From Salipiger abyssi (GTDB taxonomy: Bacteria; Pseudomonadota; Alphaproteobacteria; Rhodobacterales; Rhodobacteraceae), in NCBI RefSeq assembly GCF_001975705.1, contig NZ_CP015089.1, forward strand, positions 1 to 64,000: a DNA stretch of 64,000 nucleotides, written 5' to 3'. The notes beneath the pieces were generated by a model. That model was not told the origin of the DNA. It worked only from the letters and a program-made list of their open reading frames with translations, and ran no database searches. Positions 1-64,000 of this stretch are shown piece after piece. The position numbers and the translations under genes were made by a program. Position 1 is the stretch's first letter. Each line of letters starts with the position of its first letter.

Positions 1-385
1 GGGTAACGATCAGCGTGCCGCCGCGCAGCGAGCTGGCATCGCCCAGCGAGGAGACCACCACGTCGATGGGCGAGCCGCGGCGTGCAAAGGGCGGCAGCAT
101 GGCGGTGACCATCACCGCGGCGGTGTTCTCGGTCTTGATCCGGTCGTCCGAGAGATTGCCCACGCCCAGCCGTTCCAGCATTGCCTCGATGCTCTTCTCG
201 GTGAAGGGGCTGTTGCGGAGGCTGTCGCCGGTGCCGTTGAGGCCGACCACCAGCCCATAGCCCACGAGCTGGTTTTCGCGCACGCCCTCGAAAGTGGCGA
301 TATCCTTGATCCGGACATCGGCCTGCGCCGGCAGGGCCAGACAAAAGGCGGCGATCAGGGCGCCGATGCGGGCTGCGATCCTCAT
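1..385 (-). CDS. flgI: Flagellar P-ring protein FlgI (N-terminal part, cut by the window edge)
   Basis: Only the first 128 codons are inside the window; the 3' end lies beyond the left edge. The product starts [14 protein letters not shown], a secretory signal peptide ending near AQA-D, followed by the FlgI hallmarks [20 protein letters not shown] and [13 protein letters not shown]. FlgI forms the periplasmic P ring that bushes the distal rod in the peptidoglycan. The ATG at 383-385 is the natural start because the signal peptide begins there. It is divergent from the OmpR-like regulator at 555 across a 169-bp intergenic region. In many genomes flgI follows flgH directly; here flgH is about 9 kb away. 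Family assignment is certain. Confidence 0.95.
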
Positions 386-554
386 GGGACTCCGGGGGCG
401 AAAAGGGACTCTCTCTGGCAAGATTAAACATAGAAATTGGAGAAATCGCAATGATTAAATCACATATAATCATGCTATCCTTGTCTAATGCTTGACCCGG
501 GGAAAAATACTGCGCATGATCATGCTGTCCAGCCATGGATAATAAGACCAAAAA
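386..554. promoter_or_regulatory. Divergent promoter region between flgI and the OmpR-like regulator
   Basis: This AT-rich gap carries two direct repeats of ATCATGCTRTCC (469-480 and 519-530) exactly 50 bp apart, about five helical turns. A 21-nt element at 475-495 (CTATCCTTGTCTA then ATGCTTGA) recurs almost unchanged upstream of motA at 22221-22240. CTTGAC at 491-496 could serve as a -35 element. No transcription start is proven. Confidence 0.5.
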
Positions 555-1340
555 ATGTCCCATCGGGAGAGCGTGGTGCATATCTACCTTTACGAGCCGC
601 GATCCAACGCCCTGGCCGGCCTGCTGTCCGAGCTGAACGAGGCGCATTGGGAACCCGTGGCGGTGACTGACGATTTCTTCGAGCGTCAGCTCGACCTGCT
701 GGGCAGCGACGGCTATGCCGACCGCCCGGTCCTGCTCTCCGGTCATCCGCGCATCGTCGAGCATATCGCGCGGCTGCGCAAATCCGGCTGCCGCAATCCG
801 ATCCTCGTGCTGCGCGACCAGCGCGACCCCGAAGCGGCGATGGAAGCGCTCGATGCCGGCGCCGATGACGATATCGTCGGCCCGGTGACAGGGCTGGAAC
901 TGCGCAGCCGGGTCAACGCGATCACCCGGCGCTTCCATGGCCACGCGGCGGCCTCGGTGCATATCGGCGACGTGACCGCCTATTTCGACGGGCGCGACCC
1001 GGATGTGGCGGGCCAGCCGATGAAGCTGTCGCAGCGCGAACTGGCGATCTTTCAGCAGATCGCGCTGGCGGCGCCGCGCTTGGTGTCGAAATCTCGGATC
1101 TACGATGCGGTCTACGGCATGGCCGAAGAGCAGCCCTTCGACAAGGTGATCGACGTCTATATCTGCCGGATCCGCAAGAAGATCGAAGAGATGTCGCCGC
1201 TGGGCGATCCGCATATCCGCACGATCCGGGGCCGTGGCTACAAGCTGGCGCCGGAGATCGTCGAGAAGGCCGACGGCCCGGTCGCGCTGCGGCCCTCAGA
1301 CCATTCAGAACATGAAGTTCAGAAAGCTCAGCTGGGATAG
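555..1340 (+). CDS. OmpR/FtcR-like response regulator with degenerate receiver domain
   Basis: The 261-aa product has a CheY-like N-terminal domain (about residues 8-125) and an OmpR winged-helix domain (about 145-235; LSQRELAIFQQIA, then VIDVYICRIRKKIEE, ending IRTIRGRGYKL). The usual phospho-acceptor Asp after strand beta-3 is Ser62 (VLLSGHP), the acidic pocket keeps only Glu14, and the conserved Lys of the 'KP' motif is Gly109. It should therefore work without classical phosphorylation. It resembles FtcR-type flagellar regulators by architecture and position next to hook genes, but I cannot prove orthology. Its last 36 bp overlap the 3' end of flgL on the other strand. A GTG slightly downstream is an alternative start. 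Confidence 0.8.
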   Translation: MSHRESVVHIYLYEPRSNALAGLLSELNEAHWEPVAVTDDFFERQLDLLGSDGYADRPVLLSGHPRIVEHIARLRKSGCRNPILVLRDQRDPEAAMEALDAGADDDIVGPVTGLELRSRVNAITRRFHGHAAASVHIGDVTAYFDGRDPDVAGQPMKLSQRELAIFQQIALAAPRLVSKSRIYDAVYGMAEEQPFDKVIDVYICRIRKKIEEMSPLGDPHIRTIRGRGYKLAPEIVEKADGPVALRPSDHSEHEVQKAQLG

Positions 1341-2369
1341 CCGCGAGGTGGCGGCATAGCTTGCCTGAAGCTGCGCCTCCAGTGCCTTGATGTCGGTTGC
1401 GGCCTCGTACTCGTCTACGCCGACCAGATCGGAGATCCGGTTCTTGTAGAGCAGCGCGCGGTCTTCCATGCGTGTGTTCGCGGTCTCGATCCGCGCCGAG
1501 GCGGTGTCGAGCTGGGTCTGACTGTCGAGCAGCCTCGAGAGCCCGGCATTCAGTCGTTCCGTTGCGGTGCCGACCCAGGCCGCATAGGCCTCGTCATCGG
1601 GGATGGCCGTGGCATCGGTGGCGGCGAGCATCGAAAGGCCCTGAAGCACCTGGCGGAAGGCCGCGTCATTGGCCTGCACGCCATAGCTGAGCGTCTCGCC
1701 ATCGCCGATGCTGGCCGACATGCGCGCGTCGCCGGTGCTGCCGGTGAAGAACATATTGTCAAAGTTTTCTTCCGGATCGGCAGCGCTGTTGGCAAAGATC
1801 GCATCGAGCTCTGCGATGCGGTCGGCGACCTCCGCCGGCGTGCCCATGCCCTGAGCGATCACATCCCCGATCACCCCTTGCGGCGAGAGGCCGGTATCGG
1901 CGCGCGGACGATCCCAGACTTGCAGAGCGGTGGTGCCGTCGGCGATGCCTGCGAACATCGGCTGCCCGCCATAGTTCAGGTTGGCCTGGGCGATCACCAT
2001 GTCGAGCGCCGCGCGCGCGGAGGTCTGAAGCCCCTCCGCCGTTCCGCCTTCCGGCGCACCATTGGCCAGCGCCAGCTCCAGCGTCGACTGTACCGCTTCG
2101 CGCATGGTGCCGATGGCCTGGCTCATGGTGTCGAGGCGGCTGCCGAGCAGCGAATTGGCGGCGGTCTGTGCCTCGTCGCGCTCCAGCGCGGCGTTGAGAT
2201 TCAGCGCCTCGACGGCGCCGGTACCCAGCGACTTGTAGATATCGGTCTTTACGCCGGAGGACAGCTCCTGCTCGGCATTGGCAAGCTGGGTCTGCATCTC
2301 GGCATTGGCATTGCGGCGCAGCAGGTTGCTGTAGAGCGTCGAGGGGCCCCGGTTCATCAGGTAGATCAT
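1305..2369 (-). CDS. flgL: Flagellar hook-filament junction protein FlgL (HAP3)
   Basis: FlgL caps the hook and joins it to flagellin. The 354-aa product has flagellin-like N and C termini: NRGPSTLYSNLLRRNANAEM then LANAEQELSSGVK at the N terminus, and EAATDIKALEAQLQASYAATSRLSQLSFLNF at the C terminus, both predicted helical coiled coils. The middle is variable. It lies 14 bp downstream of flgK in the operon flgE-flgK-flgL on the minus strand, the usual order. The start could be M1 (MIYLMNRG) or M5; the first is used here. Its 3' end overlaps the convergent regulator gene by 36 bp. Confidence 0.93.
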   Translation of the reverse strand: MIYLMNRGPSTLYSNLLRRNANAEMQTQLANAEQELSSGVKTDIYKSLGTGAVEALNLNAALERDEAQTAANSLLGSRLDTMSQAIGTMREAVQSTLELALANGAPEGGTAEGLQTSARAALDMVIAQANLNYGGQPMFAGIADGTTALQVWDRPRADTGLSPQGVIGDVIAQGMGTPAEVADRIAELDAIFANSAADPEENFDNMFFTGSTGDARMSASIGDGETLSYGVQANDAAFRQVLQGLSMLAATDATAIPDDEAYAAWVGTATERLNAGLSRLLDSQTQLDTASARIETANTRMEDRALLYKNRISDLVGVDEYEAATDIKALEAQLQASYAATSRLSQLSFLNFMF

Positions 2370-2383
2370 GACAGGTCTCCGGG

Positions 2384-3799
2384 TCAGACCGCGTTGAGCA
2401 GGGTGTCGATCATCTCGGAGACGACCGTCAGCACCTGCGCGTTCGCGCCGTAGGATTGTTCGATGGCGGTGAGTTGTTGCAGCTCGTCATCCACATTGAC
2501 GCCCATGAAGGACATGCGCGTGCTCTGCACCGCGATCGCGCCGGCGGCGAGGCTCTCGGCAGAGCTTTCCGCCTCCGCGCGGGCGCTGTTCTGGCTGGCG
2601 ATCAGCGTGGCGACATAGCTCGACAGGGTGGCACTTTCCCCGAGCCCGGCCTCCGGATCGAAGGCCATGTCACCATCGAGCACGGCGATAAACGCCTCGA
2701 TCTGGGTGTTGTCGCCAGCGGCTCCGGGCACATCGGCACCCATGCCGTCGCGGATCCGCCAATAGGCGCCACCCTGCTCGGGCAGCACCGCACCGTTCAC
2801 CGCGATGCGCAGCGCCAGCCCGGGCGCGGCGGGATCGCTCAGGACGCCTCCGGCATCGGTGAACAGCCCCGCCTCACCGGGCGCGAGGCTGGCATCGGCG
2901 TCTTCCATGCCCGCGATTAGCGCGCGCGCGACCTCGTCGAGCTGCGCCTGCATCTCGGGGAGCGTCTCGCTGAAAAGCTCGATCTTGCCGGCAAGCGCAC
3001 CTTCGGAGATGCCGCGCACACCGGGCACGCCCGGGGTGATCTCGAACTCCCCCGCGCTCAGGGTGCCGGTTGCCGCGTCAAAGCTCAGCACCTGCGCCGC
3101 GTTTCCGGTCAGCAGCGGAGCGCCGCCCGCCGCAAACAGCTCGATCCGCCCCTGAGCATCGGTGCGCAGGGTGAAATCCATGTATTCGGCCAGCGCGTCC
3201 AGTTCGGCGCCGATCTTGTCCTGAAGCGCAAGCTGCGCCTCGCTGGCGCCGAGCCCGCCGGAGGAGAGCTGTTCGTTATAGCCGTCGAGACGGCTCAGCG
3301 CCGCGTTGATCTCGGCGATATCCGCGCCGATCCCGTCCTCGGCGCTGTCCATGGCGTCGGCCAGTTCGGAGCCGGCGCTGTTCAGCGTGCGCGCCAGCTC
3401 CTGCGCCTCCGCCACAGTGCTGCGCTGCAATGCGCCGTCGGAGGGCGAGACCGAGAGCAGCCCCAGCGCGTTCTGGAAATCCGTCAGCCGCGTGAGGATG
3501 GTGTTGCTGCTCTGGCTGTCGCCGAGCAGCGAGGTGTAGGCGGAAAGCCCGCTGGCAATAGCGTCCTGCCGCGCGGTGCGGCCGACCTCGTCGCGATACA
3601 TCGCATCGAGAGAGCTATCCACCGCGCGGGTGATTTCGCTCACCGTCGCCGCTCCCTGCGCGTTGGTCGCGATATGTGTATCGCGGCGCGCAAAGTTCGG
3701 GTTGTTGGCGTTGGCAATGTTCGACGACACGCTTTCGGCCCAGCGTGAGGTCACGCCCATGCCGCTGCGCGCCGCGTTGAAGGCAGATGTCAGCCCCAT
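2384..3799 (-). CDS. flgK: Flagellar hook-associated protein FlgK (HAP1)
   Basis: FlgK is the first hook-filament junction protein, secreted through the flagellar export apparatus. The 471-aa product opens with a rod/hook-type N terminus (MGLTSAFNAARSGM, then SSNIANANNPNFARRD) and ends with the matching helix LQQLTAIEQSYGANAQVLTV followed by VSEMIDTLLNAV. No cleavable signal is present, as expected. It lies 21 bp after flgE and 14 bp before flgL. Length is short to medium for the family, consistent with alphaproteobacterial members. Confidence 0.95.
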   Translation of the reverse strand: MGLTSAFNAARSGMGVTSRWAESVSSNIANANNPNFARRDTHIATNAQGAATVSEITRAVDSSLDAMYRDEVGRTARQDAIASGLSAYTSLLGDSQSSNTILTRLTDFQNALGLLSVSPSDGALQRSTVAEAQELARTLNSAGSELADAMDSAEDGIGADIAEINAALSRLDGYNEQLSSGGLGASEAQLALQDKIGAELDALAEYMDFTLRTDAQGRIELFAAGGAPLLTGNAAQVLSFDAATGTLSAGEFEITPGVPGVRGISEGALAGKIELFSETLPEMQAQLDEVARALIAGMEDADASLAPGEAGLFTDAGGVLSDPAAPGLALRIAVNGAVLPEQGGAYWRIRDGMGADVPGAAGDNTQIEAFIAVLDGDMAFDPEAGLGESATLSSYVATLIASQNSARAEAESSAESLAAGAIAVQSTRMSFMGVNVDDELQQLTAIEQSYGANAQVLTVVSEMIDTLLNAV

Positions 3800-3820
3800 G
3801 TCACGCTCCTATCCAGCGCC

Positions 3821-5122
3821 TCAGCGCTTCAGGTTCACCGTTTCCGTAAGCATCTCGTCGGCGGTGGTGATGATCTTGGCATTCGACGAATAGGCGCGCT
3901 GGCGCTGAATGAGGCTGGTCAGCTCTTCGGCGATGTCCACATTGGCCGATTCCACGCCGCCCGAGGTCAGCGTGCCGCTTTCGCCGCTGCCGGCCTGTCC
4001 GAGATAGAAGTCACCCGAATCCATCGACATGGAAAAGGTCGAATTGTTCGAGGTTTCCAGCCCGTTGGGGTTGGCGAAGGTGGCCAGCGGGATCGAATAG
4101 AGCGCCTTGCGGGTGCCGTTGTCGAACACGCCCCAGACATCGCCGAACTCGTCGAATTCGACGCGGGTGAGCGTGCCGCTTTCGCTGCCGTCGGGCTCGA
4201 TATTCATCGGGGTGTAGTCGCCGGAGAACTGGGTCAGCCCGTCGAAGCTGTCGGGCGCGCCGAGCGACACGGTGACCACCTGGGGGGCATCGGCATTGTC
4301 GATGGTCAGGGTCATCTCGCCGGTGGCGGGATCGAAGGCAAAGCCCGCCGGCGCGGTGGCGCTGGCGACGATATCGCCATAGCTGGCCGGGGCGCCGACA
4401 TTGGCGCCGCTGTCGTTGAAATCGACCGTTACGCTTCCGTATTCGGTGGTGTCGTCCGAGATCGTCACAACCCACTGGTCGTCGGTGGTGTTGGGCTGGA
4501 AGGACAGGGTCAGATACTCGGCCTCACCCAGCGCGTTGTAATATTCCACCGACGAGACAAAGGCATCGCCCGGCGTGTCGAGCCCGGTTTCCTGCGACGG
4601 CAGGTTGCCGCTGACCGAAACGTTTCCGGTCATGGCGCCGCTGATGGTCTGGTTGGCGATGTTCACCGGCTCGAGGTCGTTGAAGCTGCTCCGGTCGACC
4701 GCGCCCAGCGTGCCATCGGCACCGTAAGCATAGCCCATCAGGTAGAGCCCTGCCGCGTTGACCAGATTGCCGTTTTCGTCGGGCTCGAAGCTGCCGACGC
4801 GGGTGAACATGTTGCCCGAGGTATAGGAGGCATCGATATTCGAGTTCACCACGAAGAAGCCGTTGCCGCTGATCGTGAGGTTCGAGGCGACGGAGGTTTC
4901 GGAAAAGCTGCCATCGACCCCGTTGGCATGCGTGACATTCGTGCGCACGCCGGTGGCAAAGCTGCCCGCCGCGTTTGTCGACCCGGAGGTGACCATCTGC
5001 GCGAAGCTGCGGCGGTAGCCCACCGTATCCGCGTTTGCGATATTGTAGGAAATGCGCTCAACCGCCGTGGAGTTCGCCAGAAGACCGCTGACACCGGATG
5101 CCATCGCGTTGGAAATGCTCAT
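3821..5122 (-). CDS. flgE: Flagellar hook protein FlgE
   Basis: FlgE polymerises to form the hook. The 433-aa product starts MSISNAMASGVSGLLANSTA and has the family motif SYNIANADTVGYRRSF, a central FlgE domain (VSVSGNLPSQETG; TRVEFDEFGDVWGVFDNG) and the C-terminal helix LTSLIQRQRAYSSNAKII. I chose the ATG at 5120-5122 over an upstream in-frame ATG at 5173 because the conserved N terminus starts here and a GGCGAGG Shine-Dalgarno lies just upstream. It is the first gene of flgE-flgK-flgL; its promoter must lie in 5123-5319. Confidence 0.95.
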   Translation of the reverse strand: MSISNAMASGVSGLLANSTAVERISYNIANADTVGYRRSFAQMVTSGSTNAAGSFATGVRTNVTHANGVDGSFSETSVASNLTISGNGFFVVNSNIDASYTSGNMFTRVGSFEPDENGNLVNAAGLYLMGYAYGADGTLGAVDRSSFNDLEPVNIANQTISGAMTGNVSVSGNLPSQETGLDTPGDAFVSSVEYYNALGEAEYLTLSFQPNTTDDQWVVTISDDTTEYGSVTVDFNDSGANVGAPASYGDIVASATAPAGFAFDPATGEMTLTIDNADAPQVVTVSLGAPDSFDGLTQFSGDYTPMNIEPDGSESGTLTRVEFDEFGDVWGVFDNGTRKALYSIPLATFANPNGLETSNNSTFSMSMDSGDFYLGQAGSGESGTLTSGGVESANVDIAEELTSLIQRQRAYSSNAKIITTADEMLTETVNLKR

Positions 5123-5319
5123 AACCGCCTCGCCGTTTCGATCAGTGATGAATTCACCGTTCGTTAACCACATAGCAGATTGCGGTTACACCATGGTTAA
5201 AGCTTTCTTTACTTGTTGGTCTTTCGCAATCTTTTGTCTGTTTTTGTTCATACGATGCGCGCCCCGAGGATTGTTCAAGAATCCACCGGTTGCCGCATCT
5301 TGGTTCGGGCTGGGGATGG
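5123..5319 (-). promoter_or_regulatory. Upstream region of the flgE-flgK-flgL operon
   Basis: This 197-bp AT-rich gap precedes flgE. On the minus strand it contains TTCTTGAAC (a CTTGAA-type -35 element, about 5268-5276), a GTTAAC at about 5162-5167 and GCTTTAACCATGG close to flgE. TTAA-N7-TTTA at about 5195-5209 resembles, but does not match, a CtrA site. No promoter can be fixed by eye. Confidence 0.35.
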
Positions 5320-7176
5320 CTAGTTGAGCTTGCCGGACTCGGGCAGGCTGTCGAGCATGTCCTGCGCATTCCGGATCCGGGCGCGCGCGGTTTCTTCGCG
5401 CAGCGGCAAAAGCTCGGGCGCGGCGATTGCCAGGCTCTTGGCGATCTCTGCCCATCCCGGCAGTTCGGTCAGGCTGGGGAAATCCTGTGCCAGCTCGGCG
5501 GTCTTGGCGCTGTCGCCACTGCGATGGGCGGCCAGCAGATAGCGGATCGCGTCGGGCAATGGCAGCTCGCCGTCCAGACTGGCGCGCAGCCTGCCATAGG
5601 CCTCCAGCGCGGCGGGCCAGTCCTCGCGTTCGAACTGGGCCTGCGCGCGCAGTCGGAGGATCTGGCTCGGCAGCGGGCCGTTGACCTCGTCAAGCAGCTC
5701 TGCGCGGCGCCCTGTCTCGTCGAGATAGCGCGCCGAGATCAGCCGAAAGCGCCGCGCGAGCTCCGGATCGTCGAGGCTCGGCGGCTGCGCGAGGAGCGCG
5801 CCCAGCGTGTCGAACTGCCCGCCCTCCAGAAGCGCTTCCGCCTCCTTCACGGTGAGGCGGTCGATCTGACCCGGTTCGGCCTCGGCGATGCCGAGATCCT
5901 GCGCGGCGGTCAGATAATCGCGGATCGTGGCGTATTCGCGGGCCGCCGCGACGGTTGCGCCCGCGCGCAGAAACCGGTCGGCAAAGCTCTCGGCGGCATG
6001 GGCGAAACTGACGGTAAAGCGGAAATAGGGCGCGATGCGTTCATGCCAGGACATGAAACGCCCCAGCATGATCTCGTCGTTCGCACCCTGCTTATACAGC
6101 TCTTCGATCAGAACCCGCGCCTTTTGCTGCGCCGCATCCGCCAGCGGCGTGCCGGCCTGGCGCTGGATCATGCGGCCATAGCTCTCGATAGCGGACACCT
6201 TGTCTCCCGCGATGGCCTGAAGCGAGGCGAGATCGTCCAGCGTCTCGCCGGCATAGCGGTCGCCACGCCAGAGCTCGGCTTCCTGCGACAGCAGCACCAC
6301 GGCCTGCTCGGTGGTGATCGCCTCTTCGCGCAGGCTGAGATCGACCAGCGCACGGCGGGCACGATGCGCCCAGAGATCCTTGCCGTCCTGCGCCAGCACA
6401 TAGCTGTCGAAGGCCGCCAGCGGTTCGTTCCCCATCTCGGCGACGCGGCCGAGCAGGAAGTGATAGGCCGGGCTGTCCTTCAGCGCTGGGTAGCTGTCGA
6501 AGGCGGCGGCGATATCGCGCGCCAGCCGCCATTGCTCGGTTTCGATGGCGCATTCCAGAAAGCCCGGCAGCACGCGCTCCTGCACCGGCTTGGGAAAGCG
6601 CGCCAGCCGCATCACAGCGTCGGTCAGCAGCGGTCCGGCTTCGGCGCACTCGGCGGCCCGCAAATGCGACAGCGTGAGAAACAGCGGCTGGTCGGCCCAG
6701 TCCGAATGTGCCGGTGTCAGCAGGGCCCGGGCGCGGTCGGTGAGCGGACGCTCGCGCGGGTCGATCAGCCCCAGCGCCAGCTCGAACGCGGCGGCGCGCA
6801 GATCGTGGGCCGGTGGCACGTCCTCGCCGCCGACCTGCCCCAGCACCGAGAGCCCTTCGGGCGCCATGGCATGGGCAAAGAAGAACTCCGCCAGATCGGT
6901 GAGCGCGCGGGCCAGATCCGGCTGGCGGTCGCCGGCGGCCACCACGGCATCCATCAGAGCGCGGCGTTCTTCAAGGAAGGGCTGCGTCTCACGCTGTGCA
7001 AGATAGAGCTGAGGTGGATCAATCACCCGCATGGGGCTGAGCAAGGCCGGGGTGAGCCGCTCTTCGAGCATGCGCACGCCCTCTTCAGGGCCGGGCTGGG
7101 CCAGCACCGGACAGGCACAGAGCAGCACCGCCATGACCGCCGCGTGACGCCCCCGGAACGCACAAGAATAGGCCAC
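5320..7176 (-). CDS. Exported helical-repeat (TPR/SEL-like) protein of the flagellar cluster, unknown function
   Basis: The 618-aa product begins with a signal peptide (MAVLLCACPVLAQP around residues 15-28), so it is probably periplasmic. The rest is almost wholly alpha-helical, Ala/Leu/Glu-rich and repetitive in the manner of TPR proteins (for example LAAFDSYVLAQDGKDLWAHR and AALEAYGRLRASLDGELPLP). I recognise no catalytic motif and no named family. It stands alone between the flgE operon and the divergent flgF operon, which suggests a structural or assembly role in the basal body or motor. The start is GTG at 7176; ATG at 7134, directly before the hydrophobic segment, is a good alternative. 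Confidence 0.75.
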   Translation of the reverse strand: MAYSCAFRGRHAAVMAVLLCACPVLAQPGPEEGVRMLEERLTPALLSPMRVIDPPQLYLAQRETQPFLEERRALMDAVVAAGDRQPDLARALTDLAEFFFAHAMAPEGLSVLGQVGGEDVPPAHDLRAAAFELALGLIDPRERPLTDRARALLTPAHSDWADQPLFLTLSHLRAAECAEAGPLLTDAVMRLARFPKPVQERVLPGFLECAIETEQWRLARDIAAAFDSYPALKDSPAYHFLLGRVAEMGNEPLAAFDSYVLAQDGKDLWAHRARRALVDLSLREEAITTEQAVVLLSQEAELWRGDRYAGETLDDLASLQAIAGDKVSAIESYGRMIQRQAGTPLADAAQQKARVLIEELYKQGANDEIMLGRFMSWHERIAPYFRFTVSFAHAAESFADRFLRAGATVAAAREYATIRDYLTAAQDLGIAEAEPGQIDRLTVKEAEALLEGGQFDTLGALLAQPPSLDDPELARRFRLISARYLDETGRRAELLDEVNGPLPSQILRLRAQAQFEREDWPAALEAYGRLRASLDGELPLPDAIRYLLAAHRSGDSAKTAELAQDFPSLTELPGWAEIAKSLAIAAPELLPLREETARARIRNAQDMLDSLPESGKLN

Positions 7177-7279
7177 TTTAATTTGCTCGCCTCACCATGA
7201 ATATGCTTGCTTTATCTTAACGGAAATCGCATCTTCGGCAAGGAAAGAATGTTTGTCCAAATATTGACGGGCTTGGTGC

Positions 7280-8029
7280 ATGGATAATTCGACTTATGTC
7301 GCACTGTCTCAGTTGACGGCGCTTGAGCGGCAGCTCGACGTAACCGCGAACAATATCGCCAATGCCAATTCCAACGGGTTCAAGGCCGCGCGGGTGCTGT
7401 TCGAAAGCTATCTGCAACAGGATGATGCGTCGGCCTCTGGCGAGGGCACCAATTACCTGATCGACCGGGGTTCTTATCTCGACGATGCGCCGGGCGCTCT
7501 GGTGCAGACCGGCAACGCGCTCGACATGGCGCTGACGGGACAGGGCTGGTTTGCCTATGAGCTCGCCGACGGGCGCACCGCTTACGGGCGCGACGGCAGC
7601 TTCGTGCTCGACGCGCAGGGTCGGATGGTCACCGCGAGCGGCGCGCAGGTGCTGGATGCGGGTGGTGCGCCGCTGAACATTCCGCCGGAATTCGCCAGCA
7701 CGGTGAGCATTTCGGCAGACGGTGTGATCTCCTCGACCGAGGGCGGTGTTCTGGGGCAGGTGGGCGTCTTCACCCTGCCCGACCGGCAAAGCCTGTCGCG
7801 CACCGGCGGCGGCATGTTCCTGCCGGAGAACGGCAACGCGCAGCTCCAGCCTGACGACACCGGCACCCAGATCCTTCAGGGCGCGGTCGAGAGCAGCAAT
7901 GTGCAGGCGGTGAGCGAGGTCACGCGGCTGATCGACATCCAGCAGGCCTATCAGCACGCGCTCAACCTGGTTTCCTCCGAGGACGACCTGAAGAAAGAAA
8001 TGCTGAGCCGCATCGGCCAGACCAGCTAA
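7280..8029 (+). CDS. flgF: Flagellar proximal-rod protein FlgF
   Basis: FlgF is a proximal rod subunit. The 249-aa product has the rod N-terminal motif VTANNIANANSNGFKAARVL, the central MALTGQGWFAYELADG fold shared by FlgF and FlgG, and the C-terminal EVTRLIDIQQAYQHALNLVS. It is shorter than the paralogue that follows at 8045, and its position directly before flgG supports flgF. It starts the operon flgF-flgG-flgA-flgH on the plus strand, divergent from the helical-repeat protein gene across 103 bp that contains ATATGCTTGC and TTAACGG. Confidence 0.93.
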   Translation: MDNSTYVALSQLTALERQLDVTANNIANANSNGFKAARVLFESYLQQDDASASGEGTNYLIDRGSYLDDAPGALVQTGNALDMALTGQGWFAYELADGRTAYGRDGSFVLDAQGRMVTASGAQVLDAGGAPLNIPPEFASTVSISADGVISSTEGGVLGQVGVFTLPDRQSLSRTGGGMFLPENGNAQLQPDDTGTQILQGAVESSNVQAVSEVTRLIDIQQAYQHALNLVSSEDDLKKEMLSRIGQTS

Positions 8030-8044
8030 ACGAGGGAAAAGACG

Positions 8045-8830
8045 ATGAAAGCTCTGAGCATCGCCGCGACCGGCATGATGGCGCAGCAGACCAATGTCGA
8101 TGTCATCTCGAACAATATCGCCAACGCCAACACCACCGGGTTCAAGAGTGCCCGGGCGTCCTTTACCGATCTCATCTACGAGAACATGTCGCGCGAGGGC
8201 GCTGTGACCGCCGAAGAGGGCAACACCCGGCCCGTCGGGCTCGACGTGGGTCTGGGGGTGCAGACCGTGGGCACGGTGCGGCTCAACACCCAGGGCGGGC
8301 TGGCGCTGACCGAGAACCAGCTCGATCTGGCGATCGACGGGCGCGGCTATTTCACCATCAACCTGCCCGATGGCGGTCAGGCCTATACCCGCGATGGCAG
8401 TTTCCGGCTTTCGGCCGAGGGGCAGATCGTCAACCAGCAGGGTTTTGAAGTCGATCCGGGCATCGTGCTGCCCGACAACACCACCGCCGTCGAGATCAGC
8501 GACACCGGCATCGTCAGCGCCTATGTGGAGAACGACACCGTGCCCGTGGAAGTCGGCCAGTTCACCCTGACCACCTTCGTCAACGACGCCGGCATGCGCC
8601 CGCTGGGCGACAACATGCTGGAGGCCACGGTGGCCTCGGGCGATCCGATCCCGGCGCTGCCGGGCGATGCGGGTATCGGCATCCTGCGCCAAGGCTATCT
8701 GGAAAGCTCGAATGTCGACATCGTGCGCCAGATCACCGATCTCATCCAGGCGCAGCGCGCCTATGAGATGAATTCCAAGGCCATCGAAACCGCCGATCAG
8801 ATGATGTCGGCAGCCAACCAGATCAAGTAA
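8045..8830 (+). CDS. flgG: Flagellar distal-rod protein FlgG
   Basis: FlgG builds the distal rod. The 261-aa length is the family standard. Diagnostic pieces are MKALSIAATGMMAQQTNVDV, ISNNIANANTTGFKSARASF, LDLAIDGRGYFTINLPDGG and the C-terminal VRQITDLIQAQRAYEMNSKA. It lies 15 bp after flgF with GAGGGAAAAG as ribosome-binding site and 3 bp before flgA, indicating one transcript. Confidence 0.96.
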   Translation: MKALSIAATGMMAQQTNVDVISNNIANANTTGFKSARASFTDLIYENMSREGAVTAEEGNTRPVGLDVGLGVQTVGTVRLNTQGGLALTENQLDLAIDGRGYFTINLPDGGQAYTRDGSFRLSAEGQIVNQQGFEVDPGIVLPDNTTAVEISDTGIVSAYVENDTVPVEVGQFTLTTFVNDAGMRPLGDNMLEATVASGDPIPALPGDAGIGILRQGYLESSNVDIVRQITDLIQAQRAYEMNSKAIETADQMMSAANQIK

Positions 8831-8833
8831 GCC

Positions 8834-9496
8834 ATGCTGCGCCGCCTTCTCCCTCTGCTCTGCGCCCTTGCCCTGATGCCGTTCGCCGCTCTGGCCGAGG
8901 CGCCCGAGGTGTTGATCGAAGAGCAGGCACGGCAGAGCTGGGGCAACGAGCTGCCGCCCGAAGCGCGCATCCATGTGCGCTTTTCCGGCAGCCGGATCGA
9001 CGAGGCCGATCTGATCTCGGCCTTCTGGATGGATCGCGACAGCGGCCAGTTCCTCGCCAACGCGGTGACGCCCGAGGGGGTGACGCACCGCTTGCAGGGG
9101 CGGCTTTTGGCGGTGCAGGCGCTGCCGGTGCCCACCCGCCGGCTGATGCCGGGCGATCTGGTCGGCGTGGATGACGTCAAGACCGTCGAGCTGCCGGTCA
9201 AGCGTGTCGGGGCCTACACGATCACCGAGACGGACAAGCTCGAAGGCATGCAGGTGCGCCGGATGCTGGCGGCAGGCCGCCCGGTGATGACGCAATCGGT
9301 GATGGAGCCGTTGGTTATCGGCCGTGGTGACAAGGTCTCCATTCGCTACGACGACGGCCGGCTGGTTGTGACCGCCCCGGGCCGCGCGCTGGACGACGCC
9401 CATCGCGGGCAGGAGCTGCGCATCGTCAATCTGGTCAGCAACAAACCGCTTCAGGCCGTGGCCCGGGGCGAAGGACTCGTGGAGGTGATCCGATGA
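8834..9496 (+). CDS. flgA: P-ring assembly chaperone FlgA
   Basis: FlgA is the periplasmic chaperone needed for P-ring assembly by FlgI. The 220-aa product has an N-terminal signal peptide (LLPLLCALALMPFAALA), and a C-terminal SAF domain with VPTRRLMPGDLVGVDDVKTV and LAAGRPVMTQSVMEPLVIGR followed by GDKVSIRYDDGRLVVTAPG and GQELRIVNL. It overlaps flgH by 4 nt (ATGA at 9493-9496), so translation is coupled. Confidence 0.94.
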   Translation: MLRRLLPLLCALALMPFAALAEAPEVLIEEQARQSWGNELPPEARIHVRFSGSRIDEADLISAFWMDRDSGQFLANAVTPEGVTHRLQGRLLAVQALPVPTRRLMPGDLVGVDDVKTVELPVKRVGAYTITETDKLEGMQVRRMLAAGRPVMTQSVMEPLVIGRGDKVSIRYDDGRLVVTAPGRALDDAHRGQELRIVNLVSNKPLQAVARGEGLVEVIR

Positions 9497-10254
9497 CCGG
9501 TCTGCGCCCTGCCCTTCTCACCGCCTCCGTGCTGGCGATGCTCGCCGGCTGCGGCACGCCCGCCTTCGACCGCGATCCGGAACTGAGCCGCCTCGGCGTC
9601 GATCCCGGCGATCTTGCCGCCGCGCGCAACGTCAATGTGCCGATGCCGCCCCCCGAGCAGGAGCGCATCCCCTATCGCGCCGAGGCCGCCTCGCTCTGGG
9701 AGCGCGGCTCGGGCGGCTTTTTTGCCGATCAGCGCGCCACCACCATCGGCGATCTACTGACTATCGTCATCGAGATCGAGGACGAGGCCAGCCTGCGCAA
9801 TGAATCGGAACGCTCGCGCACCGGCGGCAGCACCATGGCCTTCCCGAAATTCTTTGGCTACGGCTCCCAGATCGATCAGATCCTGCCCGGCGTCGAGCCG
9901 GAGGATCTGCCCTCCGACAATATCGTCGACATCACCTCGACCACCGGCGCCTCCGGGGACGGCCGGATCGACCGCAACGAGTCGATCTCGCTGCGCATGG
10001 CGGCGCTTGTGGTGCAGGAGCTGCCCAACGGCAATCTCGTCGTGGTCGGCCGGCAGGAGGTCAAGGTCAACGAGGAGCTGCGCGAGCTGCGGGTCTCGGG
10101 GATCATCCGGCCGCAGGACATCGACCGGGGCAATACCATCGCCTATGACAAGATGGCCGAAGCCCGGATCAGCTATGGCGGGCGCGGTTCGATCAGCCGG
10201 CAGCAGAGCCAGGGCTATGGGGAGGATGTCATGGACATTATCCTGCCTTATTGA
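9493..10254 (+). CDS. flgH: Flagellar L-ring lipoprotein FlgH
   Basis: FlgH forms the outer-membrane L ring. The 253-aa product has a lipoprotein signal with lipobox LAGC (Cys20), then the family blocks SLWERGSGGFFADQRATTIG and DLLTIVIEIEDEASLRNESE, and ends GNLVVVGRQEVKVNEELREL with DIDRGNTIAYDKMAEARISY. The start is the ATG in the ATGA overlap with flgA. flgI does not follow. Confidence 0.95.
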   Translation: MTGLRPALLTASVLAMLAGCGTPAFDRDPELSRLGVDPGDLAAARNVNVPMPPPEQERIPYRAEAASLWERGSGGFFADQRATTIGDLLTIVIEIEDEASLRNESERSRTGGSTMAFPKFFGYGSQIDQILPGVEPEDLPSDNIVDITSTTGASGDGRIDRNESISLRMAALVVQELPNGNLVVVGRQEVKVNEELRELRVSGIIRPQDIDRGNTIAYDKMAEARISYGGRGSISRQQSQGYGEDVMDIILPY

Positions 10255-10340
10255 ACCGGAATTTAGTCATCATTTAAATAAACTATCGCCAGAATCCCGC
10301 GCCATACCAGAGGCTGAAGCAGCCAGTGCGGGATTCGGAA

Positions 10341-10961
10341 ATGAAAAAAGCTCTTGTCGCCTTTGCCACCCTGCCCGTCCTCTTTGGCGCCGCAGGATAC
10401 GGAGCTGGGCAGCTTCTGCCTAAGGCAGAGGAACACAGCCCGCAGCAGCATGCTGTCGAAGAGCCCGGTCGCACCGATGCCGAAAAGGTTCTCGACCATA
10501 TGGCGAGCCACTCGGTCGAGAATCCGGGTGCTGCCGTTGAGCAGGAACCGCACAAGCTGATCAAGCCGGCGGCGGAAGTCATCCACAAACCCGATGCGTC
10601 CGAGGCGAGCCTGATCCGCAAGGATCCGCTCGGCGACAGCAGCGTGGTCAAGCTGGGCCGTATGAGCTTTCCGGTCTATCGCGCCAACAGCGTGACCTAT
10701 GTGGTCTCCGAGGTCGGTGTGGCGATGCGCGACACCAAGGTCGCCGAAGTGTTCAACGAGGCGGAAAACGCCTCGCGCCTGCGCGACGCGGTGCTGACCT
10801 CCATGCACAAGGCGGCCAGCAGTTCCTCCATGCAGGGCGTGAGCATCGACACGCACAAGCTGTCGGAAACGCTGGCAACCGACCTGCGCGCCGGGTTCGG
10901 CGAGGATGTCTCGAACGTGCTCTTCCTGTCGCTGGTCAAGGCCGACGTGCCGCGCAGCTGA
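10341..10961 (+). CDS. FliL-like membrane protein of the flagellar cluster
   Basis: The 206-aa product has one N-terminal membrane segment (KKALVAFATLPVLFGAAGYG), a charged, probably disordered periplasmic linker (residues about 28-85) and a compact C-terminal domain whose pattern (MSFPVYRANSVTYVVSEVGV, then LRDAVLTSMHKAAS, then VSNVLFLSLVKADV) resembles the FliL fold, which stabilises the stator around MotA/B. Similarity is structural and weak, so no gene symbol is given. It lies 86 bp after flgH and convergent to flgD. ATG at 10341 is preferred over an in-frame GTG at 10326. Confidence 0.6.
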   Translation: MKKALVAFATLPVLFGAAGYGAGQLLPKAEEHSPQQHAVEEPGRTDAEKVLDHMASHSVENPGAAVEQEPHKLIKPAAEVIHKPDASEASLIRKDPLGDSSVVKLGRMSFPVYRANSVTYVVSEVGVAMRDTKVAEVFNEAENASRLRDAVLTSMHKAASSSSMQGVSIDTHKLSETLATDLRAGFGEDVSNVLFLSLVKADVPRS

Positions 10962-10964
10962 GGC

Positions 10965-10981
10965 GGTGCGCTCAGCGCACC
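10965..10981. terminator. Inverted repeat between the convergent FliL-like gene and flgD
   Basis: GGTGCGC-TCA-GCGCACC is a perfect 7-bp stem with a 3-nt loop lying 3 bp after the FliL-like stop codon and overlapping the flgD stop. No clear T-tract follows on either strand, so its role as a two-way terminator is only probable. Confidence 0.4.
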
Positions 10982-11640
10982 TCTTCGATCACCCCGGCAA
11001 GGACGGTGTCGTCATTCGCGAGATGCAGCGTCGCCAGACCGCTTTCGTAGGTCATGCTCAGCACCTCTGAAGAGGCATAGGTTTGCGATGGAATCGTGTT
11101 GCCCTCGGAATCGAGCGCCTCGACCGTCATGACATATTGCCCCTCGGGCAGCGGCAGCCCTTCGTAATCCAGCCCGTCCCAGGTCACCTCGTGCAAGGTG
11201 TTCGCGGTGGCCGGCAGATCGCTGTACTGGCGCAAAACGGTGCCGTCGGCGGCACGGATCGTCAGCGCCACGCTTTCCGCATCGGTCCCGAGCCGGTAGC
11301 CGGCGACGGCGCTACCGTCGTTCAGCGCGATCTGATCGGTTGGCGCGACCACCGTCCTGCCGATCAGCGACAGCCCGGTGATCGCCGACATGCTGGAGAG
11401 CTGCGAGGCGATGCCTTCGAGGTTGGAATTGGTCGCCACCGCCTGCTCGACCTGGCTCAGCTGCGCGAGCTGCGAGATGAAGGTCGTGCTGTCCATCGGC
11501 TCCAGCGGATCCTGGTTCTGGATCTGCGCCGTCAGCAAGGTGATGAAGCTCTCGTAATCCTCGCTGAGCTGGCTCATCGCGGTGGAGGATGTGGTGGCGG
11601 TGCCTGCGGGGGCGCCAAGGCCGAACGGGTCGATTGCCAT
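10972..11640 (-). CDS. flgD: Flagellar hook-cap protein FlgD
   Basis: FlgD is the scaffold that caps the growing hook. The 222-aa product shows the N-terminal signature YESFITLLTAQIQNQDPLEP followed by MDSTTFISQLAQLSQVEQAV, and a C-terminal FlgD Ig-like and Tudor-like part (VTWDGLDYEGLPLPEGQYVM). It lies 17 bp downstream of fliK, the usual neighbour, and follows the sigma factor-fliK pair on the minus strand. Confidence 0.95.
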   Translation of the reverse strand: MAIDPFGLGAPAGTATTSSTAMSQLSEDYESFITLLTAQIQNQDPLEPMDSTTFISQLAQLSQVEQAVATNSNLEGIASQLSSMSAITGLSLIGRTVVAPTDQIALNDGSAVAGYRLGTDAESVALTIRAADGTVLRQYSDLPATANTLHEVTWDGLDYEGLPLPEGQYVMTVEALDSEGNTIPSQTYASSEVLSMTYESGLATLHLANDDTVLAGVIEEVR

Positions 11641-11657
11641 CGGGATTCCCTCTCAAC

Positions 11658-13295
11658 TCAAACCTGAATATCGACGCCGCCCGCCTGCGGGTGCGTCTGG
11701 TGTCTTGGATCCGGTGCGGGCTCTACCGCGTCCTCCGGGCCCATGCCGTCGAAATGCTGCCCCGAGAAGGGCGTGGCGCTCTGGCCCTGGGACTGTCCCT
11801 GCCCGGGGTTGCGCGCGCCGAGATCGGAGAAGCTGAGCCCGCGCGCATCCACCTGATGGCCGCCGTCCCGCAGCAGCGTCAGCAGCCCGTCGCGCTCGGT
11901 GCGCAGCAGAGACAGGACAGAGGGCTGGTCCGCCCGCACCGCGACCCGAAGTTGTCCGTTGTCGTCCGGGGTCAACTCGATTTCGACCTGTCCCAGCCCC
12001 TCCGGCTTCAGCGCGACGCGGATTTGACCGTCCTGACCGAGCTGCGCGCGCACCTGGCCGAAGATCTGCTCGGAGCTTGGCAGCGACGGCGCCGCGCGCG
12101 GTGGCATCGGGGCTTCGGGCGTCGCCGGAACAATCGGTGGCGTCGTGACCGGGGCTGAAGTGATGGGCGGCAGCAATGCGGCCTCTCCCCCCGGTCCGGT
12201 AGTGGTGCGCAGCGGCGCAGCAACAACCGATGCTGCGGGCGCTGCGAGCGAGGCTTGCAGCGCGGTGGGGGACGAGGCCGTCAGCTTGTAGGCCTTGAGG
12301 GGCTCTTCCTGGCTCGCCGCCACCATGTCCGGCGCCTTGTCTGAGATGACCTGCATCCCTGGCAGAGCGTTTGTGCGGTCGATCTCGCGACGGGCAACCG
12401 GGGCTGCGGGTGCCTCAGCGGGGTCGGTACGGGCCGCCTTTCCAGCGACATCCCTGACAGCCGCCGCAAGACTTGCATCGTGCGCCATCGCCACGGGTTC
12501 CAGCGGCACCTCCGCATTGGCGGTGGGGTCCGCGGCCGCCAAGACCGAAAGGTTTGCAGGCGCGGTCCCGGCTGGGGCTACCGAGCGCGGCATGTGCGAT
12601 GCGGGTGTGGCCACGGATCTCGCCGCCGCGATGTCCTCCAGCACAGGGTTCGGCGGCATCGTGGGAAGGTCGGAGCGCGCAGATGCGGCCGAAACCAGGC
12701 CTTGCACGGCTCCGGAAACCGGTACCGGAGCATCGCCTTGCACCGGCGGCACACTGGCCTGCGTTGGGCGTGCCAGCTCGGAAGCCTCCCGCATGATGCG
12801 CGCGACCAGATCCGGCAGCGCCTCGGAAGAGGCGTCAGCCTCTTCGGCAGCTGGGGGCATTCCCGGCTGGCTGTCAAAGAGCTGCCGCCGCAGCGCCGGG
12901 AGCGCCTCGGCGAGCGCCCTCCAGGGGGCCGGGCCGGTTTGGGTCTGCGGCTCCGTCGCGATGCGCTCCACGCCCGCGCGCATCTGGTTCAGCCGCTCCG
13001 GCGCCATCGCCAGGATCTGCGCCAGATCCGAGATCAGCGGCGCGACAATATCGGCCAGCTCGTCATCGGTGAGATCGGGATCCGTCAGCGCCGTCTCGGC
13101 CTCGGCGAGGCGCGCATCCATCGCGTCACCGGCATCGCCGGCAGTGTTCCGCATTGTCTCCGGCGCCTCATCTCCGGATCGCAGAAGCGAAAGCAGCGAG
13201 GCAAAGATCCGGCTTTGCGGCGCGTTGCCAGCATGCGCCGGCGCCTTGCCAGCCTCGGGTGTGGCGGCGGTGAGCAGGGAAAACAGTTTGATCAT
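11658..13295 (-). CDS. fliK: Flagellar hook-length control protein FliK
   Basis: FliK is the molecular ruler that stops hook growth and switches export specificity. The 545-aa product is Ala/Pro-rich and low in complexity over about 400 residues, as usual for FliK, and ends in the Flg_hook domain (IRVALKPEGLGQVEIELTP, then LRVAVRADQPSVLSLLRTER). The ATG at 13293-13295 sits in an ATGA overlap with the sigma factor gene. The frame stays open further upstream, but that part only mirrors the sigma gene in another frame and is not FliK. Confidence 0.9.
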   Translation of the reverse strand: MIKLFSLLTAATPEAGKAPAHAGNAPQSRIFASLLSLLRSGDEAPETMRNTAGDAGDAMDARLAEAETALTDPDLTDDELADIVAPLISDLAQILAMAPERLNQMRAGVERIATEPQTQTGPAPWRALAEALPALRRQLFDSQPGMPPAAEEADASSEALPDLVARIMREASELARPTQASVPPVQGDAPVPVSGAVQGLVSAASARSDLPTMPPNPVLEDIAAARSVATPASHMPRSVAPAGTAPANLSVLAAADPTANAEVPLEPVAMAHDASLAAAVRDVAGKAARTDPAEAPAAPVARREIDRTNALPGMQVISDKAPDMVAASQEEPLKAYKLTASSPTALQASLAAPAASVVAAPLRTTTGPGGEAALLPPITSAPVTTPPIVPATPEAPMPPRAAPSLPSSEQIFGQVRAQLGQDGQIRVALKPEGLGQVEIELTPDDNGQLRVAVRADQPSVLSLLRTERDGLLTLLRDGGHQVDARGLSFSDLGARNPGQGQSQGQSATPFSGQHFDGMGPEDAVEPAPDPRHQTHPQAGGVDIQV

Positions 13296-14083
13296 GACAG
13301 AACATTTCTTGAAAAGCCGCCGTCGATAAGGTTGCGCCGCAGCCGCAGCATGGCGCGTTTTTCGAGCTGGCGAAGCCGATCCTGCGACATGCCGAGATCG
13401 GAGGCGATGGCGCAGAACGGTTCGGGCTCGGGCTGAAGCCGGCGGCGGCGGATCACCTCGGCCTCTTCGGGGTTCAGCGGGGCAAGCGCATCGGCAAGGA
13501 TCCGGTGAAGCTGCTTGTGACGACTCTTCTGGCTCACCCATTCCTCGGGGCTCATGTCGCCCGACACAAGAATATCGCGGGTCTCTGACGGATCGTCCGT
13601 CCCGCTGTCGATGGTCACCGTCGGTTGCGCGGCAAGACGCACCAGCGCGCCCTCGTCCTCGGGCAGTCGTCCGAGCTGCGCATCGAGATAGGTGCGCGCG
13701 GGAATGTCGATCACCGCCTTGATCCGCGACAAGGCGCTCGACACGCCGTTCATCACCCACCAGGCGGCATAGGTGGAAAAGCGCACCTCCTGGCTGCGGT
13801 CGAAACTGTCGGCGGCGCGCAGCAGCCCCAGCATGCCCTCGGCGGCGAGATCTTCGAGATGGGTCGGATTGTCGGTATGGCGCGCCGCCTGCGACCAGGC
13901 CTGTCGCGCATGCGCGCGCAGCAACAGCTCGAGCGCCTTTCGGTCGCCACGGTCCTGCCAGCCGCCGATCGCGTCGCGCTCCTGCTCGAAACTGAGCAGG
14001 GGCTCGCGCATCGCGGCCTGATACGACATGGACATCATGAAGAAACGCTTGCCCCATCCTTGCGTGCAAGAACAGGTAATCAT
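13292..14083 (-). CDS. RpoH-like sigma-70 family factor of the flagellar cluster
   Basis: The 263-aa product has sigma region 2 (HLEDLAAEGMLGLLRAADSF and VRFSTYAAWWVMNGVSSALS) and region 4 (LNPEEAEVIRRRRL, then FCAIASDLGMSQDRLRQLEK), without region 1.1. The AAWW segment and the missing sigma-28-type features point to the RpoH-like group rather than FliA. It overlaps fliK by 4 nt and probably directs transcription of late flagellar genes or couples motility to stress; both are inferences from position. The start is uncertain: ATG at 14083, or a cluster of Met codons near 14029-14038 (MMSMSYQ) where the conserved part begins. Confidence 0.8.
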   Translation of the reverse strand: MITCSCTQGWGKRFFMMSMSYQAAMREPLLSFEQERDAIGGWQDRGDRKALELLLRAHARQAWSQAARHTDNPTHLEDLAAEGMLGLLRAADSFDRSQEVRFSTYAAWWVMNGVSSALSRIKAVIDIPARTYLDAQLGRLPEDEGALVRLAAQPTVTIDSGTDDPSETRDILVSGDMSPEEWVSQKSRHKQLHRILADALAPLNPEEAEVIRRRRLQPEPEPFCAIASDLGMSQDRLRQLEKRAMLRLRRNLIDGGFSRNVLS

Positions 14084-14114
14084 AATTCTTCATGTGTCGG
14101 AAGAATTTAATGAT

Positions 14115-14882
14115 TTATTGAAGATTAAAGCGCGATGACAGGCCGGTTTGCAGGGGGGTCGCAACGCGCTCCGGGGCGCCGAGCGTGGCCCGCAGAACGA
14201 TCTCCATGCGCTCCGCCCATTCTTCGAGATCCAGCGGGTCGTCGGACACGCACAGCAGATCGTCGTCGATCATCTGCGGATCCGGCGCGGAGAACCCGGG
14301 GTCGAGATCGCGCAGATACCGGGTCAGTTGCGGCTGCCAGAGGAAATCCGGTCGCGCGAAGAGGTTGGGATCGGGCAGAAGCGGGCGCTGATCGGCCAGC
14401 CAGTAGCGATGCAGGCTTTGCCCGAGCCCCTGGCAAAAGCCACGCATGTCGAGCACGACCCCGGTTGCGCGCAACGCGGTGAAACGCCGGGCAGCCGCGT
14501 GGGCCATGACATAGAGCGCATCGGTCTCGCGCTCCATCGGCACGCTGGCAAGGCTGAGCAGAAGCTGGAGGCTTTCGCCCACCGCGGCGCCCAAAAGCTG
14601 TGCCATATCGGTCTGAGCGCGCGGCAGAAACAGCACCAGCGTGCCATAGGGCAGATCCAGCGGCAGCTCTTCGACCAGCACGTCGCCGAGCGGCAGGGCG
14701 GGGGCGAGTTCGAGCCCGTCCGACATCGCCAGAGGCCGCTCGCAGGCGCCGCCGGCCGTCAGCGCCTCAAATCGCACCGGCAGAATTTGAGAAAACAGCT
14801 TTTTGAACGTACCGTAGGCCTGCGGATCGGGCAGGCTCACGTCGTCCTGCCAGATCAGATCAAGCACCTTTCCCCTGCGCAT
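14115..14882 (-). CDS. Protein of unknown function upstream of the flagellar sigma factor
   Basis: The 255-aa product matches no family I recognise. It is soluble (no signal peptide or membrane segment), with a Leu-rich alpha/beta centre (LPYGTLVLFLPRAQTDMAQL, LGAAVGESLQLLLSLASV) that could be a sensory fold, and an acidic C terminus (MIDDDLLCVSDDPLDLEEWA). It lies 31 bp upstream of the sigma factor gene on the same strand, so it heads the operon unknown-sigma-fliK-flgD and might regulate the sigma factor. ATG at 14880-14882 has CAGGG at good spacing; a GTG six bases upstream is less likely. Confidence 0.65.
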   Translation of the reverse strand: MRRGKVLDLIWQDDVSLPDPQAYGTFKKLFSQILPVRFEALTAGGACERPLAMSDGLELAPALPLGDVLVEELPLDLPYGTLVLFLPRAQTDMAQLLGAAVGESLQLLLSLASVPMERETDALYVMAHAAARRFTALRATGVVLDMRGFCQGLGQSLHRYWLADQRPLLPDPNLFARPDFLWQPQLTRYLRDLDPGFSAPDPQMIDDDLLCVSDDPLDLEEWAERMEIVLRATLGAPERVATPLQTGLSSRFNLQ

Positions 14883-15313
14883 TGTCACCCTGTCCCACTG
14901 CTTTTTTTGTCCCTGCGATCACCGTATTTCCCGGTTAAACCTGCTGAAACCCACCAAATGTAAAGCGGGACACTAAATCTAGGCGGAGACCGCATGCGCA
15001 TCGCTATATAGAGCCTCGCTTGCGTGAGAGCTAAGCCCCTGTTGTTGTTGTATTTTGTGTATTGCACGGCAGAAAGTCGCTGCCGAAATCGCTTAGCCAC
15101 ACCCTCTGTGTTTTCTTAACGTAACGAAAAAAACTTGTGGATATATGGCGAGACTTGGGAAGCGAGACACAAAATATGGCCACATACGCGACGATTTCCC
15201 CAAGCTCTTCGGGGGCCATACGGCAGAAAAGTGCCGGAGCTGCGCAAGACTCCGCGAATGTTGGTTTGGGGAATCGCAAAAACTGCCGGGCGAGTCGACC
15301 GCCCGGTCTGACG
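14883..15313. other. Intergenic region of 431 bp upstream of the sigma-fliK-flgD operon
   Basis: Both flanking genes are on the minus strand, so the part near 14890-15130 should hold the promoter of the unknown-sigma-fliK-flgD operon. It is more AT-rich than the surroundings (TATATAGAG at about 15006; TTGTTGTTGTATTTTGTG at about 15041-15058; TTCTTAACGTAACG at about 15113-15126). The motB terminator occupies 15278-15307. Short open frames here lack family features and I do not call a gene. Confidence 0.5.
15278..15307 (-). terminator. Rho-independent terminator after motB
   Basis: Read on the minus strand, CCGGGCG-GTCGACT-CGCCCGG (7-bp perfect stem, 7-nt loop) is followed by CAGTTTTTGC. It starts 7 bp after the motB stop codon and ends the mucR-motB transcript. 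Confidence 0.8.
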
Positions 15314-16297
15314 CTACTGGGAGCTGCGCGCGCTTTCCGGATAGCGCAGCGTAACGCTGATCCGGCGGTTTTCCGGCGCGTCGGGCTGGGCCGGATCGAG
15401 CGGCGCGGTATCGGCGAGGCCGGAAATACCGGTGATCCGCGCGGCGCTGACACCGTTTTCAACCAGCACCCGGCGGGTGGCATTGGCGCGGTCGGCTGAC
15501 AGCTCCCAGTTGGAATAGGTGCCGGCGCCGGAATAGGGCACCGAATCCGTATGTCCTGAAATCGTCAGGGCGTTGGGCAGATCGACCACCGCATCGGCGA
15601 TGATGCGCAGCAGGTCGCGCGTCTTGTCGGCGATGCGCGCGCTGCCGGTGGCGAACATCGAGCTGCCGGTCTTGTCGACGATCTGGATCTCCAGCCCGTT
15701 CTCCGTCCGGTCGAACCGCAGATGCTCGGAGAGGTTCTGAAGCTCCGGCGTGGCGATCACCTGCGCGGTGATCTGCTGCTCGAGCCGGTCCTGCGCCGCC
15801 TCCCAGTCTTCCTGGGCGCGCTCCGCTTCCGCGGCGGCTTGTGCGGCCTCGATGCCGTCCGGGCCCGACTCGTTGATCGTGGCAACCTCGCGGTCACCCT
15901 CGGGGCGGGTGTCGTACTCCACCACCACATTCGGCGCACTGTCGCGCAGCCGGCTGTCAAAGACCGCCAGCGGGTTTTCCTGCCCAAAGCTCGGAAGCTG
16001 CACCGGTGTGGCCGGCCCGTCAGTGCCGCTCATCACGCCATCTTCGGCAAGTACGGTACCATCGAGAAGCCCTTCTCCGCGTCCGCCGCTCTCCGACAGG
16101 CTGGGCGTGAAATAATCGGCAAGCCCGCGCAGTTTCTCCTCGTCCGAGGCGGCAAGAATCCACAGCAGCAGGAAAAACGCCATCATCGCGGTCATGAAGT
16201 CGGCATAGGCCACCTTCCAGGCACCGCCGTGATGGCCGTGTCCGCCGTCTTCCTCGATCCGCTTGATGATGATCGCTTGTTCGTTGTTTCCGGCCAT
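15314..16297 (-). CDS. motB: Flagellar motor stator protein MotB
   Basis: MotB anchors the stator to peptidoglycan and carries the proton-accepting Asp. The 327-aa product has one membrane segment with that residue (YADFMTAMMAFFLLLWILAA, Asp33), a plug/linker with an Ala/Glu-rich coiled coil (residues about 150-185), and a C-terminal OmpA-like peptidoglycan-binding domain (LTISGHTDSVPYSGAGTYSN, then WELSADRANATRRVL). It lies 14 bp after mucR. Unusually, motA is 6 kb away on the opposite strand. Confidence 0.95.
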   Translation of the reverse strand: MAGNNEQAIIIKRIEEDGGHGHHGGAWKVAYADFMTAMMAFFLLLWILAASDEEKLRGLADYFTPSLSESGGRGEGLLDGTVLAEDGVMSGTDGPATPVQLPSFGQENPLAVFDSRLRDSAPNVVVEYDTRPEGDREVATINESGPDGIEAAQAAAEAERAQEDWEAAQDRLEQQITAQVIATPELQNLSEHLRFDRTENGLEIQIVDKTGSSMFATGSARIADKTRDLLRIIADAVVDLPNALTISGHTDSVPYSGAGTYSNWELSADRANATRRVLVENGVSAARITGISGLADTAPLDPAQPDAPENRRISVTLRYPESARSSQ

Positions 16298-16311
16298 GGG
16301 TCAGCTCGCGC

Positions 16312-16728
16312 TTATTCCGTGACGACCGAACGGTCGTATTTGCCCAGGCCCGCCTCCTTGGCGTGGCTGGCCTTTTTGCGCGAATAGCTGGGGGCGACCA
16401 GCGGCATATCCTCGGGCAGACCGAAAGCGGCGCGATATTCCGCCTCTGTCATACCGTGTTCGGCGCCGAGATGCCGTTTGAGCATCTTGAAGCCGCGGCC
16501 ACAGCACAGGCAATAAACCTTGTCCTCGGTCACCGCCTGGTCGATGGGCAGTGCCGGTTGCATGAGCGTGTCGCCACGGGGCACGGGACTCGCAGCGGGG
16601 GCCTCCGTCATTTCGCCGTTGAGGCGCCGGTAGAGCGCGACGATCTCATCCGGGCTGACATCCGGGCGCGAGGCATAGGCCGCGACGATGCGGCTGACCG
16701 TTTCCTGCTTCACATCCTGTTCGCTCAT
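16312..16728 (-). CDS. MucR/Ros family zinc-finger transcriptional regulator
   Basis: The 138-aa product is a typical alphaproteobacterial MucR. The zinc finger fits C-x2-C-x9-H-x4-H exactly (Cys73, Cys76, His86, His91), followed by the conserved block MTEAEYRAAFGLPEDMPLVA and SYSRKKASHAKEAGLG. The family binds AT-rich DNA as higher-order oligomers and controls motility, surface polysaccharide and cell-cycle genes. The N terminus (VSRIVAAYASRPDVSPDEIV) is the oligomerisation part. ATG at 16726-16728 is chosen because the family begins there and AGGAAAGCAGG precedes it. It is cotranscribed with motB (14-bp gap). Confidence 0.9.
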   Translation of the reverse strand: MSEQDVKQETVSRIVAAYASRPDVSPDEIVALYRRLNGEMTEAPAASPVPRGDTLMQPALPIDQAVTEDKVYCLCCGRGFKMLKRHLGAEHGMTEAEYRAAFGLPEDMPLVAPSYSRKKASHAKEAGLGKYDRSVVTE

Positions 16729-16872
16729 CCTGCTTTCCTGCCGTTTGTTCTGTGAAAGCCCCTGCCGATCCGGATCGGTTGGTCTTGCCTGTTGTTGTAA
16801 TGTCCTTGCTTCACTCACACCGCGACGGGTCTTTGTGAAGAAGCCTAGCGGAAATTGGCACTCTACGGAACA

Positions 16873-17136
16873 CTATCCTTGAAACTTCATGGATCTGGCG
16901 GCTTTTCGCCGCTCTGCATAGGCGCGCGAGACCATGGGATAGTCTTCGGGCAGGCCCCATTTCTTGCGGTATTCTTCCGGGCTCATGCCGAATGTCTCGC
17001 GGATATGGCGCCGCAACAGCGGCATGCGCTGCCCTGTCTCCTGGCAGGTCAGGTAGTGATCACCCGGCGCGGGCGCCGCTTCCGGTGGAGTCCGGCGGGC
17101 CAGACGCGCCAGAATGCGGCGCAGGAGGGTCTTCAT
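16873..17136 (-). CDS. Short MucR-like protein with incomplete zinc finger
   Basis: The 87-aa product matches the C-terminal half of MucR (MSPEEYRKKWGLPEDYPMVS, then RAYAERRKAARSMKFQG) but lacks the N-terminal oligomerisation region. Of the four zinc ligands seen in the neighbour at 16312, only the first Cys (Cys31) and first His (His44) remain; the others are Thr34 and Phe49. It may bind DNA weakly or act as an antagonist of full-length MucR. It begins MKTLLRRILARLARR, a basic helix. It is encoded 144 bp upstream of mucR on the same strand and is divergent from the second response regulator. Confidence 0.75.
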   Translation of the reverse strand: MKTLLRRILARLARRTPPEAAPAPGDHYLTCQETGQRMPLLRRHIRETFGMSPEEYRKKWGLPEDYPMVSRAYAERRKAARSMKFQG

Positions 17137-17271
17137 CTTGCAGACCTCTTCTTGTTTGTCTTTTTCATATCATCGCCCGGGAAATAGGATCTCAAGGTTA
17201 ATCCTTGTTGAAAACATCGAAAAAAATTCGCACAAACCTTGTCGTTTTGGGCGAAACCACAGGTGGGGACG
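17137..17271. promoter_or_regulatory. Divergent promoter region with a CAAGG-TTAAT-CCTTG palindrome
   Basis: This 135-bp gap separates the short MucR-like gene from the second OmpR-like regulator. It contains a perfect inverted repeat CAAGG-TTAAT-CCTTG at 17193-17207 and a further ACAAACCTTGTCG nearby (about 17233-17245). Placement between two regulator genes suggests autoregulation, which is an inference. Confidence 0.45.
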
Positions 17272-17943
17272 ATGGCGACGGCACAACGGGCCTCTTTCGC
17301 GGTGGTTGTCGAGCGCGACACGACGCGGCGCAATGTCTGGGCGGCGATGCTGCGCAAGGCGGGCATGCGGCGGGTTCTGCGCCGGGCGCGACCCGGTGAG
17401 ATGTCCGATCTGATTGCGCCGGGCACGCCGCTCACCGCGATGATCGTGGGTCTCTCGGCGCATATGCCGCGTGACGACGACATGCTGGCGCTGATCGCCA
17501 GCACCCGCCGCCATGCGCCGGACGCTGTCATCCTCGCTGTCGACCACGGCAACCGCCCGCGCGGTGCGGCAGAGGCCTTTGCCGCCGGCGCCGACGACGC
17601 GCTGCGCGCAGATCACGACCCCAGCGAATTGCAGGCCCGGCTGGCGGTGCGGCTGCAAAGCGCCGCGCAGGTCAGCCAGCGGGCGGCGCGGCTGGTACAG
17701 CTTGGGCTCACCCCCATCGAAGAGCGGATCTTTGTCTACCTCAACGCCCATCGCGACGAGATCGTCGATCGCCCAACCCTGGCGCGCGTGCTGGGCGAAG
17801 AGACCTGGGCCTATGGCGACCGGCGCTTCGATGTGCATATCGTGCGGATCCGGCAGAAGCTCGAGGCGCATTTCGGAGACAGCCTTAGAGTGCGCACGAT
17901 CCGTGCGCAGGGGTATGTTCTGGAGGGCGAGGCGCGGTTTTAG
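17272..17943 (+). CDS. Second OmpR-type regulator with degenerate receiver domain
   Basis: The 223-aa product has a receiver-like domain (residues 8-125) and an OmpR winged-helix domain (LGLTPIEERIFVYLNAHRDE, then RRFDVHIVRIRQKLEAHFG and VRTIRAQGYVLEG). The phospho-acceptor position is Gly60 (AMIVGLSAHMP) and the switch Lys is replaced by Ala (LRADHD), so phosphorylation at the classical site is unlikely. AGGTGGGG precedes ATG 17272. Its stop codon (TAG, 17941-17943) directly abuts the stop codon of the convergent gene (17944-17946), leaving no spacer. With the regulator at 555 it forms a pair of unusual flagellar-cluster regulators. Confidence 0.8.
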   Translation: MATAQRASFAVVVERDTTRRNVWAAMLRKAGMRRVLRRARPGEMSDLIAPGTPLTAMIVGLSAHMPRDDDMLALIASTRRHAPDAVILAVDHGNRPRGAAEAFAAGADDALRADHDPSELQARLAVRLQSAAQVSQRAARLVQLGLTPIEERIFVYLNAHRDEIVDRPTLARVLGEETWAYGDRRFDVHIVRIRQKLEAHFGDSLRVRTIRAQGYVLEGEARF

Positions 17944-19794
17944 CTAATTCGTGAAGCACGCCGAGAGCGCGGCCAGCGGCGCCGACCAGTCGCCCGCCTC
18001 TCGCTGGCGATGCAGGTGCAGCGCGCCGTACCAGGGATCCTGTGCCCCCTCGCCCCCCCAGTACCACATGCATTCCGACCCGGCGGGCAGCAGCAGATGC
18101 GCATCCGGATGACCGAGCGCGCCCGCCAGATGCGCGGTGGTGTTGTCGATGGTGATCACATGGTCCAACGCTGCGAGCTGTGCCGCGAAGCCGGCGAGAT
18201 CGGTCATCTGGTCGATGGCAGGATCGTGGTGGAAGGTCAGATCGGGCCGCGCAGCCTGTGCGGCGGCGATCTCGTCGCGGGTGTCGCCATATTGCAGGTC
18301 GACGACAAGCGCGCCCTCGGGCAGCGCCGCGATCATCTCGGTCAGCGGCAGCGAGCGCAGCGCCCCGATCAGCGAGCGGCTGGCCCAGGCAAGACCAAAG
18401 ATCGGGCGCCCACCGGCCAGCGCCTCATAGCGCGCGCGGATCTCCTGAGCCGCATCGGCATCCGGCGCGAGATAGGGCCCGTGCCGCGCCTCGGGTGCAC
18501 TTTCAGGCAAGTATCGGGTCAGGTCGCCGAGAAACACCATCTCCTGCGGCGCGACCGGCGGTGTAACCTTGTTCAGCTCGGGTTGAGACAGATGCCCGAT
18601 GCCCAGCCCATTGTCGTGCAGCAGTGCCCCATGCCTCGGATCGCCGACAAAGGTCACCTCGGCGCCCTGTTTGAGAGGCGCAATGCGCAGCAGTGACAGC
18701 AATGCGATCTGATCGCCGATGCCCTGCTCGGCCATGACAAAAAGCCGATCTTGCGCGCTCAGATTCTCCGACGCGGCATTTTCCACAGGCAGCTTGCGGC
18801 GCTGCGCTTCGGGCAGGCGTTTCTCGTAATGCGGCGCACCCTCGGCATAGCGCCCGTCGCGATAGCAGAAGACCCCATAGGCCTTGCGGATGCGCGGCTG
18901 CTCGCCGGCGATATGCATCGCCTCCTGATAGGCGGCCTCTGCGCCCTTCATGTCGCCGCGATCCTGCAAGACGTTCGCCACCATGCCGCGCGCCTGCGCG
19001 AAGCCTTCGGGCGTGGCGAATTCGAAGCTCTCGGCAAAGGTCAGCGCTTCATCGCCCCTGCGCTGAAGCCGCAGCGCCGTGAGCAGCACCAGTGCCAGCT
19101 GGTCGCGGTCTTCGAGCCGGTCGAGAAGTTCACGTGCGCGGGCTTCGGCCTCTGCGATCTGTTGGGTGTAGAGCAGTGCCTGCGTCTGCGCGATCTGATG
19201 CGCCTCGGGCGTCGGATCGAGCGCATAGGCGCGCTGGAAGCAGGCCGCGGCGCGTCTGATCTCATCAACCTCCTGAAGCGACAGGCCCAGCTTGTAGGCC
19301 AGATCGGCGCTGTCGAGCTTCTGCGCCAGCGGCTCCAGCCGTTTCGCCGCGTGCAGGCGCCGGCCCAGCCGCCCGGTCAGATCGAGATAGAGCAGCAGCA
19401 TGGGCACATCCTTGCTGCCCGCCTCGATCGCCCGCTCCATCACCGCCACCGCCGGCTCGACCTCGGCACAAAGCACATGCGCCTTGCCGAGCCCGGCCAG
19501 CGCTCTTGCGCCGCGCGGCGCGCAGTCGACCGCCTGTGAAAAGAACGCCTTCGCGGTCTCGCCCTCGCGCTGGGTCAACGCCGCGCTGCCGAGCAGGATC
19601 CAGCCATGCGGATTTTTCGGATGACGCTGGGTAACCGGATGCGCCAACCGCAGTGCGCCGCCCAGATCGCCTTTTTGCATGGCCAGATAGGCGTTGTGGA
19701 TCGCCAGCGCGTCATCCCCCTTGAGCCCGTAGAGTTTCGAGGCCTTGGCGATGGCGGCGCGTTTTTCCTTGCGGGAAAGGGTCTGCGTGGTCAT
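17944..19794 (-). CDS. TPR protein with C-terminal glycosyltransferase-like domain
   Basis: The 616-aa product has a long N-terminal TPR array (residues about 15-330; for example LAMQKGDLGGALRLAHPVTQ and AYQEAMHIAGEQPRIRKAYG) and a C-terminal domain like GT9/O-GlcNAc-transferase-type folds (LDHVITIDNTTAHLAGALGH, AHLLLPAGSECMWYW; earlier LFVMAEQGIGDQIALLSLL). Such proteins often sit in flagellar clusters and glycosylate flagellin, which is the inferred role; the substrate is unknown. The ATG at 19792-19794 is in an ATGA overlap with the upstream GT2-FkbM gene. It is the third gene of the operon. Confidence 0.8.
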   Translation of the reverse strand: MTTQTLSRKEKRAAIAKASKLYGLKGDDALAIHNAYLAMQKGDLGGALRLAHPVTQRHPKNPHGWILLGSAALTQREGETAKAFFSQAVDCAPRGARALAGLGKAHVLCAEVEPAVAVMERAIEAGSKDVPMLLLYLDLTGRLGRRLHAAKRLEPLAQKLDSADLAYKLGLSLQEVDEIRRAAACFQRAYALDPTPEAHQIAQTQALLYTQQIAEAEARARELLDRLEDRDQLALVLLTALRLQRRGDEALTFAESFEFATPEGFAQARGMVANVLQDRGDMKGAEAAYQEAMHIAGEQPRIRKAYGVFCYRDGRYAEGAPHYEKRLPEAQRRKLPVENAASENLSAQDRLFVMAEQGIGDQIALLSLLRIAPLKQGAEVTFVGDPRHGALLHDNGLGIGHLSQPELNKVTPPVAPQEMVFLGDLTRYLPESAPEARHGPYLAPDADAAQEIRARYEALAGGRPIFGLAWASRSLIGALRSLPLTEMIAALPEGALVVDLQYGDTRDEIAAAQAARPDLTFHHDPAIDQMTDLAGFAAQLAALDHVITIDNTTAHLAGALGHPDAHLLLPAGSECMWYWGGEGAQDPWYGALHLHRQREAGDWSAPLAALSACFTN

Positions 19795-21140
19795 GGCCTG
19801 TCCTTCGGTACGGCGAAATAATCCATGGTGTTGCGGTAAGGGGTGCTGTCGGCGACGCGGTAGCCGGCCTTGCGGCACCAGTTCTGCACAAAGCCCATCA
19901 CGTTGGGGCGCAGCACCTCGACCCAGATCACCGGGCGGTCGCGGGCGATCAGCTCCGCCGCGCCGTCGAGCACTTCGAGTTCCATGCCCTCGGCGTCGAT
20001 CTTGATGAAATCGACCCTGTCCTCGCCCAAAAGCGCATCCAGCGAGCGGGTTTCGATGCCGCCATCCTCCGCGGCGACCAGCCGTGTGGCGCCGAGATTG
20101 TCGGCGTCAGCGGTCTCGGCCACGAAGCGCCCTTCGCCGGCGCCAGCGCCCAGCCCCATGCCGCGCCGGTCGATCACATCGCTCAGCCCGTTCGCGGCGA
20201 TATTGGCGTCGAGCAGCGCCAGCGCCTCGGGGTTGGGCTCTACCGGGTAGATCTTCGACGCGCCGAGATGGCGGGCATACCAGACGACGTGATTGCCAAT
20301 ATTTGCCCCAACCTCGACGATGCGCGGCGCCGGGCGATCGATCAGCTTTTTCAGCTTTTCCAGCGAGTCCGTCTCGAAATAGCGGCCCTGAAGGTAAGAG
20401 GCCTGAATGAGATCCCCGGGATTGGTGAGCCGCATCCGCACCGGTGTCTCGCCGCCGTCGTCGAATTCCGCCCAGGCGGTGACCTCGGCGAGCTGCGCTT
20501 TCCACTGCTGCTGGACAGAGCGCGCCCAGTCGGCCCCGGTGGCCGAGCGCGGGCCGGTGGAATGCTGGCCGCGCTGGTTGACGAAAAAGATCTCGGGCCG
20601 CTTGGCGCAGCGCGCCTCTGCCCAGAGCTGGCAATAGAACTTGTAATCCTCGCCGGTATCCATCGCGGTGTCGAACCCGACCCGCGCCGCCAGCGCCGTG
20701 CGGAAGAAGCCGCCGATCTGCACCGCGTTATAGGGCTGCACCGAAAGGAACGCCTCGCGCGTGTCGATGCGCTCCGGCTGGCCCTCGCGAAGCTGCGGCT
20801 CGCCGCCCGCATCCAGCGTGCAGATCAGACCCCATACCGCCTCAAGATCGGGTTCGGCCTCGATCACCCGTCCGAAGGCCTCGAAGGCGTTCGGCGTCAG
20901 GATATCGTCGGCATCGAGGAAGAACACCCAGTCCACACCCTCGGTCAGCGCCCGCTGCAAGGCCTCGTTGCGCCGCGCCGAGCGCCCGTGCCGGCCCTGC
21001 GTGTCGTCCATCGCATAATGGCGGATCTCGGAGAACGGCCCTTTGTTCCACGCCTCTGCCTGCGCCACCGACGGCGCGCAGACCTGCTGGAACAGCGTCT
21101 CATGGCCCGGGCCGATCGGCGTGATGATCGCGCAGATCAC
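19791..21140 (-). CDS. Fusion of GT2-type glycosyltransferase and FkbM methyltransferase
   Basis: The 449-aa product has two catalytic domains. Residues 1-230 are a GT-A glycosyltransferase (ICAIITPIGPGHETLFQQ; RNEALQRALTEGVDWVFFLD with the metal-binding DADD at 76-79). Residues about 270-449 are an FkbM SAM-dependent methyltransferase (RIVEVGANIGNHVVWYARHL; VDFIKIDAEGMELEVLDGAA). FkbM enzymes O-methylate sugars, so one protein may add and then methylate a sugar. The start is GTG at 21138-21140, overlapping the upstream stop as GTGA; no earlier conserved sequence exists in this frame. It is coupled to the genes on both sides. Confidence 0.85.
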   Translation of the reverse strand: MICAIITPIGPGHETLFQQVCAPSVAQAEAWNKGPFSEIRHYAMDDTQGRHGRSARRNEALQRALTEGVDWVFFLDADDILTPNAFEAFGRVIEAEPDLEAVWGLICTLDAGGEPQLREGQPERIDTREAFLSVQPYNAVQIGGFFRTALAARVGFDTAMDTGEDYKFYCQLWAEARCAKRPEIFFVNQRGQHSTGPRSATGADWARSVQQQWKAQLAEVTAWAEFDDGGETPVRMRLTNPGDLIQASYLQGRYFETDSLEKLKKLIDRPAPRIVEVGANIGNHVVWYARHLGASKIYPVEPNPEALALLDANIAANGLSDVIDRRGMGLGAGAGEGRFVAETADADNLGATRLVAAEDGGIETRSLDALLGEDRVDFIKIDAEGMELEVLDGAAELIARDRPVIWVEVLRPNVMGFVQNWCRKAGYRVADSTPYRNTMDYFAVPKDRP

Positions 21141-22183
21141 CGGCGCGACCGCGGCGCCTCGGAGGCGATCTGTTGCGGCAGGAGGTCGTTGAACCCGCCG
21201 GGAAGTTCGACCGCATTGATCATCGTACCGGTTGCCACGCCCAGCCCTGCCAGCGCCACCAGCGCTGCACGCGCCGGGGTAAAGAAGCGGCGGCGCTTTT
21301 TGGCCGGAGCAGGCTCTGTTTCGGCCACCTCGGGCTGCGGAATCGCGGCGCCCGGCGCTACGAAAACACCCTGCGGTGTCACCGTCACCTCCGCCAGGCG
21401 CGGCCCCTTGGCAAAACGCTGGCGCAGGCCCTCGGGGAAGAAGCTTTCGGGGATGTCGATCACCAGCGGCTCGCCCAGCTCCCAACCGTCGACCGCCTTG
21501 CGGGGCAGCACGAAGCGCGAGAAGTCGTCGCGAAAGCCGACCTCCTGCACCAGCTGCGTGCGGGTCTTGATGGTCACCTGTTCGGGCGCCAGCATCAGAC
21601 GCACGCCGCGATGACCGAGGCTCAGCTCGCCCTCGGCGATGCGGCATTCGCGATCCTTCACCGCCTCTGCGGCAGCATAGCCCTCGGGCATGCTGGAGGC
21701 CGGTTTCGGCTCTTTCGCGGTGCGGCGCCCGGCGTCGCGGATCTCGGAGAAATGCAGGCGCGGGCGCCAGCGGAACGGCTCCAGCGCTTTCTGCACCGGG
21801 GCCGGGGCGGGCGCTGCGGGCTCGGGGGCCTTGGCCTTGCGAGTCTTCTCGAACTGGTAGTTGATCAGGTAATCCGCCGCCATCTCGGCCAGATCCGTCT
21901 CGTCCTCGACCAGCGCCAGCAGCTTTTGCTCGTCCGAGAACATCACCCGCCGCGTCGGATAGCCCTCGACCGCCGGGACCACCGCGAACTCTCCCGGCGG
22001 GCAGTTCAGCACCGCGCCGGCCTTGCGGAACACCGCCTTGCCCTCTTCGCGATGATGCAGAAGCATTTCGCAGGTGCCCGCCTCGTCAAGACACAGAACC
22101 AGCCCGATCTCCTCCGGCCAGTCGGAAAAAACGCTCATGAGGTCGGCAGCCTCAAAGAAATACGCGAGTTTTTCGGCGATCAT
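21137..22183 (-). CDS. Single-pass membrane protein of unknown function, first gene of glycosylation operon
   Basis: I do not recognise a family in this 348-aa protein. The N-terminal 110 residues form a compact acidic domain (LGLVLCLDEAGTCEMLLHHR), followed by an Ala/Pro linker (about 113-130), a second domain (about 180-265, VRLMLAPEQVTIKTRTQLVQ) and a C-terminal membrane helix (RAALVALAGLGVATGTMINA) preceded by KKRRRFF. Topology suggests most of the chain is cytoplasmic with a short exported tail. It is the first gene of a three-gene operon with the GT2-FkbM and TPR-glycosyltransferase genes and is divergent from motA across 138 bp. It may tether or target the glycosylation enzymes. Confidence 0.65.
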   Translation of the reverse strand: MIAEKLAYFFEAADLMSVFSDWPEEIGLVLCLDEAGTCEMLLHHREEGKAVFRKAGAVLNCPPGEFAVVPAVEGYPTRRVMFSDEQKLLALVEDETDLAEMAADYLINYQFEKTRKAKAPEPAAPAPAPVQKALEPFRWRPRLHFSEIRDAGRRTAKEPKPASSMPEGYAAAEAVKDRECRIAEGELSLGHRGVRLMLAPEQVTIKTRTQLVQEVGFRDDFSRFVLPRKAVDGWELGEPLVIDIPESFFPEGLRQRFAKGPRLAEVTVTPQGVFVAPGAAIPQPEVAETEPAPAKKRRRFFTPARAALVALAGLGVATGTMINAVELPGGFNDLLPQQIASEAPRSRR

Positions 22184-22321
22184 GATGGTGAGCCCCGCAC
22201 TGTTCTTCTATTTGCTCAATCTATCCTTGTTTATGCTTGAAAGAAAGTCAAATTTACTTATGATTTAACATGAATTGCCGGATCAACCCGGCGCGCGAAA
22301 CCAGAACAGAGACCACATCCA
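22184..22321. promoter_or_regulatory. Divergent promoter region upstream of motA
   Basis: The 138-bp AT-rich gap contains CTATCCTTGTTTA plus TGCTTGA at 22221-22240, matching the element at 475-495 upstream of the first OmpR-like regulator except for one substitution and a one-base insertion. In both places it lies 60-90 bp before a plus-strand start codon. CTTGAA at about 22236-22241 could be a -35 element. Confidence 0.5.
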
Positions 22322-23188
22322 ATGACGCTGATTCTCGGACTTGTCCTTGTGTTTGGCCTTGTTTTCGGGGGGTTCATCCTGTCGGGCGGCAAGATGGACA
22401 TTGTGCTGCACGCCCTGCCCTTTGAGGGCATGATGATCGGCGGCGCGGCCCTCGGGGCCTTTGTGATCGCCAACAGTCTCGATGTCATCAAAAGCTCCTT
22501 TGCGGGCGTCTTCAAGGTGCTCAAGGGGCCGAAATGGAAGGCCAAGGATTACAGCGATCTGCTGAACCTGCTGTTCGAACTGACGCGGATCTACAAGGCC
22601 AAGGGCATCCTGGCGCTCGACAGCCATATTGAATCGCCCAAGGATAGCGAGATTTTTTCCCGCTACCCGCGCATCGCCTCGGATCACTTCGCCATCGACC
22701 TGATCCGCGACAGTTTCCGCATGCTGTCCATGCAGTTCGACGACAAATACGCCACCGAAGACGTGATCAACCGGAAGATCAAGAAACACCACCATGAATC
22801 GCTGGCCTCTGTGCATGCGATTCAAGCGGTGGCCGACGGGCTGCCTGCCATCGGCATCGTCGCGGCGGTTCTCGGTGTGATCAAGACCATGTCCTCGATC
22901 GACCAGCCGCCGGAGATCCTCGGCGGCATGATCGGCGGCGCGCTCGTGGGGACGTTCCTCGGCGTGTTCCTGGCCTATTGTATGGTGCAGCCGGTCTCGG
23001 GCCGTCTGAACCAGATCGAGGAAGAGGACAGCGCCTTTTATCACATCATCCGCGATGTGTTCGTGGCGATGGTTTCCGATCACCCGCCCAGCATCTGCGT
23101 CGAGATCGGGCGTGGCAATATTCCGACCCGGATGCAGCCCGATTTCTATGCGGTCGAGGCCGCGCAGAAAGAACTGCCCGCCGCATGA
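22322..23188 (+). CDS. motA: Flagellar motor stator protein MotA
   Basis: MotA forms the proton channel with MotB and contacts FliG. The 288-aa product has four membrane segments (LILGLVLVFGLVFGGFILSG; MMIGGAALGAFVIAN; LPAIGIVAAVLGVIKTM; ALVGTFLGVFLAYCMVQPVS) and the cytoplasmic loop between segments 2 and 3 with LIRDSFRMLSMQFDDKYATE. Family length and pattern match. It begins a three-gene plus-strand unit with the next two small genes (ATGA overlap at 23185-23188). Confidence 0.95.
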   Translation: MTLILGLVLVFGLVFGGFILSGGKMDIVLHALPFEGMMIGGAALGAFVIANSLDVIKSSFAGVFKVLKGPKWKAKDYSDLLNLLFELTRIYKAKGILALDSHIESPKDSEIFSRYPRIASDHFAIDLIRDSFRMLSMQFDDKYATEDVINRKIKKHHHESLASVHAIQAVADGLPAIGIVAAVLGVIKTMSSIDQPPEILGGMIGGALVGTFLGVFLAYCMVQPVSGRLNQIEEEDSAFYHIIRDVFVAMVSDHPPSICVEIGRGNIPTRMQPDFYAVEAAQKELPAA

Positions 23189-23439
23189 TCCCCTGGCGCG
23201 CCCTCCCGCTGATCCTGCTGGCCGGGGCGGCGCTGGCCGCCGGCGCGCCGGAGGCGGAGGACGAGGAAGAGACCCCTACGTTTGCCTCGGCGGCGGTGGG
23301 CGGCGAGTTCGACGCGCTGCCGCCGAGCGGCAACGGCTATCCGCTGGAGGTGCTGGCCCGGATCCGCATCGCGCTCGGCGGTGAAGACCCGAACGCGGCA
23401 CCGGCCGAAGCGCCCGAGGCGCCCTCCAATGGCCACTGA
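23185..23439 (+). CDS. Small exported protein between motA and a FliJ-like gene
   Basis: The 84-aa product has a signal peptide (WRALPLILLAGAALAAGAP) and a short acidic mature part (EAEDEEETPTFASA; LEVLARIRIALGGED). No family is recognised. Start and stop both overlap neighbours: ATGA with motA, and an 11-nt overlap with the downstream coiled-coil gene. The conserved-looking overlaps and flagellar context argue for a real gene, perhaps a periplasmic stator accessory. Confidence 0.65.
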   Translation: MIPWRALPLILLAGAALAAGAPEAEDEEETPTFASAAVGGEFDALPPSGNGYPLEVLARIRIALGGEDPNAAPAEAPEAPSNGH

Positions 23440-23857
23440 GGGAGACCGGCGGCGGCTGCGGGCGCTGGAGACGATGGAGCGCATAAAGCGGCTCGATACC
23501 GAGGCGCAGGCACGCGAGACCGGCGCGCTGCGGGCGCGGATGGATCGGCTGGAGAGCGAAAAACAGGCTCTGTTGCAGCGGCTTTCGGGGGAATCGCATA
23601 TCGACGGGCTGGAGGGGGCGCCCTATCTGGGGCGCTTCATCCGGTCGATCCGCTCGGAGCTCGACCGGATTTCGCATGAGGCGGCCAAGCTCGCGCCGGA
23701 GCTTGCGCGTGCCGAGGATCGGCTGCGCGCGGCACTTTCCGAACAGAAGACCTATGAGATCCTGCGGCTGACCCGCCTGAGCGAGCTGCGCAAGGCAGCA
23801 CGAAAGCGCGAGGCGGCGACGCAGGACGAGCTGTCGCTGCTGCGCTGGAACCGGTGA
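23429..23857 (+). CDS. FliJ-like coiled-coil flagellar protein
   Basis: The 142-aa product is almost entirely a charged helix with heptad repeats (LRALETMERIKRLDTEAQAR; LRARMDRLESEKQALLQRLS; LRLTRLSELRKAARKREAAT), the pattern and size of FliJ, the stalk of the flagellar export ATPase. FliJ is poorly conserved in sequence, so this rests on architecture and context. ATG at 23429-23431 lies inside the end of the preceding gene. It is the last gene of the motA unit and the flagellar region. Confidence 0.6.
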   Translation: MATEGDRRRLRALETMERIKRLDTEAQARETGALRARMDRLESEKQALLQRLSGESHIDGLEGAPYLGRFIRSIRSELDRISHEAAKLAPELARAEDRLRAALSEQKTYEILRLTRLSELRKAARKREAATQDELSLLRWNR

Positions 23858-23858
23858 G

Positions 23859-23884
23859 CGGGCGGGCCGCAGGCCGCCCGCCCG
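23859..23884. terminator. GC-rich hairpin between convergent flagellar and ABC-transporter operons
   Basis: A 9-bp stem (23859-23867 with 23876-23884, CGGGCGGGC/GCCCGCCCG) with an 8-nt loop lies between two convergent genes. Neither strand shows a good T-tract, so termination may be weak or factor-assisted. Confidence 0.45.
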
Positions 23885-23890
23885 GCATGA

Positions 23891-24688
23891 TCAGTTGCGC
23901 CAGCGCAGCAGTTTTTTCTCCAGACGCCCCAGCGCACCGCGTTCGAGCAGCTGCATCGCGATGATGAAGATGATCGCGGTGGCGGCAACCTCGCGCATCC
24001 GCAGCAGGCGGAAGCTGTTGAAGATCGACGCGCCGATCCCGTCGGGCTGGCCGATGGCCTCGACCACGACGACCAGCTTCCAGGACAACGCAAAGGAAAA
24101 GCGCATCGCGGTCAGGAAGGCCGGCACGAGCTGCGGGAAAAGCACCGCGCCGATGCGCACCGCGCGCGGCAGGTGATAGACCTGCGCCATCTCGTCGAGC
24201 GTGGTGTCGCGCGCCTGCACGCTGGAGCGGACGATATTGGCGACGAAGGGCAGCACGGCGATGGTGAGCGCGACAAAGCCGGCAAGCTCGCCCGTCCCGA
24301 CCGCGAGGATCGCGAAGATGATATAGACCGGGTCGGGCACCGCGAGAGCCAGCGCCAGCAGCGGCTGGCAAAAGGCCTCGGCCTTTTCGTTGAGCCCGAT
24401 TAGCACACCCATGGCAGCGCCCACGACCGAGGCGGCGGCGAAGGCCGAGAGGACACGGCCCAGCGTCAGAAAGAAGTCGCTCCAGAAATCGCCGCTGACG
24501 AGGTTGTCGCCCATCGCAACGACGGTGGCGTCGATGGCCGGCACCCAGGGCCGGAACGCGACCGAGCAGGCGTACCATATCAGCAGGATCGAGATCAGCG
24601 CCACGGCTGCGGCGGTCAGTTTCGAAGACCCGAGATCGAAGCGCTTTTTCGCCGCGCCGGGCAGGGTTCGGGTCGCATCCAGGCTCAT
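23891..24688 (-). CDS. ABC transporter permease, taurine/nitrate/aliphatic sulfonate type
   Basis: The 265-aa product is an SsuC/TauC-type inner-membrane permease with about six membrane segments and the ATPase-docking EAA loop around DEMAQVYHLPRAVRIGAVLF. It is the last gene of the operon binding protein-permease-ATPase-permease read from 27290. Two permease genes imply a heterodimeric channel. ATG at 24686-24688 is chosen because it lies just after the ATPase stop and starts the conserved protein. The substrate is not deducible; position next to a pyridine-degradation operon suggests import of a related small anion. Confidence 0.85.
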   Translation of the reverse strand: MSLDATRTLPGAAKKRFDLGSSKLTAAAVALISILLIWYACSVAFRPWVPAIDATVVAMGDNLVSGDFWSDFFLTLGRVLSAFAAASVVGAAMGVLIGLNEKAEAFCQPLLALALAVPDPVYIIFAILAVGTGELAGFVALTIAVLPFVANIVRSSVQARDTTLDEMAQVYHLPRAVRIGAVLFPQLVPAFLTAMRFSFALSWKLVVVVEAIGQPDGIGASIFNSFRLLRMREVAATAIIFIIAMQLLERGALGRLEKKLLRWRN

Positions 24689-24689
24689 A

Positions 24690-25487
24690 TCAGACACTTT
24701 CCTCCTCCTTCTGCACGGCGAGGCCCCAGGGCGCCTGCACCCGGCGGGTGATGTCGGCCACCACGTCACCGATGCGCGCATCGTCATAATCGCGCGGACG
24801 GTCGAGCGGGATCTTGTAGTCCTCAAAGATCTTGGCGGGCCCGCGGGTCAGGATCAGGATGCGGTCGGCGAGATACACCGCCTCGCGGATCGAGTGGGTG
24901 ACAAAGACCACGGTGGCCTCGGTGCGCTGGCAGATGCCCGTCAGCTCTTCGCGCAGGGAGCGCGCGGTGACCTCGTCGAGGGTCGAGAGCGGCTCGTCCA
25001 TCAGGATATAGGCCGGGTCTATCAGCAGGGCGCGGGCGATGGAGACGCGCTGCCGCTGACCGCCGGAAAGCCGCATCGGCCAGGCATCCTTGAACTGCGC
25101 GATGTGAAGGATCGACAGGATCTCGTCGATCCGGTCGTTCCAGGTGTCGCGCGGTACGGAGGAGGCGGCGAGCGCGATTTCGAGATTCTGCCGCACGGTA
25201 CGCCAGGGCAGCAGCCGGTGCGACTGGAACACATAGCCCAGGCGCGGCGGTTTCGAGTTCGGCGTGAAAAGCTCCTGCCCCTCCACCAGCACCCGGCCCC
25301 GGCTGGGCGCGCGCAACCCCGAGATCACGTTCAGCATCGACGACTTCCCGCAACCGGAGGGGCCGAGAATGGCGACGAATTCGCCCTTGCGGATATCGAA
25401 ATCGAGGCGGGCGACGGCCTGGCTGTTGCCGTAGGAGACCCCGAGATCGACGGCCTTCAGCACCGAGGGCTTGCTCTCATTTTCCAT
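24690..25487 (-). CDS. ABC transporter ATP-binding protein, taurine/nitrate type
   Basis: The 265-aa product has Walker A GPSGCGKSS (about 43-51), Q-loop in YVFQSHRLLPWRTV, signature LSGGQRQR, Walker B YILMDEP and the H-loop VVFVTHSIREA. It belongs to the SsuB/TauB subfamily by its neighbours. ATG at 25485-25487 starts the conserved chain (MENESKPSVLKAVDLGVSYG). It lies between the two permease genes, 35 bp after the first and 1 bp before the second. Confidence 0.92.
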   Translation of the reverse strand: MENESKPSVLKAVDLGVSYGNSQAVARLDFDIRKGEFVAILGPSGCGKSSMLNVISGLRAPSRGRVLVEGQELFTPNSKPPRLGYVFQSHRLLPWRTVRQNLEIALAASSVPRDTWNDRIDEILSILHIAQFKDAWPMRLSGGQRQRVSIARALLIDPAYILMDEPLSTLDEVTARSLREELTGICQRTEATVVFVTHSIREAVYLADRILILTRGPAKIFEDYKIPLDRPRDYDDARIGDVVADITRRVQAPWGLAVQKEEESV

Positions 25488-25522
25488 GATATTGTCCTTT
25501 GTTTGGTCGGCGCCGGGGCGCC

Positions 25523-26266
25523 TCACCGCCAGCGGAAGACGAACTTTTCCGCGGTGCGGATCAGGCCGTATTCGGCAAAGAGCACGATCGCCATGAACAC
25601 GAGCAGCCACAGGTGGACCTCGGTCATGAGCATGTAGCTCCAGGCATGTTCGAATTTCGCGCCAAAGCCGCTCTTGGCCGCGCCAAAGATCTCGGCCACC
25701 ACGATCACTTTCCATGCCAGCGCATGGGCGTTGCGCAGGGCGGCGAAGATGAAGGGCGCGACGAAGGGGGCCCAGACATGGCGGATCTGGGCGAAAAGGC
25801 TCAGGTGATAGACGCGCGACATCTCGTCGAGATCGTTATCGGCGCTGGCCAGCCCATCCCGCAGCCCCACGGCCATGTAGGGGAAGGTGATGAAGGCGAC
25901 GACGAGCACATAGCCGGCCTCCGCGCCCTTGAAGATGGCAAGCGCAAGGATCGCGGCGATGGCGCTGGGGGTGCGCAGCGCGGCGGTCACGTAATAGCCC
26001 AGCACCTCGCCCAGAAAGCGCGACCGGGTCATGACGAAGGCCGCGACGAACCCGGCCATGACACCGAGGATCAGCCCGCCCGCGACGCGGCCCAGCGTGA
26101 TGCCGATATTCGACCAGGTTTCCGGGTCGGCCAGGAAATGCGGCAGCTCGCGCGCCACCACGACCGGGCTTTCGATGAAGGTGGTGTTCTGGTGAGCGAT
26201 CATCCAGAGCGGCAACAGCAGGAGGAGGGCCATAAAGGCCCATCCCTGTTTTTGAAGCGTGGTCAT
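25523..26266 (-). CDS. ABC transporter permease, taurine/nitrate type
   Basis: The 247-aa product has six predicted membrane helices (WAFMALLLLLPLWMIAH; ILGVMAGFVAAFVM; WLLVFMAIVLFAEYGLI) and an EAA-type loop with DNDLDEMSRVYHLSLFAQIR. It is the partner of the permease at 23891. The ATG at 26264-26266 is preferred over an upstream in-frame ATG because the first helix follows directly. It lies 22 bp after the binding-protein gene. Confidence 0.85.
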   Translation of the reverse strand: MTTLQKQGWAFMALLLLLPLWMIAHQNTTFIESPVVVARELPHFLADPETWSNIGITLGRVAGGLILGVMAGFVAAFVMTRSRFLGEVLGYYVTAALRTPSAIAAILALAIFKGAEAGYVLVVAFITFPYMAVGLRDGLASADNDLDEMSRVYHLSLFAQIRHVWAPFVAPFIFAALRNAHALAWKVIVVAEIFGAAKSGFGAKFEHAWSYMLMTEVHLWLLVFMAIVLFAEYGLIRTAEKFVFRWR

Positions 26267-26288
26267 GCCGAAACTCGCTGCCTGCCGG

Positions 26289-27290
26289 TCACGGACGCGG
26301 GCCGACATAGTCTTCGAGCGCGACCATCATGCCATCGGGCACGGTTTCGAGCACGTCGCCCTCCTCGGCAAGCTTGTCGAGAAAGCCCATCGCCGCCTCG
26401 CGCTTGTCCGCCGACCAGTCGGTGGTGAAATACTGGTTCGCCGCGCCGTTCGCGATCACCATGTCGAGCACCTCGTCGCTGGTGATGCCGAGTTTCTCGC
26501 GGATATAGGGCTTGCGCAGGATCTCGTAGTCGGTGTCGTCCAGCATCGCGACGGCCTCGTCATAGGCATCGCGCACCGCATAGGCGAGCTCGGGGTTCTC
26601 CTTCAGCCAGTCGCCATGGGCGACCATGTTGGTGATCCAGGGGGCGAAGCCGTTGTTGAACTCGGCGTAATCCGTGTAGGCCTGAAGCAGATAGCGGCCA
26701 TCGGTGGCGACCATCGCCTCGGAGACGAAGCTTTCGAAATCGAAGATCGCGTCGACCTCGCCCTCGGCCAGCAGGTTGACCAGCGCCGCCGGGCCGACCT
26801 GCGACATCTCGTATTCCTCGAGCACGTCGAAGCCGTACATCTCCTGCACGATCAGACGGATGAACATGGTGGTGCCGGAATCGGCGCCGAAATGGCCGAC
26901 CTTCTTGCCCTTTAGATCCTCCGGCGTCTCGGCATCGGAGCCGCCGGGCACGACGATCCCCAGATAGAGGTTGCCGACCGGATAGAAGGCGGTGATATCG
27001 AACCCTTCCTCGCGGGCAAAGGCGACGCCGAGCAGGTCATTGTCCATCGAGATGTCGGCATTGCCGATCAGGAAGTTCTGAAAGATGCCCTCATGGGGCA
27101 GGAACTCGAACGTGCCGTCGAAGCCGTATTTCTCGTCGAGATTTTCGCCCTCGATGATCATCATCGGCACGCCACCAAGGCTGCCGGCCACCGCCTGAAG
27201 GGTGATCTCGGGGAGATCCTGGGCGGCAGCCGGTGCCGCGAGGCCCAGAAGTGCCGAGGCGGCGAGGCCGCGGAAGAAAGTCTGTCTCAT
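26289..27290 (-). CDS. ABC transporter substrate-binding protein, NMT1/TauA type
   Basis: The 333-aa product has a signal peptide (GLAASALLGLAAPAAAQ) and a NMT1/TauA-type periplasmic fold (LPEITLQAVAGSLGGVPMMI; GNADISMDNDLLGVAFAREE; EDLKGKKVGHFGADSGTTMF; LAEGEVDAIFDFESFVSEAM). Such proteins bind taurine, nitrate, aromatic sulfonates or pyrimidines; the ligand here is unknown. It is the first gene of a four-gene importer operon. An AT-rich operator-like site lies about 50 bp upstream and resembles those of the pyridine genes, suggesting coregulation. Confidence 0.88.
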   Translation of the reverse strand: MRQTFFRGLAASALLGLAAPAAAQDLPEITLQAVAGSLGGVPMMIIEGENLDEKYGFDGTFEFLPHEGIFQNFLIGNADISMDNDLLGVAFAREEGFDITAFYPVGNLYLGIVVPGGSDAETPEDLKGKKVGHFGADSGTTMFIRLIVQEMYGFDVLEEYEMSQVGPAALVNLLAEGEVDAIFDFESFVSEAMVATDGRYLLQAYTDYAEFNNGFAPWITNMVAHGDWLKENPELAYAVRDAYDEAVAMLDDTDYEILRKPYIREKLGITSDEVLDMVIANGAANQYFTTDWSADKREAAMGFLDKLAEEGDVLETVPDGMMVALEDYVGPRP

Positions 27291-27330
27291 GATGTACCCT
27301 GTTTCGTTTCTGGTTTTGATGATCCGACCA

Positions 27331-27370
27331 TAGATGAATTTTCTAATTAGTCATTTAAATAATTACTATG
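27331..27370. promoter_or_regulatory. AT-rich operator-like site 1 (upstream of the ABC importer operon)
   Basis: In otherwise GC-rich DNA this stretch holds CTAATTAG (27343-27350) and ATTTAAATAATTA (27353-27365). Read on the minus strand it gives AATTATTTAAATGACTAATT, whose first nine bases match site 4 at 43732-43740. It lies about 50 bp before the binding-protein start. Confidence 0.5.
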
Positions 27371-27522
27371 GCATGTCTCTTCTCGAAAATTTTTCTGCCG
27401 ATGCATTTCCTTTGGGCTGTCAGAGGCGCGCGCTGACGCCGCATTCGCGGGTCTGGCCCGTTACGCGCCGCTCAAGCGCATGGTAGACGAATCATGGAGG
27501 CGTGTTTTCGCTGGACGCTGGC

Positions 27523-28131
27523 TCAGAGTTTCGGGCGGCGCATCTGAAAAAGCGCGGTGACGGTGGCGAAATCGAGATAGCCGAGGCGGGAGAGCGGCTC
27601 ATAGCGCAGCACGTCGAAGCGGCCGTCTTCGGTCAGACAATCGTCGCGCAGGTGGATCGCCTCGACCCGCGCGAGGATCAGCAGATTGTCCTTGCCCTCA
27701 AGGTCGACGGTCTGCGTCAGCCGGCATTCCAGCGCCGCAGGCACATGCGCGAGGCGCGGGCAGTCGATGGTTTCGCATTCCACCGCCTCAAGGCCGAGCG
27801 CGTCGATCTCGCTCTGCCCGGCGGGGTAGTTCGCCGAAGAGGCATTCAGCGCCTCGCGGTCGGCGGAACCGGCGATGTTCACGCAGAAGACGCCGGTTTC
27901 CACGATATGGCTGTAGCTGTCCTTGCCCTTGGCACGGTCTGGCTTGGCGCCGACGGAGGAGACCACGATCTGCGGCGGGGTATAGGCCACCGCGTTGAAA
28001 AAGGAATGCGGTGCGAGATTGGTCGCGCCGGAGGCGCCGCGCGTGGAGATCCAGGCTATGGGGCGCGGCGAGACGATGGCCGCGAAAGGATCGCGCGGCA
28101 GGCCGGAGCCGTCTTTCGTGTGGTAGAACAC
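27523..28131 (-). CDS. Flavin reductase family protein (DIM6/NTAB type)
   Basis: The 202-aa product belongs to the FMN-binding split-barrel flavin reductases (PRPIAWISTRGASGATNLAP; SFFNAVAYTPPQIVVSSVG; VETGVFCVNIAGSADREALN). These supply reduced FMN to two-component monooxygenases or act as oxidoreductases. I choose the GTG at 28129-28131 (chain starting VFYHTKDGSG) because GAGAGGAG precedes it with good spacing; an upstream in-frame start would overlap nicF. It is the last gene of the nicE-nicD-nicX-nicF operon and could serve one of the two LLM monooxygenases nearby. Confidence 0.85.
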   Translation of the reverse strand: MFYHTKDGSGLPRDPFAAIVSPRPIAWISTRGASGATNLAPHSFFNAVAYTPPQIVVSSVGAKPDRAKGKDSYSHIVETGVFCVNIAGSADREALNASSANYPAGQSEIDALGLEAVECETIDCPRLAHVPAALECRLTQTVDLEGKDNLLILARVEAIHLRDDCLTEDGRFDVLRYEPLSRLGYLDFATVTALFQMRRPKL

Positions 28132-28171
28132 CGGATCGTCTCCTCTCGTTGCGGCGCCGGGCGGCGGTCTG

Positions 28172-28807
28172 TCAGGGGGCCGCCGCACTCAGGCTTTCGA
28201 GCCAGCGCAGGATATCGGAACTGTCTGTGACGTCAGCATATTTCTGGCCCAAATCATAGAGACTGGCCTCGTGCGGCGCCGCAGCGCGATCGGCGCAGCA
28301 ATCCGCCGGCACCAGCACGTTATAGCCTGACTGCACCGCATCGACCACCGTGGCGCGCACGCAGCCGGAGGTGGTGGCGCCGGTGACGATCAGCGTATCG
28401 ACCCCGGCGCCGGTCAACAGCGCGTCCAGCGTGGAGCCGAAGAAGGATGAGGCGCCTTTCTTGACCACCACCGCATCCTCTGGCCGGATGCCCGTCGCGG
28501 CGTCGATCTCGACCAGCCGCGAGCCTTCGAGCAGCGCTTTCATGCCGGCGGATTTCTTCAGCCAGGGCAGATAGTCCAGCTCGCCGGGATGGTAGGCGAT
28601 GGTGGTGAAGATCACCGGACAACCCTGCGACCGGGCCAGATCGCAGATGCGCTTTGTCGCCGCCATCTGCGTGGCGGCATCGGAGGCTGTGGGGTATCGC
28701 GTGTCGGTGAAGCCGTAGGAGAAATCCACCACCACGACGCCGGGGCGTGTACCGCGCGGCACGCTGCCGCCGAACCCTGCGGCCTCGTATATCTGTTCCT
28801 GGGACAT
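28172..28807 (-). CDS. nicF: Maleamate amidohydrolase NicF
   Basis: NicF converts maleamate to maleate and ammonia. The 211-aa product is an isochorismatase-like hydrolase with the Asp-Lys-Cys triad: Asp28 (VVVVDFSYGFTD), Lys116 or Lys117 (VVVKKGASSFFGS) and Cys149 (TGATTSGCVRATVVDA). From memory the P. putida enzyme uses Cys150, in close agreement. It sits directly downstream of nicX in an operon whose other members form the rest of the pathway, which makes nicotinamidase or N-carbamoylsarcosine amidase unlikely. ATG at 28805-28807 follows a weak GAGAG; an earlier in-frame ATG exists. Confidence 0.9.
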   Translation of the reverse strand: MSQEQIYEAAGFGGSVPRGTRPGVVVVDFSYGFTDTRYPTASDAATQMAATKRICDLARSQGCPVIFTTIAYHPGELDYLPWLKKSAGMKALLEGSRLVEIDAATGIRPEDAVVVKKGASSFFGSTLDALLTGAGVDTLIVTGATTSGCVRATVVDAVQSGYNVLVPADCCADRAAAPHEASLYDLGQKYADVTDSSDILRWLESLSAAAP

Positions 28808-28901
28808 GATCGCTCTCATGGAAAGGGACGCCGCGCGTTCCGCCGGCATGGCCGGAGAAACACGCGGGTCAGTCGGGGAGAGATTGCCGCGCGAGCGGCG
28901 C

Positions 28902-29933
28902 CTAGTGCCGCGCCATCTGCATATCCTTCACGACGAGATCGCCGTCGATCACGACGGGCTCGTCATCGAGGAACAGCGAACAGCCGCGCATGGGAATGTC
29001 GAGATGACAGGGCGTGTCGTTCGGCCCGCCCAGCTCATTGTTCGGCCCGGTGGAGAACATCACGTTGCCGTAAAAGCTGCGCGGCTCCATACCCATACCG
29101 CCGGGGAACTCGCCGGGCACCATGCCGTGCCACTTGGCCGCCGGGTTCATGCCCCAGCCGACATGGCTCATACCCATGCCGCGCGGATCGTTGAAACTGT
29201 CCATGTAGGATTTCACCAGTTCCGCATCGAGCCCGCCACGAATGTCGGTCACCCAGCCCTTTTCGATGGTGTAGGTGATCGGTTCGCGCACATACATGTT
29301 CTGCGGCAGCAGGATATCGCCCGGCGCCACCACGATCTGACCGTCGACCCCGTCGTCGTCCCCGCCGGTAAAGACAAAGCCCGAAGGCCAGTGATCCCAG
29401 CGGCCCGGCTCGTCGGTGCAGGCGTATTCGGCGACTGTCGGATAGGTATTGAGCTTGTAGGTCACATCGGTGCCATGCGGAGAGGTGATGCGCATCACCT
29501 TGGCCTTTGCCAGATATTCGGCGCCGATCTCGACCTTTTCGCGCAGCTCCTTGCTGGGCAGCATGCGGGCGAGCAGCTCGGGCGGCTCGACGGCGGTGAG
29601 AATGCGCGTGCCGGCCTCCTGAATGGCGAACTGCTCGGGTGAGAACAGCAGGAAGATGCAGTCGATCAGCATGTCGCAAGTCTTGAGCGCCTCGACCGCG
29701 TCCGGCATCGCGGCCAGCCCGGTCACGCCGACAGCCCAGCCGCCGGTGGGCAGCGGCTCGGGCAGGCGCATGTGATACATCTTTGCCCCCAGCCGCTGAC
29801 CTGCGGCCATGAAGGCATCGGCATAGTCGAGCCGGTCGCTGCCCTGGGTCAGCACGATCAGCTTTTCGCCCTCGTGCACGCCAGACATCCTGAGCTGGTG
29901 CAGGCAGATCTCGGTAAAACTCGCATGGTCCAT
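28902..29933 (-). CDS. nicX: 2,5-Dihydroxypyridine 5,6-dioxygenase NicX
   Basis: NicX opens the ring of 2,5-dihydroxypyridine to N-formylmaleamate using Fe(II) and oxygen. The 343-aa product has the M29-aminopeptidase-like fold. The putative iron ligands His257 (GMSHVGWG), His310 and Asp312 (CHLDIP) have exactly the spacing I recall for P. putida NicX (265, 318, 320). It follows nicD by 35 bp. Together with nicD, nicF and nicE it completes the lower branch to fumarate. Homologues in picolinate degradation (PicD) do the same reaction, so the name fits whatever the upstream substrate is. Confidence 0.93.
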   Translation of the reverse strand: MDHASFTEICLHQLRMSGVHEGEKLIVLTQGSDRLDYADAFMAAGQRLGAKMYHMRLPEPLPTGGWAVGVTGLAAMPDAVEALKTCDMLIDCIFLLFSPEQFAIQEAGTRILTAVEPPELLARMLPSKELREKVEIGAEYLAKAKVMRITSPHGTDVTYKLNTYPTVAEYACTDEPGRWDHWPSGFVFTGGDDDGVDGQIVVAPGDILLPQNMYVREPITYTIEKGWVTDIRGGLDAELVKSYMDSFNDPRGMGMSHVGWGMNPAAKWHGMVPGEFPGGMGMEPRSFYGNVMFSTGPNNELGGPNDTPCHLDIPMRGCSLFLDDEPVVIDGDLVVKDMQMARH

Positions 29934-29968
29934 ATTGCGTCTCCTGATGCTGGAACGGGTGGCGCCGG

Positions 29969-30760
29969 TCAGGCCCTGAAATCCCGGACGGCGATCAGAA
30001 AGCCCTCCAGATCGTCCCAGGGGATCATGTGGCCGGCACCCTCGACGGTGCGGATCTCGATATGCGGGGCGAGGCTGCGGATCTCGGTCACGTCTGCCTC
30101 CTGGATGACCGGCGCACCGCCGGCGACGACCAGCCGCATGGGCAGCGTCAGCTCGGCGAGATCGCCGTGAATGTCGTCTTCGTGGAAGCCGTTAAAGCTG
30201 GCGACGATGGCGTCGGACTGGCAGGTGTGCAGCCACTCGGCGCGCAGCGCGAGCTGCTCGTCGGTCCAGCTCGGGCAATACTGGCGCATGTCCTCCGCCG
30301 AGCAGCCCTTTTCCGCCATGGCGATGCTGTCCACATACCAGGGCAGCGCCGAAGGGTAGGCGCGGCGGCCCGGCCCGCTCACCGGCGGATCGACCAGGAG
30401 CAGGCCCGAAAACGCTCTTGGCGCCATGCGGGCGGCGCGGATCGCGTTGCGCGCCCCCATGGAATGGCCCAGCACAATCGGTGTCTCCAGCCCCGCCGCC
30501 TCGGTCACGGCCACCGCGTCCTCGGCCATCGCGTCGAGCGAATAGTCCAGATCGCCGGCCTGGCTCAGCCCCCTGCCGCGCACGTCGAGGACGTGGACAT
30601 CGAAATCCTCCGCCAGCCGCTCGGCGACGAAACCCCAGGTGATCGCGGGAGAGGTGATGCCGGGGATCAGCAGCATCGCAGGCCCCTGCCCCGGATAATG
30701 CAGCAGATGGTGGCGGATGCCATTGGCGTGGACGTTATAGCCTCTGGGTGTGACGGTCAT
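29969..30760 (-). CDS. nicD: N-formylmaleamate deformylase NicD
   Basis: NicD hydrolyses N-formylmaleamate to maleamate and formate. The 263-aa product is an alpha/beta hydrolase with nucleophile Ser100 (VLGHSMGARN), Asp124 (LLLVDPPVSG) and His244 (EGAGHMIPWDD). This is the same spacing as the Ser101-Asp125-His245 triad I recall from P. putida NicD, offset by one. The oxyanion region LLIPGITSPAITWGF is typical. It is second in the operon, 10 bp after nicE. Confidence 0.92.
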   Translation of the reverse strand: MTVTPRGYNVHANGIRHHLLHYPGQGPAMLLIPGITSPAITWGFVAERLAEDFDVHVLDVRGRGLSQAGDLDYSLDAMAEDAVAVTEAAGLETPIVLGHSMGARNAIRAARMAPRAFSGLLLVDPPVSGPGRRAYPSALPWYVDSIAMAEKGCSAEDMRQYCPSWTDEQLALRAEWLHTCQSDAIVASFNGFHEDDIHGDLAELTLPMRLVVAGGAPVIQEADVTEIRSLAPHIEIRTVEGAGHMIPWDDLEGFLIAVRDFRA

Positions 30761-30770
30761 GATATGCCCC

Positions 30771-31520
30771 TCAATACGCGCCGGAGAGCAGCGTGCCGCC
30801 GCCGGGCACCCGGGTATCGAGATCGAGCGCGCGCAGCATCGACCAGGTGGTGGCGATGGCGGCGGTGAGGACAGGCTTGCCGGTCAGCGCCTCGACCTGC
30901 GCCACGGCGGCGAGCGAGGGCATCTGCACGCAGGCCGACAGCACCACCGCGTCCACGTCGTCGGTCTTCATCTCCGCGACGATGCCGGGCAGGTTCGCGG
31001 TGTCATGCGCGGCGACGGCGAGATTGTCCTGGATTTCCAGCGCGCGGTAGGCGCTGACCTCGATGCCTTCGTTGCGGATGTATTCCACCACCATCTCGGT
31101 CAGCGGCTTCATGTAGGGCGCGACCACGGCGACCTTTTTCGCCCCCAGCGCGCGGATGCCCTCGACCAGCGCGCCCGCCGAAGTGACCACCGGCGCCGGC
31201 GCGCCATTGTCCTGCGTGACCCTGTGCAGCCGCTCGGACGAGGTGCAGTGATAGCCGTGCCCCATCGACATGATGGCGACCAGGCAGGCATAGCCCATCA
31301 CGTCGACCTTTGCGTCGGACAGCTCGAGCGCGCAGCGGTCGCTGTCGGCATCCATCTTTGCCAGCTCTTCGCGGGTGACATGCTTCATGCGCATGCGCGA
31401 CGAATGAAACGTGAAGCGCTCCGGAGAGACCATCTCGCGCGCCTTCAGCAGCGCCGGAATCTCGGTTTCCATGGTGATGTTGGAACTCGGGACGATCTGC
31501 CCCACGCGGAAATGCGTCAT
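30771..31520 (-). CDS. nicE: Maleate cis-trans isomerase NicE
   Basis: NicE converts maleate to fumarate, which enters the TCA cycle. The 249-aa product belongs to the Asp/Glu racemase superfamily and has both catalytic cysteines, Cys79 (MGYACLVAIM) and Cys197 (LSACVQMPSL). They are 118 residues apart, the same distance as Cys82/Cys200 that I recall for the P. putida enzyme. N terminus: FRVGQIVPSSNITMETEIP. It is the first gene of the operon nicE-nicD-nicX-nicF-flavin reductase; operator-like site 2 lies about 45 bp upstream. Confidence 0.93.
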   Translation of the reverse strand: MTHFRVGQIVPSSNITMETEIPALLKAREMVSPERFTFHSSRMRMKHVTREELAKMDADSDRCALELSDAKVDVMGYACLVAIMSMGHGYHCTSSERLHRVTQDNGAPAPVVTSAGALVEGIRALGAKKVAVVAPYMKPLTEMVVEYIRNEGIEVSAYRALEIQDNLAVAAHDTANLPGIVAEMKTDDVDAVVLSACVQMPSLAAVAQVEALTGKPVLTAAIATTWSMLRALDLDTRVPGGGTLLSGAY

Positions 31521-31565
31521 GCTGGACCCTTCTTATGCCTGCGAGTCGGAGAGTAAGGGCAATCC

Positions 31566-31596
31566 GTAATTAATTACAAGTATGATTAATTAATTT
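31566..31596. promoter_or_regulatory. AT-rich operator-like site 2 (upstream of nicE)
   Basis: Two palindromes lie close together: GTAATTAATTAC (31566-31577, perfect, 12 bp) and ATTAATTAAT (31585-31594, perfect, 10 bp), with centres 18 bp apart. The site is between the nicE start (31520) and the end of the flavin reductase gene at 31702, so it can control only the nic operon. Confidence 0.6.
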
Positions 31597-31701
31597 TTCC
31601 TTTCACCACAGGACGTTGCATTTTGCGCATGTCAAAAGACCCGGGTGGCGGCGCCCCCAGGTATCAGCTTCCCGGCCTTGCGGCGCCACAGCCCGCCCGC
31701 G

Positions 31702-32247
31702 TTAGCCTTCCAGCGCGGCGAAACGGCCGAACCGCCCGTCGCAATAGAGCAGCGGATCGTCTCCCAGACAGCCGTTCGCCCCGGTCACGCGGGCGACGAA
31801 GATACGATGCGTGCCGAAATCGCTGCTCTGCGCGGTCTGGCAGAACAGCGTGGCCTGCGCCTCTGCCAGCCATGGCAGCGGTTCGGCGACCGCATCGGGC
31901 CGATGGCTACGCCAGTCACCCGTCGCGAAACGCTCCGCCGCCGGGGTGCGGGCGATATGGGCGCAGATCGGCTGATGCCGTGCCGGCAGAATGCCGAGCG
32001 AAAACGCCCCGCGCGCGTCAAGCGCCGGATAAGCCGAGGCCGAGCGGTTCACGCAGATCAGCAGCGAGGGCGGGTCCATCGAGACCGAAGTCGCGGCGGT
32101 GGCCAGCATCGCGTGGCGCGCACCCTCGTACTGCGTCGCGATAAGCGCCACGGAGGAGCCGAAGCCGCGCCAGAGGGTGCGGAACAGCTCGGCATCTGCG
32201 GGGCCGCACTCTGTTTCGACAGACGCGGCGGCGGCTGGGTCGCTCAT
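31702..32247 (-). CDS. Flavin reductase (FMN reductase component of a two-component monooxygenase)
   Basis: The 181-aa product is a split-barrel flavin reductase of the HpaC/NtaB type (LWRGFGSSVALIATQYEGAR; ATAATSVSMDPPSLLICVNR; GAFSLGILPARHQPICAHIA). It would reduce FMN with NAD(P)H for a flavin-dependent monooxygenase. It is the third gene of the minus-strand unit LLM monooxygenase-binding protein-flavin reductase, so its likely partner is the monooxygenase at 34077. It is unrelated in sequence detail to the flavin reductase at 27523 apart from the fold. Confidence 0.88.
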   Translation of the reverse strand: MSDPAAAASVETECGPADAELFRTLWRGFGSSVALIATQYEGARHAMLATAATSVSMDPPSLLICVNRSASAYPALDARGAFSLGILPARHQPICAHIARTPAAERFATGDWRSHRPDAVAEPLPWLAEAQATLFCQTAQSSDFGTHRIFVARVTGANGCLGDDPLLYCDGRFGRFAALEG

Positions 32248-32319
32248 GGGTCTTTCCTATCACGTTCGGCACCATCGGCCCCGCTCAGGGTCCGATGGCT
32301 TGCATGTCCCGGTGCCCGT

Positions 32320-33957
32320 TCAGGCGCGGCTGTCCTTGCCCTCTTTCCAGTAGACATCGCCATAGGAATAGATCGACTCCGCCGCCCAGCTGTGCAGGTT
32401 GCCGAAGGTGCTCGCAAAAGCGGAATAGGTCGGGTTCTCGTAAAGCCAGACCATGGCGCAATCGTCGCAAAGCATCGCTGCCGCCTGCTTGTAAAGCGCC
32501 GCCCGTTCCGCACGATCCGGGGAGGCCGCCGCCTGCTCGAACAGCGCGTCGATCTCGTCGCTCCGATAGCCGATGCCGTTGGTGTAGGGCACGGGCCGGA
32601 TGTTGGAGGAGATATACTGGCGCTGCACCCCCATCGCCGGATCGGGGCCGGTGGTCAGGCTCTGGATATACATGCCGAACTCGCGTTTCACATAGACGGT
32701 TTCGGCCACGGTCGCCGCATCGAGCGCCTTGACCTCCACCTCGATGCCGACGCCGCGCAGCTGCTCCGCCACGATCTGTGCCGCCTTTACAAAGGCGTCG
32801 TTGGCACGGTTGACGATCACCGAGGTGGCAAATCGCGTGCCGCCCTCGTCGGGGTAGCCCGCCTCGTCGAGCAGCGCCTTCGCAGTCTCGACATCGTAAT
32901 CGTATTGCGTGGTATCGGGAGTATAGGCCCAGCCCAGCTCGGACGAGATCGGCCCGGTGGCGGGCTTGGCGAGGCCGAACACCGCCTTTTCGATGATGAA
33001 ATTGATATCCAGCGCGTGATCAATGGCCATCCGCACGCGCTTGTCATTGAACGGCGCGCTGTCGAGATTCATCATCAGCTCGGTGATCGAGCCCCAGGCC
33101 TCGTGCCCCTTCGAAGTAACGGTGATGTCGGGATTGCTCTCCAGTTCCGCGACCATCGAGGGCGGCAGATCGGCATAGGTCACATAGTCGACCTCGCCCG
33201 CTTCGAGCGCCCGGATGCGGGCCGATGCTTCGGGAATGAAGCGGGTGATGATCCGGTCGACATAGGGCTGATCGTCGAGGAAATAGTCTTCGTTGCGCTC
33301 CAGAATGATCTGCTGTCCGCGCTGCCAATCGACGAATTTGAACGGGCCGGTGCCGATAGGCGCGAGGTTCGCCGGGTTCTCCATCGGGTCGCCCTCGCCG
33401 TAGATATGGCGCGCCTGGATGAAGCCCTGCCCGGCGATGAAGGTCATGATCACGTCGTTGGGCGCGCTCAGCCGGAACACCACGGTGGTGGCGTCGGGCG
33501 TCTCGATCGCCTCGACATAGTCGGCCAGCCCCTTGCCCACGTTGTGGAACTTGAAGAGCAGCTCCTCGAAGGAGAATTTCACGTCATCCGAGGTAAAGTC
33601 CTTGCCGTCATGCCAGTTCACCCCTTCGTGGAGGTTGAAGGTAAAGGTCAGCCCGTCGTCTGAGACGGTCCAGTCCTTCGCCAGATCGGGCTTCGGCGAC
33701 AGGTCGCTCCTGAGCCCGACCAGCTTGCTGAAGACCGGGTTCGAGATCAGCTTGATCGAGATATCCGTCGCGATGTTCTGATTGAGGTGCCGCGGTTCGA
33801 CACCCGCCCCGACGACAAAGACACCGCCATATTTCGGCCCGTCAGTGGCAGCGCGGACGGCACCCGGCAGCGCCATGACGGACAAACCGGCGGCAGCGGT
33901 GCTTAGAAAACCGCGCCGGCTCAGCGTGGTTGCGTTTCCTTTGGCAGAACGTGTCAT
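32320..33957 (-). CDS. Dipeptide/oligopeptide-type ABC transporter substrate-binding protein
   Basis: The 545-aa product is a DppA/OppA-family (SBP_bac_5) protein: YGGVFVVGAGVEPRHLNQNI; LVGLRSDLSPKPDLAKDWTV; FTFNLHEGVNWHDGKDFTSD. A twin-arginine signal (LSRRGFLSTAAAGLSVMALP) suggests Tat export. Its permease and ATPase genes lie 2 kb away on the other strand, starting from the same divergent promoter region. Its position between an LLM monooxygenase and a flavin reductase recalls the EDTA operon of Chelativorans, where such a system imports the monooxygenase substrate. ATG at 33955-33957 is chosen because the signal peptide starts there. Confidence 0.92.
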   Translation of the reverse strand: MTRSAKGNATTLSRRGFLSTAAAGLSVMALPGAVRAATDGPKYGGVFVVGAGVEPRHLNQNIATDISIKLISNPVFSKLVGLRSDLSPKPDLAKDWTVSDDGLTFTFNLHEGVNWHDGKDFTSDDVKFSFEELLFKFHNVGKGLADYVEAIETPDATTVVFRLSAPNDVIMTFIAGQGFIQARHIYGEGDPMENPANLAPIGTGPFKFVDWQRGQQIILERNEDYFLDDQPYVDRIITRFIPEASARIRALEAGEVDYVTYADLPPSMVAELESNPDITVTSKGHEAWGSITELMMNLDSAPFNDKRVRMAIDHALDINFIIEKAVFGLAKPATGPISSELGWAYTPDTTQYDYDVETAKALLDEAGYPDEGGTRFATSVIVNRANDAFVKAAQIVAEQLRGVGIEVEVKALDAATVAETVYVKREFGMYIQSLTTGPDPAMGVQRQYISSNIRPVPYTNGIGYRSDEIDALFEQAAASPDRAERAALYKQAAAMLCDDCAMVWLYENPTYSAFASTFGNLHSWAAESIYSYGDVYWKEGKDSRA

Positions 33958-34076
33958 GTTTTCCCTATCCCTGTTGCTGGACTGATTGCTGCGGGCGATC
34001 ACCCCCATGCCCCGTCATTGATGCGGGGAGATCTCCGGCACCGCGCGAGGTGGCGCCAGAGTCGTTCCAATGCGGC

Positions 34077-35438
34077 TCAGACGGTTTCCACCGGCGCCGC
34101 GGCCTTGGCTGCCGGATGCGCCGGGCGCGGCAGCCCGAGATTCTCGCGCAGCGTCTTGCCCTCATAGGCGGTGCGGAACAGGCCCCGCCGTTGCAGCTCC
34201 GGCACGACCAGGTCGAAGAAATCGTAGAGCCCGTCGGGGAACCACGGCGCCATGATGTTGAACCCGTCGCACACCCCGGCCCGGAACCAGCTCTCCATCG
34301 TGTCGGCGATGCTCTCCGGCGTGCCGCAGAGCTGCATGTGCCCGGCGGCACCGGTCACCCGCATGTAAAGCTCGCGGATCGAGAGGTTGTTCTCGCGGGC
34401 CATGCGGATCAGCGGCTCACGGTGGCTCTTGACGCCGTCGAGCTCCGGCAGATCGTCGGGCAGCGGGCCGTCGAGATCGTATTGCGACAGATCGCCGAAG
34501 GTGCGCGCCAGCATCGCCAGCCCGACTTTGGGGTGGATCAGTTCCTGTACGCGGCGATATTTGGCTTCGGCCTCTTCCATCGTCTTGCCGACCACCGGCA
34601 TGATGCCCGGCATGACCAGCGCCGAAGACCGCGCGCGCCCGTATTTGGCAAAGCGCCCCTTGACGCTTTCATAGAACTGGCCGGCGCCCTCGGGGTCGCG
34701 CTTGGCGGTGTAGATCAGATCGGCGGTGCGGGCGGCAAGCTCCTGCCCCGGCTCGGAGGAACCCGCCTGCGCGATCACCGGGTATCCTTGCGGCGGACGC
34801 GCCAGATTGAGCGGGCCCTTGACCTTGAAGTGTTCGCCCTTGTGGTCGAGCACATGCATCTTCGCCGGGTCGAAATATCGCCCGCCGTCCTTGTCCCTGA
34901 TGAAAGCGTCATCTTCCCAGCTGTCCCAGAGCCCGCGCACCACATCGACGAATTCCTCGGCACGGCCATATCGGGCGCCGTGCTCCATATGCTTGTCGCG
35001 CGAGAAATTCAGTGCCTCCGCCTCGCTCCACGAGGTCACCACGTTCCAGCCGATGCGACCGCCCGAGATATGGTCGAGCGAGGCGAACTTGCGCGCGATG
35101 TGGAAGGGCTCGTTATAGGTGGTCGAGGCGGTGGCGATAAAGCCCAGCCGGTCGGTCACCCCGGAGAGCGCGCCCAGAAGCGTCAGCGGCTCGAACTGAT
35201 CGATGCGGCCGCTATAGCTGAGCGCGTCATTGTCCTTGGCCGCCGTCCGCACGGCGATGCCGTCGGCGAGAAACATGAAGTGGATACAGGCCGCCTCGGC
35301 CGCCTTTGCCATCTCCTTCCAGAGTGCGATGTCCATGCCCGCCGCGGCATTGGCCTCGGGAAGGCGCCAACCGGCGGGATGGGTCCCGTTGGAAACCAGG
35401 CTGAGCCCCAGCTTGAGTTGTCCGGTAGTGTCTTTCAT
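34077..35438 (-). CDS. LLM-class flavin-dependent monooxygenase (NtaA/SnaA/DszA family), copy 1
   Basis: The 453-aa product is a TIM-barrel monooxygenase that uses FMNH2 from a separate reductase. Family blocks visible are MAKAAEAACIHFMFLADGIA, FEPLTLLGALSGVTDRLGFI, ARKFASLDHISGGRIGWNVV, GYPVIAQAGSSEPGQELAAR and NIMAPWFPDGLYDFFDLVVP followed by LQRRGLFR. Characterised relatives attack NTA, EDTA, dibenzothiophene sulfone and, in Arthrobacter, pyridine. The substrate here is unknown. It is first in a unit with the binding protein and flavin reductase and resembles copy 2 at 41048. Confidence 0.88.
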   Translation of the reverse strand: MKDTTGQLKLGLSLVSNGTHPAGWRLPEANAAAGMDIALWKEMAKAAEAACIHFMFLADGIAVRTAAKDNDALSYSGRIDQFEPLTLLGALSGVTDRLGFIATASTTYNEPFHIARKFASLDHISGGRIGWNVVTSWSEAEALNFSRDKHMEHGARYGRAEEFVDVVRGLWDSWEDDAFIRDKDGGRYFDPAKMHVLDHKGEHFKVKGPLNLARPPQGYPVIAQAGSSEPGQELAARTADLIYTAKRDPEGAGQFYESVKGRFAKYGRARSSALVMPGIMPVVGKTMEEAEAKYRRVQELIHPKVGLAMLARTFGDLSQYDLDGPLPDDLPELDGVKSHREPLIRMARENNLSIRELYMRVTGAAGHMQLCGTPESIADTMESWFRAGVCDGFNIMAPWFPDGLYDFFDLVVPELQRRGLFRTAYEGKTLRENLGLPRPAHPAAKAAAPVETV

Positions 35439-35778
35439 GCCTTACGTCCTTGTCCTCTTAAGTAGACCGGCAACGCCGCCGGATCGCTCTCGCAGTCAAT
35501 CGCAAGCGGGCAAAACGCGCCCCTGTCCTGTTCACCGTAGGAACCGCAAAATGCACTGGTCAATCATGCGACCATAATTTAATTCTACAATTAATTAATT
35601 GCATCTGATATACCTTTTTCACCGGCCGGCGCTGTTTTTTTAAGCAGACAATGAATTACCGCCCGCGTTCCGGGCTGCGGGACGTTGCCGCGGTGCGGGA
35701 CAGGTTCGATGGCTGAGGTCGGGCGCCCGGCACGCAACGGATCCGGGCCGGAACAAGACGATCACAGGGAGACTGAAC
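35439..35778. promoter_or_regulatory. Divergent control region with AT-rich operator-like site 3
   Basis: This 340-bp gap feeds the LLM-binding protein-reductase unit (minus) and the Dpp-type permease operon (plus). It contains a perfect 14-bp palindrome CAATTAATTAATTG (35588-35601) next to ATAATTTAATT (35574-35584). GGGA at about 35767-35770 precedes the TTG start at 35779. No open frame with coding features lies in the gap. Confidence 0.6.
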
Positions 35779-36819
35779 TTGCCAACCGACGTTACCGTGG
35801 ATGCCGGCACAGGCGAGCCGACCAGGCCCGCGCGCCCGCGCAGTGAAAGCCTTGCCTCTCTCCGATACATCGCGCTGAAGCTGCTCAGCGCGATCCCGAT
35901 GGTTCTGGGGGTCATCACCGTCAACTTCATCCTCATCCACCTCGCCCCCGGCGATCCGGTCAGCATTCTGGTGGGTGAGACCGAGCCGACCCCGGAACAG
36001 CTCGCGGCGCTCTATGCCAAGATGGGGCTCGATCAGCCGCTGTGGAAACAGTATCTCGACTACATCTGGGGCGTGATGCAGGGCGATCTGGGCTATTCCT
36101 ATGTGCTTCAGCGCGACGTGGTCGGGCTCATCGTCGACCGGATCCCGGCAACGCTCACGCTGATGCTGACCTCCCTCATCGTCTTCACCATCCTCGGGGT
36201 GGCGCTCGCCGTCTTCGTCGCGCGCAAGCCGAAGTCGACGGCAGATCAGGCGGGGTCGCTGCTGGCGGTGCTGGGCTATTCGATCCCGGCCTTCTGGCTG
36301 GCGCAGATCATCCTGCTGATCTTTGCGCTGGAGCTGCGCTGGTTCCCGACCAATGGCATGACCAACAGCCGCTACATGTACGAAGGCTGGGACTATTTCG
36401 TCGATCTGCTGCACCACCTCATCCTGCCCGCCTTCGTGCTGGGCATGCGCTATCTGGCGATCAATTTCCGCTATGCCCGCGCCGCCATGCGCGACGCGCT
36501 CTCGCAGGACTATATCACCGCCGCCCGCGCCAAGGGGCTGGGCGAGCGCCGCGTGCTGTTCCACGCCTACCGAAACGGCATCCTGCCGGTGATCACGGTG
36601 TTCGGGCTGAACATGACCGACATCCTCGCCGGCTCGGTCCTGACCGAGATCGTCTTCGGCTGGCCGGGGCTCGGGCGGCTCATGTACGACGCCATGTATG
36701 CCCGAGACTACCCGCTGCTGATGGGGGTCTTCGTCTTCGTGTCGATCGGCATCATCGTGACGAACCTCATCATCGACATCGTCTATTCCTTCTTCGATCC
36801 GCGCGTGAGGCAGCAATGA
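35779..36819 (+). CDS. Dipeptide-type ABC transporter permease (DppB/GsiC-like)
   Basis: The 346-aa product has six membrane segments and DppB landmarks: VITVNFILIHLAPGDPVSIL, then MGLDQPLWKQYLDYIWGVMQ and GDLGYSYVLQRDVVGLIVDR, with the EAA loop in QDYITAARAKGLGERRVLF. The start is TTG at 35779-35781, supported by CAGGGA upstream; an N-terminal cytoplasmic extension of about 30 residues precedes the first helix. It overlaps the next permease by 4 nt (ATGA). Confidence 0.9.
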   Translation: MPTDVTVDAGTGEPTRPARPRSESLASLRYIALKLLSAIPMVLGVITVNFILIHLAPGDPVSILVGETEPTPEQLAALYAKMGLDQPLWKQYLDYIWGVMQGDLGYSYVLQRDVVGLIVDRIPATLTLMLTSLIVFTILGVALAVFVARKPKSTADQAGSLLAVLGYSIPAFWLAQIILLIFALELRWFPTNGMTNSRYMYEGWDYFVDLLHHLILPAFVLGMRYLAINFRYARAAMRDALSQDYITAARAKGLGERRVLFHAYRNGILPVITVFGLNMTDILAGSVLTEIVFGWPGLGRLMYDAMYARDYPLLMGVFVFVSIGIIVTNLIIDIVYSFFDPRVRQQ

Positions 36820-37685
36820 CCATGACCCATTCCGCCGCGAAACCCGCACGGCGCAGGGCGCGCCCCGGTCTCGGCAGGCTCCGGCTCGACGCCTCTTCGG
36901 GAACCGCCGTCGCGATCCTGATCGGCATGGTGCTCTTCGCCTTCCTCGTGCCGCTGCTGCTCGGGCCACCCAATGCAATGGGGGATCTCTCCTTCGGCAC
37001 TCCGTCTCTGGCGCATCCCATGGGCACCGACGATCTTGGCCGCGACGTGTTCACCCGCTTTGCCTACGGCGCTCGCAGCTCGCTCTCGGTGGGCATTCTC
37101 GCGGCACTGACCGCCAGTATCATCGGGATCTCGGTCGGCGCCGTCGCGGGCTATTCCCGCGGCATCGTCGACATCGTGCTGATGCGCCTCTCCGAGCTGT
37201 TCCAGGTGATCCCGCGCTTTTTCCTCGCGCTGCTGGTGATCGCGATCTTCGGTTCCAACATCCTATTCATCATCCTCACCATCGGCCTGCTCGGCTGGCC
37301 CGAAGTGGCGCGGATCACCCGGGGCGAATTCCTCACCCTGCGCGAACGCGAATACGTGATGGCGGCGCAGACCATCGGCCAGAGCAAGCGCAAGATCATC
37401 TTTTCCGAGATCCTGCCGAACGCCATGCCGCCGCTTATCGTCGCGATGACGATGCAGGTCTCTTCGGCGATCCTGCTGGAGGCGGGTCTCAGCTTTCTCG
37501 GCCTCGGCGACCCGTCGAATCCAAGCTGGGGGCTGATGCTGAACGAGGCGCAGCAGTTTCTCACCCGTGCCTGGTGGATGGCGGTGTTTCCCGGTCTCGG
37601 GATCGTCGCCACCGTCGCCGCGCTGAACGTCTTCGGCGACCACCTGACCGACATTCTCAACCCGCGCCTGAAAGGAGGCCGCTGA
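36816..37685 (+). CDS. Dipeptide-type ABC transporter permease (DppC-like)
   Basis: The 289-aa product has the DppC pattern: first helix GTAVAILIGMVLFAFLVPLL, then FGTPSLAHPMGTDDLGRDVF, and the EAA loop EREYVMAAQTIGQSKRKIIF. The C terminus has ILLEAGLSFLGLGDPSNPSW. Start in the ATGA overlap at 36816. Its stop overlaps the ATPase start (TGATG). It is the heterodimer partner of the preceding permease. Confidence 0.92.
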   Translation: MTMTHSAAKPARRRARPGLGRLRLDASSGTAVAILIGMVLFAFLVPLLLGPPNAMGDLSFGTPSLAHPMGTDDLGRDVFTRFAYGARSSLSVGILAALTASIIGISVGAVAGYSRGIVDIVLMRLSELFQVIPRFFLALLVIAIFGSNILFIILTIGLLGWPEVARITRGEFLTLREREYVMAAQTIGQSKRKIIFSEILPNAMPPLIVAMTMQVSSAILLEAGLSFLGLGDPSNPSWGLMLNEAQQFLTRAWWMAVFPGLGIVATVAALNVFGDHLTDILNPRLKGGR

Positions 37686-38674
37686 TGCCCAGGGACATCT
37701 CCCAGACCGGCCCGATCCTCGAGGTCGAGGGGCTGCACACCATCCTGCGCACCTCCGAAGGCATCGTTCGCGCGGTCACCGATGTGTCAATCACCGTGGG
37801 GCGTGGCGAGATCGTCGGCATCGTGGGCGAATCCGGCTGCGGCAAATCCATGACCGCGATGTCGATCATGGGGCTCGTGCCGACACCGCCCGGCGACATC
37901 ACCGAGGGGCGCATCCTGCTCGACGGCAGCGAACTGCGCGGCCTTGGCCAAAGCGCCTTTCAGAAGGTGCGCGGACGCCGGATCGCGATGATCTTCCAGG
38001 ATCCGATGACGTACCTGAACCCGGTGCTGACCATCGGCACCCAGATCGACGAGATGCTGCGCCAGCACATGGATCTAGATCGCGCCGGGCGCGCGCGGCG
38101 GGTGATCGAGCTGCTGCGCCGGGTCAGGATTCCCGATCCCGAGCGGGTCGCCGCGGCCTATCCGCACCAGCTTTCGGGCGGCATGCGCCAGCGTGTGCTG
38201 ATCGCCACGGCGATCTCCTGCGATCCCGAGCTGATCATCGCCGACGAGCCGACCACCGCGCTCGACGTCACGGTGCAGGCGCAGGTTCTGGAGCTGCTCA
38301 AGGAGATCATCCGCGACATGGACTCCTCGCTGATCCTCATTACCCACGATCTCGGCGTCGTGGCCGAGACCTGCGACCGGGTCTATGTGATGTATGCGGG
38401 CCGGGTGATCGAGGAGGCGCCGATGCAACGGCTCTTCGAGCAGCCCGGCCACCCCTATACACAGGGGCTGCTGGCCTCGATCCTGCGCGCCGACCAGCCG
38501 GTCGAGGAGCTTTACGCGCTCGACGGCACCGTGCCGAACCTGACCGCGCCGCCAAAGGGCTGCGCCTTCTGCGACCGCTGCGCGGTGGTCATGGACATCT
38601 GCCATTCCGAGCTTCCGCCACGGGCCGCGACCGGCCCGCGCGCCTTTGCCGCCTGCTGGAGGATCCCGCAATGA
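37685..38674 (+). CDS. Dipeptide-type ABC transporter ATP-binding protein (DppD-like)
   Basis: The 329-aa product has Walker [11 protein letters not shown]-loop [12 protein letters not shown], signature LSGGMRQR, Walker [14 protein letters not shown] and the C-terminal oligopeptide-transporter Cys motif ([14 protein letters not shown]) that binds an iron-sulfur cluster in relatives. The last residue of Walker A is Met where Ser/Thr-Thr is common, as in many DppD proteins. It overlaps the next ATPase gene by 4 nt. Confidence 0.92.
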
Positions 38675-39672
38675 CCCATCCCCCCCTTCTGACGCTGGAC
38701 GGCGTGTCGAAAACCTATCCCGGCGGCGGGCTGATCTCGCGCCGCCCGCCGGTGCAGGCGGTCAAGGAGGTGAGCTTCGACATCGCGCCCGGCGAGACCC
38801 TGGCTCTGGTCGGCGAATCCGGCTGCGGCAAGTCCACCATCGGGCGGATGATCCTGTCGCTGACCGAGATCACCGAGGGCCGCATCACCTTTGCCGGCAA
38901 GAACCTGATCAACCATTCGGACCGCGAAAAGCAGGAGCTGAAGAAGCGGCTACAGATGATCTTCCAGGATCCCTTCGGCTCGCTCAACCCGCGCAAGACG
39001 ATCCGTTCGATCCTCAGCCAGCCCTTCCTCGTGGCAGGCATCGAGGACTGGGAACCGCGGGTTCTGGAGCTTTTGCGCGTGGTCGGCATGACCCCGCCCG
39101 AGCGTTTTCTGGATCGCATGCCGCACGAGTTCTCGGGCGGGCAGAAGCAGCGCATCGCCATCGCCCGCGCCTTTGCGCTGGGGCCCGAACTGATCGTGGC
39201 GGATGAATGCGTCTCGGCGCTGGACGTGTCGGTGCGCGCGCAGATCCTCAAGCTGATGCGCCGGCTCCAGATCGAGACCGGGGTGTCGTATCTGTTCATC
39301 AGCCACGATCTGGGTGTGGTGCGGTCCATGGCGCAGCGGGTGGCGGTGATGTATCTCGGTCGCATCGTCGAGATCGGCCGGGTCGACGACATCTTCGCGC
39401 GCCCGGCGCACCCCTACACGCAGGCGCTGCTGGCGGCCTCACCGTTGCCCGACCCGAAACGCGCGCATCTCGACGGGCGGCTGCTGCTCGAAGGCGATCT
39501 GCCCTCGCCCAGCAACCCGCCAAGCGGCTGCCGCTTTCACACCCGCTGCCGTTTTGCCCGGCCCGATTGCGCACGAACCGAGCCCGCGTTACACACCCAT
39601 GCCGTGCCTCAACTGGTGGCCTGCCACTATGCGGATGCGCTCGGCACCCCGGAACCGGAGCACACGCATTGA
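38671..39672 (+). CDS. Dipeptide-type ABC transporter ATP-binding protein (DppF-like)
   Basis: The 333-aa product has Walker [11 protein letters not shown]-loop IFQDPFGSLNPRKT, signature FSGGQKQR, Walker B ELIVADECVSALD and the C-terminal Cys motif (CRFHTRCRFARPDC). It completes the two-ATPase importer with the binding protein at 32320. The Cys in Walker B (ADEC instead of ADEP) is a common DppF variant. It overlaps the MFS gene as TTGA. Confidence 0.92.
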   Translation: MTHPPLLTLDGVSKTYPGGGLISRRPPVQAVKEVSFDIAPGETLALVGESGCGKSTIGRMILSLTEITEGRITFAGKNLINHSDREKQELKKRLQMIFQDPFGSLNPRKTIRSILSQPFLVAGIEDWEPRVLELLRVVGMTPPERFLDRMPHEFSGGQKQRIAIARAFALGPELIVADECVSALDVSVRAQILKLMRRLQIETGVSYLFISHDLGVVRSMAQRVAVMYLGRIVEIGRVDDIFARPAHPYTQALLAASPLPDPKRAHLDGRLLLEGDLPSPSNPPSGCRFHTRCRFARPDCARTEPALHTHAVPQLVACHYADALGTPEPEHTH

Positions 39673-41051
39673 GCACGACCGATGCCGGCGCCGACAACGC
39701 GCCGGCCTCCCCCAGCACCGCGACACTGTTTGCCGCCGTGGTGCCGCCTCTCTTTATCGGCATGATCGACCAGACGATTGTCGCCACCGCCCTGCCCGAT
39801 ATCGCCCGCGATCTGGGTGGGTTCGGCACGGTGGGAATGCTGATCACCGCCTATCTTGCCGCCACCGCGATCTCGGCCCCGGTTTACGGGCGCCTGGGCG
39901 ATGCGCTCGGGCGGCGCAAGCTCATGTCCATCGCCATCGTCGTAACCATGCTCGGCAGCCTGCTCTGCGCGATTGCGCCGAATTTCGGCACGCTCGTCGC
40001 TGCGCGAGTCATGCAGGGGTTCGGCGGCGGCGGGCTGATTTCGCTGGCGCAGGCACTGCTCGGACAATATGTCGGGCCGCGCCGCCGGGCCCGCTATCAG
40101 GGCTATCTCGCCGGGATCGCCATTGTCGCCTCCACCTTCGGCCCGGTGGTCGGCGGCTTCGTGACCGGGCATCTGGGCTGGCGCTGGATCTTTGCGCTGA
40201 ACGTGCCGCTGACGCTGCTCGCGCTGCTGCTGATCCAAAGGCTGCCGCCACGCCGCACTCCCAAACACGCCATGGTCTTCGACTGGGCGGGCCTCGCGCT
40301 TTTCGCGGCGCTCACGGTTCTGATCATCGCAGGCTTCGACAGCCTCAAGACCGGCACCGCCGCCCCGGCGCTGCTGGCCTGCGCGGTGATCGTGCTGGGG
40401 CTGCTGGTCTGGCGCGAACGCCGCGCGACGCATCCGCTCTTTCCCGGCGACCTGCTGGCGAACCGCAGCATTTCGCTCTCGGCACTGCTGGCGATGTGCC
40501 ACGGCGCGCTCTATGTGGCGCTGCTGAGCTTCATTCCGATCTATTTCGCCGTTGCCCGCGACCGTGCCGCCGACGAGATCGGCCTGCTGATGCTGCCCAT
40601 CACAGTGGGCATCGGCACTGGCGCTTTTGTCACCGGCCGGCTGATGAGCCGTAGCGGACGCACAACGCTCTATCCGGTGACCGGGCTGATCTGTGCCGCC
40701 GGTCTGCTGCTGTTCCTGTCGCGCAACCTGAGCGAGCTGCCCGATCTGGGGATCTCGCTCGTTTTCATGCTGGTCTCGGCCTGTCTCGGCTCGATCATGG
40801 GCGTGGTGCAGATCACCGTGCAGATGGAGGCGGGCGTCCCCCGGCTCGGCATCGCCACCTCCTCGGTCTCGCTCTCCCGCTCCTTCGGCGCGGTGGCGGG
40901 CACGGCAGTGGCGGGGGTGATCGTGGGGGCCGGGCTCGCGGGCGCGGCCCCCGATCCCGACCGTGTCTTCGGCACGATCTTTCTGGGCGGGGCAGGGTTT
41001 GCCCTGCTGGCCTCGGGTGTCGCCGCCGCGATCCCGCGGCGGCAGCTTTAG
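39669..41051 (+). CDS. MFS drug/proton antiporter-type transporter (DHA2-like)
   Basis: The 460-aa product has the DHA2-type profile with 12-14 membrane helices: VVPPLFIGMIDQTIVATALP, then the motif-A loop YGRLGDALGRRKLMSIAIVV and motif C-like GIAIVASTFGPVVGGFVTGH. It starts with TTG at 39669-39671 overlapping the stop of the DppF-like gene. It may export a toxic intermediate or an unused substrate of the pyridine island, which is inference from its operon. Its end overlaps the convergent LLM gene by 4 bp. Confidence 0.88.
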   Translation: MSTTDAGADNAPASPSTATLFAAVVPPLFIGMIDQTIVATALPDIARDLGGFGTVGMLITAYLAATAISAPVYGRLGDALGRRKLMSIAIVVTMLGSLLCAIAPNFGTLVAARVMQGFGGGGLISLAQALLGQYVGPRRRARYQGYLAGIAIVASTFGPVVGGFVTGHLGWRWIFALNVPLTLLALLLIQRLPPRRTPKHAMVFDWAGLALFAALTVLIIAGFDSLKTGTAAPALLACAVIVLGLLVWRERRATHPLFPGDLLANRSISLSALLAMCHGALYVALLSFIPIYFAVARDRAADEIGLLMLPITVGIGTGAFVTGRLMSRSGRTTLYPVTGLICAAGLLLFLSRNLSELPDLGISLVFMLVSACLGSIMGVVQITVQMEAGVPRLGIATSSVSLSRSFGAVAGTAVAGVIVGAGLAGAAPDPDRVFGTIFLGGAGFALLASGVAAAIPRRQL

Positions 41052-42370
41052 CAACCCCGCGCCAGCCCGAGATTGCCCCGCAGCGTCGTCGCCTCGTATT
41101 CCGCCCGGTAGAGACCCCGGCGTTGCAGCTCGGGCACCACCAGCCGGTTGAAATCGGTGAGGCTGCCCGGGAAGTAGTCCATCAGGAAGATGAACCCGTC
41201 CGCGGCACCGCCCTCGAACCACGCCTGCATCTCGTCGACCAACTGCTCCGGCGTGCCCACGAAACAGGGTGCGCCCTTTGAGGCCTGCCGCTGGTAGAGA
41301 TCGCGGATCGTCAGCCCCTCCTCACGCGCCGATTTCAGGATACGTTCCTGCGCGCTCCTGTTGGCATTGCTCTCGGCAAGATCAGGCAGCATCTCGTCAT
41401 CGCCCAGGGCGTCGAGGTCGATCACGTCGCCCAGCATGTGGCGCAGGAAATCGCGCCCGACCACCGGGTCGATGAGATCGAGCATCTCCTGCCGCTTTTT
41501 GGCAGCGCGACCCGCATCCTCGTCCACGAAGACCGAGATTCCCGGCATGATCACCAGCTCTCCGGGATCACGCCCATAGTCCGGCATCCGGCCCTTGACG
41601 TCCTCGTAGAAGGCCCGCGCCGCCGCCATGTCGGGATGCAGGCCAAAGATCACCTCGGCGGTGCGCGCCGCCATGGCCTTGCCAGGCTCGGAGGCACCCG
41701 CCTGCACGATCACCGTATGTCCCTGCGGCGAGGGCGGCACGTTGAGCGGTCCGCGCACCTGGAAATGCCGCCCCTCGTGATTCAGGACGCTTACCTTGGC
41801 CGGATCGAAGAAGATCCCGCTCTCCTTGTCGCGGGGCAAAGCATCTGGCGCCCAGCCGGTCCAGAGCCCGGCGACCACATCGACAAACTCCTCGGCCCGC
41901 TCGTAACGCTCCGCATGCGGCGGGTGGCGGTCATGGCTGAAGTTCGGCGCCTCGTCCATGTTGGAGGAGGTGACGAGGTTCCAGCCCGCCCGTCCACCGC
42001 TGAGCAGGTCGAGCGAGGCGAATTTTCGGGCGAGCATATAGGGCTCTTCGTAGGTGGTGTTATGCGTCGCCACCAGCCCCACATGCCGTGTCACCATTGC
42101 CAGCGCCGAAAGCAGCGTGACCGGCTCGAACTGCGCCACATAGCGGGTCGAACCGCGCGACAGGATCTCCCAGTTATGGCCGCGCATGGCCATGCTGTCG
42201 GCCAGAAAGAGCAGGTCGAAGAGACCGCACTCGGCCTCTCGTGCCAGCTCCGCGGCCTGCTCGATATTGGCGCCCAGATCGGCAACGGCGCCGGGGTGAC
42301 GCCAACCCGCCACATTGGCCCCGGTCGCCGTGGCATAGAGCCCCAGATGTATCTTGCGGTCGGTCCTCAT
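41048..42370 (-). CDS. LLM-class flavin-dependent monooxygenase (NtaA/SnaA/DszA family), copy 2
   Basis: The 440-aa product is clearly related to the protein at 34077 (shared ARKFASLD, SGGRxGWN, YVAQFEPVTLLSALAMVTRH, VIVQAGASEPGKAMAARTAE, NRLVVPELQRRGLYRAEYEA). It needs FMNH2 from one of the two flavin reductases in the island. It is encoded 23 bp after the NicC-like FAD monooxygenase, so the two oxygenases are likely made together and act on connected intermediates. The substrate is unknown; pyridine-ring or N-substituent oxidation are reasonable guesses. Confidence 0.87.
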   Translation of the reverse strand: MRTDRKIHLGLYATATGANVAGWRHPGAVADLGANIEQAAELAREAECGLFDLLFLADSMAMRGHNWEILSRGSTRYVAQFEPVTLLSALAMVTRHVGLVATHNTTYEEPYMLARKFASLDLLSGGRAGWNLVTSSNMDEAPNFSHDRHPPHAERYERAEEFVDVVAGLWTGWAPDALPRDKESGIFFDPAKVSVLNHEGRHFQVRGPLNVPPSPQGHTVIVQAGASEPGKAMAARTAEVIFGLHPDMAAARAFYEDVKGRMPDYGRDPGELVIMPGISVFVDEDAGRAAKKRQEMLDLIDPVVGRDFLRHMLGDVIDLDALGDDEMLPDLAESNANRSAQERILKSAREEGLTIRDLYQRQASKGAPCFVGTPEQLVDEMQAWFEGGAADGFIFLMDYFPGSLTDFNRLVVPELQRRGLYRAEYEATTLRGNLGLARGC

Positions 42371-42393
42371 CGCGCGTTTCTCCGCAGGGTCTC

Positions 42394-43617
42394 TCAGGCC
42401 GAGGCGCCGACGGCGCCGGCCCTGGGCTGTGTCTGCGCCGTCCCAAAGGCGCGCGGATCGTAGTCGTAGACCCAGTCGGTATTGATCCCCGTGGTGCGCG
42501 GATCCTCCTTGGCGCGGCGGGCATATTCCGCATCCCGCGCCGCCATCTCCTCCTCGGTCGGCAGATGGTAGGTGCGACCGCGCTCGCGCGCCTCCAGCTG
42601 CACCCGCGAACAGCGCGGCAGGCGTTCCTGCTCGTAGCGCTTCAGCGCCAGGTCGATATCGTTCGGCGAGGCGGCCAGCGCATCGGAGAGCACCAGCGCA
42701 TCCTCGATCGCCATCGCCGCGCCCTGCGACAGGAAGGGCAGCATCGGGTGACAGGCATCGCCCAGGAGCGCCACGCGGCCCTTGACCCAGCTCTGCATCG
42801 GATCGCGATCGAAGAGCCCCCAGCTATAGACCTCGTCCACCTTCGAAAACAGCGTCTGAAGCGAGCTGTGCCAGCCCTCGAAATCCGCCAGCAGCGCCTC
42901 TTTCGTGCTGCGCGTGCTCCAGCTCTCGGCGACCCATTCCTCGGCCTCGCGCACGGCGACGATGTTCACCATGTCACCGCCCTTGACGTAATAGGTCACC
43001 ACATGGCCGTTCGGCCCCATCCAGAAGGTGCTGTCGGGATTGACGAAATCCACCACGCCGCCGGTCGGCACCAGCGCGCGGTAGCACATGTGCCCGGTCC
43101 AGCGCACCTCGGTCTCGGCAAAGAGCGAGCCACGTACCACCGAACGCACCCCGTCGGCGCCGATCACCAGATCCGCCTCGGCGCTTTCGCCATCGGTGAA
43201 ATGCACCACCGCACCTTTGCCCCGCGGCTCGACCCCGCTGCAATGATAGCCGAAACGGCAGCGCTCGGGCGGGATCTGGTCGGTGAAGAGATCGAGCAGA
43301 TCGGCGCGGTGGACATGGATGAACGGCGCCTCATAGTGGTTGCGGAACTCCTCGCCGAGCGGGATCCGGAAGTTTTCGCGCGCGCTCTGCCAGTTCCGGC
43401 CGACCACCGCCTCGGGATAGAACGCCTTGTCGAGAAAGCGCTCGTAGAGCCCCATCCCCTTGATCGCCTTCACCGCGTTCGGCGTCATCTGCACACCGGC
43501 CCCGACCTCGCCAAAGGCCTCTGCCTGCTCGTAAATCGTGACATCGAACCCCTTGCGCAATAGGCTCTGCCCGAGCGCGGCACCACCGATTCCCCCACCA
43601 ACAATCGCGATCTTCAT
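42394..43617 (-). CDS. NicC-like FAD-dependent aromatic monooxygenase
   Basis: The 407-aa product is a class A flavoprotein hydroxylase with GxGxxG (AIVGGGIGGAALGQSLL), DG motif (DLVIGADGVRSVVRG) and GD motif (VALLGDACHPMLPFLSQGAA). In context it could be 6-hydroxynicotinate 3-monooxygenase, giving 2,5-dihydroxypyridine for NicX. However, compared from memory with P. putida NicC, His47 is Gln43, and the segment after GDACHPM reads LPFLSQG rather than KPHMAQG. These are active-site positions, so the substrate may differ. Related salicylate hydroxylases are an alternative. ATG at 43615-43617 starts the nucleotide-binding fold. It heads a two-gene operon. Confidence 0.8.
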   Translation of the reverse strand: MKIAIVGGGIGGAALGQSLLRKGFDVTIYEQAEAFGEVGAGVQMTPNAVKAIKGMGLYERFLDKAFYPEAVVGRNWQSARENFRIPLGEEFRNHYEAPFIHVHRADLLDLFTDQIPPERCRFGYHCSGVEPRGKGAVVHFTDGESAEADLVIGADGVRSVVRGSLFAETEVRWTGHMCYRALVPTGGVVDFVNPDSTFWMGPNGHVVTYYVKGGDMVNIVAVREAEEWVAESWSTRSTKEALLADFEGWHSSLQTLFSKVDEVYSWGLFDRDPMQSWVKGRVALLGDACHPMLPFLSQGAAMAIEDALVLSDALAASPNDIDLALKRYEQERLPRCSRVQLEARERGRTYHLPTEEEMAARDAEYARRAKEDPRTTGINTDWVYDYDPRAFGTAQTQPRAGAVGASA

Positions 43618-43918
43618 TCTCTGCGTCCTTCCACTTCTGTCCTGGCAGTCCCGGGTCGCCCCCGGCGTCCGGCGCACCGGCCCGCGCCCGCAAAAGGGCG
43701 GGCCGGATGGCCGCAATCATCGCTTGGTAGCAATTATTTAATTATTCGTCTAATTTATTTTTTGCCAGAACGTCATTCTCTTGATGCCTTCCACCATTCG
43801 ATGCGTTATTCGCCATCAACAGGGCGCCGGCGCCTCAGATCCCGGCACTGCACGGAAATCGCTCCGCTCATGCCGCATCCATGCTGAAGCCGGACCAGAT
43901 CAGGGACAGAATCGAGCC
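43618..43918. promoter_or_regulatory. Divergent control region with AT-rich operator-like site 4
   Basis: The 301-bp gap separates the NicC-like operon (minus) from the TetR gene (plus). The stretch 43731-43760 is almost pure A/T and contains CAATTATTTAATTATTCG followed by TCTAATTTATTTTTTG, like sites 1-3. GC-rich CGCCCGCAAAAGGGCG-type sequence lies at about 43683-43702. The divergent layout next to a regulator gene fits an operator. Confidence 0.55.
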
Positions 43919-44578
43919 ATGACACGAAAAAGAAAGGGGCCGGGGCGGCCGGAAGGGCGCTCGACCTTGCCCGACGAAATTCTCGACGTCGCCGAGACCA
44001 TGTTCGCCGACCTCGGCTATGCGGGAACCTCGCTGCGTCAGGTGGCGGAAACGGTCCAGGCCAATCCGGCGCTGATCAACTACTACTATTCCAACAAGGA
44101 AAACCTGTTCGGCGCGGTGTTTCTGCGGCGCGGCCTGAAGATCGCCGAAGAGCGCATGCAGCGCCTCGCCGAGCTGGAAGAAGGCGGTGCCTACAGCGTC
44201 GAGCAGCTCGTCCGCGCCTTCCTCGAACCCTCCGAGCGACTGCGCGACACCAAGCAGGGCCGGTCCTTCCTGCGGCTGCACGCGCGGCTGCACATGGAAC
44301 CCGAAGAGATCTCCTATGAGCTGCGGCGCCGGGTCTATCAGGAGTCGACCCTCGCCTATGCCAGCGCCTTCGAGCGGCTGCTGCCCGACGTTCCCAGCGC
44401 AACGATCTATCACAAGATCTCGCTGATGATCGGCTCTTATCTCTACGCCTTTTCCGACACCAACCGCCTTCAGGAACTGTCGGACCCCGAAGAGATCAGC
44501 GCCGCCCGCGAACACCTGCTGACCGACACGGTGAATTTCGTCACCGCAGGCATGCTCGCCGGGCACGAACCGGGCTGA
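43919..44578 (+). CDS. TetR family transcriptional regulator
   Basis: The 219-aa product has an N-terminal TetR helix-turn-helix (LDVAETMFADLGYAGTSLRQ, then NPALINYYYSNKENLFGAVF) and a helical C-terminal ligand-binding domain (about residues 80-210). It is divergent from the NicC-like operon and next to operator-like site 4, so it is the only candidate in the island for a dedicated repressor. P. putida uses a TetR protein, NicS, for nicotinate genes, but I cannot show orthology. ATG at 43919 is chosen; the basic MTRKRKGPGRPEGRS start is typical. Confidence 0.88.
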   Translation: MTRKRKGPGRPEGRSTLPDEILDVAETMFADLGYAGTSLRQVAETVQANPALINYYYSNKENLFGAVFLRRGLKIAEERMQRLAELEEGGAYSVEQLVRAFLEPSERLRDTKQGRSFLRLHARLHMEPEEISYELRRRVYQESTLAYASAFERLLPDVPSATIYHKISLMIGSYLYAFSDTNRLQELSDPEEISAAREHLLTDTVNFVTAGMLAGHEPG

Positions 44579-44829
44579 GAGGTCCCGTTCGCAGTGCTGC
44601 GAGAGCGTCGCATCCGAATCCGCGAAGAGGCGGCACCTGTCTGCCTGCCGTTCTGTGATCCGGACTCTACGGCCGTGCCCTCTAACGCTGAAGAAACCGA
44701 TCAAACCGCCCGATATCGAACTCCGGAAAATTTCCGTAATCCATTTATATCAAAAGACAAGACGCCCTTCAAAACGGCACACACCTCCCCCTCCGATACG
44801 CCCGCCTCGCCCCCTCGACAGCTTTCGCT
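44579..44829. other. Intergenic stretch between tetR and the thiC promoter
   Basis: About 250 bp with falling GC content (around TTCCGTAATCCATTTATATC at 44729-44748). I see no gene or strong hairpin here. It is probably the tetR 3' region and upstream DNA of the thiC promoter. Confidence 0.4.
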
Positions 44830-44830
44830 G

Positions 44831-44860
44831 TTGACAGACGGGGGGAGTGCTCCGTTAATA
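44831..44860 (+). promoter_or_regulatory. Predicted sigma-70 promoter of the thiamine operon
   Basis: A consensus -35 TTGACA (44831-44836) and a -10-like TTAATA (44855-44860) are separated by 18 bp and end 10 bp before the TPP aptamer, which places the riboswitch at the very 5' end of the transcript as expected. Confidence 0.65.
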
Positions 44861-44869
44861 CGAGCCACG

Positions 44870-44980
44870 TCAGGGGAGTCCCGCCATGGGGACTGAGAGG
44901 CTGACATTCGCCGGGTAAACCCGGCGGAGGTGACGCGACCCTTAGAACCTGACCCAGTTGACGCTGGCGTAGGAAGACCG
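44870..44980 (+). promoter_or_regulatory. TPP riboswitch (THI element) controlling thiC
   Basis: The conserved core is present: GGGGACTGAGAGG (44888-44900), the P3 arm CCGGGTAAACCCGG (44911-44924), GACCCTTAGAACCTGACCCA (44937-44956) and GCTGGCGTAGGAA (44963-44975). CTGAGA and ACCCTTxGAACCTGA are the pyrophosphate- and pyrimidine-sensing segments of the aptamer. Binding of thiamine pyrophosphate should reduce expression of the downstream thiC operon. Confidence 0.95.
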
Positions 44981-45024
44981 AAGGGCTTATCCGCGAACCT
45001 CCGAACCACGAGGGCGGTCCTTTC

Positions 45025-45042
45025 GGGCCAGATGGCCCTTTT
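45025..45042 (+). terminator. Short terminator-like hairpin in the riboswitch expression platform
   Basis: GGGCC-AGAT-GGCCC followed by TTTT lies between the aptamer and thiC. AAGGGC just after the aptamer (about 44980) could pair with GCCCTT (45036-45041) as an alternative structure. This suggests control by transcription termination, although Shine-Dalgarno sequestration is also possible. Confidence 0.5.
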
Positions 45043-45067
45043 GCGCAGCGCGCGTGCCGGGCCGTGA

Positions 45068-47833
<2,766 letters not shown>

Positions 47834-47844
<11 letters not shown>

Positions 47845-48031
47845 ACTCAACGGAGAGCCGGTCGAGACCCTTGCCGAGACGCTGGAGGCGCTGATCGACG
47901 AGCGCGGCGTCGAGGCCGAGGCGGTGGCGACGGCGGTCGGGGGCAGCTTCGTGCCGCGCTCCGCCCGCGCCGCCACAGCGCTGCAACCGGGCGCGAAGGT
48001 CGAGATCCTCGCGCCGATGCAGGGGGGCTGA
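47834..48031 (+). CDS. thiS: Sulfur carrier protein ThiS
   Basis: ThiS is a ubiquitin-fold carrier whose C-terminal Gly-Gly is adenylated by ThiF and converted to thiocarboxylate. The 65-aa product starts MRIELNGEP and ends [10 protein letters not shown], as required. It overlaps the end of thiO and is followed after 1 bp by thiG. Confidence 0.97.
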
Positions 48032-48032
48032 G

Positions 48033-48791
48033 ATGTTCTACGGCGTGGATCTCACAAGCCGGCTGATGCTCGGCACGGCGCAATACCCCTCCCCCGAGCT
48101 GCTGCGCGCGGCGATTGCCGCCTCCGGCACCGAGGTGATTACCGTATCGCTGCGCCGCGAGGGCGCGGCGGGCGCGGATTTCCGGCAGATCCTCAGGGAG
48201 AGCGGCTGCCGCATCCTGCCCAACACCGCCGGCTGCCACAGCGTGCGCGAGGCGGTGACCACGGCGCAGATGGCGCGCGAGCTCTTTGGCACCGACTGGA
48301 TCAAGCTGGAGGTGATCGGCCATGCGGACACGCTGCAACCCGATCCCTTCGGCCTCGTCGAGGCGGCGCGCATCCTCGCGGCGGAGGGGTTCGAGGTGTT
48401 TCCCTACACCACCGAAGACCTGATCGTCGGCGAAAAGCTGATCGAGGCGGGGTGCCGGGTGCTGATGCCCTGGGGCGCGCCCATCGGCTCCGGCCAGGGT
48501 CTGGCCAATCCCTCGGGTCTGCGTCGGATGCGGGCGCATTTCCGCGATGTGCCGCTGGTGGTCGACGCCGGGATCGGCGCGCCCTCGCAGGCGGCGGAGG
48601 CGATCGAGATGGGATTTGACGCGGTGCTGCTGAACACCGCCGTCGCCAAGGCGCTGGATCCGGTCGCCATGGCAGGCGCCTTCGGTCAGGCGATCGCGGC
48701 AGGGCGCGGTGCCTATGACGCGGGGCTCATGCCGAAACGCGACATGGCGCAGGCCTCGACCCCGATCTTCGGACTGGCGGAGCTGGCATGA
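48033..48791 (+). CDS. thiG: Thiazole synthase ThiG
   Basis: ThiG is a TIM-barrel enzyme that builds thiazole phosphate from DXP, dehydroglycine and ThiS-thiocarboxylate. The 252-aa product contains [52 protein letters not shown], the catalytic-Lys strand WIKLEVIG and [20 protein letters not shown] with [20 protein letters not shown]. It overlaps thiE by 4 nt. Confidence 0.97.
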
Positions 48792-49399
48792 CCGGGCTCG
48801 ATCCGTTTTACCTCATCGTCAGCCATGTCAGCCGGCTCGAACTGCTGGTGCCGCATGGGGTGCGCCTCGTGCAGCTGCGCGTCAAGAACCAGCCCGAGAC
48901 CGAGATCCGCCGCCAGATCCGCCGCGCCCGCGATGTCTGCGCGGTGCATCGCGCGCAGCTCGTGGTCAACGATCACTGGCAGGCGGCGCTCGATCTGGGA
49001 TGTTCCTTCGTGCATCTCGGGCAGGAGGACATGGACACCGCCGATTTTGCCGCCCTGCGCCGCGCCGGCATGCGTTTTGGCATCTCGACCCATGACGAGG
49101 CCGAGCTGGAGCGCGCCCTGGCGCTCGACCCGGCCTATGTGGCGCTCGGTCCGGTCTATCCGACGCTCCTGAAAAAGATGAAATGGGGGCCGCAGGGGCT
49201 CGACCGGGTGCGCGCCTGGAAGGCCCGCGCCGGCACGGTGCCGCTGGTGGGCATCGGCGGGCTCACCCCCGAGCGCCTGCCCGGTCTCTTCGAGGCCGGC
49301 GCCGACAGCGCCGCCGTGGTGACGGATATCCAGCAGGCCGAGAACCCGGAAGCGCGCTGTCAGGAGTGGATCGCGGCGACGGAGCGCTACCGCCGATGA
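48788..49399 (+). CDS. thiE: Thiamine-phosphate synthase ThiE
   Basis: ThiE joins HMP-PP and thiazole phosphate to thiamine phosphate. The 203-aa product has [50 protein letters not shown], the ThiE phosphate loop [14 protein letters not shown] and [20 protein letters not shown] with [20 protein letters not shown]. It starts in an ATGA overlap with thiG and ends in one with thiF. Confidence 0.94.
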
Positions 49400-50310
49400 G
49401 CCGCTACGACCGCCAGACCCGCCTGCCCGAACTCGGCGAGGCCGGCCAGGCCCGGCTCGCCGCCGCGCGCATGCTTGTGGTCGGCGCCGGGGGCTTGGGT
49501 GCCACGCTTCTGCCGCAGCTTGTGGGCGCCGGGATAGGCTTTCTGCGCGTGGCCGATCCCGATGTGGTCGAGGAAAGCAACCTGCACCGTCAGACGCTGT
49601 TCCGCATGTCCGATATCGGGCGGCCGAAAGCGCTGGTCGCGACCGAGACCCTCGCCGCGCTCAATCCCGATTGCGAGCTGTCGCCGCTCGTCGCCCGGCT
49701 CGATCCGATCTCGGCGCGCGCCGCCATGGCGGGGGTCGATCTCGTTGTCGATGCCGCCGACAGTTTCGCCGTCAGCTATGCGCTCTCCGATCTCTGTCAG
49801 GACAGCGGCACGCCGCTCATCAGCGCCTCGGTGCTGGCGCGGCAGGGCTATGCCGGCGGGTTCTGCGGCACCGCGCCGAGCCTGCGCGCGGTGTTCCCGG
49901 ACCTGCCCGCCCAGCTCGGTAGCTGCGCCAGCAATGGCGTGATGGGGCCGGTCGTGGCCACCGTCGCGGCGCTTCAGGCGCAGATGGCCCTTTCGGTCCT
50001 GCTGGGCCATGCCCCCTCTCCGCTCGGCCAGCTCCTGACCGTCGATCTGGCGACATGGCGGCTCGGTGGCTTTCGCTTCGACGCGGCGGAGGAGCCGGAG
50101 CAGCGCGCGCCGGCGATCCTCGCGCCCTACGAGACCGGCGCGCGCGATCTGGTCATCGACCTGCGCAGCGATCCCGCCCCCGCACCGGATCCGGCACCGG
50201 ATCAGCGCGTCGTGTTCGTCTGCGCCTCGGGCCTGCGCGCCTGGCGCGCGGCACAGGCACTGCGCGGCGCGGGTCACCCCCATGTCGCCATCGTCGGAGA
50301 GGGCACATAG
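49396..50310 (+). CDS. thiF: ThiF/MoeB-family adenylyltransferase with short rhodanese-like tail
   Basis: ThiF adenylates the C terminus of ThiS. The 304-aa product has the E1-like nucleotide fold (RMLVVGAGGLGATLLPQLVG, ADPDVVEESNLHRQTLF, LVVDAADSFAVSYALSDLCQ). Two features are unusual. The usual CxxC zinc motif before the catalytic-Cys region reads SLRAVF, although GSCASNGVMG remains. The last 55 residues look like a reduced rhodanese domain (LVIDLRSDP; VVFVCASGLRAWRAAQALRG, with a possible active-site Cys in CASGLR). It may therefore also relay sulfur. It is the last gene of the operon. Confidence 0.9.
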   Translation: MSRYDRQTRLPELGEAGQARLAAARMLVVGAGGLGATLLPQLVGAGIGFLRVADPDVVEESNLHRQTLFRMSDIGRPKALVATETLAALNPDCELSPLVARLDPISARAAMAGVDLVVDAADSFAVSYALSDLCQDSGTPLISASVLARQGYAGGFCGTAPSLRAVFPDLPAQLGSCASNGVMGPVVATVAALQAQMALSVLLGHAPSPLGQLLTVDLATWRLGGFRFDAAEEPEQRAPAILAPYETGARDLVIDLRSDPAPAPDPAPDQRVVFVCASGLRAWRAAQALRGAGHPHVAIVGEGT

Positions 50311-50476
50311 ACCCCGCCGCCGCCGGCTTTCGCGCACGGAAAGGCTCCGTCCGTTCCGGGCCTCACCCGGCGATTAGCCGAAACGAAATCAAGGCTTCAA
50401 TAAATCATGTTTTTACGCCGCGCGGCACTTCCCTAATCATCGGCGGCAAGCAGGATGTGATGGAAAGGAAGAGCCG

Positions 50477-51760
50477 ATGGCGAGCAAGAAGGTCGAAACC
50501 CTGATCGTGGGTGGCGGACAGGCCGGCGTCGCGATGTGTGAACATCTCGGAAAGCTTGGCATTTCGCATGTCGCGCTCGAACGCTCGCGCATCGCCGAAC
50601 GCTGGCGCAGCGAGCGCTGGGATTCGCTCGTCGCCAACGGCCCGGCCTGGCACGACCGTTTTCCCGGTCTGGAATTCGAGGGCTTCGGCCAGGACGATTT
50701 CGTGCCCAAGGAGGCGGTCGCCGCCTATTTCGAACGCTATGCCGAGATGATCGACGCGCCGATCCGCTGCGGCGTCGAGGTGACCGAGGTGCGCAAGAAG
50801 GACGGCGCGCGCGGTTTCGTGGTCGAGACCTCGGACGGCACCTATGAGGCCAACAGCGTGATCGCCGCCACCGGCCCGTTTCAGACTCCAGTGATCCCGC
50901 CGGTCATCCCCGCCGAGGCGCCGGTGACGCAGATGCATTCCAGCGCCTATCGCAACCCCGCCCAGCTCGAAGACGGCGCGGTGCTTGTCGTCGGCGCGGG
51001 TTCCTCCGGTGTGCAGATCGCCGACGAGCTGATGAAATCCGGGCGCAAGGTCTATCTCTCCGTCGGCCCGCACGACCGCCCGCCGCGCAGCTATCGTGGC
51101 CGCGATTTCGTCTGGTGGCTCGGCGTGCTGGGTCTCTGGGACGCGCCCGCCATGGAGCCCGGCAAGGAACATGTGACCATCGCCGTCAGCGGCGCCGAGG
51201 GCGGCAAGACCATCGACTTCCGCGAGCTCGCCGCGCAGGGCATGACGCTGGTGGGGCGCACCAACAGCTATAGCGACGGCAAGGTGATGTTCGGCACCGA
51301 TCTGGTGGCCAATGTCGATGGCGGCGACACCGATCACCGCGCCCTGCTCGATGCCGCCGACGCCTATATCGCCCGCAACGGGCTGGATCTGCCCGAGGAG
51401 CCCTCGGCCCGGGTCAAACGCCCGGATCCCGACTGCATGACCAACCCGCTTTCCGAGCTGGATCTGGAAAAGGCCGAGGTGAAGACGGTGATCTGGTCCA
51501 CCGGCTTCGGGCAAGATTACAGTTGGCTCAAGGTCAATGCCTTCGACGCAGACGGCAAACCCGCCCATCAGCGCGGCGTGTCGACAGAGGACGGGGTGTA
51601 TTTCCTCGGCCTGCCCTGGCTCTCGCGCCGTGGATCAACCTTTATCTGGGGCGTCTGGCACGACGCCAAATACATCGCCGATCACATCGCGACACGCCTC
51701 ACCTATGCCCATTACGAGGGCACCGAGGCAGAGGACGCGCGCAAGGCCGCCAGCGCCTGA
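50477..51760 (+). CDS. Flavin-containing monooxygenase (CzcO/FMO-like)
   Basis: The 427-aa product has two dinucleotide folds: FAD (TLIVGGGQAGVAMCEHLGKL) and NADP (AVLVVGAGSSGVQIADELMK), plus WRSERWDSLVANGPAWHDRF typical of CzcO-like monooxygenases. The second Gly-rich motif is preceded by MHSSAYRNPAQLEDG, matching the FMO/YUCCA-like group. It acts on an unknown small nucleophile or ketone. It stands alone, 166 bp after the thiamine operon, with GGAAAGGAAGAG as ribosome-binding site and a strong terminator behind it. Confidence 0.85.
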   Translation: MASKKVETLIVGGGQAGVAMCEHLGKLGISHVALERSRIAERWRSERWDSLVANGPAWHDRFPGLEFEGFGQDDFVPKEAVAAYFERYAEMIDAPIRCGVEVTEVRKKDGARGFVVETSDGTYEANSVIAATGPFQTPVIPPVIPAEAPVTQMHSSAYRNPAQLEDGAVLVVGAGSSGVQIADELMKSGRKVYLSVGPHDRPPRSYRGRDFVWWLGVLGLWDAPAMEPGKEHVTIAVSGAEGGKTIDFRELAAQGMTLVGRTNSYSDGKVMFGTDLVANVDGGDTDHRALLDAADAYIARNGLDLPEEPSARVKRPDPDCMTNPLSELDLEKAEVKTVIWSTGFGQDYSWLKVNAFDADGKPAHQRGVSTEDGVYFLGLPWLSRRGSTFIWGVWHDAKYIADHIATRLTYAHYEGTEAEDARKAASA

Positions 51761-51785
51761 GCAGGCTTAGAGACATGCGAACAGC

Positions 51786-51818
51786 ACGCCCCGCCCGGCC
51801 CTGCCGGCGGGGCGTTTT
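51786..51818 (+). terminator. Rho-independent terminator after the flavin monooxygenase gene
   Basis: A perfect 10-bp stem ACGCCCCGCC/GGCGGGGCGT with a 10-nt loop is followed by TTTTGCTTTGG. It begins 26 bp after the stop codon. Confidence 0.88.
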
Positions 51819-52108
51819 GCTTTGGCGCGGGAGCGCCCGCCCTTACGGCAAAAGCCGCCCCCGGCAGAGCGTTTCACGCCCGTTTATCTCGGCAGACATG
51901 GGGTCCGGTCTCGAAAAGGCGCTCCACCTGCAAATGTGTGAATTGCCTAAATTTTCACCGCCTCACGCGGGCCTCCGTGAGGGAATAAGATGTAACCCAT
52001 TATAAAGTTTAACATTAGACATGCCCTAACCAGTGAATTGAATCTTATAAATGGGCTTCGACCCGCCTGCCCTGTCAACAGACAGGCAACGGACAAGGCG
52101 AGGTTCCA
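51819..52108. promoter_or_regulatory. Upstream region of the GMC oxidoreductase-polyamine transporter operon
   Basis: The region includes a hairpin CCTCACG/CGTGAGG at 51961-51982 and an AT-rich segment with CCCATTATAAAG (51997-52008) and CTTATAAATGGG (52044-52055), which are near-inverted copies about 35 bp apart. These may be promoter or operator elements for the gene at 52109. I see no coding sequence. Confidence 0.4.
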
Positions 52109-53707
52109 ATGCTCAAAGACAGCTTCGATTACATCATCGTGGGCGCCGGATCGGCGGGGTGCGTGCTGGCCAACCGCCTCTCGAAAGACCCGAACACGCA
52201 GGTGTGCATCGTCGAAGCCGGCGGCAAGGACAGCTCGCCGCGCGTGCGGGTGCCCGCCGGCATCCTGTCGCTCTACAACGACCCGAAATACGACTACAGC
52301 TATATGAGCGTGCCGCAGCCCGAGCTGAAAAACCGCGCGATCCCGCTCAACCGCGGCAAGGCGCTCGGCGGCTCCTCGGCGATCAACTCCATGCTCTATA
52401 TCCGGGGCGCCGCCTCCGACTATGACGAGTGGGCACAGCTCGGCTGTGCGGGCTGGAGCTGGAACGACGTGCTGCCGGTCTTCAAGGATCTGGAGAACAA
52501 CCAGCTCGGCCAGGATCCGAAATATCACGGCACGAGCGGCGAGCTCTATGTCGACCGGCACCGCGATCCGAACCCGGTGGCGCGGATGTTCATCAAGGCG
52601 GGCCGCGCGGCGGATCTCTCCGAGAACACCGATATGAACGCCGAGCGCCAGGATGGGCTCGGCATATACAATGTCACCCAGCGTGACGGCATGCGCTGGT
52701 CCTCCTACCGCGCCTTTTTGCATCCGGTGCGCGACCGCGCGAACCTGACGATCCTCAGCGGCACCGACACCAAGCGGGTGATCGTCGAGAACGGCCACGC
52801 CACCGGGATCGAGATCGACGGTTCCGACGGCAAGCGGGTGCTGAAGGCGGCGAAAGAGGTGATCCTCGCGGCGGGCGCCATCAACTCGCCGGAGCTTCTG
52901 CTGCGCTCGGGCATCGGCCCGGCGGCGATGCTGAACGCGGCGGGGGTCAGGGTGGCGCACGATCTGCCGGGCGTCGGCCAGAACCTGCGCGACCATGTGG
53001 ACGGCATGATCACCGTGCGCTCCAGCTCGACCAAGACACTGGGCCTGTCGCTGCGCAACCTGCCCTCGATGATCGCCGCGCCGTTCCGCTGGCTGGCGCA
53101 GCGCAAGGGGATGTTCACCACAAACTACGTCGAGGCCGGCGGCTTCGCGCGCACGAAATACGCCAATGAAAATCCCGACATCCAGTTCCACTTCGTGCCG
53201 GGCTACCGCAGCCACCGGGGCCGGGTGATCGAATACGGCCACGGCTATGCGGTGCATACCTGCGTGCTGCGCCCGAAATCCATCGGCGAGATCCGCCTGG
53301 GCAAGACCGGCGCGCTGGAGATCGACCCGAAATTCTTCTCCGATCCGCAGGACGCGCAGGTTCTGGTCGAGGGCATCAAGGTGGCGCGCAGCATCCTCGC
53401 CGACAGCACGTTCGACGAAATCCGCGGCAAGGAGATGTTGCCGGGCAAAGAGGTCGATACCGACGAACAGATCCTCGATTACCTGCGCGGCGCGGCACTG
53501 ACCGTGTTCCACCCGGTGGGCACCTGCAAGATGGGCACCGACGAGATGGCGGTGACCGATCCCGCCTCGCTCAAGGTACGCGGGGTCGAGGGGCTGCGCG
53601 TCGCCGATGCCTCGGTGATGCCGACTCTGATCGGCGGCAACACCAACGCGCCCACCATGATGATCGGCGAGAAATGCGCCCGCATGATCCTCGCCGGTGC
53701 CGCCTGA
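52109..53707 (+). CDS. GMC-family FAD oxidoreductase (choline dehydrogenase-like)
   Basis: The 532-aa product has the GMC fold: FDYIIVGAGSAGCVLANRLS at the N terminus, the GMC signature 1 region RGKALGGSSAINSMLYIRGA, signature 2 AAGAINSPELLLRSGIGPA and the active-site HPVGTCKMG segment near the C terminus. It oxidises an alcohol to aldehyde or acid using FAD. The substrate is unknown; the downstream polyamine-type transporter and aldehyde dehydrogenase suggest an amino alcohol. It lies 39 bp before the potA-like gene, in one likely transcript. Confidence 0.9.
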   Translation: MLKDSFDYIIVGAGSAGCVLANRLSKDPNTQVCIVEAGGKDSSPRVRVPAGILSLYNDPKYDYSYMSVPQPELKNRAIPLNRGKALGGSSAINSMLYIRGAASDYDEWAQLGCAGWSWNDVLPVFKDLENNQLGQDPKYHGTSGELYVDRHRDPNPVARMFIKAGRAADLSENTDMNAERQDGLGIYNVTQRDGMRWSSYRAFLHPVRDRANLTILSGTDTKRVIVENGHATGIEIDGSDGKRVLKAAKEVILAAGAINSPELLLRSGIGPAAMLNAAGVRVAHDLPGVGQNLRDHVDGMITVRSSSTKTLGLSLRNLPSMIAAPFRWLAQRKGMFTTNYVEAGGFARTKYANENPDIQFHFVPGYRSHRGRVIEYGHGYAVHTCVLRPKSIGEIRLGKTGALEIDPKFFSDPQDAQVLVEGIKVARSILADSTFDEIRGKEMLPGKEVDTDEQILDYLRGAALTVFHPVGTCKMGTDEMAVTDPASLKVRGVEGLRVADASVMPTLIGGNTNAPTMMIGEKCARMILAGAA

Positions 53708-53746
53708 GCCACCCGCCCGACTGACACGCCACCGAAGGATGCCCGC

Positions 53747-54820
53747 ATGAGCCGCCCCTCCGCGATCGAAGTCGTGAACGTGTCGAAGCGTTTCGGCGAT
53801 TACACGGCGCTCGACCATGTCGATTTCAAGATCTTCCAGAACGAGTTCTTCACGCTTCTGGGGCCGTCGGGCTGCGGCAAGACCACGCTGCTGCGGATGA
53901 TCGCCGGGTTCGAGACGCCGAGCGCCGGCACGCTGCTGCTCAACGGGAAAGAGATCGCGCAGATGCCCGCGCATAAGCGGCGGGTGAACACGGTCTTTCA
54001 GAACTACGCGCTGTTTCCGCATATGACGCTGAGCCAGAACATCGCGTTCGGGCTGAAAAACCTCGGCTGGGACAAGGCACGCATCACCGAGCGCGTGGGC
54101 CGAATGCTGGAAATGGTGCATATGGAGCAATTCGCGGCGCGCAAGCCCGACCAGCTCTCGGGCGGCCAGCGCCAGCGCATCGCGCTGGCCCGCGCGCTGG
54201 CGGCGGAGCCCGAGGTGCTGCTGCTCGACGAGCCGCTCTCGGCGCTGGATCTGAAGCTGCGGCAAGCGATGCGCGACGAGCTGCGCACGCTTCAGCGCGA
54301 AACCGGCATCACCTTTGTCTTTGTCACCCACGATCAGGAAGAGGCGCTCGACATGTCCGACCGCATCGCGGTCATGGGCAACGGGCGGGTGCAGCAGATC
54401 GGCAGCCCGAAAGAGATCTACGAGGATCCCGGCAACCGCTTTGTCGCGGATTTCATCGGCGACACCAATTTCCTCGACGGCGAGGTGATTGCGGTGGAGG
54501 GTGCGCAAGCGACGATCCGCACTGCGCTTGGCACCGATATCACCACCAGCCACCAGGGGCTGAGCGGTCCCGGCCCCGCCACCATGTCGATCCGGCCGGA
54601 AAAGATCGGCGTGAACGAGCAGGCCGAGGGCGCGCTTTTCGACGCGACGGTGCGGTCGCGCAACTATATGGGCGGGTTCACCCATTACACCGTGCAGGTG
54701 GGCGAGGTGACGCTGCGCCTGTCGCGCCGCAACGCGCAGTCGCATCAGGACTCGCTGGAGATCGGCAGCACCGTCCGTATCGGCTTTCGCGAACCCAACG
54801 CGCGGGTGCTGGGCCAATGA
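53747..54820 (+). CDS. Spermidine/putrescine-type ABC transporter ATP-binding protein (PotA-like)
   Basis: The 357-aa product has Walker [11 protein letters not shown]-loop [14 protein letters not shown], signature LSGGQRQR, Walker [14 protein letters not shown] and H-loop [16 protein letters not shown], plus the C-terminal TOBE domain ([13 protein letters not shown]). It is the ATPase of a four-gene polyamine-type importer. It overlaps the first permease gene by 4 nt. Confidence 0.93.
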
Positions 54821-55692
54821 GCCGGGCCTTCCGCTTCTGGGGCCTCGTGCCCGCCTGGGCGCTGATGCTGCTGACGCTGATCGTGCCGATCCTGATCGTC
54901 GCGGGCGTCAGCGTCGCCGAGCGCGGCGCCTATGGCGGGTTCGACTGGGGCTTCGATATCACGTCCTACCGGCAGATCCTGTTCACCGAGGGCTGGACGG
55001 ACGAGCTGGAATTCGATCCGAAATACCTGGCCATCATCGCCCGCACGCTGCTCTTCGCGGGCGCCGCCACGGCGATCTGCGTGCTTCTCGCCCTGCCCGT
55101 CGCCTATTACATCGCGCAGCAATCGGCGCGGCTGAAGATCGTGCTTTTGTACCTCGTGACACTGCCCTTCTGGGTGTCGATGATCGTGCGGGTCTATGCC
55201 TGGCTGATCATCCTCGGCAATGACGGGCTCCTGGAGCGCGTCTATCGCCTGTTCGGCGGCGCCGACATCTCGGGCTTTCTCTTCACCCCCGGCGCGATGA
55301 TCACCGGCATGGTCTACAGCTATATCCCGCTGATGATCCTGCCGGTCTATGCCTCGGTGGAAAAGATCGACCCGGCGCTGATCGAGGCCAGCCACGACCT
55401 CTATGGCGGGCGCTGGACGGCGCTGCGCCGGGTGATCCTGCCGCTGGCCGCGCCGGGCCTCACCGCCGGCAGCATCCTCGTTTTCGTGCCGAGCCTCGGC
55501 ACGGTGCTGGAGCCGATGCTCCTGGGCGGCGGCAAGCAGCTCATGATGGGCACGCTGATCCAGACGCAGTTCGGCGGCGCGCGCAACTGGCCCTTTGGCG
55601 CGGCCATCGCCATGGTCCTGCTGACGCTTGTTGTGATCGTGCTGCTGCTGAATGCCCGCCGTGCCACCCGTCAGGCGGAGGTCGCGCTATGA
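54817..55692 (+). CDS. Polyamine-type ABC transporter permease (PotB/PotH-like)
   Basis: The 291-aa product has six membrane helices and the PotB pattern: [60 protein letters not shown] and the EAA loop [20 protein letters not shown]. Start lies in the ATGA overlap with the ATPase gene, and the 3' end overlaps the second permease by 4 nt. Confidence 0.92.
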
Positions 55693-56483
55693 GCCAGAAT
55701 ATCCGCTCCTATCCCGGCCTGCGCCCGCTCAGCATCCTATTCTTTCTCTGGCTCTACCTGCCCATCGGCGTCGTGGTTTTCTATTCCTTCAACGACAACC
55801 GGCTGGTCTCGGTCTGGACCGGGTTCTCGACCAAATGGTACGCCGCCGCGCTGGAGAACGAGGCGCTGATGGGCGCGCTGGAGATCTCGCTGACCGTGGC
55901 GCTGATCTCGACCCTTTGCGCCACGCTCATCGCGCTGCTGGCCGCCATCGTGCTGACCCGCGCCACCGACATGAAATTCCGCCGCGTCTCGGAAACCGTG
56001 GTCAACCTGCCGCTGCTGCTGCCCGAGATCGTGCTGGCGGTGGCGGTGCTGATCCTGTTTTCGCAGATCGGGCTGACCAACGGGCTGCTGAAACTGGTGC
56101 TGGCTCATACCGCCTTCTGCACCCCTTTCGCCTTCCTGCCGATCCGCGCCCGGCTTCAGGGCATGTCGCTCGATTTCGAAGAAGCCGCGCGCGACCTATA
56201 CGCCGCCCCCTTCACCGCCTTCCGGCTGGTCACGCTGCCGATGATCCTGCCCGGCGTCTTTGCCGGCGCGATGACCGCCTTCGTCATGTCGATGGACGAT
56301 TTCATCACCTCGAACCTGCTGAACTCCGGCGGCGCGACCACCCTGCCCGTCTATATCTTCAGCCTGATCCGGCAGGGCACCACGCCCGAGCTGAACGCCA
56401 TTTCCACATTGCTGATCGCCGCCTCGCTGCTGCTGGCCACGCTGGTTCTGATCCTCAACGCCAGGGCGATGCGACGCAGCTGA
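55689..56483 (+). CDS. Polyamine-type ABC transporter permease (PotC/PotI-like)
   Basis: The 264-aa product has PotC features: SILFFLWLYLPIGVVVFYSF, NDNRLVSVWTGFSTKWYAAA, LLLPEIVLAVAVLILFSQIG and EEAARDLYAAPFTAFRLVTL as EAA loop, then VMSMDDFITSNLL. It is the channel partner of the preceding permease, with a 4-nt gene overlap. Confidence 0.93.
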   Translation: MSQNIRSYPGLRPLSILFFLWLYLPIGVVVFYSFNDNRLVSVWTGFSTKWYAAALENEALMGALEISLTVALISTLCATLIALLAAIVLTRATDMKFRRVSETVVNLPLLLPEIVLAVAVLILFSQIGLTNGLLKLVLAHTAFCTPFAFLPIRARLQGMSLDFEEAARDLYAAPFTAFRLVTLPMILPGVFAGAMTAFVMSMDDFITSNLLNSGGATTLPVYIFSLIRQGTTPELNAISTLLIAASLLLATLVLILNARAMRRS

Positions 56484-56552
56484 CTTTCGGCCCTGCCCTT
56501 GGGCCACCCCCTCCACGCTAACCAACAAGGGCGCAACAAGGAGAAACGACAC

Positions 56553-57566
56553 ATGAAGAAACTGCTTCTCGCAACCACACTGATCCTGCCCGTCGCGCTG
56601 CCCGCCGCTGCCGAGGGCGAGCTGAACATCTACGCTTGGGCGGATTCCATCTCGCCCGACCTCATCGCCAAGTTCTCCGAGGAGACCGGCATCGAGGTGA
56701 ATGTCGACAGCTTTTCCTCCAACGAGGACGCGCTGACCAAGCTTCAGGCCGGCTCTTCGGGCTATGACCTGGTGACCCCTTCGCAGCACTTCGTGAAGAT
56801 CATGGCCGACGAGGGCCTGCTGGAAGACATCGACGCCTATGAGCTCGACGCCTATGACCAGCTCGACGAGCGCTGGCAGGGCCAGTGGTGGGATCCGGAA
56901 AACGACTATTCCATCCCGCTCGCCTATGGCACCGCCGGCTTCTCGGTGAACCGCGACAAATATGACGGCCCCGTCGATAGCTGGTCGGTGCTGTTCGAGC
57001 CGACCGATCTCGCGGGCTCCATCGCACTGCTCTTCTATCCCGACGAGGTCGTCTCGGCGGCGCAGCTCTATCTCGGTGTCGAATACTGCACCGAGGACAA
57101 GGCCGAGATGAAAAAGGTCTATGACCTGCTGATGGAACAGAAACCCTCGGTGGTCGCCTATACCTCGGACAATATCGAGAACCGCCTCGGCTCCGGCGAG
57201 GTCGCCGCGCATTTCTGGTGGGACGGCAACACGCTGCGCCTGCGCAACAGCGGGGCGAATGTGGAATATGCTGCGCCGAAAGAGGGGCTCGTCGGCTGGC
57301 TCGACAGCTTTGTCGTCCCGGCGGGGGCCGCGAATGTCGACAACGCCAAGGCCTTTATCGAGTTCATGTCCACTGTCGAGAACGCCACCGAGCAGAATAA
57401 CTATTACGCGCATTCCGCGCCGGTCGAGATCGACGAGAGCAAAGCGCTCTACACCAAGGAGAACGCGCCCGAGCTGTTCCCCGACGTGCCGGTGGTCTTT
57501 GCCCAGGCATGCAGCCCCGCCGCGCAGGATCTGGTGACCAAGGTCTGGACCGACCTGCTGCAATAA
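56553..57566 (+). CDS. Polyamine-type ABC transporter substrate-binding protein (PotD/PotF-like)
   Basis: The 337-aa product has a signal peptide (LLATTLILPVALPAAA) and the PotD pattern: LNIYAWADSISPDLIAKFSE, GYDLVTPSQHFVKIMADEGL, IPLAYGTAGFSVNRDKYDG and WLDSFVVPAGAANVDNAKAF. AAGGAG (56537-56542) precedes the ATG at 56553, which is chosen over an upstream in-frame codon because the signal peptide starts there. Unlike E. coli PotABCD, it is the last transporter gene. The ligand may be putrescine, spermidine or a related amine. Confidence 0.92.
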   Translation: MKKLLLATTLILPVALPAAAEGELNIYAWADSISPDLIAKFSEETGIEVNVDSFSSNEDALTKLQAGSSGYDLVTPSQHFVKIMADEGLLEDIDAYELDAYDQLDERWQGQWWDPENDYSIPLAYGTAGFSVNRDKYDGPVDSWSVLFEPTDLAGSIALLFYPDEVVSAAQLYLGVEYCTEDKAEMKKVYDLLMEQKPSVVAYTSDNIENRLGSGEVAAHFWWDGNTLRLRNSGANVEYAAPKEGLVGWLDSFVVPAGAANVDNAKAFIEFMSTVENATEQNNYYAHSAPVEIDESKALYTKENAPELFPDVPVVFAQACSPAAQDLVTKVWTDLLQ

Positions 57567-57574
57567 TCCCCTTC

Positions 57575-57599
57575 CCCGCCCCGGCGATCCCGGGGCGGG
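57575..57599 (+). terminator. Strong GC hairpin after the binding-protein gene
   Basis: A 10-bp stem (57575-57584 with 57590-57599) and a 5-nt loop lie 9 bp after the stop codon. There is no T-tract. Such intraoperonic hairpins commonly protect the upstream binding-protein mRNA and lower downstream expression. Confidence 0.55.
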
Positions 57600-57649
57600 C
57601 CCACCCCGGCGGCACGGGCAAAAGATCCGTCCGCCCCAAGGAGACCAAG

Positions 57650-58078
57650 ATGGCCCATACGCGCATCCGCCCCTTCAACACCAAAGAGACCTATCCCGAG
57701 CAGAAGCTCGACAACGATCTCTGTCAGGCCGTGGTCACGCAGGGCGGCAAGACGGTCTGGCTGCGCGGCCAGTGCCCGCAGAACCTCGACGATGCCAGGA
57801 ATATCGAGAGCCACGACCCGGTGGAGCAGACCCACAAGGTCATGCAGAACATCCGGCAGCTCATCGAAGAAGCCGGCGGCTCGATGGAGCATCTGGTGAA
57901 GGTGGTGGTCTATATCACCGATGTGCGCCACCGCGAGGCGGTCTACCGCACCATGGGAGAATATATCAAAGGCGTGCATCCGGTCTCGACGGGGCTTGTG
58001 GTGAGCGCGCTGGCACGGCCCGACTGGCTGGTCGAAATCGACGGCACCGCCGTGATCCCCGACGACTACAAGGCCTGA
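57650..58078 (+). CDS. RidA family protein
   Basis: The 142-aa product belongs to the RidA/YjgF/UK114 family (GKTVWLRGQCPQNLDDARN; MQNIRQLIEEAGGSMEHLVK; VVVYITDVRHREAVYRTM). RidA proteins hydrolyse reactive enamine/imine intermediates. An amine-catabolic context fits removal of imines from oxidase or transaminase steps. The Arg that binds the carboxylate in classical RidA (near position 105) is not evident by eye, so it may be one of the Rid1-7 side groups. CAAGGAG precedes ATG 57650, and the DUF1028 gene follows after 4 bp. Confidence 0.85.
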   Translation: MAHTRIRPFNTKETYPEQKLDNDLCQAVVTQGGKTVWLRGQCPQNLDDARNIESHDPVEQTHKVMQNIRQLIEEAGGSMEHLVKVVVYITDVRHREAVYRTMGEYIKGVHPVSTGLVVSALARPDWLVEIDGTAVIPDDYKA

Positions 58079-58082
58079 TCGC

Positions 58083-58757
58083 ATGACCTTTTCGCTCGTC
58101 GCCCGCTGCCCCGAGACCGGCATGTTCGGTGTCGCGATCTCCTCCTCCTCCCCCGCCGTCGCCGCGCGCTGCTCCTATGCCCGCGCGGGCGTGGGCGCTG
58201 TCGCCTCGCAGAACGTCACCGACCCGACGCTCGGGCCGCGCACGCTCGACCTGATGGCGGGCGGCATGAGCGCCGCCGAGGCGATTGCCGAGATCAAGGC
58301 GACGGGCAGCTTTATCGAGTACCGGCAGGTGCTGGCCGTCGATACCGACGGCAACACCGCCATCCATTCCGGCCCCAACTCGCTGGGCATCTGGACGGAG
58401 GCGCGGGCGCGGGATGTCGCCTCGGGCGGCAACCTGCTGGCCAATGACGGCGTCCCGCAGGCCATCGTCGACGCCTATCTCGCCAGCACCGGCCATATCG
58501 GCGACCGGCTGCTTGCCGCGATGCGCGCGGGCCTCGCCGCCGGCGGCGAAGCCGGGCCGGTGCATTCCGCCGGCATGATGATCGTCGACAGGGTCGCCTG
58601 GCCGGTCGCCGATCTGCGCTGCGACTGGACCGAGGAGTGCCCCATCGAAGCCGTCGCCACCGCCTGGGACATCTACAAACCTCAGCTCGACGCCTATGTG
58701 CAGCGCGCCCTCGATCCGCGCGAGGCGCCCTCCTATGGCGTGCCGGGCGACGAATGA
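58083..58757 (+). CDS. DUF1028 family protein (Ntn-hydrolase-like)
   Basis: The 224-aa product is a DUF1028 member: TFSLVARCPETGMFGVAISS, ARAGVGAVASQNVTDPTLGP, then GGNLLANDGVP. The family adopts an Ntn-hydrolase-like fold and is often encoded next to RidA in amine or amino-acid operons; its reaction is not established to my knowledge. It lies 4 bp after ridA and 25 bp before the aldehyde dehydrogenase gene. Confidence 0.85.
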   Translation: MTFSLVARCPETGMFGVAISSSSPAVAARCSYARAGVGAVASQNVTDPTLGPRTLDLMAGGMSAAEAIAEIKATGSFIEYRQVLAVDTDGNTAIHSGPNSLGIWTEARARDVASGGNLLANDGVPQAIVDAYLASTGHIGDRLLAAMRAGLAAGGEAGPVHSAGMMIVDRVAWPVADLRCDWTEECPIEAVATAWDIYKPQLDAYVQRALDPREAPSYGVPGDE

Positions 58758-58782
58758 CGCACAGACCGACAAGAGAGACATC

Positions 58783-60276
58783 ATGGACCTGAGCTTTGCC
58801 GACTGGCAGGAGGCCGCCGCCGCCCTCTGCTTCCGCACGAAAGCCTATATCGACGGGCAATTCACCGACGCGGCCTCGGGCAAGACCTTTGCCACGATCA
58901 ACCCGGCGACGGGCGAGGAGATCGCGCAGATCGCCGAGTGCGACGCCGCCGATGTGGACCGCGCGGTCAAGGCCGCCCGCGCCGCCTTTGAGGACGGGCG
59001 CTGGTCGCGCATGGATCCGGGCGGGCGCAGGGCGGTGCTGCTGAAGCTCGCCGAGCTCATCCGCGAGAATCTGGTGGAGCTGGCGCTGCTCGACAGTCTC
59101 GACATGGGCAAACCGGTCACGGATGCGGCCACCGTCGATGTGCCCGGCTCGGCGCATTTCTTCCAGTGGTATGCCGAGGCCATCGACAAGCTTTACGACG
59201 AGGTCGCCCCCACCGGCAAAGGCGATCTGGCGCTGGTGCGCCGGGTGCCGCTGGGGGTTGTGGGCGCGGTGGTGCCGTGGAACTTCCCGCTCGATATGGC
59301 GACGTGGAAATCCGCCGCGGCGCTGGCCGCCGGCAATTCCGTGGTGTTGAAACCCGCCGAGCAGTCGCCGCTTTCGGCGCTGCGTCTGGCGGAGCTCGCC
59401 TCCGAGGCGGGGGTGCCGCCGGGCGTCTTCAACGTGGTGCCCGGCTTTGGCACCACGGCGGGCAAGGCGCTTGGCCTGCATATGGATGTGGATTGCCTCG
59501 CCTTCACCGGCTCCACCGCCGTGGGCAAGAAATTCATGGAATATTCCGGCCAGTCGAACCTGAAAGCGGTCTGGCCCGAGACCGGCGGCAAGAGCCCCAA
59601 TATCGTCTTTGCCGATTGCGAGGATCTGGAAACCGCCGCCGACATGGCCGCCTTCGGGATCTTTTTCAATGGCGGGCAGGTCTGTTCCGCCAACAGCCGG
59701 CTTTATGTGGAGCGCTCGATTCAGGACGAATTCCTCGCGCTGCTGAAAGCCCGCGCCGAGGCGATGGCCCCCGGCAACCCGCTGGACCCTGCGACCAGGC
59801 TCGGCGCCATCGTGGACGAGAAGCAGACGCAATCCATCATGGCGCGGATCGCGGCGGCGCGGGAAAGCGCGCGGCTGGTCTCCGGCGGCGAGCGTGTGAC
59901 GCTTGCGGGCAAGGGCTGCTTCGTGGCGCCCACCGTCTTTGGCGATGTGGCGCAACACGATCCCATCGCCACCGAAGAGGTGTTCGGCCCGGTGCTTGCC
60001 GTCATCCCCTTCGACACCGAGGAAGAGGTCATCGCCATGGCCAATGACAGCATATATGGTCTCGCCGCCTCGGTCTGGACCGACAATCTCAGCCGCGCCA
60101 TGCGCGTCTCCGACCGGCTGCATGTGGGCACCGTCTCGGTGAACACCGTCGATGCGCTCTCGGCCCAGACGCCTTTTGGAGGCATGAAGCAATCGGGCTT
60201 CGGGCGCGATCTCTCGCTGCATTCGCTCGACAAATACACGGCGTTGAAAACCACCTGGATCAAGTACAAACTGTAG
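58783..60276 (+). CDS. Aldehyde dehydrogenase (PuuC-like)
   Basis: The 497-aa product is an NAD(P)-dependent aldehyde dehydrogenase with PWNFPLDMATWKSAAALAAG (cofactor site), VWPETGGKSPNIVFAD (catalytic Glu region), FFNGGQVCSANSRLYVERSI (catalytic Cys) and a C terminus FGGMKQSGFGRDLSLHSLDK typical of the PuuC/gamma-glutamyl-aminobutyraldehyde or 4-aminobutyraldehyde group. It would oxidise an aldehyde formed from an amine or alcohol in the same operon. ATG at 58783 starts the conserved chain; GAGAG precedes it. Confidence 0.9.
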   Translation: MDLSFADWQEAAAALCFRTKAYIDGQFTDAASGKTFATINPATGEEIAQIAECDAADVDRAVKAARAAFEDGRWSRMDPGGRRAVLLKLAELIRENLVELALLDSLDMGKPVTDAATVDVPGSAHFFQWYAEAIDKLYDEVAPTGKGDLALVRRVPLGVVGAVVPWNFPLDMATWKSAAALAAGNSVVLKPAEQSPLSALRLAELASEAGVPPGVFNVVPGFGTTAGKALGLHMDVDCLAFTGSTAVGKKFMEYSGQSNLKAVWPETGGKSPNIVFADCEDLETAADMAAFGIFFNGGQVCSANSRLYVERSIQDEFLALLKARAEAMAPGNPLDPATRLGAIVDEKQTQSIMARIAAARESARLVSGGERVTLAGKGCFVAPTVFGDVAQHDPIATEEVFGPVLAVIPFDTEEEVIAMANDSIYGLAASVWTDNLSRAMRVSDRLHVGTVSVNTVDALSAQTPFGGMKQSGFGRDLSLHSLDKYTALKTTWIKYKL

Positions 60277-60302
60277 GTCGCGACGTGGCCAAGAGGCGCC
60301 CA

Positions 60303-61295
60303 ATGATCCGTTACACGCTCCGGCAGCTTGAATATTTCGTGGCGGTCGGAGAGGCGGGCAGCATCACCGTGGCGGCGGGGCGGGTGAATGTCTCGTCGCC
60401 GTCGATCTCCACCGCGATCTCGCAGCTGGAAACCGAGTTCGGCATGCCGCTTTTCGTGCGCCAACACGCGCAGGGCCTGTCGCTGACGCAGGCGGGCCGG
60501 GCGCTGATGGATCAGGCCAGGGCGGTGCTGCGCGAAGCCGACCGGCTGATCGATCTGGCAGGCGACATCTCGGGTCAGGTGCGCGGGCCGATCACGGTGG
60601 GCTGCATGCTGACCTTTGCGCAGGTGGTCCTGCCGGCGCTGCGGCGGGATTTCGTCGATGCCTATCCCGACGCCCGCTTCACCCAGTCGGAATACGATGC
60701 CAACGATCTGGTCAGCGCCCTGCGCCGGGCAGAGATCGACGTGGCGCTGGCCTATGACCTGGTGGTGCCGCCGGATCTGACCTTCATCCCGCTGATGGCG
60801 CTGCCGCCCTTCGTGCTCATCGCCGCCGATCACCCGCTGGCCGAGCGCGAGGAGATCGCCGTGGAGGAGCTGCGCGCCCTGCCCATGGTGCTGCTCGACC
60901 TGCCGCAGAGCGCCGATTACTTCCTGTCCTTCTTTCAGGAAAAGGGCATCAAGCCCGAGATCGCCGAGCGTTCGCGCGACATCGCGGTGGTGCGCAGCCT
61001 CGTGGCCAACGGCTTTGGCTATTCCATCGCCAATCTGCGCCCGCTGAACGGTCTCTCGCCCGACGGCAAGGCGCTGAAATTCATCCCGCTCGCCGGGGAA
61101 CTGCGGGCGTTGAAGATGGGCCTTCTGGTGCCGCCGCAGGCCGAGACCACCCATGTGGTGCGCAGCTTTGTCGAGTTCGCGCAGAGCTGGGTGCATGACG
61201 GGTTTTCGCGCGGCGGCGTGCCGCTGGAGGTCAGCGGGCCTCAGGCGCGCCCAGCAGTGGCAGGAACAGCGAAAACAGTTCCGCCTGAGAGCTGA
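60303..61295 (+). CDS. LysR family transcriptional regulator
   Basis: The 330-aa product has the LysR winged helix (RQLEYFVAVGEAGSITVAAG, VSSPSISTAISQLETEFGMP, LFVRQHAQGLSLTQAGRALM) and a periplasmic-binding-like effector domain (VRGPITVGCMLTFAQVVLPA). It follows the aldehyde dehydrogenase gene by 26 bp on the same strand, so it is probably cotranscribed and regulates this operon. Its last 65 bp overlap the end of the convergent LuxR gene. ATG 60303 is preferred over an in-frame start at 60285 because MIRYTLRQLEYF is the family N terminus. Confidence 0.88.
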   Translation: MIRYTLRQLEYFVAVGEAGSITVAAGRVNVSSPSISTAISQLETEFGMPLFVRQHAQGLSLTQAGRALMDQARAVLREADRLIDLAGDISGQVRGPITVGCMLTFAQVVLPALRRDFVDAYPDARFTQSEYDANDLVSALRRAEIDVALAYDLVVPPDLTFIPLMALPPFVLIAADHPLAEREEIAVEELRALPMVLLDLPQSADYFLSFFQEKGIKPEIAERSRDIAVVRSLVANGFGYSIANLRPLNGLSPDGKALKFIPLAGELRALKMGLLVPPQAETTHVVRSFVEFAQSWVHDGFSRGGVPLEVSGPQARPAVAGTAKTVPPES

Positions 61296-62055
61296 TGGCG
61301 CAGCGGTGATAGAGCTGTTTGCGGAACACCTTGACGGTCTGCGGGCTGAGATCGAGCCGCAGCGCGATGGAGGCGGTGGAATGCCCCTTGAGGATCAGAA
61401 ACGCGGTTTCCGCCTGGCGCGGGGTCAGTTCGATCCCGAGCCTTGCCGCCGCGTTGCGCCGCAGCCTCTCGACCACCGCATCGCTCTCGGGTGCCGGCGC
61501 ACCGCCCGGATGGAGCCCTGCCCAGTGCCGCCGCATCAGCGCGAGGCAGACAGGCGCGATGCGCGCGGCCTCGGCCAGATCGCGGCCGGAAAACCGCTTT
61601 CCCGACGAGGCGTCGCGACCAAGGCAGACGGTCACGCTCACCCCCGGCGCGGGCGAGGCGACATAGGCGATCTCGTCAGTCAGCGTCGTGCCGGCGTAGT
61701 AGGTCAGGTAATAATCGCCCCGGGTGAAGTGATCCGGCGCGATGTCTTGCAGGCGATAGAGCCCGTCCGGCGCCGCATCGAGATGCAACTGGTGGAACGG
61801 ATCGAGCAGATAGGCACCCTCCAGATAGGCGCTGTCGAGCCGCGCATGCACCCGGGGCTCCGCCGCCGCGCGGTAGAGCATCTCGGGCGCCGCGCCGTCG
61901 CGATAAGCCAGCGTCGTGACATTATCGAAGGCAAGCTCGCGGCCCAGCCAGCCCGCCAGCACCGCCGGGAATCCTGCCATACCGAGCGCCTCCAGCGCCG
62001 CCGCCAGCGCTGTGGCGCGCGGGTCGTCACCGGTGAGGGCAAGGCTGCGGGTCAC
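61231..62055 (-). CDS. LuxR-type HTH transcriptional regulator
   Basis: The 274-aa product ends in a LuxR/GerE helix-turn-helix (LGIELTPRQAETAFLILKGH, STASIALRLDLSPQTVKVFR). The N-terminal 180 residues (TLAYRDGAAPEMLYRAA; LDPFHQLHLDAAPDGLYRLQ) form an unknown sensor that lacks the residues of acyl-homoserine-lactone-binding domains. It is divergent from the class III aminotransferase gene, and a strong palindrome lies between them. It probably controls that gene. Confidence 0.85.
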   Translation of the reverse strand: MTRSLALTGDDPRATALAAALEALGMAGFPAVLAGWLGRELAFDNVTTLAYRDGAAPEMLYRAAAEPRVHARLDSAYLEGAYLLDPFHQLHLDAAPDGLYRLQDIAPDHFTRGDYYLTYYAGTTLTDEIAYVASPAPGVSVTVCLGRDASSGKRFSGRDLAEAARIAPVCLALMRRHWAGLHPGGAPAPESDAVVERLRRNAAARLGIELTPRQAETAFLILKGHSTASIALRLDLSPQTVKVFRKQLYHRCAISSQAELFSLFLPLLGAPEAR

Positions 62056-62069
62056 GGGATACCTCCTTG

Positions 62070-62083
62070 GGGGTATATACCCC
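62070..62083. promoter_or_regulatory. Palindrome GGGGTATATACCCC between LuxR and aminotransferase genes
   Basis: A perfect 14-bp palindrome lies just upstream of the LuxR start. A weaker copy, GGGGTATCTCCCC, occurs at 62121-62133, 51 bp away and 35 bp before the aminotransferase start. Two matching sites flanking a divergent promoter fit an operator for the LuxR-type regulator. Confidence 0.6.
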
Positions 62084-62167
62084 TCAGAGAATCATATCTT
62101 AATCTCAAATCGAGTTGAAAGGGGTATCTCCCCGCACATTCCCACCCTCAGCCGATCAGAGACCGAT

Positions 62168-63517
62168 ATGACCAGCACCGCCGAGATTCTTGCCCAGGAC
62201 AGCCACCTCATCCAGTCCTTCGCCGACCTGAACGCGCTCAAGGCGCAGGGCGCGCGGACCGTCATCAGCCGCGCCGAGGGCGCCCATGTCTATGACAATG
62301 AAGGTCACCGGATGATCGACGGTATCGCCGGGCTCTGGTGCGTGAATATCGGCCACGGGCGGCAGGAGATGATCGACGCCATCACGGAGCAGCTCCGCCA
62401 ACTCGACTATTACTCGACCTTCTACAACTTCACCCACCCCACTGCCGCCGCCTTGTCGGAAAAGCTGGCCTCGCTGGCGCCGGGCGATCTCAACGCGGTC
62501 TATTTCGGCAATTCCGGCTCGGTCGCCAATGACAGTGCGATCCGCATCCTGCACCATTACAACATCCGCAAGGGGCGCCCCAACAAGCTCAAGGTGCTGT
62601 CGCGGCACGGCGCCTATCACGGCTCCACCCATCTTGCGATGGCGATTACGACGCCCGCCTATTCCGAGGGCTGGACCGCTGCCTCCGATCTCGTCCACCA
62701 CCTGCGCGCGCCGCATTTCTGGCGCGAGGGCGAGGGCATGAGCGAGGCGGAGTTCCTCGATGCACTGGCCGGAGAGCTGACGGACAGCATCGAGCAGATC
62801 GGCGCGGAGAACATCTGCGCCTTCATCGCCGAGCCCATCCAGGGCGCCGGCGGCGTGATCACCGCGCCGGCGGGCTATCACCGCCGCATGCAGGAGATCT
62901 GCCGCGCGAATGACATCAAATATATCGCCGACGAGGTGGTCACCGCGTTTGGCCGGCTCGGGCATTTCTTTGCCTCCGAAGCTGTGTTCGACACCACGCC
63001 CGACATCATCAACACCGCCAAGGGTCTGACCTCGGGCTATCAGCCGATGTCGGCCACCATCGTGTCGGACGAGATCCACGACGTGATTTCCGGCCCCGAC
63101 GGCATGTTCCTGCATGGCATGAACTATTCCGGCCATCCCGCCGCCGCCGCCGCCGCGCTCACCAATATCGCCATCATGGAGCGCGAGGGCATTCCCGAGC
63201 GCGTGCGGACAACCGGCGCCTATTTCGAGCGCAAGCTGCGCGGGCTTGCCGATCTTGAGTTGGTCGGCGAGGTGCGGGGCAGCCATTTCATGATGGGCAT
63301 CGAATTCGTCAAGGACCGCGCGACAAAGGCAAGCCATCCTGCCGAGGCGGAGGTCGGGCTCAAGGTTGCCCGCGCCTGCCAGAAACGCGGTCTTGTCGCC
63401 CGGCCTCTGGGCAATGTGCTGATCCTGTCGCCGACGCTCATCATGGATGAGCCGATGATCGACGAGATCGAGGGCATTCTGCGCGAGGCCATCACCGAAA
63501 TCGCGGCGGGGCTCTGA
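62168..63517 (+). CDS. Class III PLP-dependent aminotransferase (SpuC/omega-transaminase-like)
   Basis: The 449-aa product has GLWCVNIGHGRQEMIDAI, YSTFYNFTHPTAAALSEKLA, YFGNSGSVANDSAIRILHHY, LSRHGAYHGSTHLAMAI, AFIAEPIQGAGGVITAPAGY, ADEVVTAFGRLG (PLP-binding Asp) and NTAKGLTSGYQPM (Schiff-base Lys). The group includes putrescine-pyruvate and beta-alanine-pyruvate aminotransferases. An amine donor is suggested by the polyamine importer nearby. It is followed by an ArgE-type gene 24 bp downstream. Confidence 0.9.
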   Translation: MTSTAEILAQDSHLIQSFADLNALKAQGARTVISRAEGAHVYDNEGHRMIDGIAGLWCVNIGHGRQEMIDAITEQLRQLDYYSTFYNFTHPTAAALSEKLASLAPGDLNAVYFGNSGSVANDSAIRILHHYNIRKGRPNKLKVLSRHGAYHGSTHLAMAITTPAYSEGWTAASDLVHHLRAPHFWREGEGMSEAEFLDALAGELTDSIEQIGAENICAFIAEPIQGAGGVITAPAGYHRRMQEICRANDIKYIADEVVTAFGRLGHFFASEAVFDTTPDIINTAKGLTSGYQPMSATIVSDEIHDVISGPDGMFLHGMNYSGHPAAAAAALTNIAIMEREGIPERVRTTGAYFERKLRGLADLELVGEVRGSHFMMGIEFVKDRATKASHPAEAEVGLKVARACQKRGLVARPLGNVLILSPTLIMDEPMIDEIEGILREAITEIAAGL

Positions 63518-63541
63518 TCGCGACACAGCGCAAGGCATCTC

Positions 63542-64000
63542 ATGGACACGCTCTCTCTTCTCGACCGGCTGATCGCCTTCGACACCACCAGCGCCAGATC
63601 CAACCTGCCGCTGATCGGGTTCGTCGAGGAATACCTCAGGGCGCGCGGCTTCCACATTACGCGCCTGCCGGACACGACCGGAGAGAAGGCCGGGCTCTTT
63701 GCCGTGCTGGGACCGGAGGGTCACGGGGTGATACTCTCGGCGCATACGGATGTGGTGCCGGTGGCAGGGCAGGAGTGGCACCGCGATCCGTTCCGCCTGA
63801 CCCGCGAAGGCGAGCGGCTCTACGGGCGCGGCACCACGGATATGAAGGGCTATCTCGCCAGCATGCTGGCGCTCGCCGATCGCGCGGCGAAAGTGCCGCT
63901 GCGCGAGCCGCTGAAACTGGCCATTTCCTATGACGAGGAGATCGGCTGCGTCGGCATCCGGTCGATGATCGGTGCACTGCCCGAGGCGCTCGGCACGCCG
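63542..64000 (+). CDS. ArgE/DapE-type M20 deacylase (N-terminal part, cut by the window edge)
   Basis: The 153 codons present match acetylornithine deacetylase-like M20 metallopeptidases: LLDRLIAFDTTSARSNLPLI, VILSAHTDVVPVAGQEWHRD (metal His and catalytic Asp), LYGRGTTDMKGYLASMLALA (metal Asp) and AISYDEEIGCVGIRSMI (catalytic Glu pair). The C-terminal part lies beyond the window. In this amine-catabolic operon it may hydrolyse an N-acyl intermediate rather than act in arginine synthesis. Confidence 0.9.
   Translation, partial: MDTLSLLDRLIAFDTTSARSNLPLIGFVEEYLRARGFHITRLPDTTGEKAGLFAVLGPEGHGVILSAHTDVVPVAGQEWHRDPFRLTREGERLYGRGTTDMKGYLASMLALADRAAKVPLREPLKLAISYDEEIGCVGIRSMIGALPEALGTP

Follow-up and report, generated by a model that had tools for sequence, protein, structure and literature searches.

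A putative TetR-controlled pyridine-degradation island of Salipiger abyssi with an alternative NicC-like enzyme and two LLM monooxygenases

Gene content of the island

A pyridine-degradation gene island is located on a plasmid-like replicon of Salipiger abyssi (contig C1), of which a stretch of 64,000 nucleotides, here called the window, was analysed, and the features are collected in Table 1. Around nicE-D-X-F, the complete set for conversion of 2,5-dihydroxypyridine (2,5-DHP) to fumarate, lie two LLM genes, two flavin reductase genes, a NicC-like gene here named NicC', two importers, an MFS pump and a TetR regulator. All genes named in a preliminary description of this DNA are open frames in their places, and its account of an intact lower pathway agrees with the residue-by-residue check, which covered NicX only. 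NicX retains L104, E177, H189, H265, S302, H318 and D320, and all iron ligands are present. Position H105 is F in the window and in 80/80 relatives, by which a reading of H105F as an altered active site was ruled out and dropped; the NicX variant H105F retained activity according to PMC7910607. The structure matched by NicF, PDB 4l07, was deposited as an isochorismatase-family hydrolase.

Table 1. Features of the island with positions in the window, strand and basis of assignment
Feature	Position	Strand	Basis
TauC2, permease of SsuA/Tau-type importer	23891..24688	-	NCBIfam SaoP/SsuC/NtrB matches below cut-off; ORF 23891-24826, likely start 24688
TauB, ATPase of SsuA/Tau-type importer	24690..25487	-	NCBIfam; likely start 25487
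TauC1, second permease of SsuA/Tau-type importer	25523..26308	-	NCBIfam
SBP1, SsuA-like substrate-binding protein	26289..27290	-	TIGR01728 38.9 bits, below cut-off
Putative operator 4, upstream of SBP1-tau	27343..27362		12/14
FlvR1, flavin-reductase-like, downstream of nicF	27523..28188	-	PF01613 E 4.6e-20
NicF, maleamate amidohydrolase	28172..28849	-	PF00857; PDB 4l07 E 1.3e-102
NicX, 2,5-dihydroxypyridine 5,6-dioxygenase	28902..29933	-	KT2440 NicX PDB 7cn3 E 4.7e-95; Fe ligands kept
NicD, N-formylmaleamate deformylase	29969..30760	-	alpha/beta hydrolase; place in operon
NicE, maleate isomerase	30771..31520	-	PDB 4fq7 E 1.2e-130
Putative operator 3, upstream of nicE	31570..31589		13/14
FlvR2, RutF/HpaC-like FMN reductase	31702..32247	-	PF01613 E 2.2e-32; RutF 93.7 bits, below cut-off
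DppA-like substrate-binding protein	32320..34008	-	NikA/Opp4A/GsiB models, below cut-off
LLM1, NtaA/DmoA-family FMN monooxygenase	34077..35438	-	TIGR03860 565.2 bits
Putative operator 2, between divergent LLM1-DppA-FlvR2 and DppBCDF-MFS	35579..35598		13/14
DppB permease	35779..36819	+	NCBIfam; 72% in Chelativorans
DppC permease	36816..37685	+	NCBIfam; 79% in Chelativorans
DppD ATPase	37685..38674	+	ORF 37574-38674, likely start 37685
DppF ATPase	38671..39672	+	NCBIfam
MFS efflux pump, DHA2/EmrB-like	39672..41051	+	TIGR00711 156.3 bits, below cut-off; uncertain start, the open frame reaching back to 39207
LLM2, NtaA/DmoA-family monooxygenase	41048..42370	-	TIGR03860 520.5 bits
NicC', FAD monooxygenase	42394..43617	-	PF01494; residues and tree set apart from NicC; most likely start 43617, reading frame longer than gene
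Putative operator 1, between TetR and NicC'-LLM2	43738..43757		13/14
TetR-family regulator	43919..44578	+	PF00440 and PF17939; most likely start 43919, reading frame longer than gene

The SsuA/Tau-type importer and the regulator recur together in four NicC'/Tau loci (L011, L047, L052, L070), with 55-63% for TetR, 72-86% for TauB, 64-87% for TauC1 and 76-88% for SBP1, and in blastp comparisons with relatives TauC2 is 63-77% identical. For the Dpp-type importer the set A-B-C-D-F is complete, and every NCBIfam match shown for it stays below its cut-off. Both LLMs exceed the TIGR03860 cut-off of 279.7, which places them in the NtaA/DmoA subfamily, and both flavin reductases match PF01613, in agreement with the two monooxygenases and two reductases first described. 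FlvR2 is the probable partner of the LLMs. Relatives of FlvR1 (61-82% in L021, L055, L065, L067, L069, L070, L073, L077 and L079) adjoin nicF also where the stretch has no LLM, and FlvR1 may therefore not serve the LLMs.

A shared palindrome and the LLM/Dpp genes

The palindrome TTAATTA-N6-TAATTAA, allowing up to two mismatches, is found at four places in the window and in none of 100 shuffles. In the 5.26-Mb genome it occurs at five places, four being the four promoter regions of the island and one lying outside it. The consensus was written with the window sites already seen and is identical to the L070 site (14/14); a matrix made from six relatives, with the window excluded, ranks the island sites first, at 39.1, 33.2, 32.8 and 27.1, the next being 19.5. 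A reversed-pattern control also gave five genome places, which in the window are the same four places shifted two bases. Since the operator is an AT-rich repeat this control is not independent, and the shuffles and the relatives' matrix were used instead. Promoter and terminator scans stayed at chance level.

The palindrome is common to the island and the nic promoters of relatives. Among 80 nicX loci it reaches 12/14 in five of the seven with NicC', and a 12/14 site occurs in 6/73 without NicC', each 49-53 bases ahead of nicE, so that the operator indicates no particular substrate. It is nevertheless a means to find members of such regulons. TetR would bind these putative operators, and the transcription units of the island are apparently switched on together. 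Because the palindrome of the relatives' nic promoters stands at all four promoter regions, LLM1/Dpp belongs to the island.

That the LLM/Dpp/FlvR2 block instead has another task, for instance scavenging of sulfur or nitrogen from S- or N-alkyl compounds, and is a mere neighbour of the pyridine genes, is rather unlikely. LLMs of the NtaA type are widespread, occurring in 654 of 72,556 plasmid records (E <= 1e-80), and in L116 one accompanies a Dpp-type importer with no nicX annotated there, but the block's promoter carries the island operator, which has only the one genome place outside the island. The nearest solved relative of both LLM1 and LLM2 is YtnJ, presumably the same B. subtilis protein as CmoJ. 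CmoJ cleaves S-alkylcysteine sulfoxides (PMC10863075). Against such a separate function, LLM2 follows NicC' on its strand after 23 bases, and a second family shows linkage of LLM1 and Dpp to nicEDXF and a NicC', with the gene order rearranged.

The association of LLM genes with nicX is rare. In the nicX loci, taken as stretches of up to 10 kb on either side (12/80 being shorter than 20 kb), an orthologue of LLM1 is present in 1/80, from Chelativorans, and one of LLM2 in 0/80, the only LLM2 match being the Chelativorans LLM1 gene at 47%. The NicC'-nicX core stands without an LLM within the stretch in 9/10 other loci, which goes against the earlier view of the LLMs as substitutes for the entry enzymes. 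Conserved co-occurrence of nicXDFE with the LLM pair, put forward as a check in the preliminary description, was likewise not seen, and the pair was rejected as a general nicXDFE partner. LLM1 was found in 1/297 genomes of the order of Chelativorans at E <= 1e-190, namely strain J32 itself, in 2/16 genomes of the genus at E <= 1e-150 (J32 81%, the other 54%) and in 5/385 genomes of the class at E <= 1e-150, a count that includes the genome of the window itself, with the others at 61% or less. For LLM2 the best relative among candidates scored in 295 family genomes has 54%. With such counts, the tie of the LLMs to pyridine rests on two genomes together with the operator, and LLM1/Dpp is a rare add-on of the island, which we propose to import a larger substituted pyridine and trim it oxidatively. 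The loci of LLM1 relatives are of mixed context and indicated no specific substrate. No LLM in a 2,5-DHP pathway was found in a literature search conducted mostly without subscription journals, and to our knowledge no NtaA/DszA/YtnJ-type LLM has been described as feeding such a pathway.

A second kind of NicC-like enzyme

At the places where NicC has H47, C202, H211, Y215, Y225 and H302, six sites chosen on background knowledge, the window enzyme carries Q, D, H, Y, N and F. Four of the six are thus changed while H211 and Y215 are kept, and the altered active site of the preliminary description is confirmed. The pattern Q, D/E/T/V, H, Y, N, F is found in 12/12 NicC' rows, leaving out the L052 protein (241 residues, running off its locus), and the canonical set in 63/63 nicX-linked NicC rows, one of which (L018) comes from a frame interrupted by two stops, given as X. 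KT2440 NicC groups in the tree with the ten NicCs sampled (100/100), the NicC' rows lying apart (83/95, not a strong fork).

NicC' is a group A FAD monooxygenase (PF01494) linked to nicX in the absence of the dehydrogenase. It adjoins nicX without nicA in 10/10 other loci, whereas nicA and nicB are present in 58/63 NicC loci (Fisher p 4.8e-9, the rows being related). The ten exclude L146, the canonical nic contig of genome G226, and the L052 match to NicB (37% over 305 residues) is taken for a cytochrome c domain. Five NicC loci lack nicAB, one of them, L022, being a 9-kb piece, and 10/80 nicX loci fall in neither group, two with nicA and nicB and one with nicA. In G226 a canonical nicAB-NicC cluster and NicC'-Tau lie on different contigs, and with both kinds in one genome redundancy of NicC and NicC' is unlikely. 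NicC'-Tau also occurs without nicX, in L110 (same record) and L135 (same contig).

The molybdopterin-dehydrogenase domain PF20256 has no place on C1 and 16 in the genome, on C2, C3, C5 and C7, none of which holds a NicB orthologue. Three two-subunit molybdenum hydroxylases are present, with small subunits 42-49% identical to a nic-cluster NicA. Their large subunits have 726-772 aa, 25.7-28.5% identity to L020 NicB and no more than 32.1% to any NicB of the nic clusters, as against at least 1138 aa and 47-100% identity to L020 NicB for the 39 nic-cluster NicBs (L020 included); by these comparisons the NicAB-like enzymes are not NicAB orthologues. Hence nicAB, on whose absence the preliminary description had in part made its reading depend, was found neither in the window nor elsewhere in the genome. 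Also in line with that description, which had seen no picolinate-type decarboxylase, no PicC-type amidohydrolase (PF04909) was among the 30 window ORFs searched with Pfam, and no NCBIfam match to such a decarboxylase was shown for 20 island ORFs.

From these comparisons we propose that it is NicC', not the LLMs, that would replace the entry enzymes, and that its substrate for 2,5-DHP formation is not 6-hydroxynicotinate but another hydroxypyridine, 5-hydroxypicolinate being the first guess. A different substrate, 3-hydroxypyridine (or 2-hydroxypyridine), hydroxylated without decarboxylation as by 3-hydroxybenzoate 6-hydroxylase, is the less probable choice. The best NCBIfam model of NicC' is 3-hydroxybenzoate 6-monooxygenase (307.5 bits, cut-off 459), and attack of a group A monooxygenase para to the hydroxyl of 3-hydroxypyridine gives 2,5-DHP. 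The Q and N of NicC' are however shared with vanillate 1-hydroxylase, the only decarboxylative hydroxylase relative aligned at these places, although tropone 2-monooxygenase scores highest among the solved matches, and the SsuA/Tau-type importer suggests an acid. Plain degradation of nicotinate or 6-hydroxynicotinate, with NicC' as a divergent NicC and 6-hydroxynicotinate taken up or made by another molybdenum hydroxylase such as the three above, is quite improbable given the four residues changed, the short and distant large subunits and the presence of both NicC kinds in G226, even though NicC' matches the KT2440 NicC structures (5eow, E 5.3e-63; 8uiq, E 1.1e-63) and keeps H211 and Y215. Where nicX is accompanied by a NicC-like gene, nicotinate degradation is easily read into the cluster; as the residue set marks a second kind of entry enzyme without nicotinate dehydrogenase, nicXDFE is no proof of growth on nicotinate.

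Proposed route and comparison with known systems

The island is read here, with moderate confidence and from sequence, as a TetR-controlled catabolic regulon through which some hydroxypyridine, though not 6-hydroxynicotinate, enters the 2,5-DHP pathway, with the LLM/Dpp add-on upstream. In the core, found also in relatives, the SsuA/Tau-type importer would take up a small hydroxypyridine, most probably one bearing a carboxylate, and NicC', as a single-component enzyme, would attack the carbon para to the ring hydroxyl, by decarboxylative hydroxylation if the substrate is 5-hydroxypicolinate. The ring of 2,5-DHP would be opened by NicX to N-formylmaleamate, from which NicD would take off formate and NicF release ammonia before NicE yields fumarate. 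In the add-on, present in the window and partly in Chelativorans, a larger substituted pyridine may be imported by DppABCDF and its substituent cleaved by LLM1 and LLM2 to give the NicC' substrate, with FMNH2 from FlvR2 and perhaps also FlvR1, surplus being exported by the MFS pump. The TetR repressor would occupy the four palindromes and so couple all transcription units. A more specific version is put forward tentatively and with greater doubt: the two LLMs may work one after the other on a pyridine that is N- or S-substituted, for example a Dpp-imported conjugate, to give a hydroxypyridine acid that an undescribed NicC-like clade turns into 2,5-DHP, the block having been recruited by gaining the pathway's TetR operator. 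Of the undescribed upper route claimed at the outset, the non-nicotinate part is supported, with nicAB missing, NicC residues changed and the operator on the LLM/Dpp genes; the LLMs as stand-ins for entry enzymes are not supported.

With the nic pathway of Pseudomonas putida KT2440 the island shares nicX, nicD, nicF and nicE, the 2,5-DHP hub and a NicC-type flavoprotein before it. It differs by having no nicAB, by the separate NicC' with its other active site and by the added ABC importers, LLMs and flavin reductases. The pic pathway of Alcaligenes faecalis JQ135, in which picD-G lead from 2,5-DHP to fumarate (PMC10142695), has the same four lower enzymes, and the island differs in that its scanned ORFs include no amidohydrolase decarboxylase of the PicC type.

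HpoO and HpaM, the latter reportedly a further named 5-hydroxypicolinate monooxygenase, would be group A flavoproteins that form 2,5-DHP in a single step, as we propose NicC' to do. HpoO is the published name of 5-hydroxypicolinate monooxygenase (PMC6692525), an enzyme for one of the likely reactions of NicC', so that part of the island's route may be described.

The locus of Chelativorans sp. J32 (L017, L134) has another gene order, further oxidoreductases, no LLM2 orthologue, no Tau-type importer seen adjoining and no good operator at the LLM1/DppB promoter (best 9/14). It resembles the island in nicEDXF, MFS (47%), NicC' (51%), LLM1 (81-82%), DppA (64%), DppB and DppC, and carries a fused double Dpp-type ATPase and two flavin-reductase-like genes, all within about 16 kb. 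The island LLMs resemble the two-component LLMs NtaA, DszA and YtnJ (CmoJ) in that they pass TIGR03860 and have a flavin reductase and a Dpp-type importer nearby, and differ in being joined to a 2,5-DHP regulon. The LLM family has few known substrates, and with two LLMs tied to pyridine breakdown by the operator their function becomes testable.

NicC' and the entry enzyme nicAB

A scan with the window's NicX found at least 572 relatives, and the 80 best loci retained from it show two types of NicC-like monooxygenase beside nicX. The canonical KT2440-type NicC, 28-39% identical to the window's enzyme, occurred at 63 of these loci and NicC', the type of the window (51-75% identity), at seven; ten had neither. 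Four plasmids (L109-L112) and one relative's genome (G226, locus L135) supplied further NicC' sequences. Six sites were compared, which together with their numbering come from work on KT2440 NicC. H47, C202, H211, Y215, Y225 and H302 were invariant in 63/63 NicC rows, and the equivalents in NicC' were Q, D/E/T/V, H, Y, N and F in 12/12 rows, counting the window's and excluding that of L052. 8uiq compared with 5eow has Q for H at the first site, which fits this numbering. A 24-row tree placed KT2440 NicC with the ten sampled NicCs (100/100), apart from all NicC', and united the window's NicC' (98/98) with the NicC' enzymes from six Rhodobacterales and a Methylobacterium.

NicC was accompanied by nicA and nicB at 58 of its 63 loci, and nicA was found at none of the ten NicC' loci having nicX in the same locus. 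The preliminary description had the usual entry enzymes missing from the window, and a genome-wide search for nicAB is in line with this. The molybdopterin domain PF20256 was found in 16 places, none of them on C1, the contig carrying the window. When the large proteins around all 16 were compared with nic-cluster proteins, three two-subunit enzymes in NicAB layout were recognised, with large subunits of 726-772 aa that are 25.7-28.5% identical over about 700 residues to NicB of the Rhizobium nic cluster L020 and at best 32.1% to any nic-cluster NicB. The 39 nic-cluster NicBs, that of L020 included, are 47-100% identical to L020 NicB and at least 1138 aa long. Short pieces of other enzymes reached 39% over 130 residues. 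Small subunits of the NicAB-layout enzymes were closer, at 42-49% to NicA. By sequence we take the genome to be without a nicAB orthologue, and another enzyme could still perform that step.

Loci of the NicC' type, in varying gene order, combine NicC' and nicEDXF with TetR and a Tau importer (Celeribacter L070, the MAG L011, Pseudorhodobacter L052 and the Paracoccus yeei plasmid L109), with a branched-chain-type importer (Azospirillum plasmid L111) or with MFS and TetR (Caballeronia plasmid L112). The compact clusters among them have no further oxygenase annotated, a hint that a single monooxygenation separates the imported compound from 2,5-dihydroxypyridine (2,5-DHP). Candidate substrates of NicC' are 6-hydroxynicotinate, 5-hydroxypicolinate, 3-hydroxypyridine and 2-hydroxypyridine, and its active site speaks against the first. 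On a contig of Bradyrhizobium sp. NFR13 (L147, 8120-10136; the contig of L074), a Rieske oxygenase whose C-terminus is of VanA type and a ferredoxin-domain protein lie directly upstream of a NicC' (54%) that adjoins nicX, another accessory oxygenase joined to the NicC'-nicX core. G226 carries a canonical nicAB-NicC cluster (L146) and a NicC'-Tau-TetR module (L135) on separate contigs. The Falsirhodobacter algicola plasmid L110 has a TetR-Tau-NicC' module and no nicX match on its 97.6-kb record.

Predicted operators and setting of the island

Intergenic stretches adjoining TetR in relatives contain an AT-rich palindrome, exactly TTAATTA-N6-TAATTAA in L070 and matching at 12 or 13 of 14 positions in L011, L047, L052, L109 and L110; it was absent from the one L135 stretch tried (8/14). 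Allowing two mismatches, it occurs in four places in the window (none in 100 shuffles) and five in the genome, four of them within the island. These four also rank first in the window with a matrix built from six relatives, window excluded. Given the gene directions, which indicate the units TetR, NicC'-LLM2, DppBCDF-MFS, LLM1-DppA-FlvR2, nicEDXF-FlvR1 and SBP1-tau, the four predicted operators could serve all island genes. Since a 12/14 site also lies 49-53 bases ahead of nicE in 6 of the 73 NicC'-free loci among the best 80, the palindrome is a candidate operator not confined to NicC' clusters but shared by other 2,5-DHP clusters, and it is uninformative on substrate. NicS of P. putida is a TetR-type regulator responding to nicotinate or 6-hydroxynicotinate.

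Positions of features in and around the island
Feature	Position in window	Remark
MotB-like gene	15314	flagellar-type, one flank
MotA-like protein	22322	same flank; named by reading
Island	23891-44578	TauC2 to TetR; 20 genes incl. TetR
Operator site	27343	upstream of SBP1-tau
FlvR1	27523-28188	flavin-reductase-like protein
Operator site	31570	upstream of nicE
Operator site	35579	between LLM1 and DppB
NicC'	42394-43617	FAD monooxygenase
Operator site	43738	between TetR and NicC'
TPP riboswitch candidate	44862-44992 (+)	ahead of thiC; 50.8 bits, E 5.1e-9
thiC		opposite flank

The window (65.4% G+C) is the first 64 kb of C1, which has 131,420 bases in a genome of 5.26 Mb and is probably a repABC replicon, as it encodes a ParA-type ATPase, a ParB/RepB-like protein and a RepC replication protein. 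By reading, C1 also bears flhA-, fliR- and flhB-like and flagellin genes (L128, L129, L144, L145). The riboswitch candidate scores just under the Rfam gathering score (54.3) and was therefore missed in the default window scan. A NicX search of 19 other genomes of the genus found nothing at E <= 1e-40, so the island was probably acquired.

The LLM/Dpp block and the proposed route

LLM1 and LLM2, FMN monooxygenases of the NtaA/DmoA family, are 47% identical and share YtnJ as closest solved structure. As a pair they are not conserved with nicXDFE: only Chelativorans sp. J32 has an LLM among the best 80 nicX loci, and none was found in the other 79 or in L109-L112 and L135. Beside nicEDXF in J32 lie, within about 16 kb, relatives of LLM1 (82%), DppA (64%), DppB (72%), DppC (79%), MFS (47%) and NicC' (51%) and, further on, a double ATPase in one fused gene and two genes of flavin-reductase-like proteins. 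For LLM2, the candidates scored in 295 family genomes were all at 54% identity or less. Rhodobacterales supply the closest relatives of the importer, TetR and FlvR1 (SBP1 88%, L011; TauB 86%, L070; TetR 63%, L047; FlvR1 82%, L069 and L070), in keeping with the grouping of NicC', whereas in the loci examined the closest relative of LLM1 is that of Chelativorans; two modules thus seem to make up a mosaic island. Least expected in it is the operator-linked LLM/Dpp block, of which no description was found in the open-licence literature searched.

The lower pathway was rightly described as intact, and is already known. NicX, NicE and NicF align with solved enzymes across nearly full length, and in NicX all four iron ligands are conserved, as are the substrate residues E177 and H189 (as assigned in PMC7910607). 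The genes follow the order nicE, nicD, nicX, nicF, separated by 10 to 52 bases. FlvR1 overlaps nicF, and relatives of it (61-82%) follow nicF at nine nicX loci with no LLM nearby.

In the likeliest scheme, TetR would leave its predicted sites in response to an inducer, which may be the substrate or else the first hydroxypyridine; a larger compound would enter through the Dpp importer and a smaller one through the Tau importer, LLM1 and LLM2 would oxidatively strip a substituent, NicC' would produce 2,5-DHP, and NicX, NicD, NicF and NicE would yield fumarate, formate and ammonia. This end of the route is well founded and its middle a reasoned guess. The NicC' step may already be known under a different name, as a 5-hydroxypicolinate monooxygenase is named in PMC6692525; the comparison contributes the NicC' residue set and its independence from nicAB. 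The two LLM enzymes might act in sequence on one conjugate, for which a parallel is CmoJ, a C-S cleaving DszA relative that acts after the flavoenzyme CmoO according to PMC10863075.
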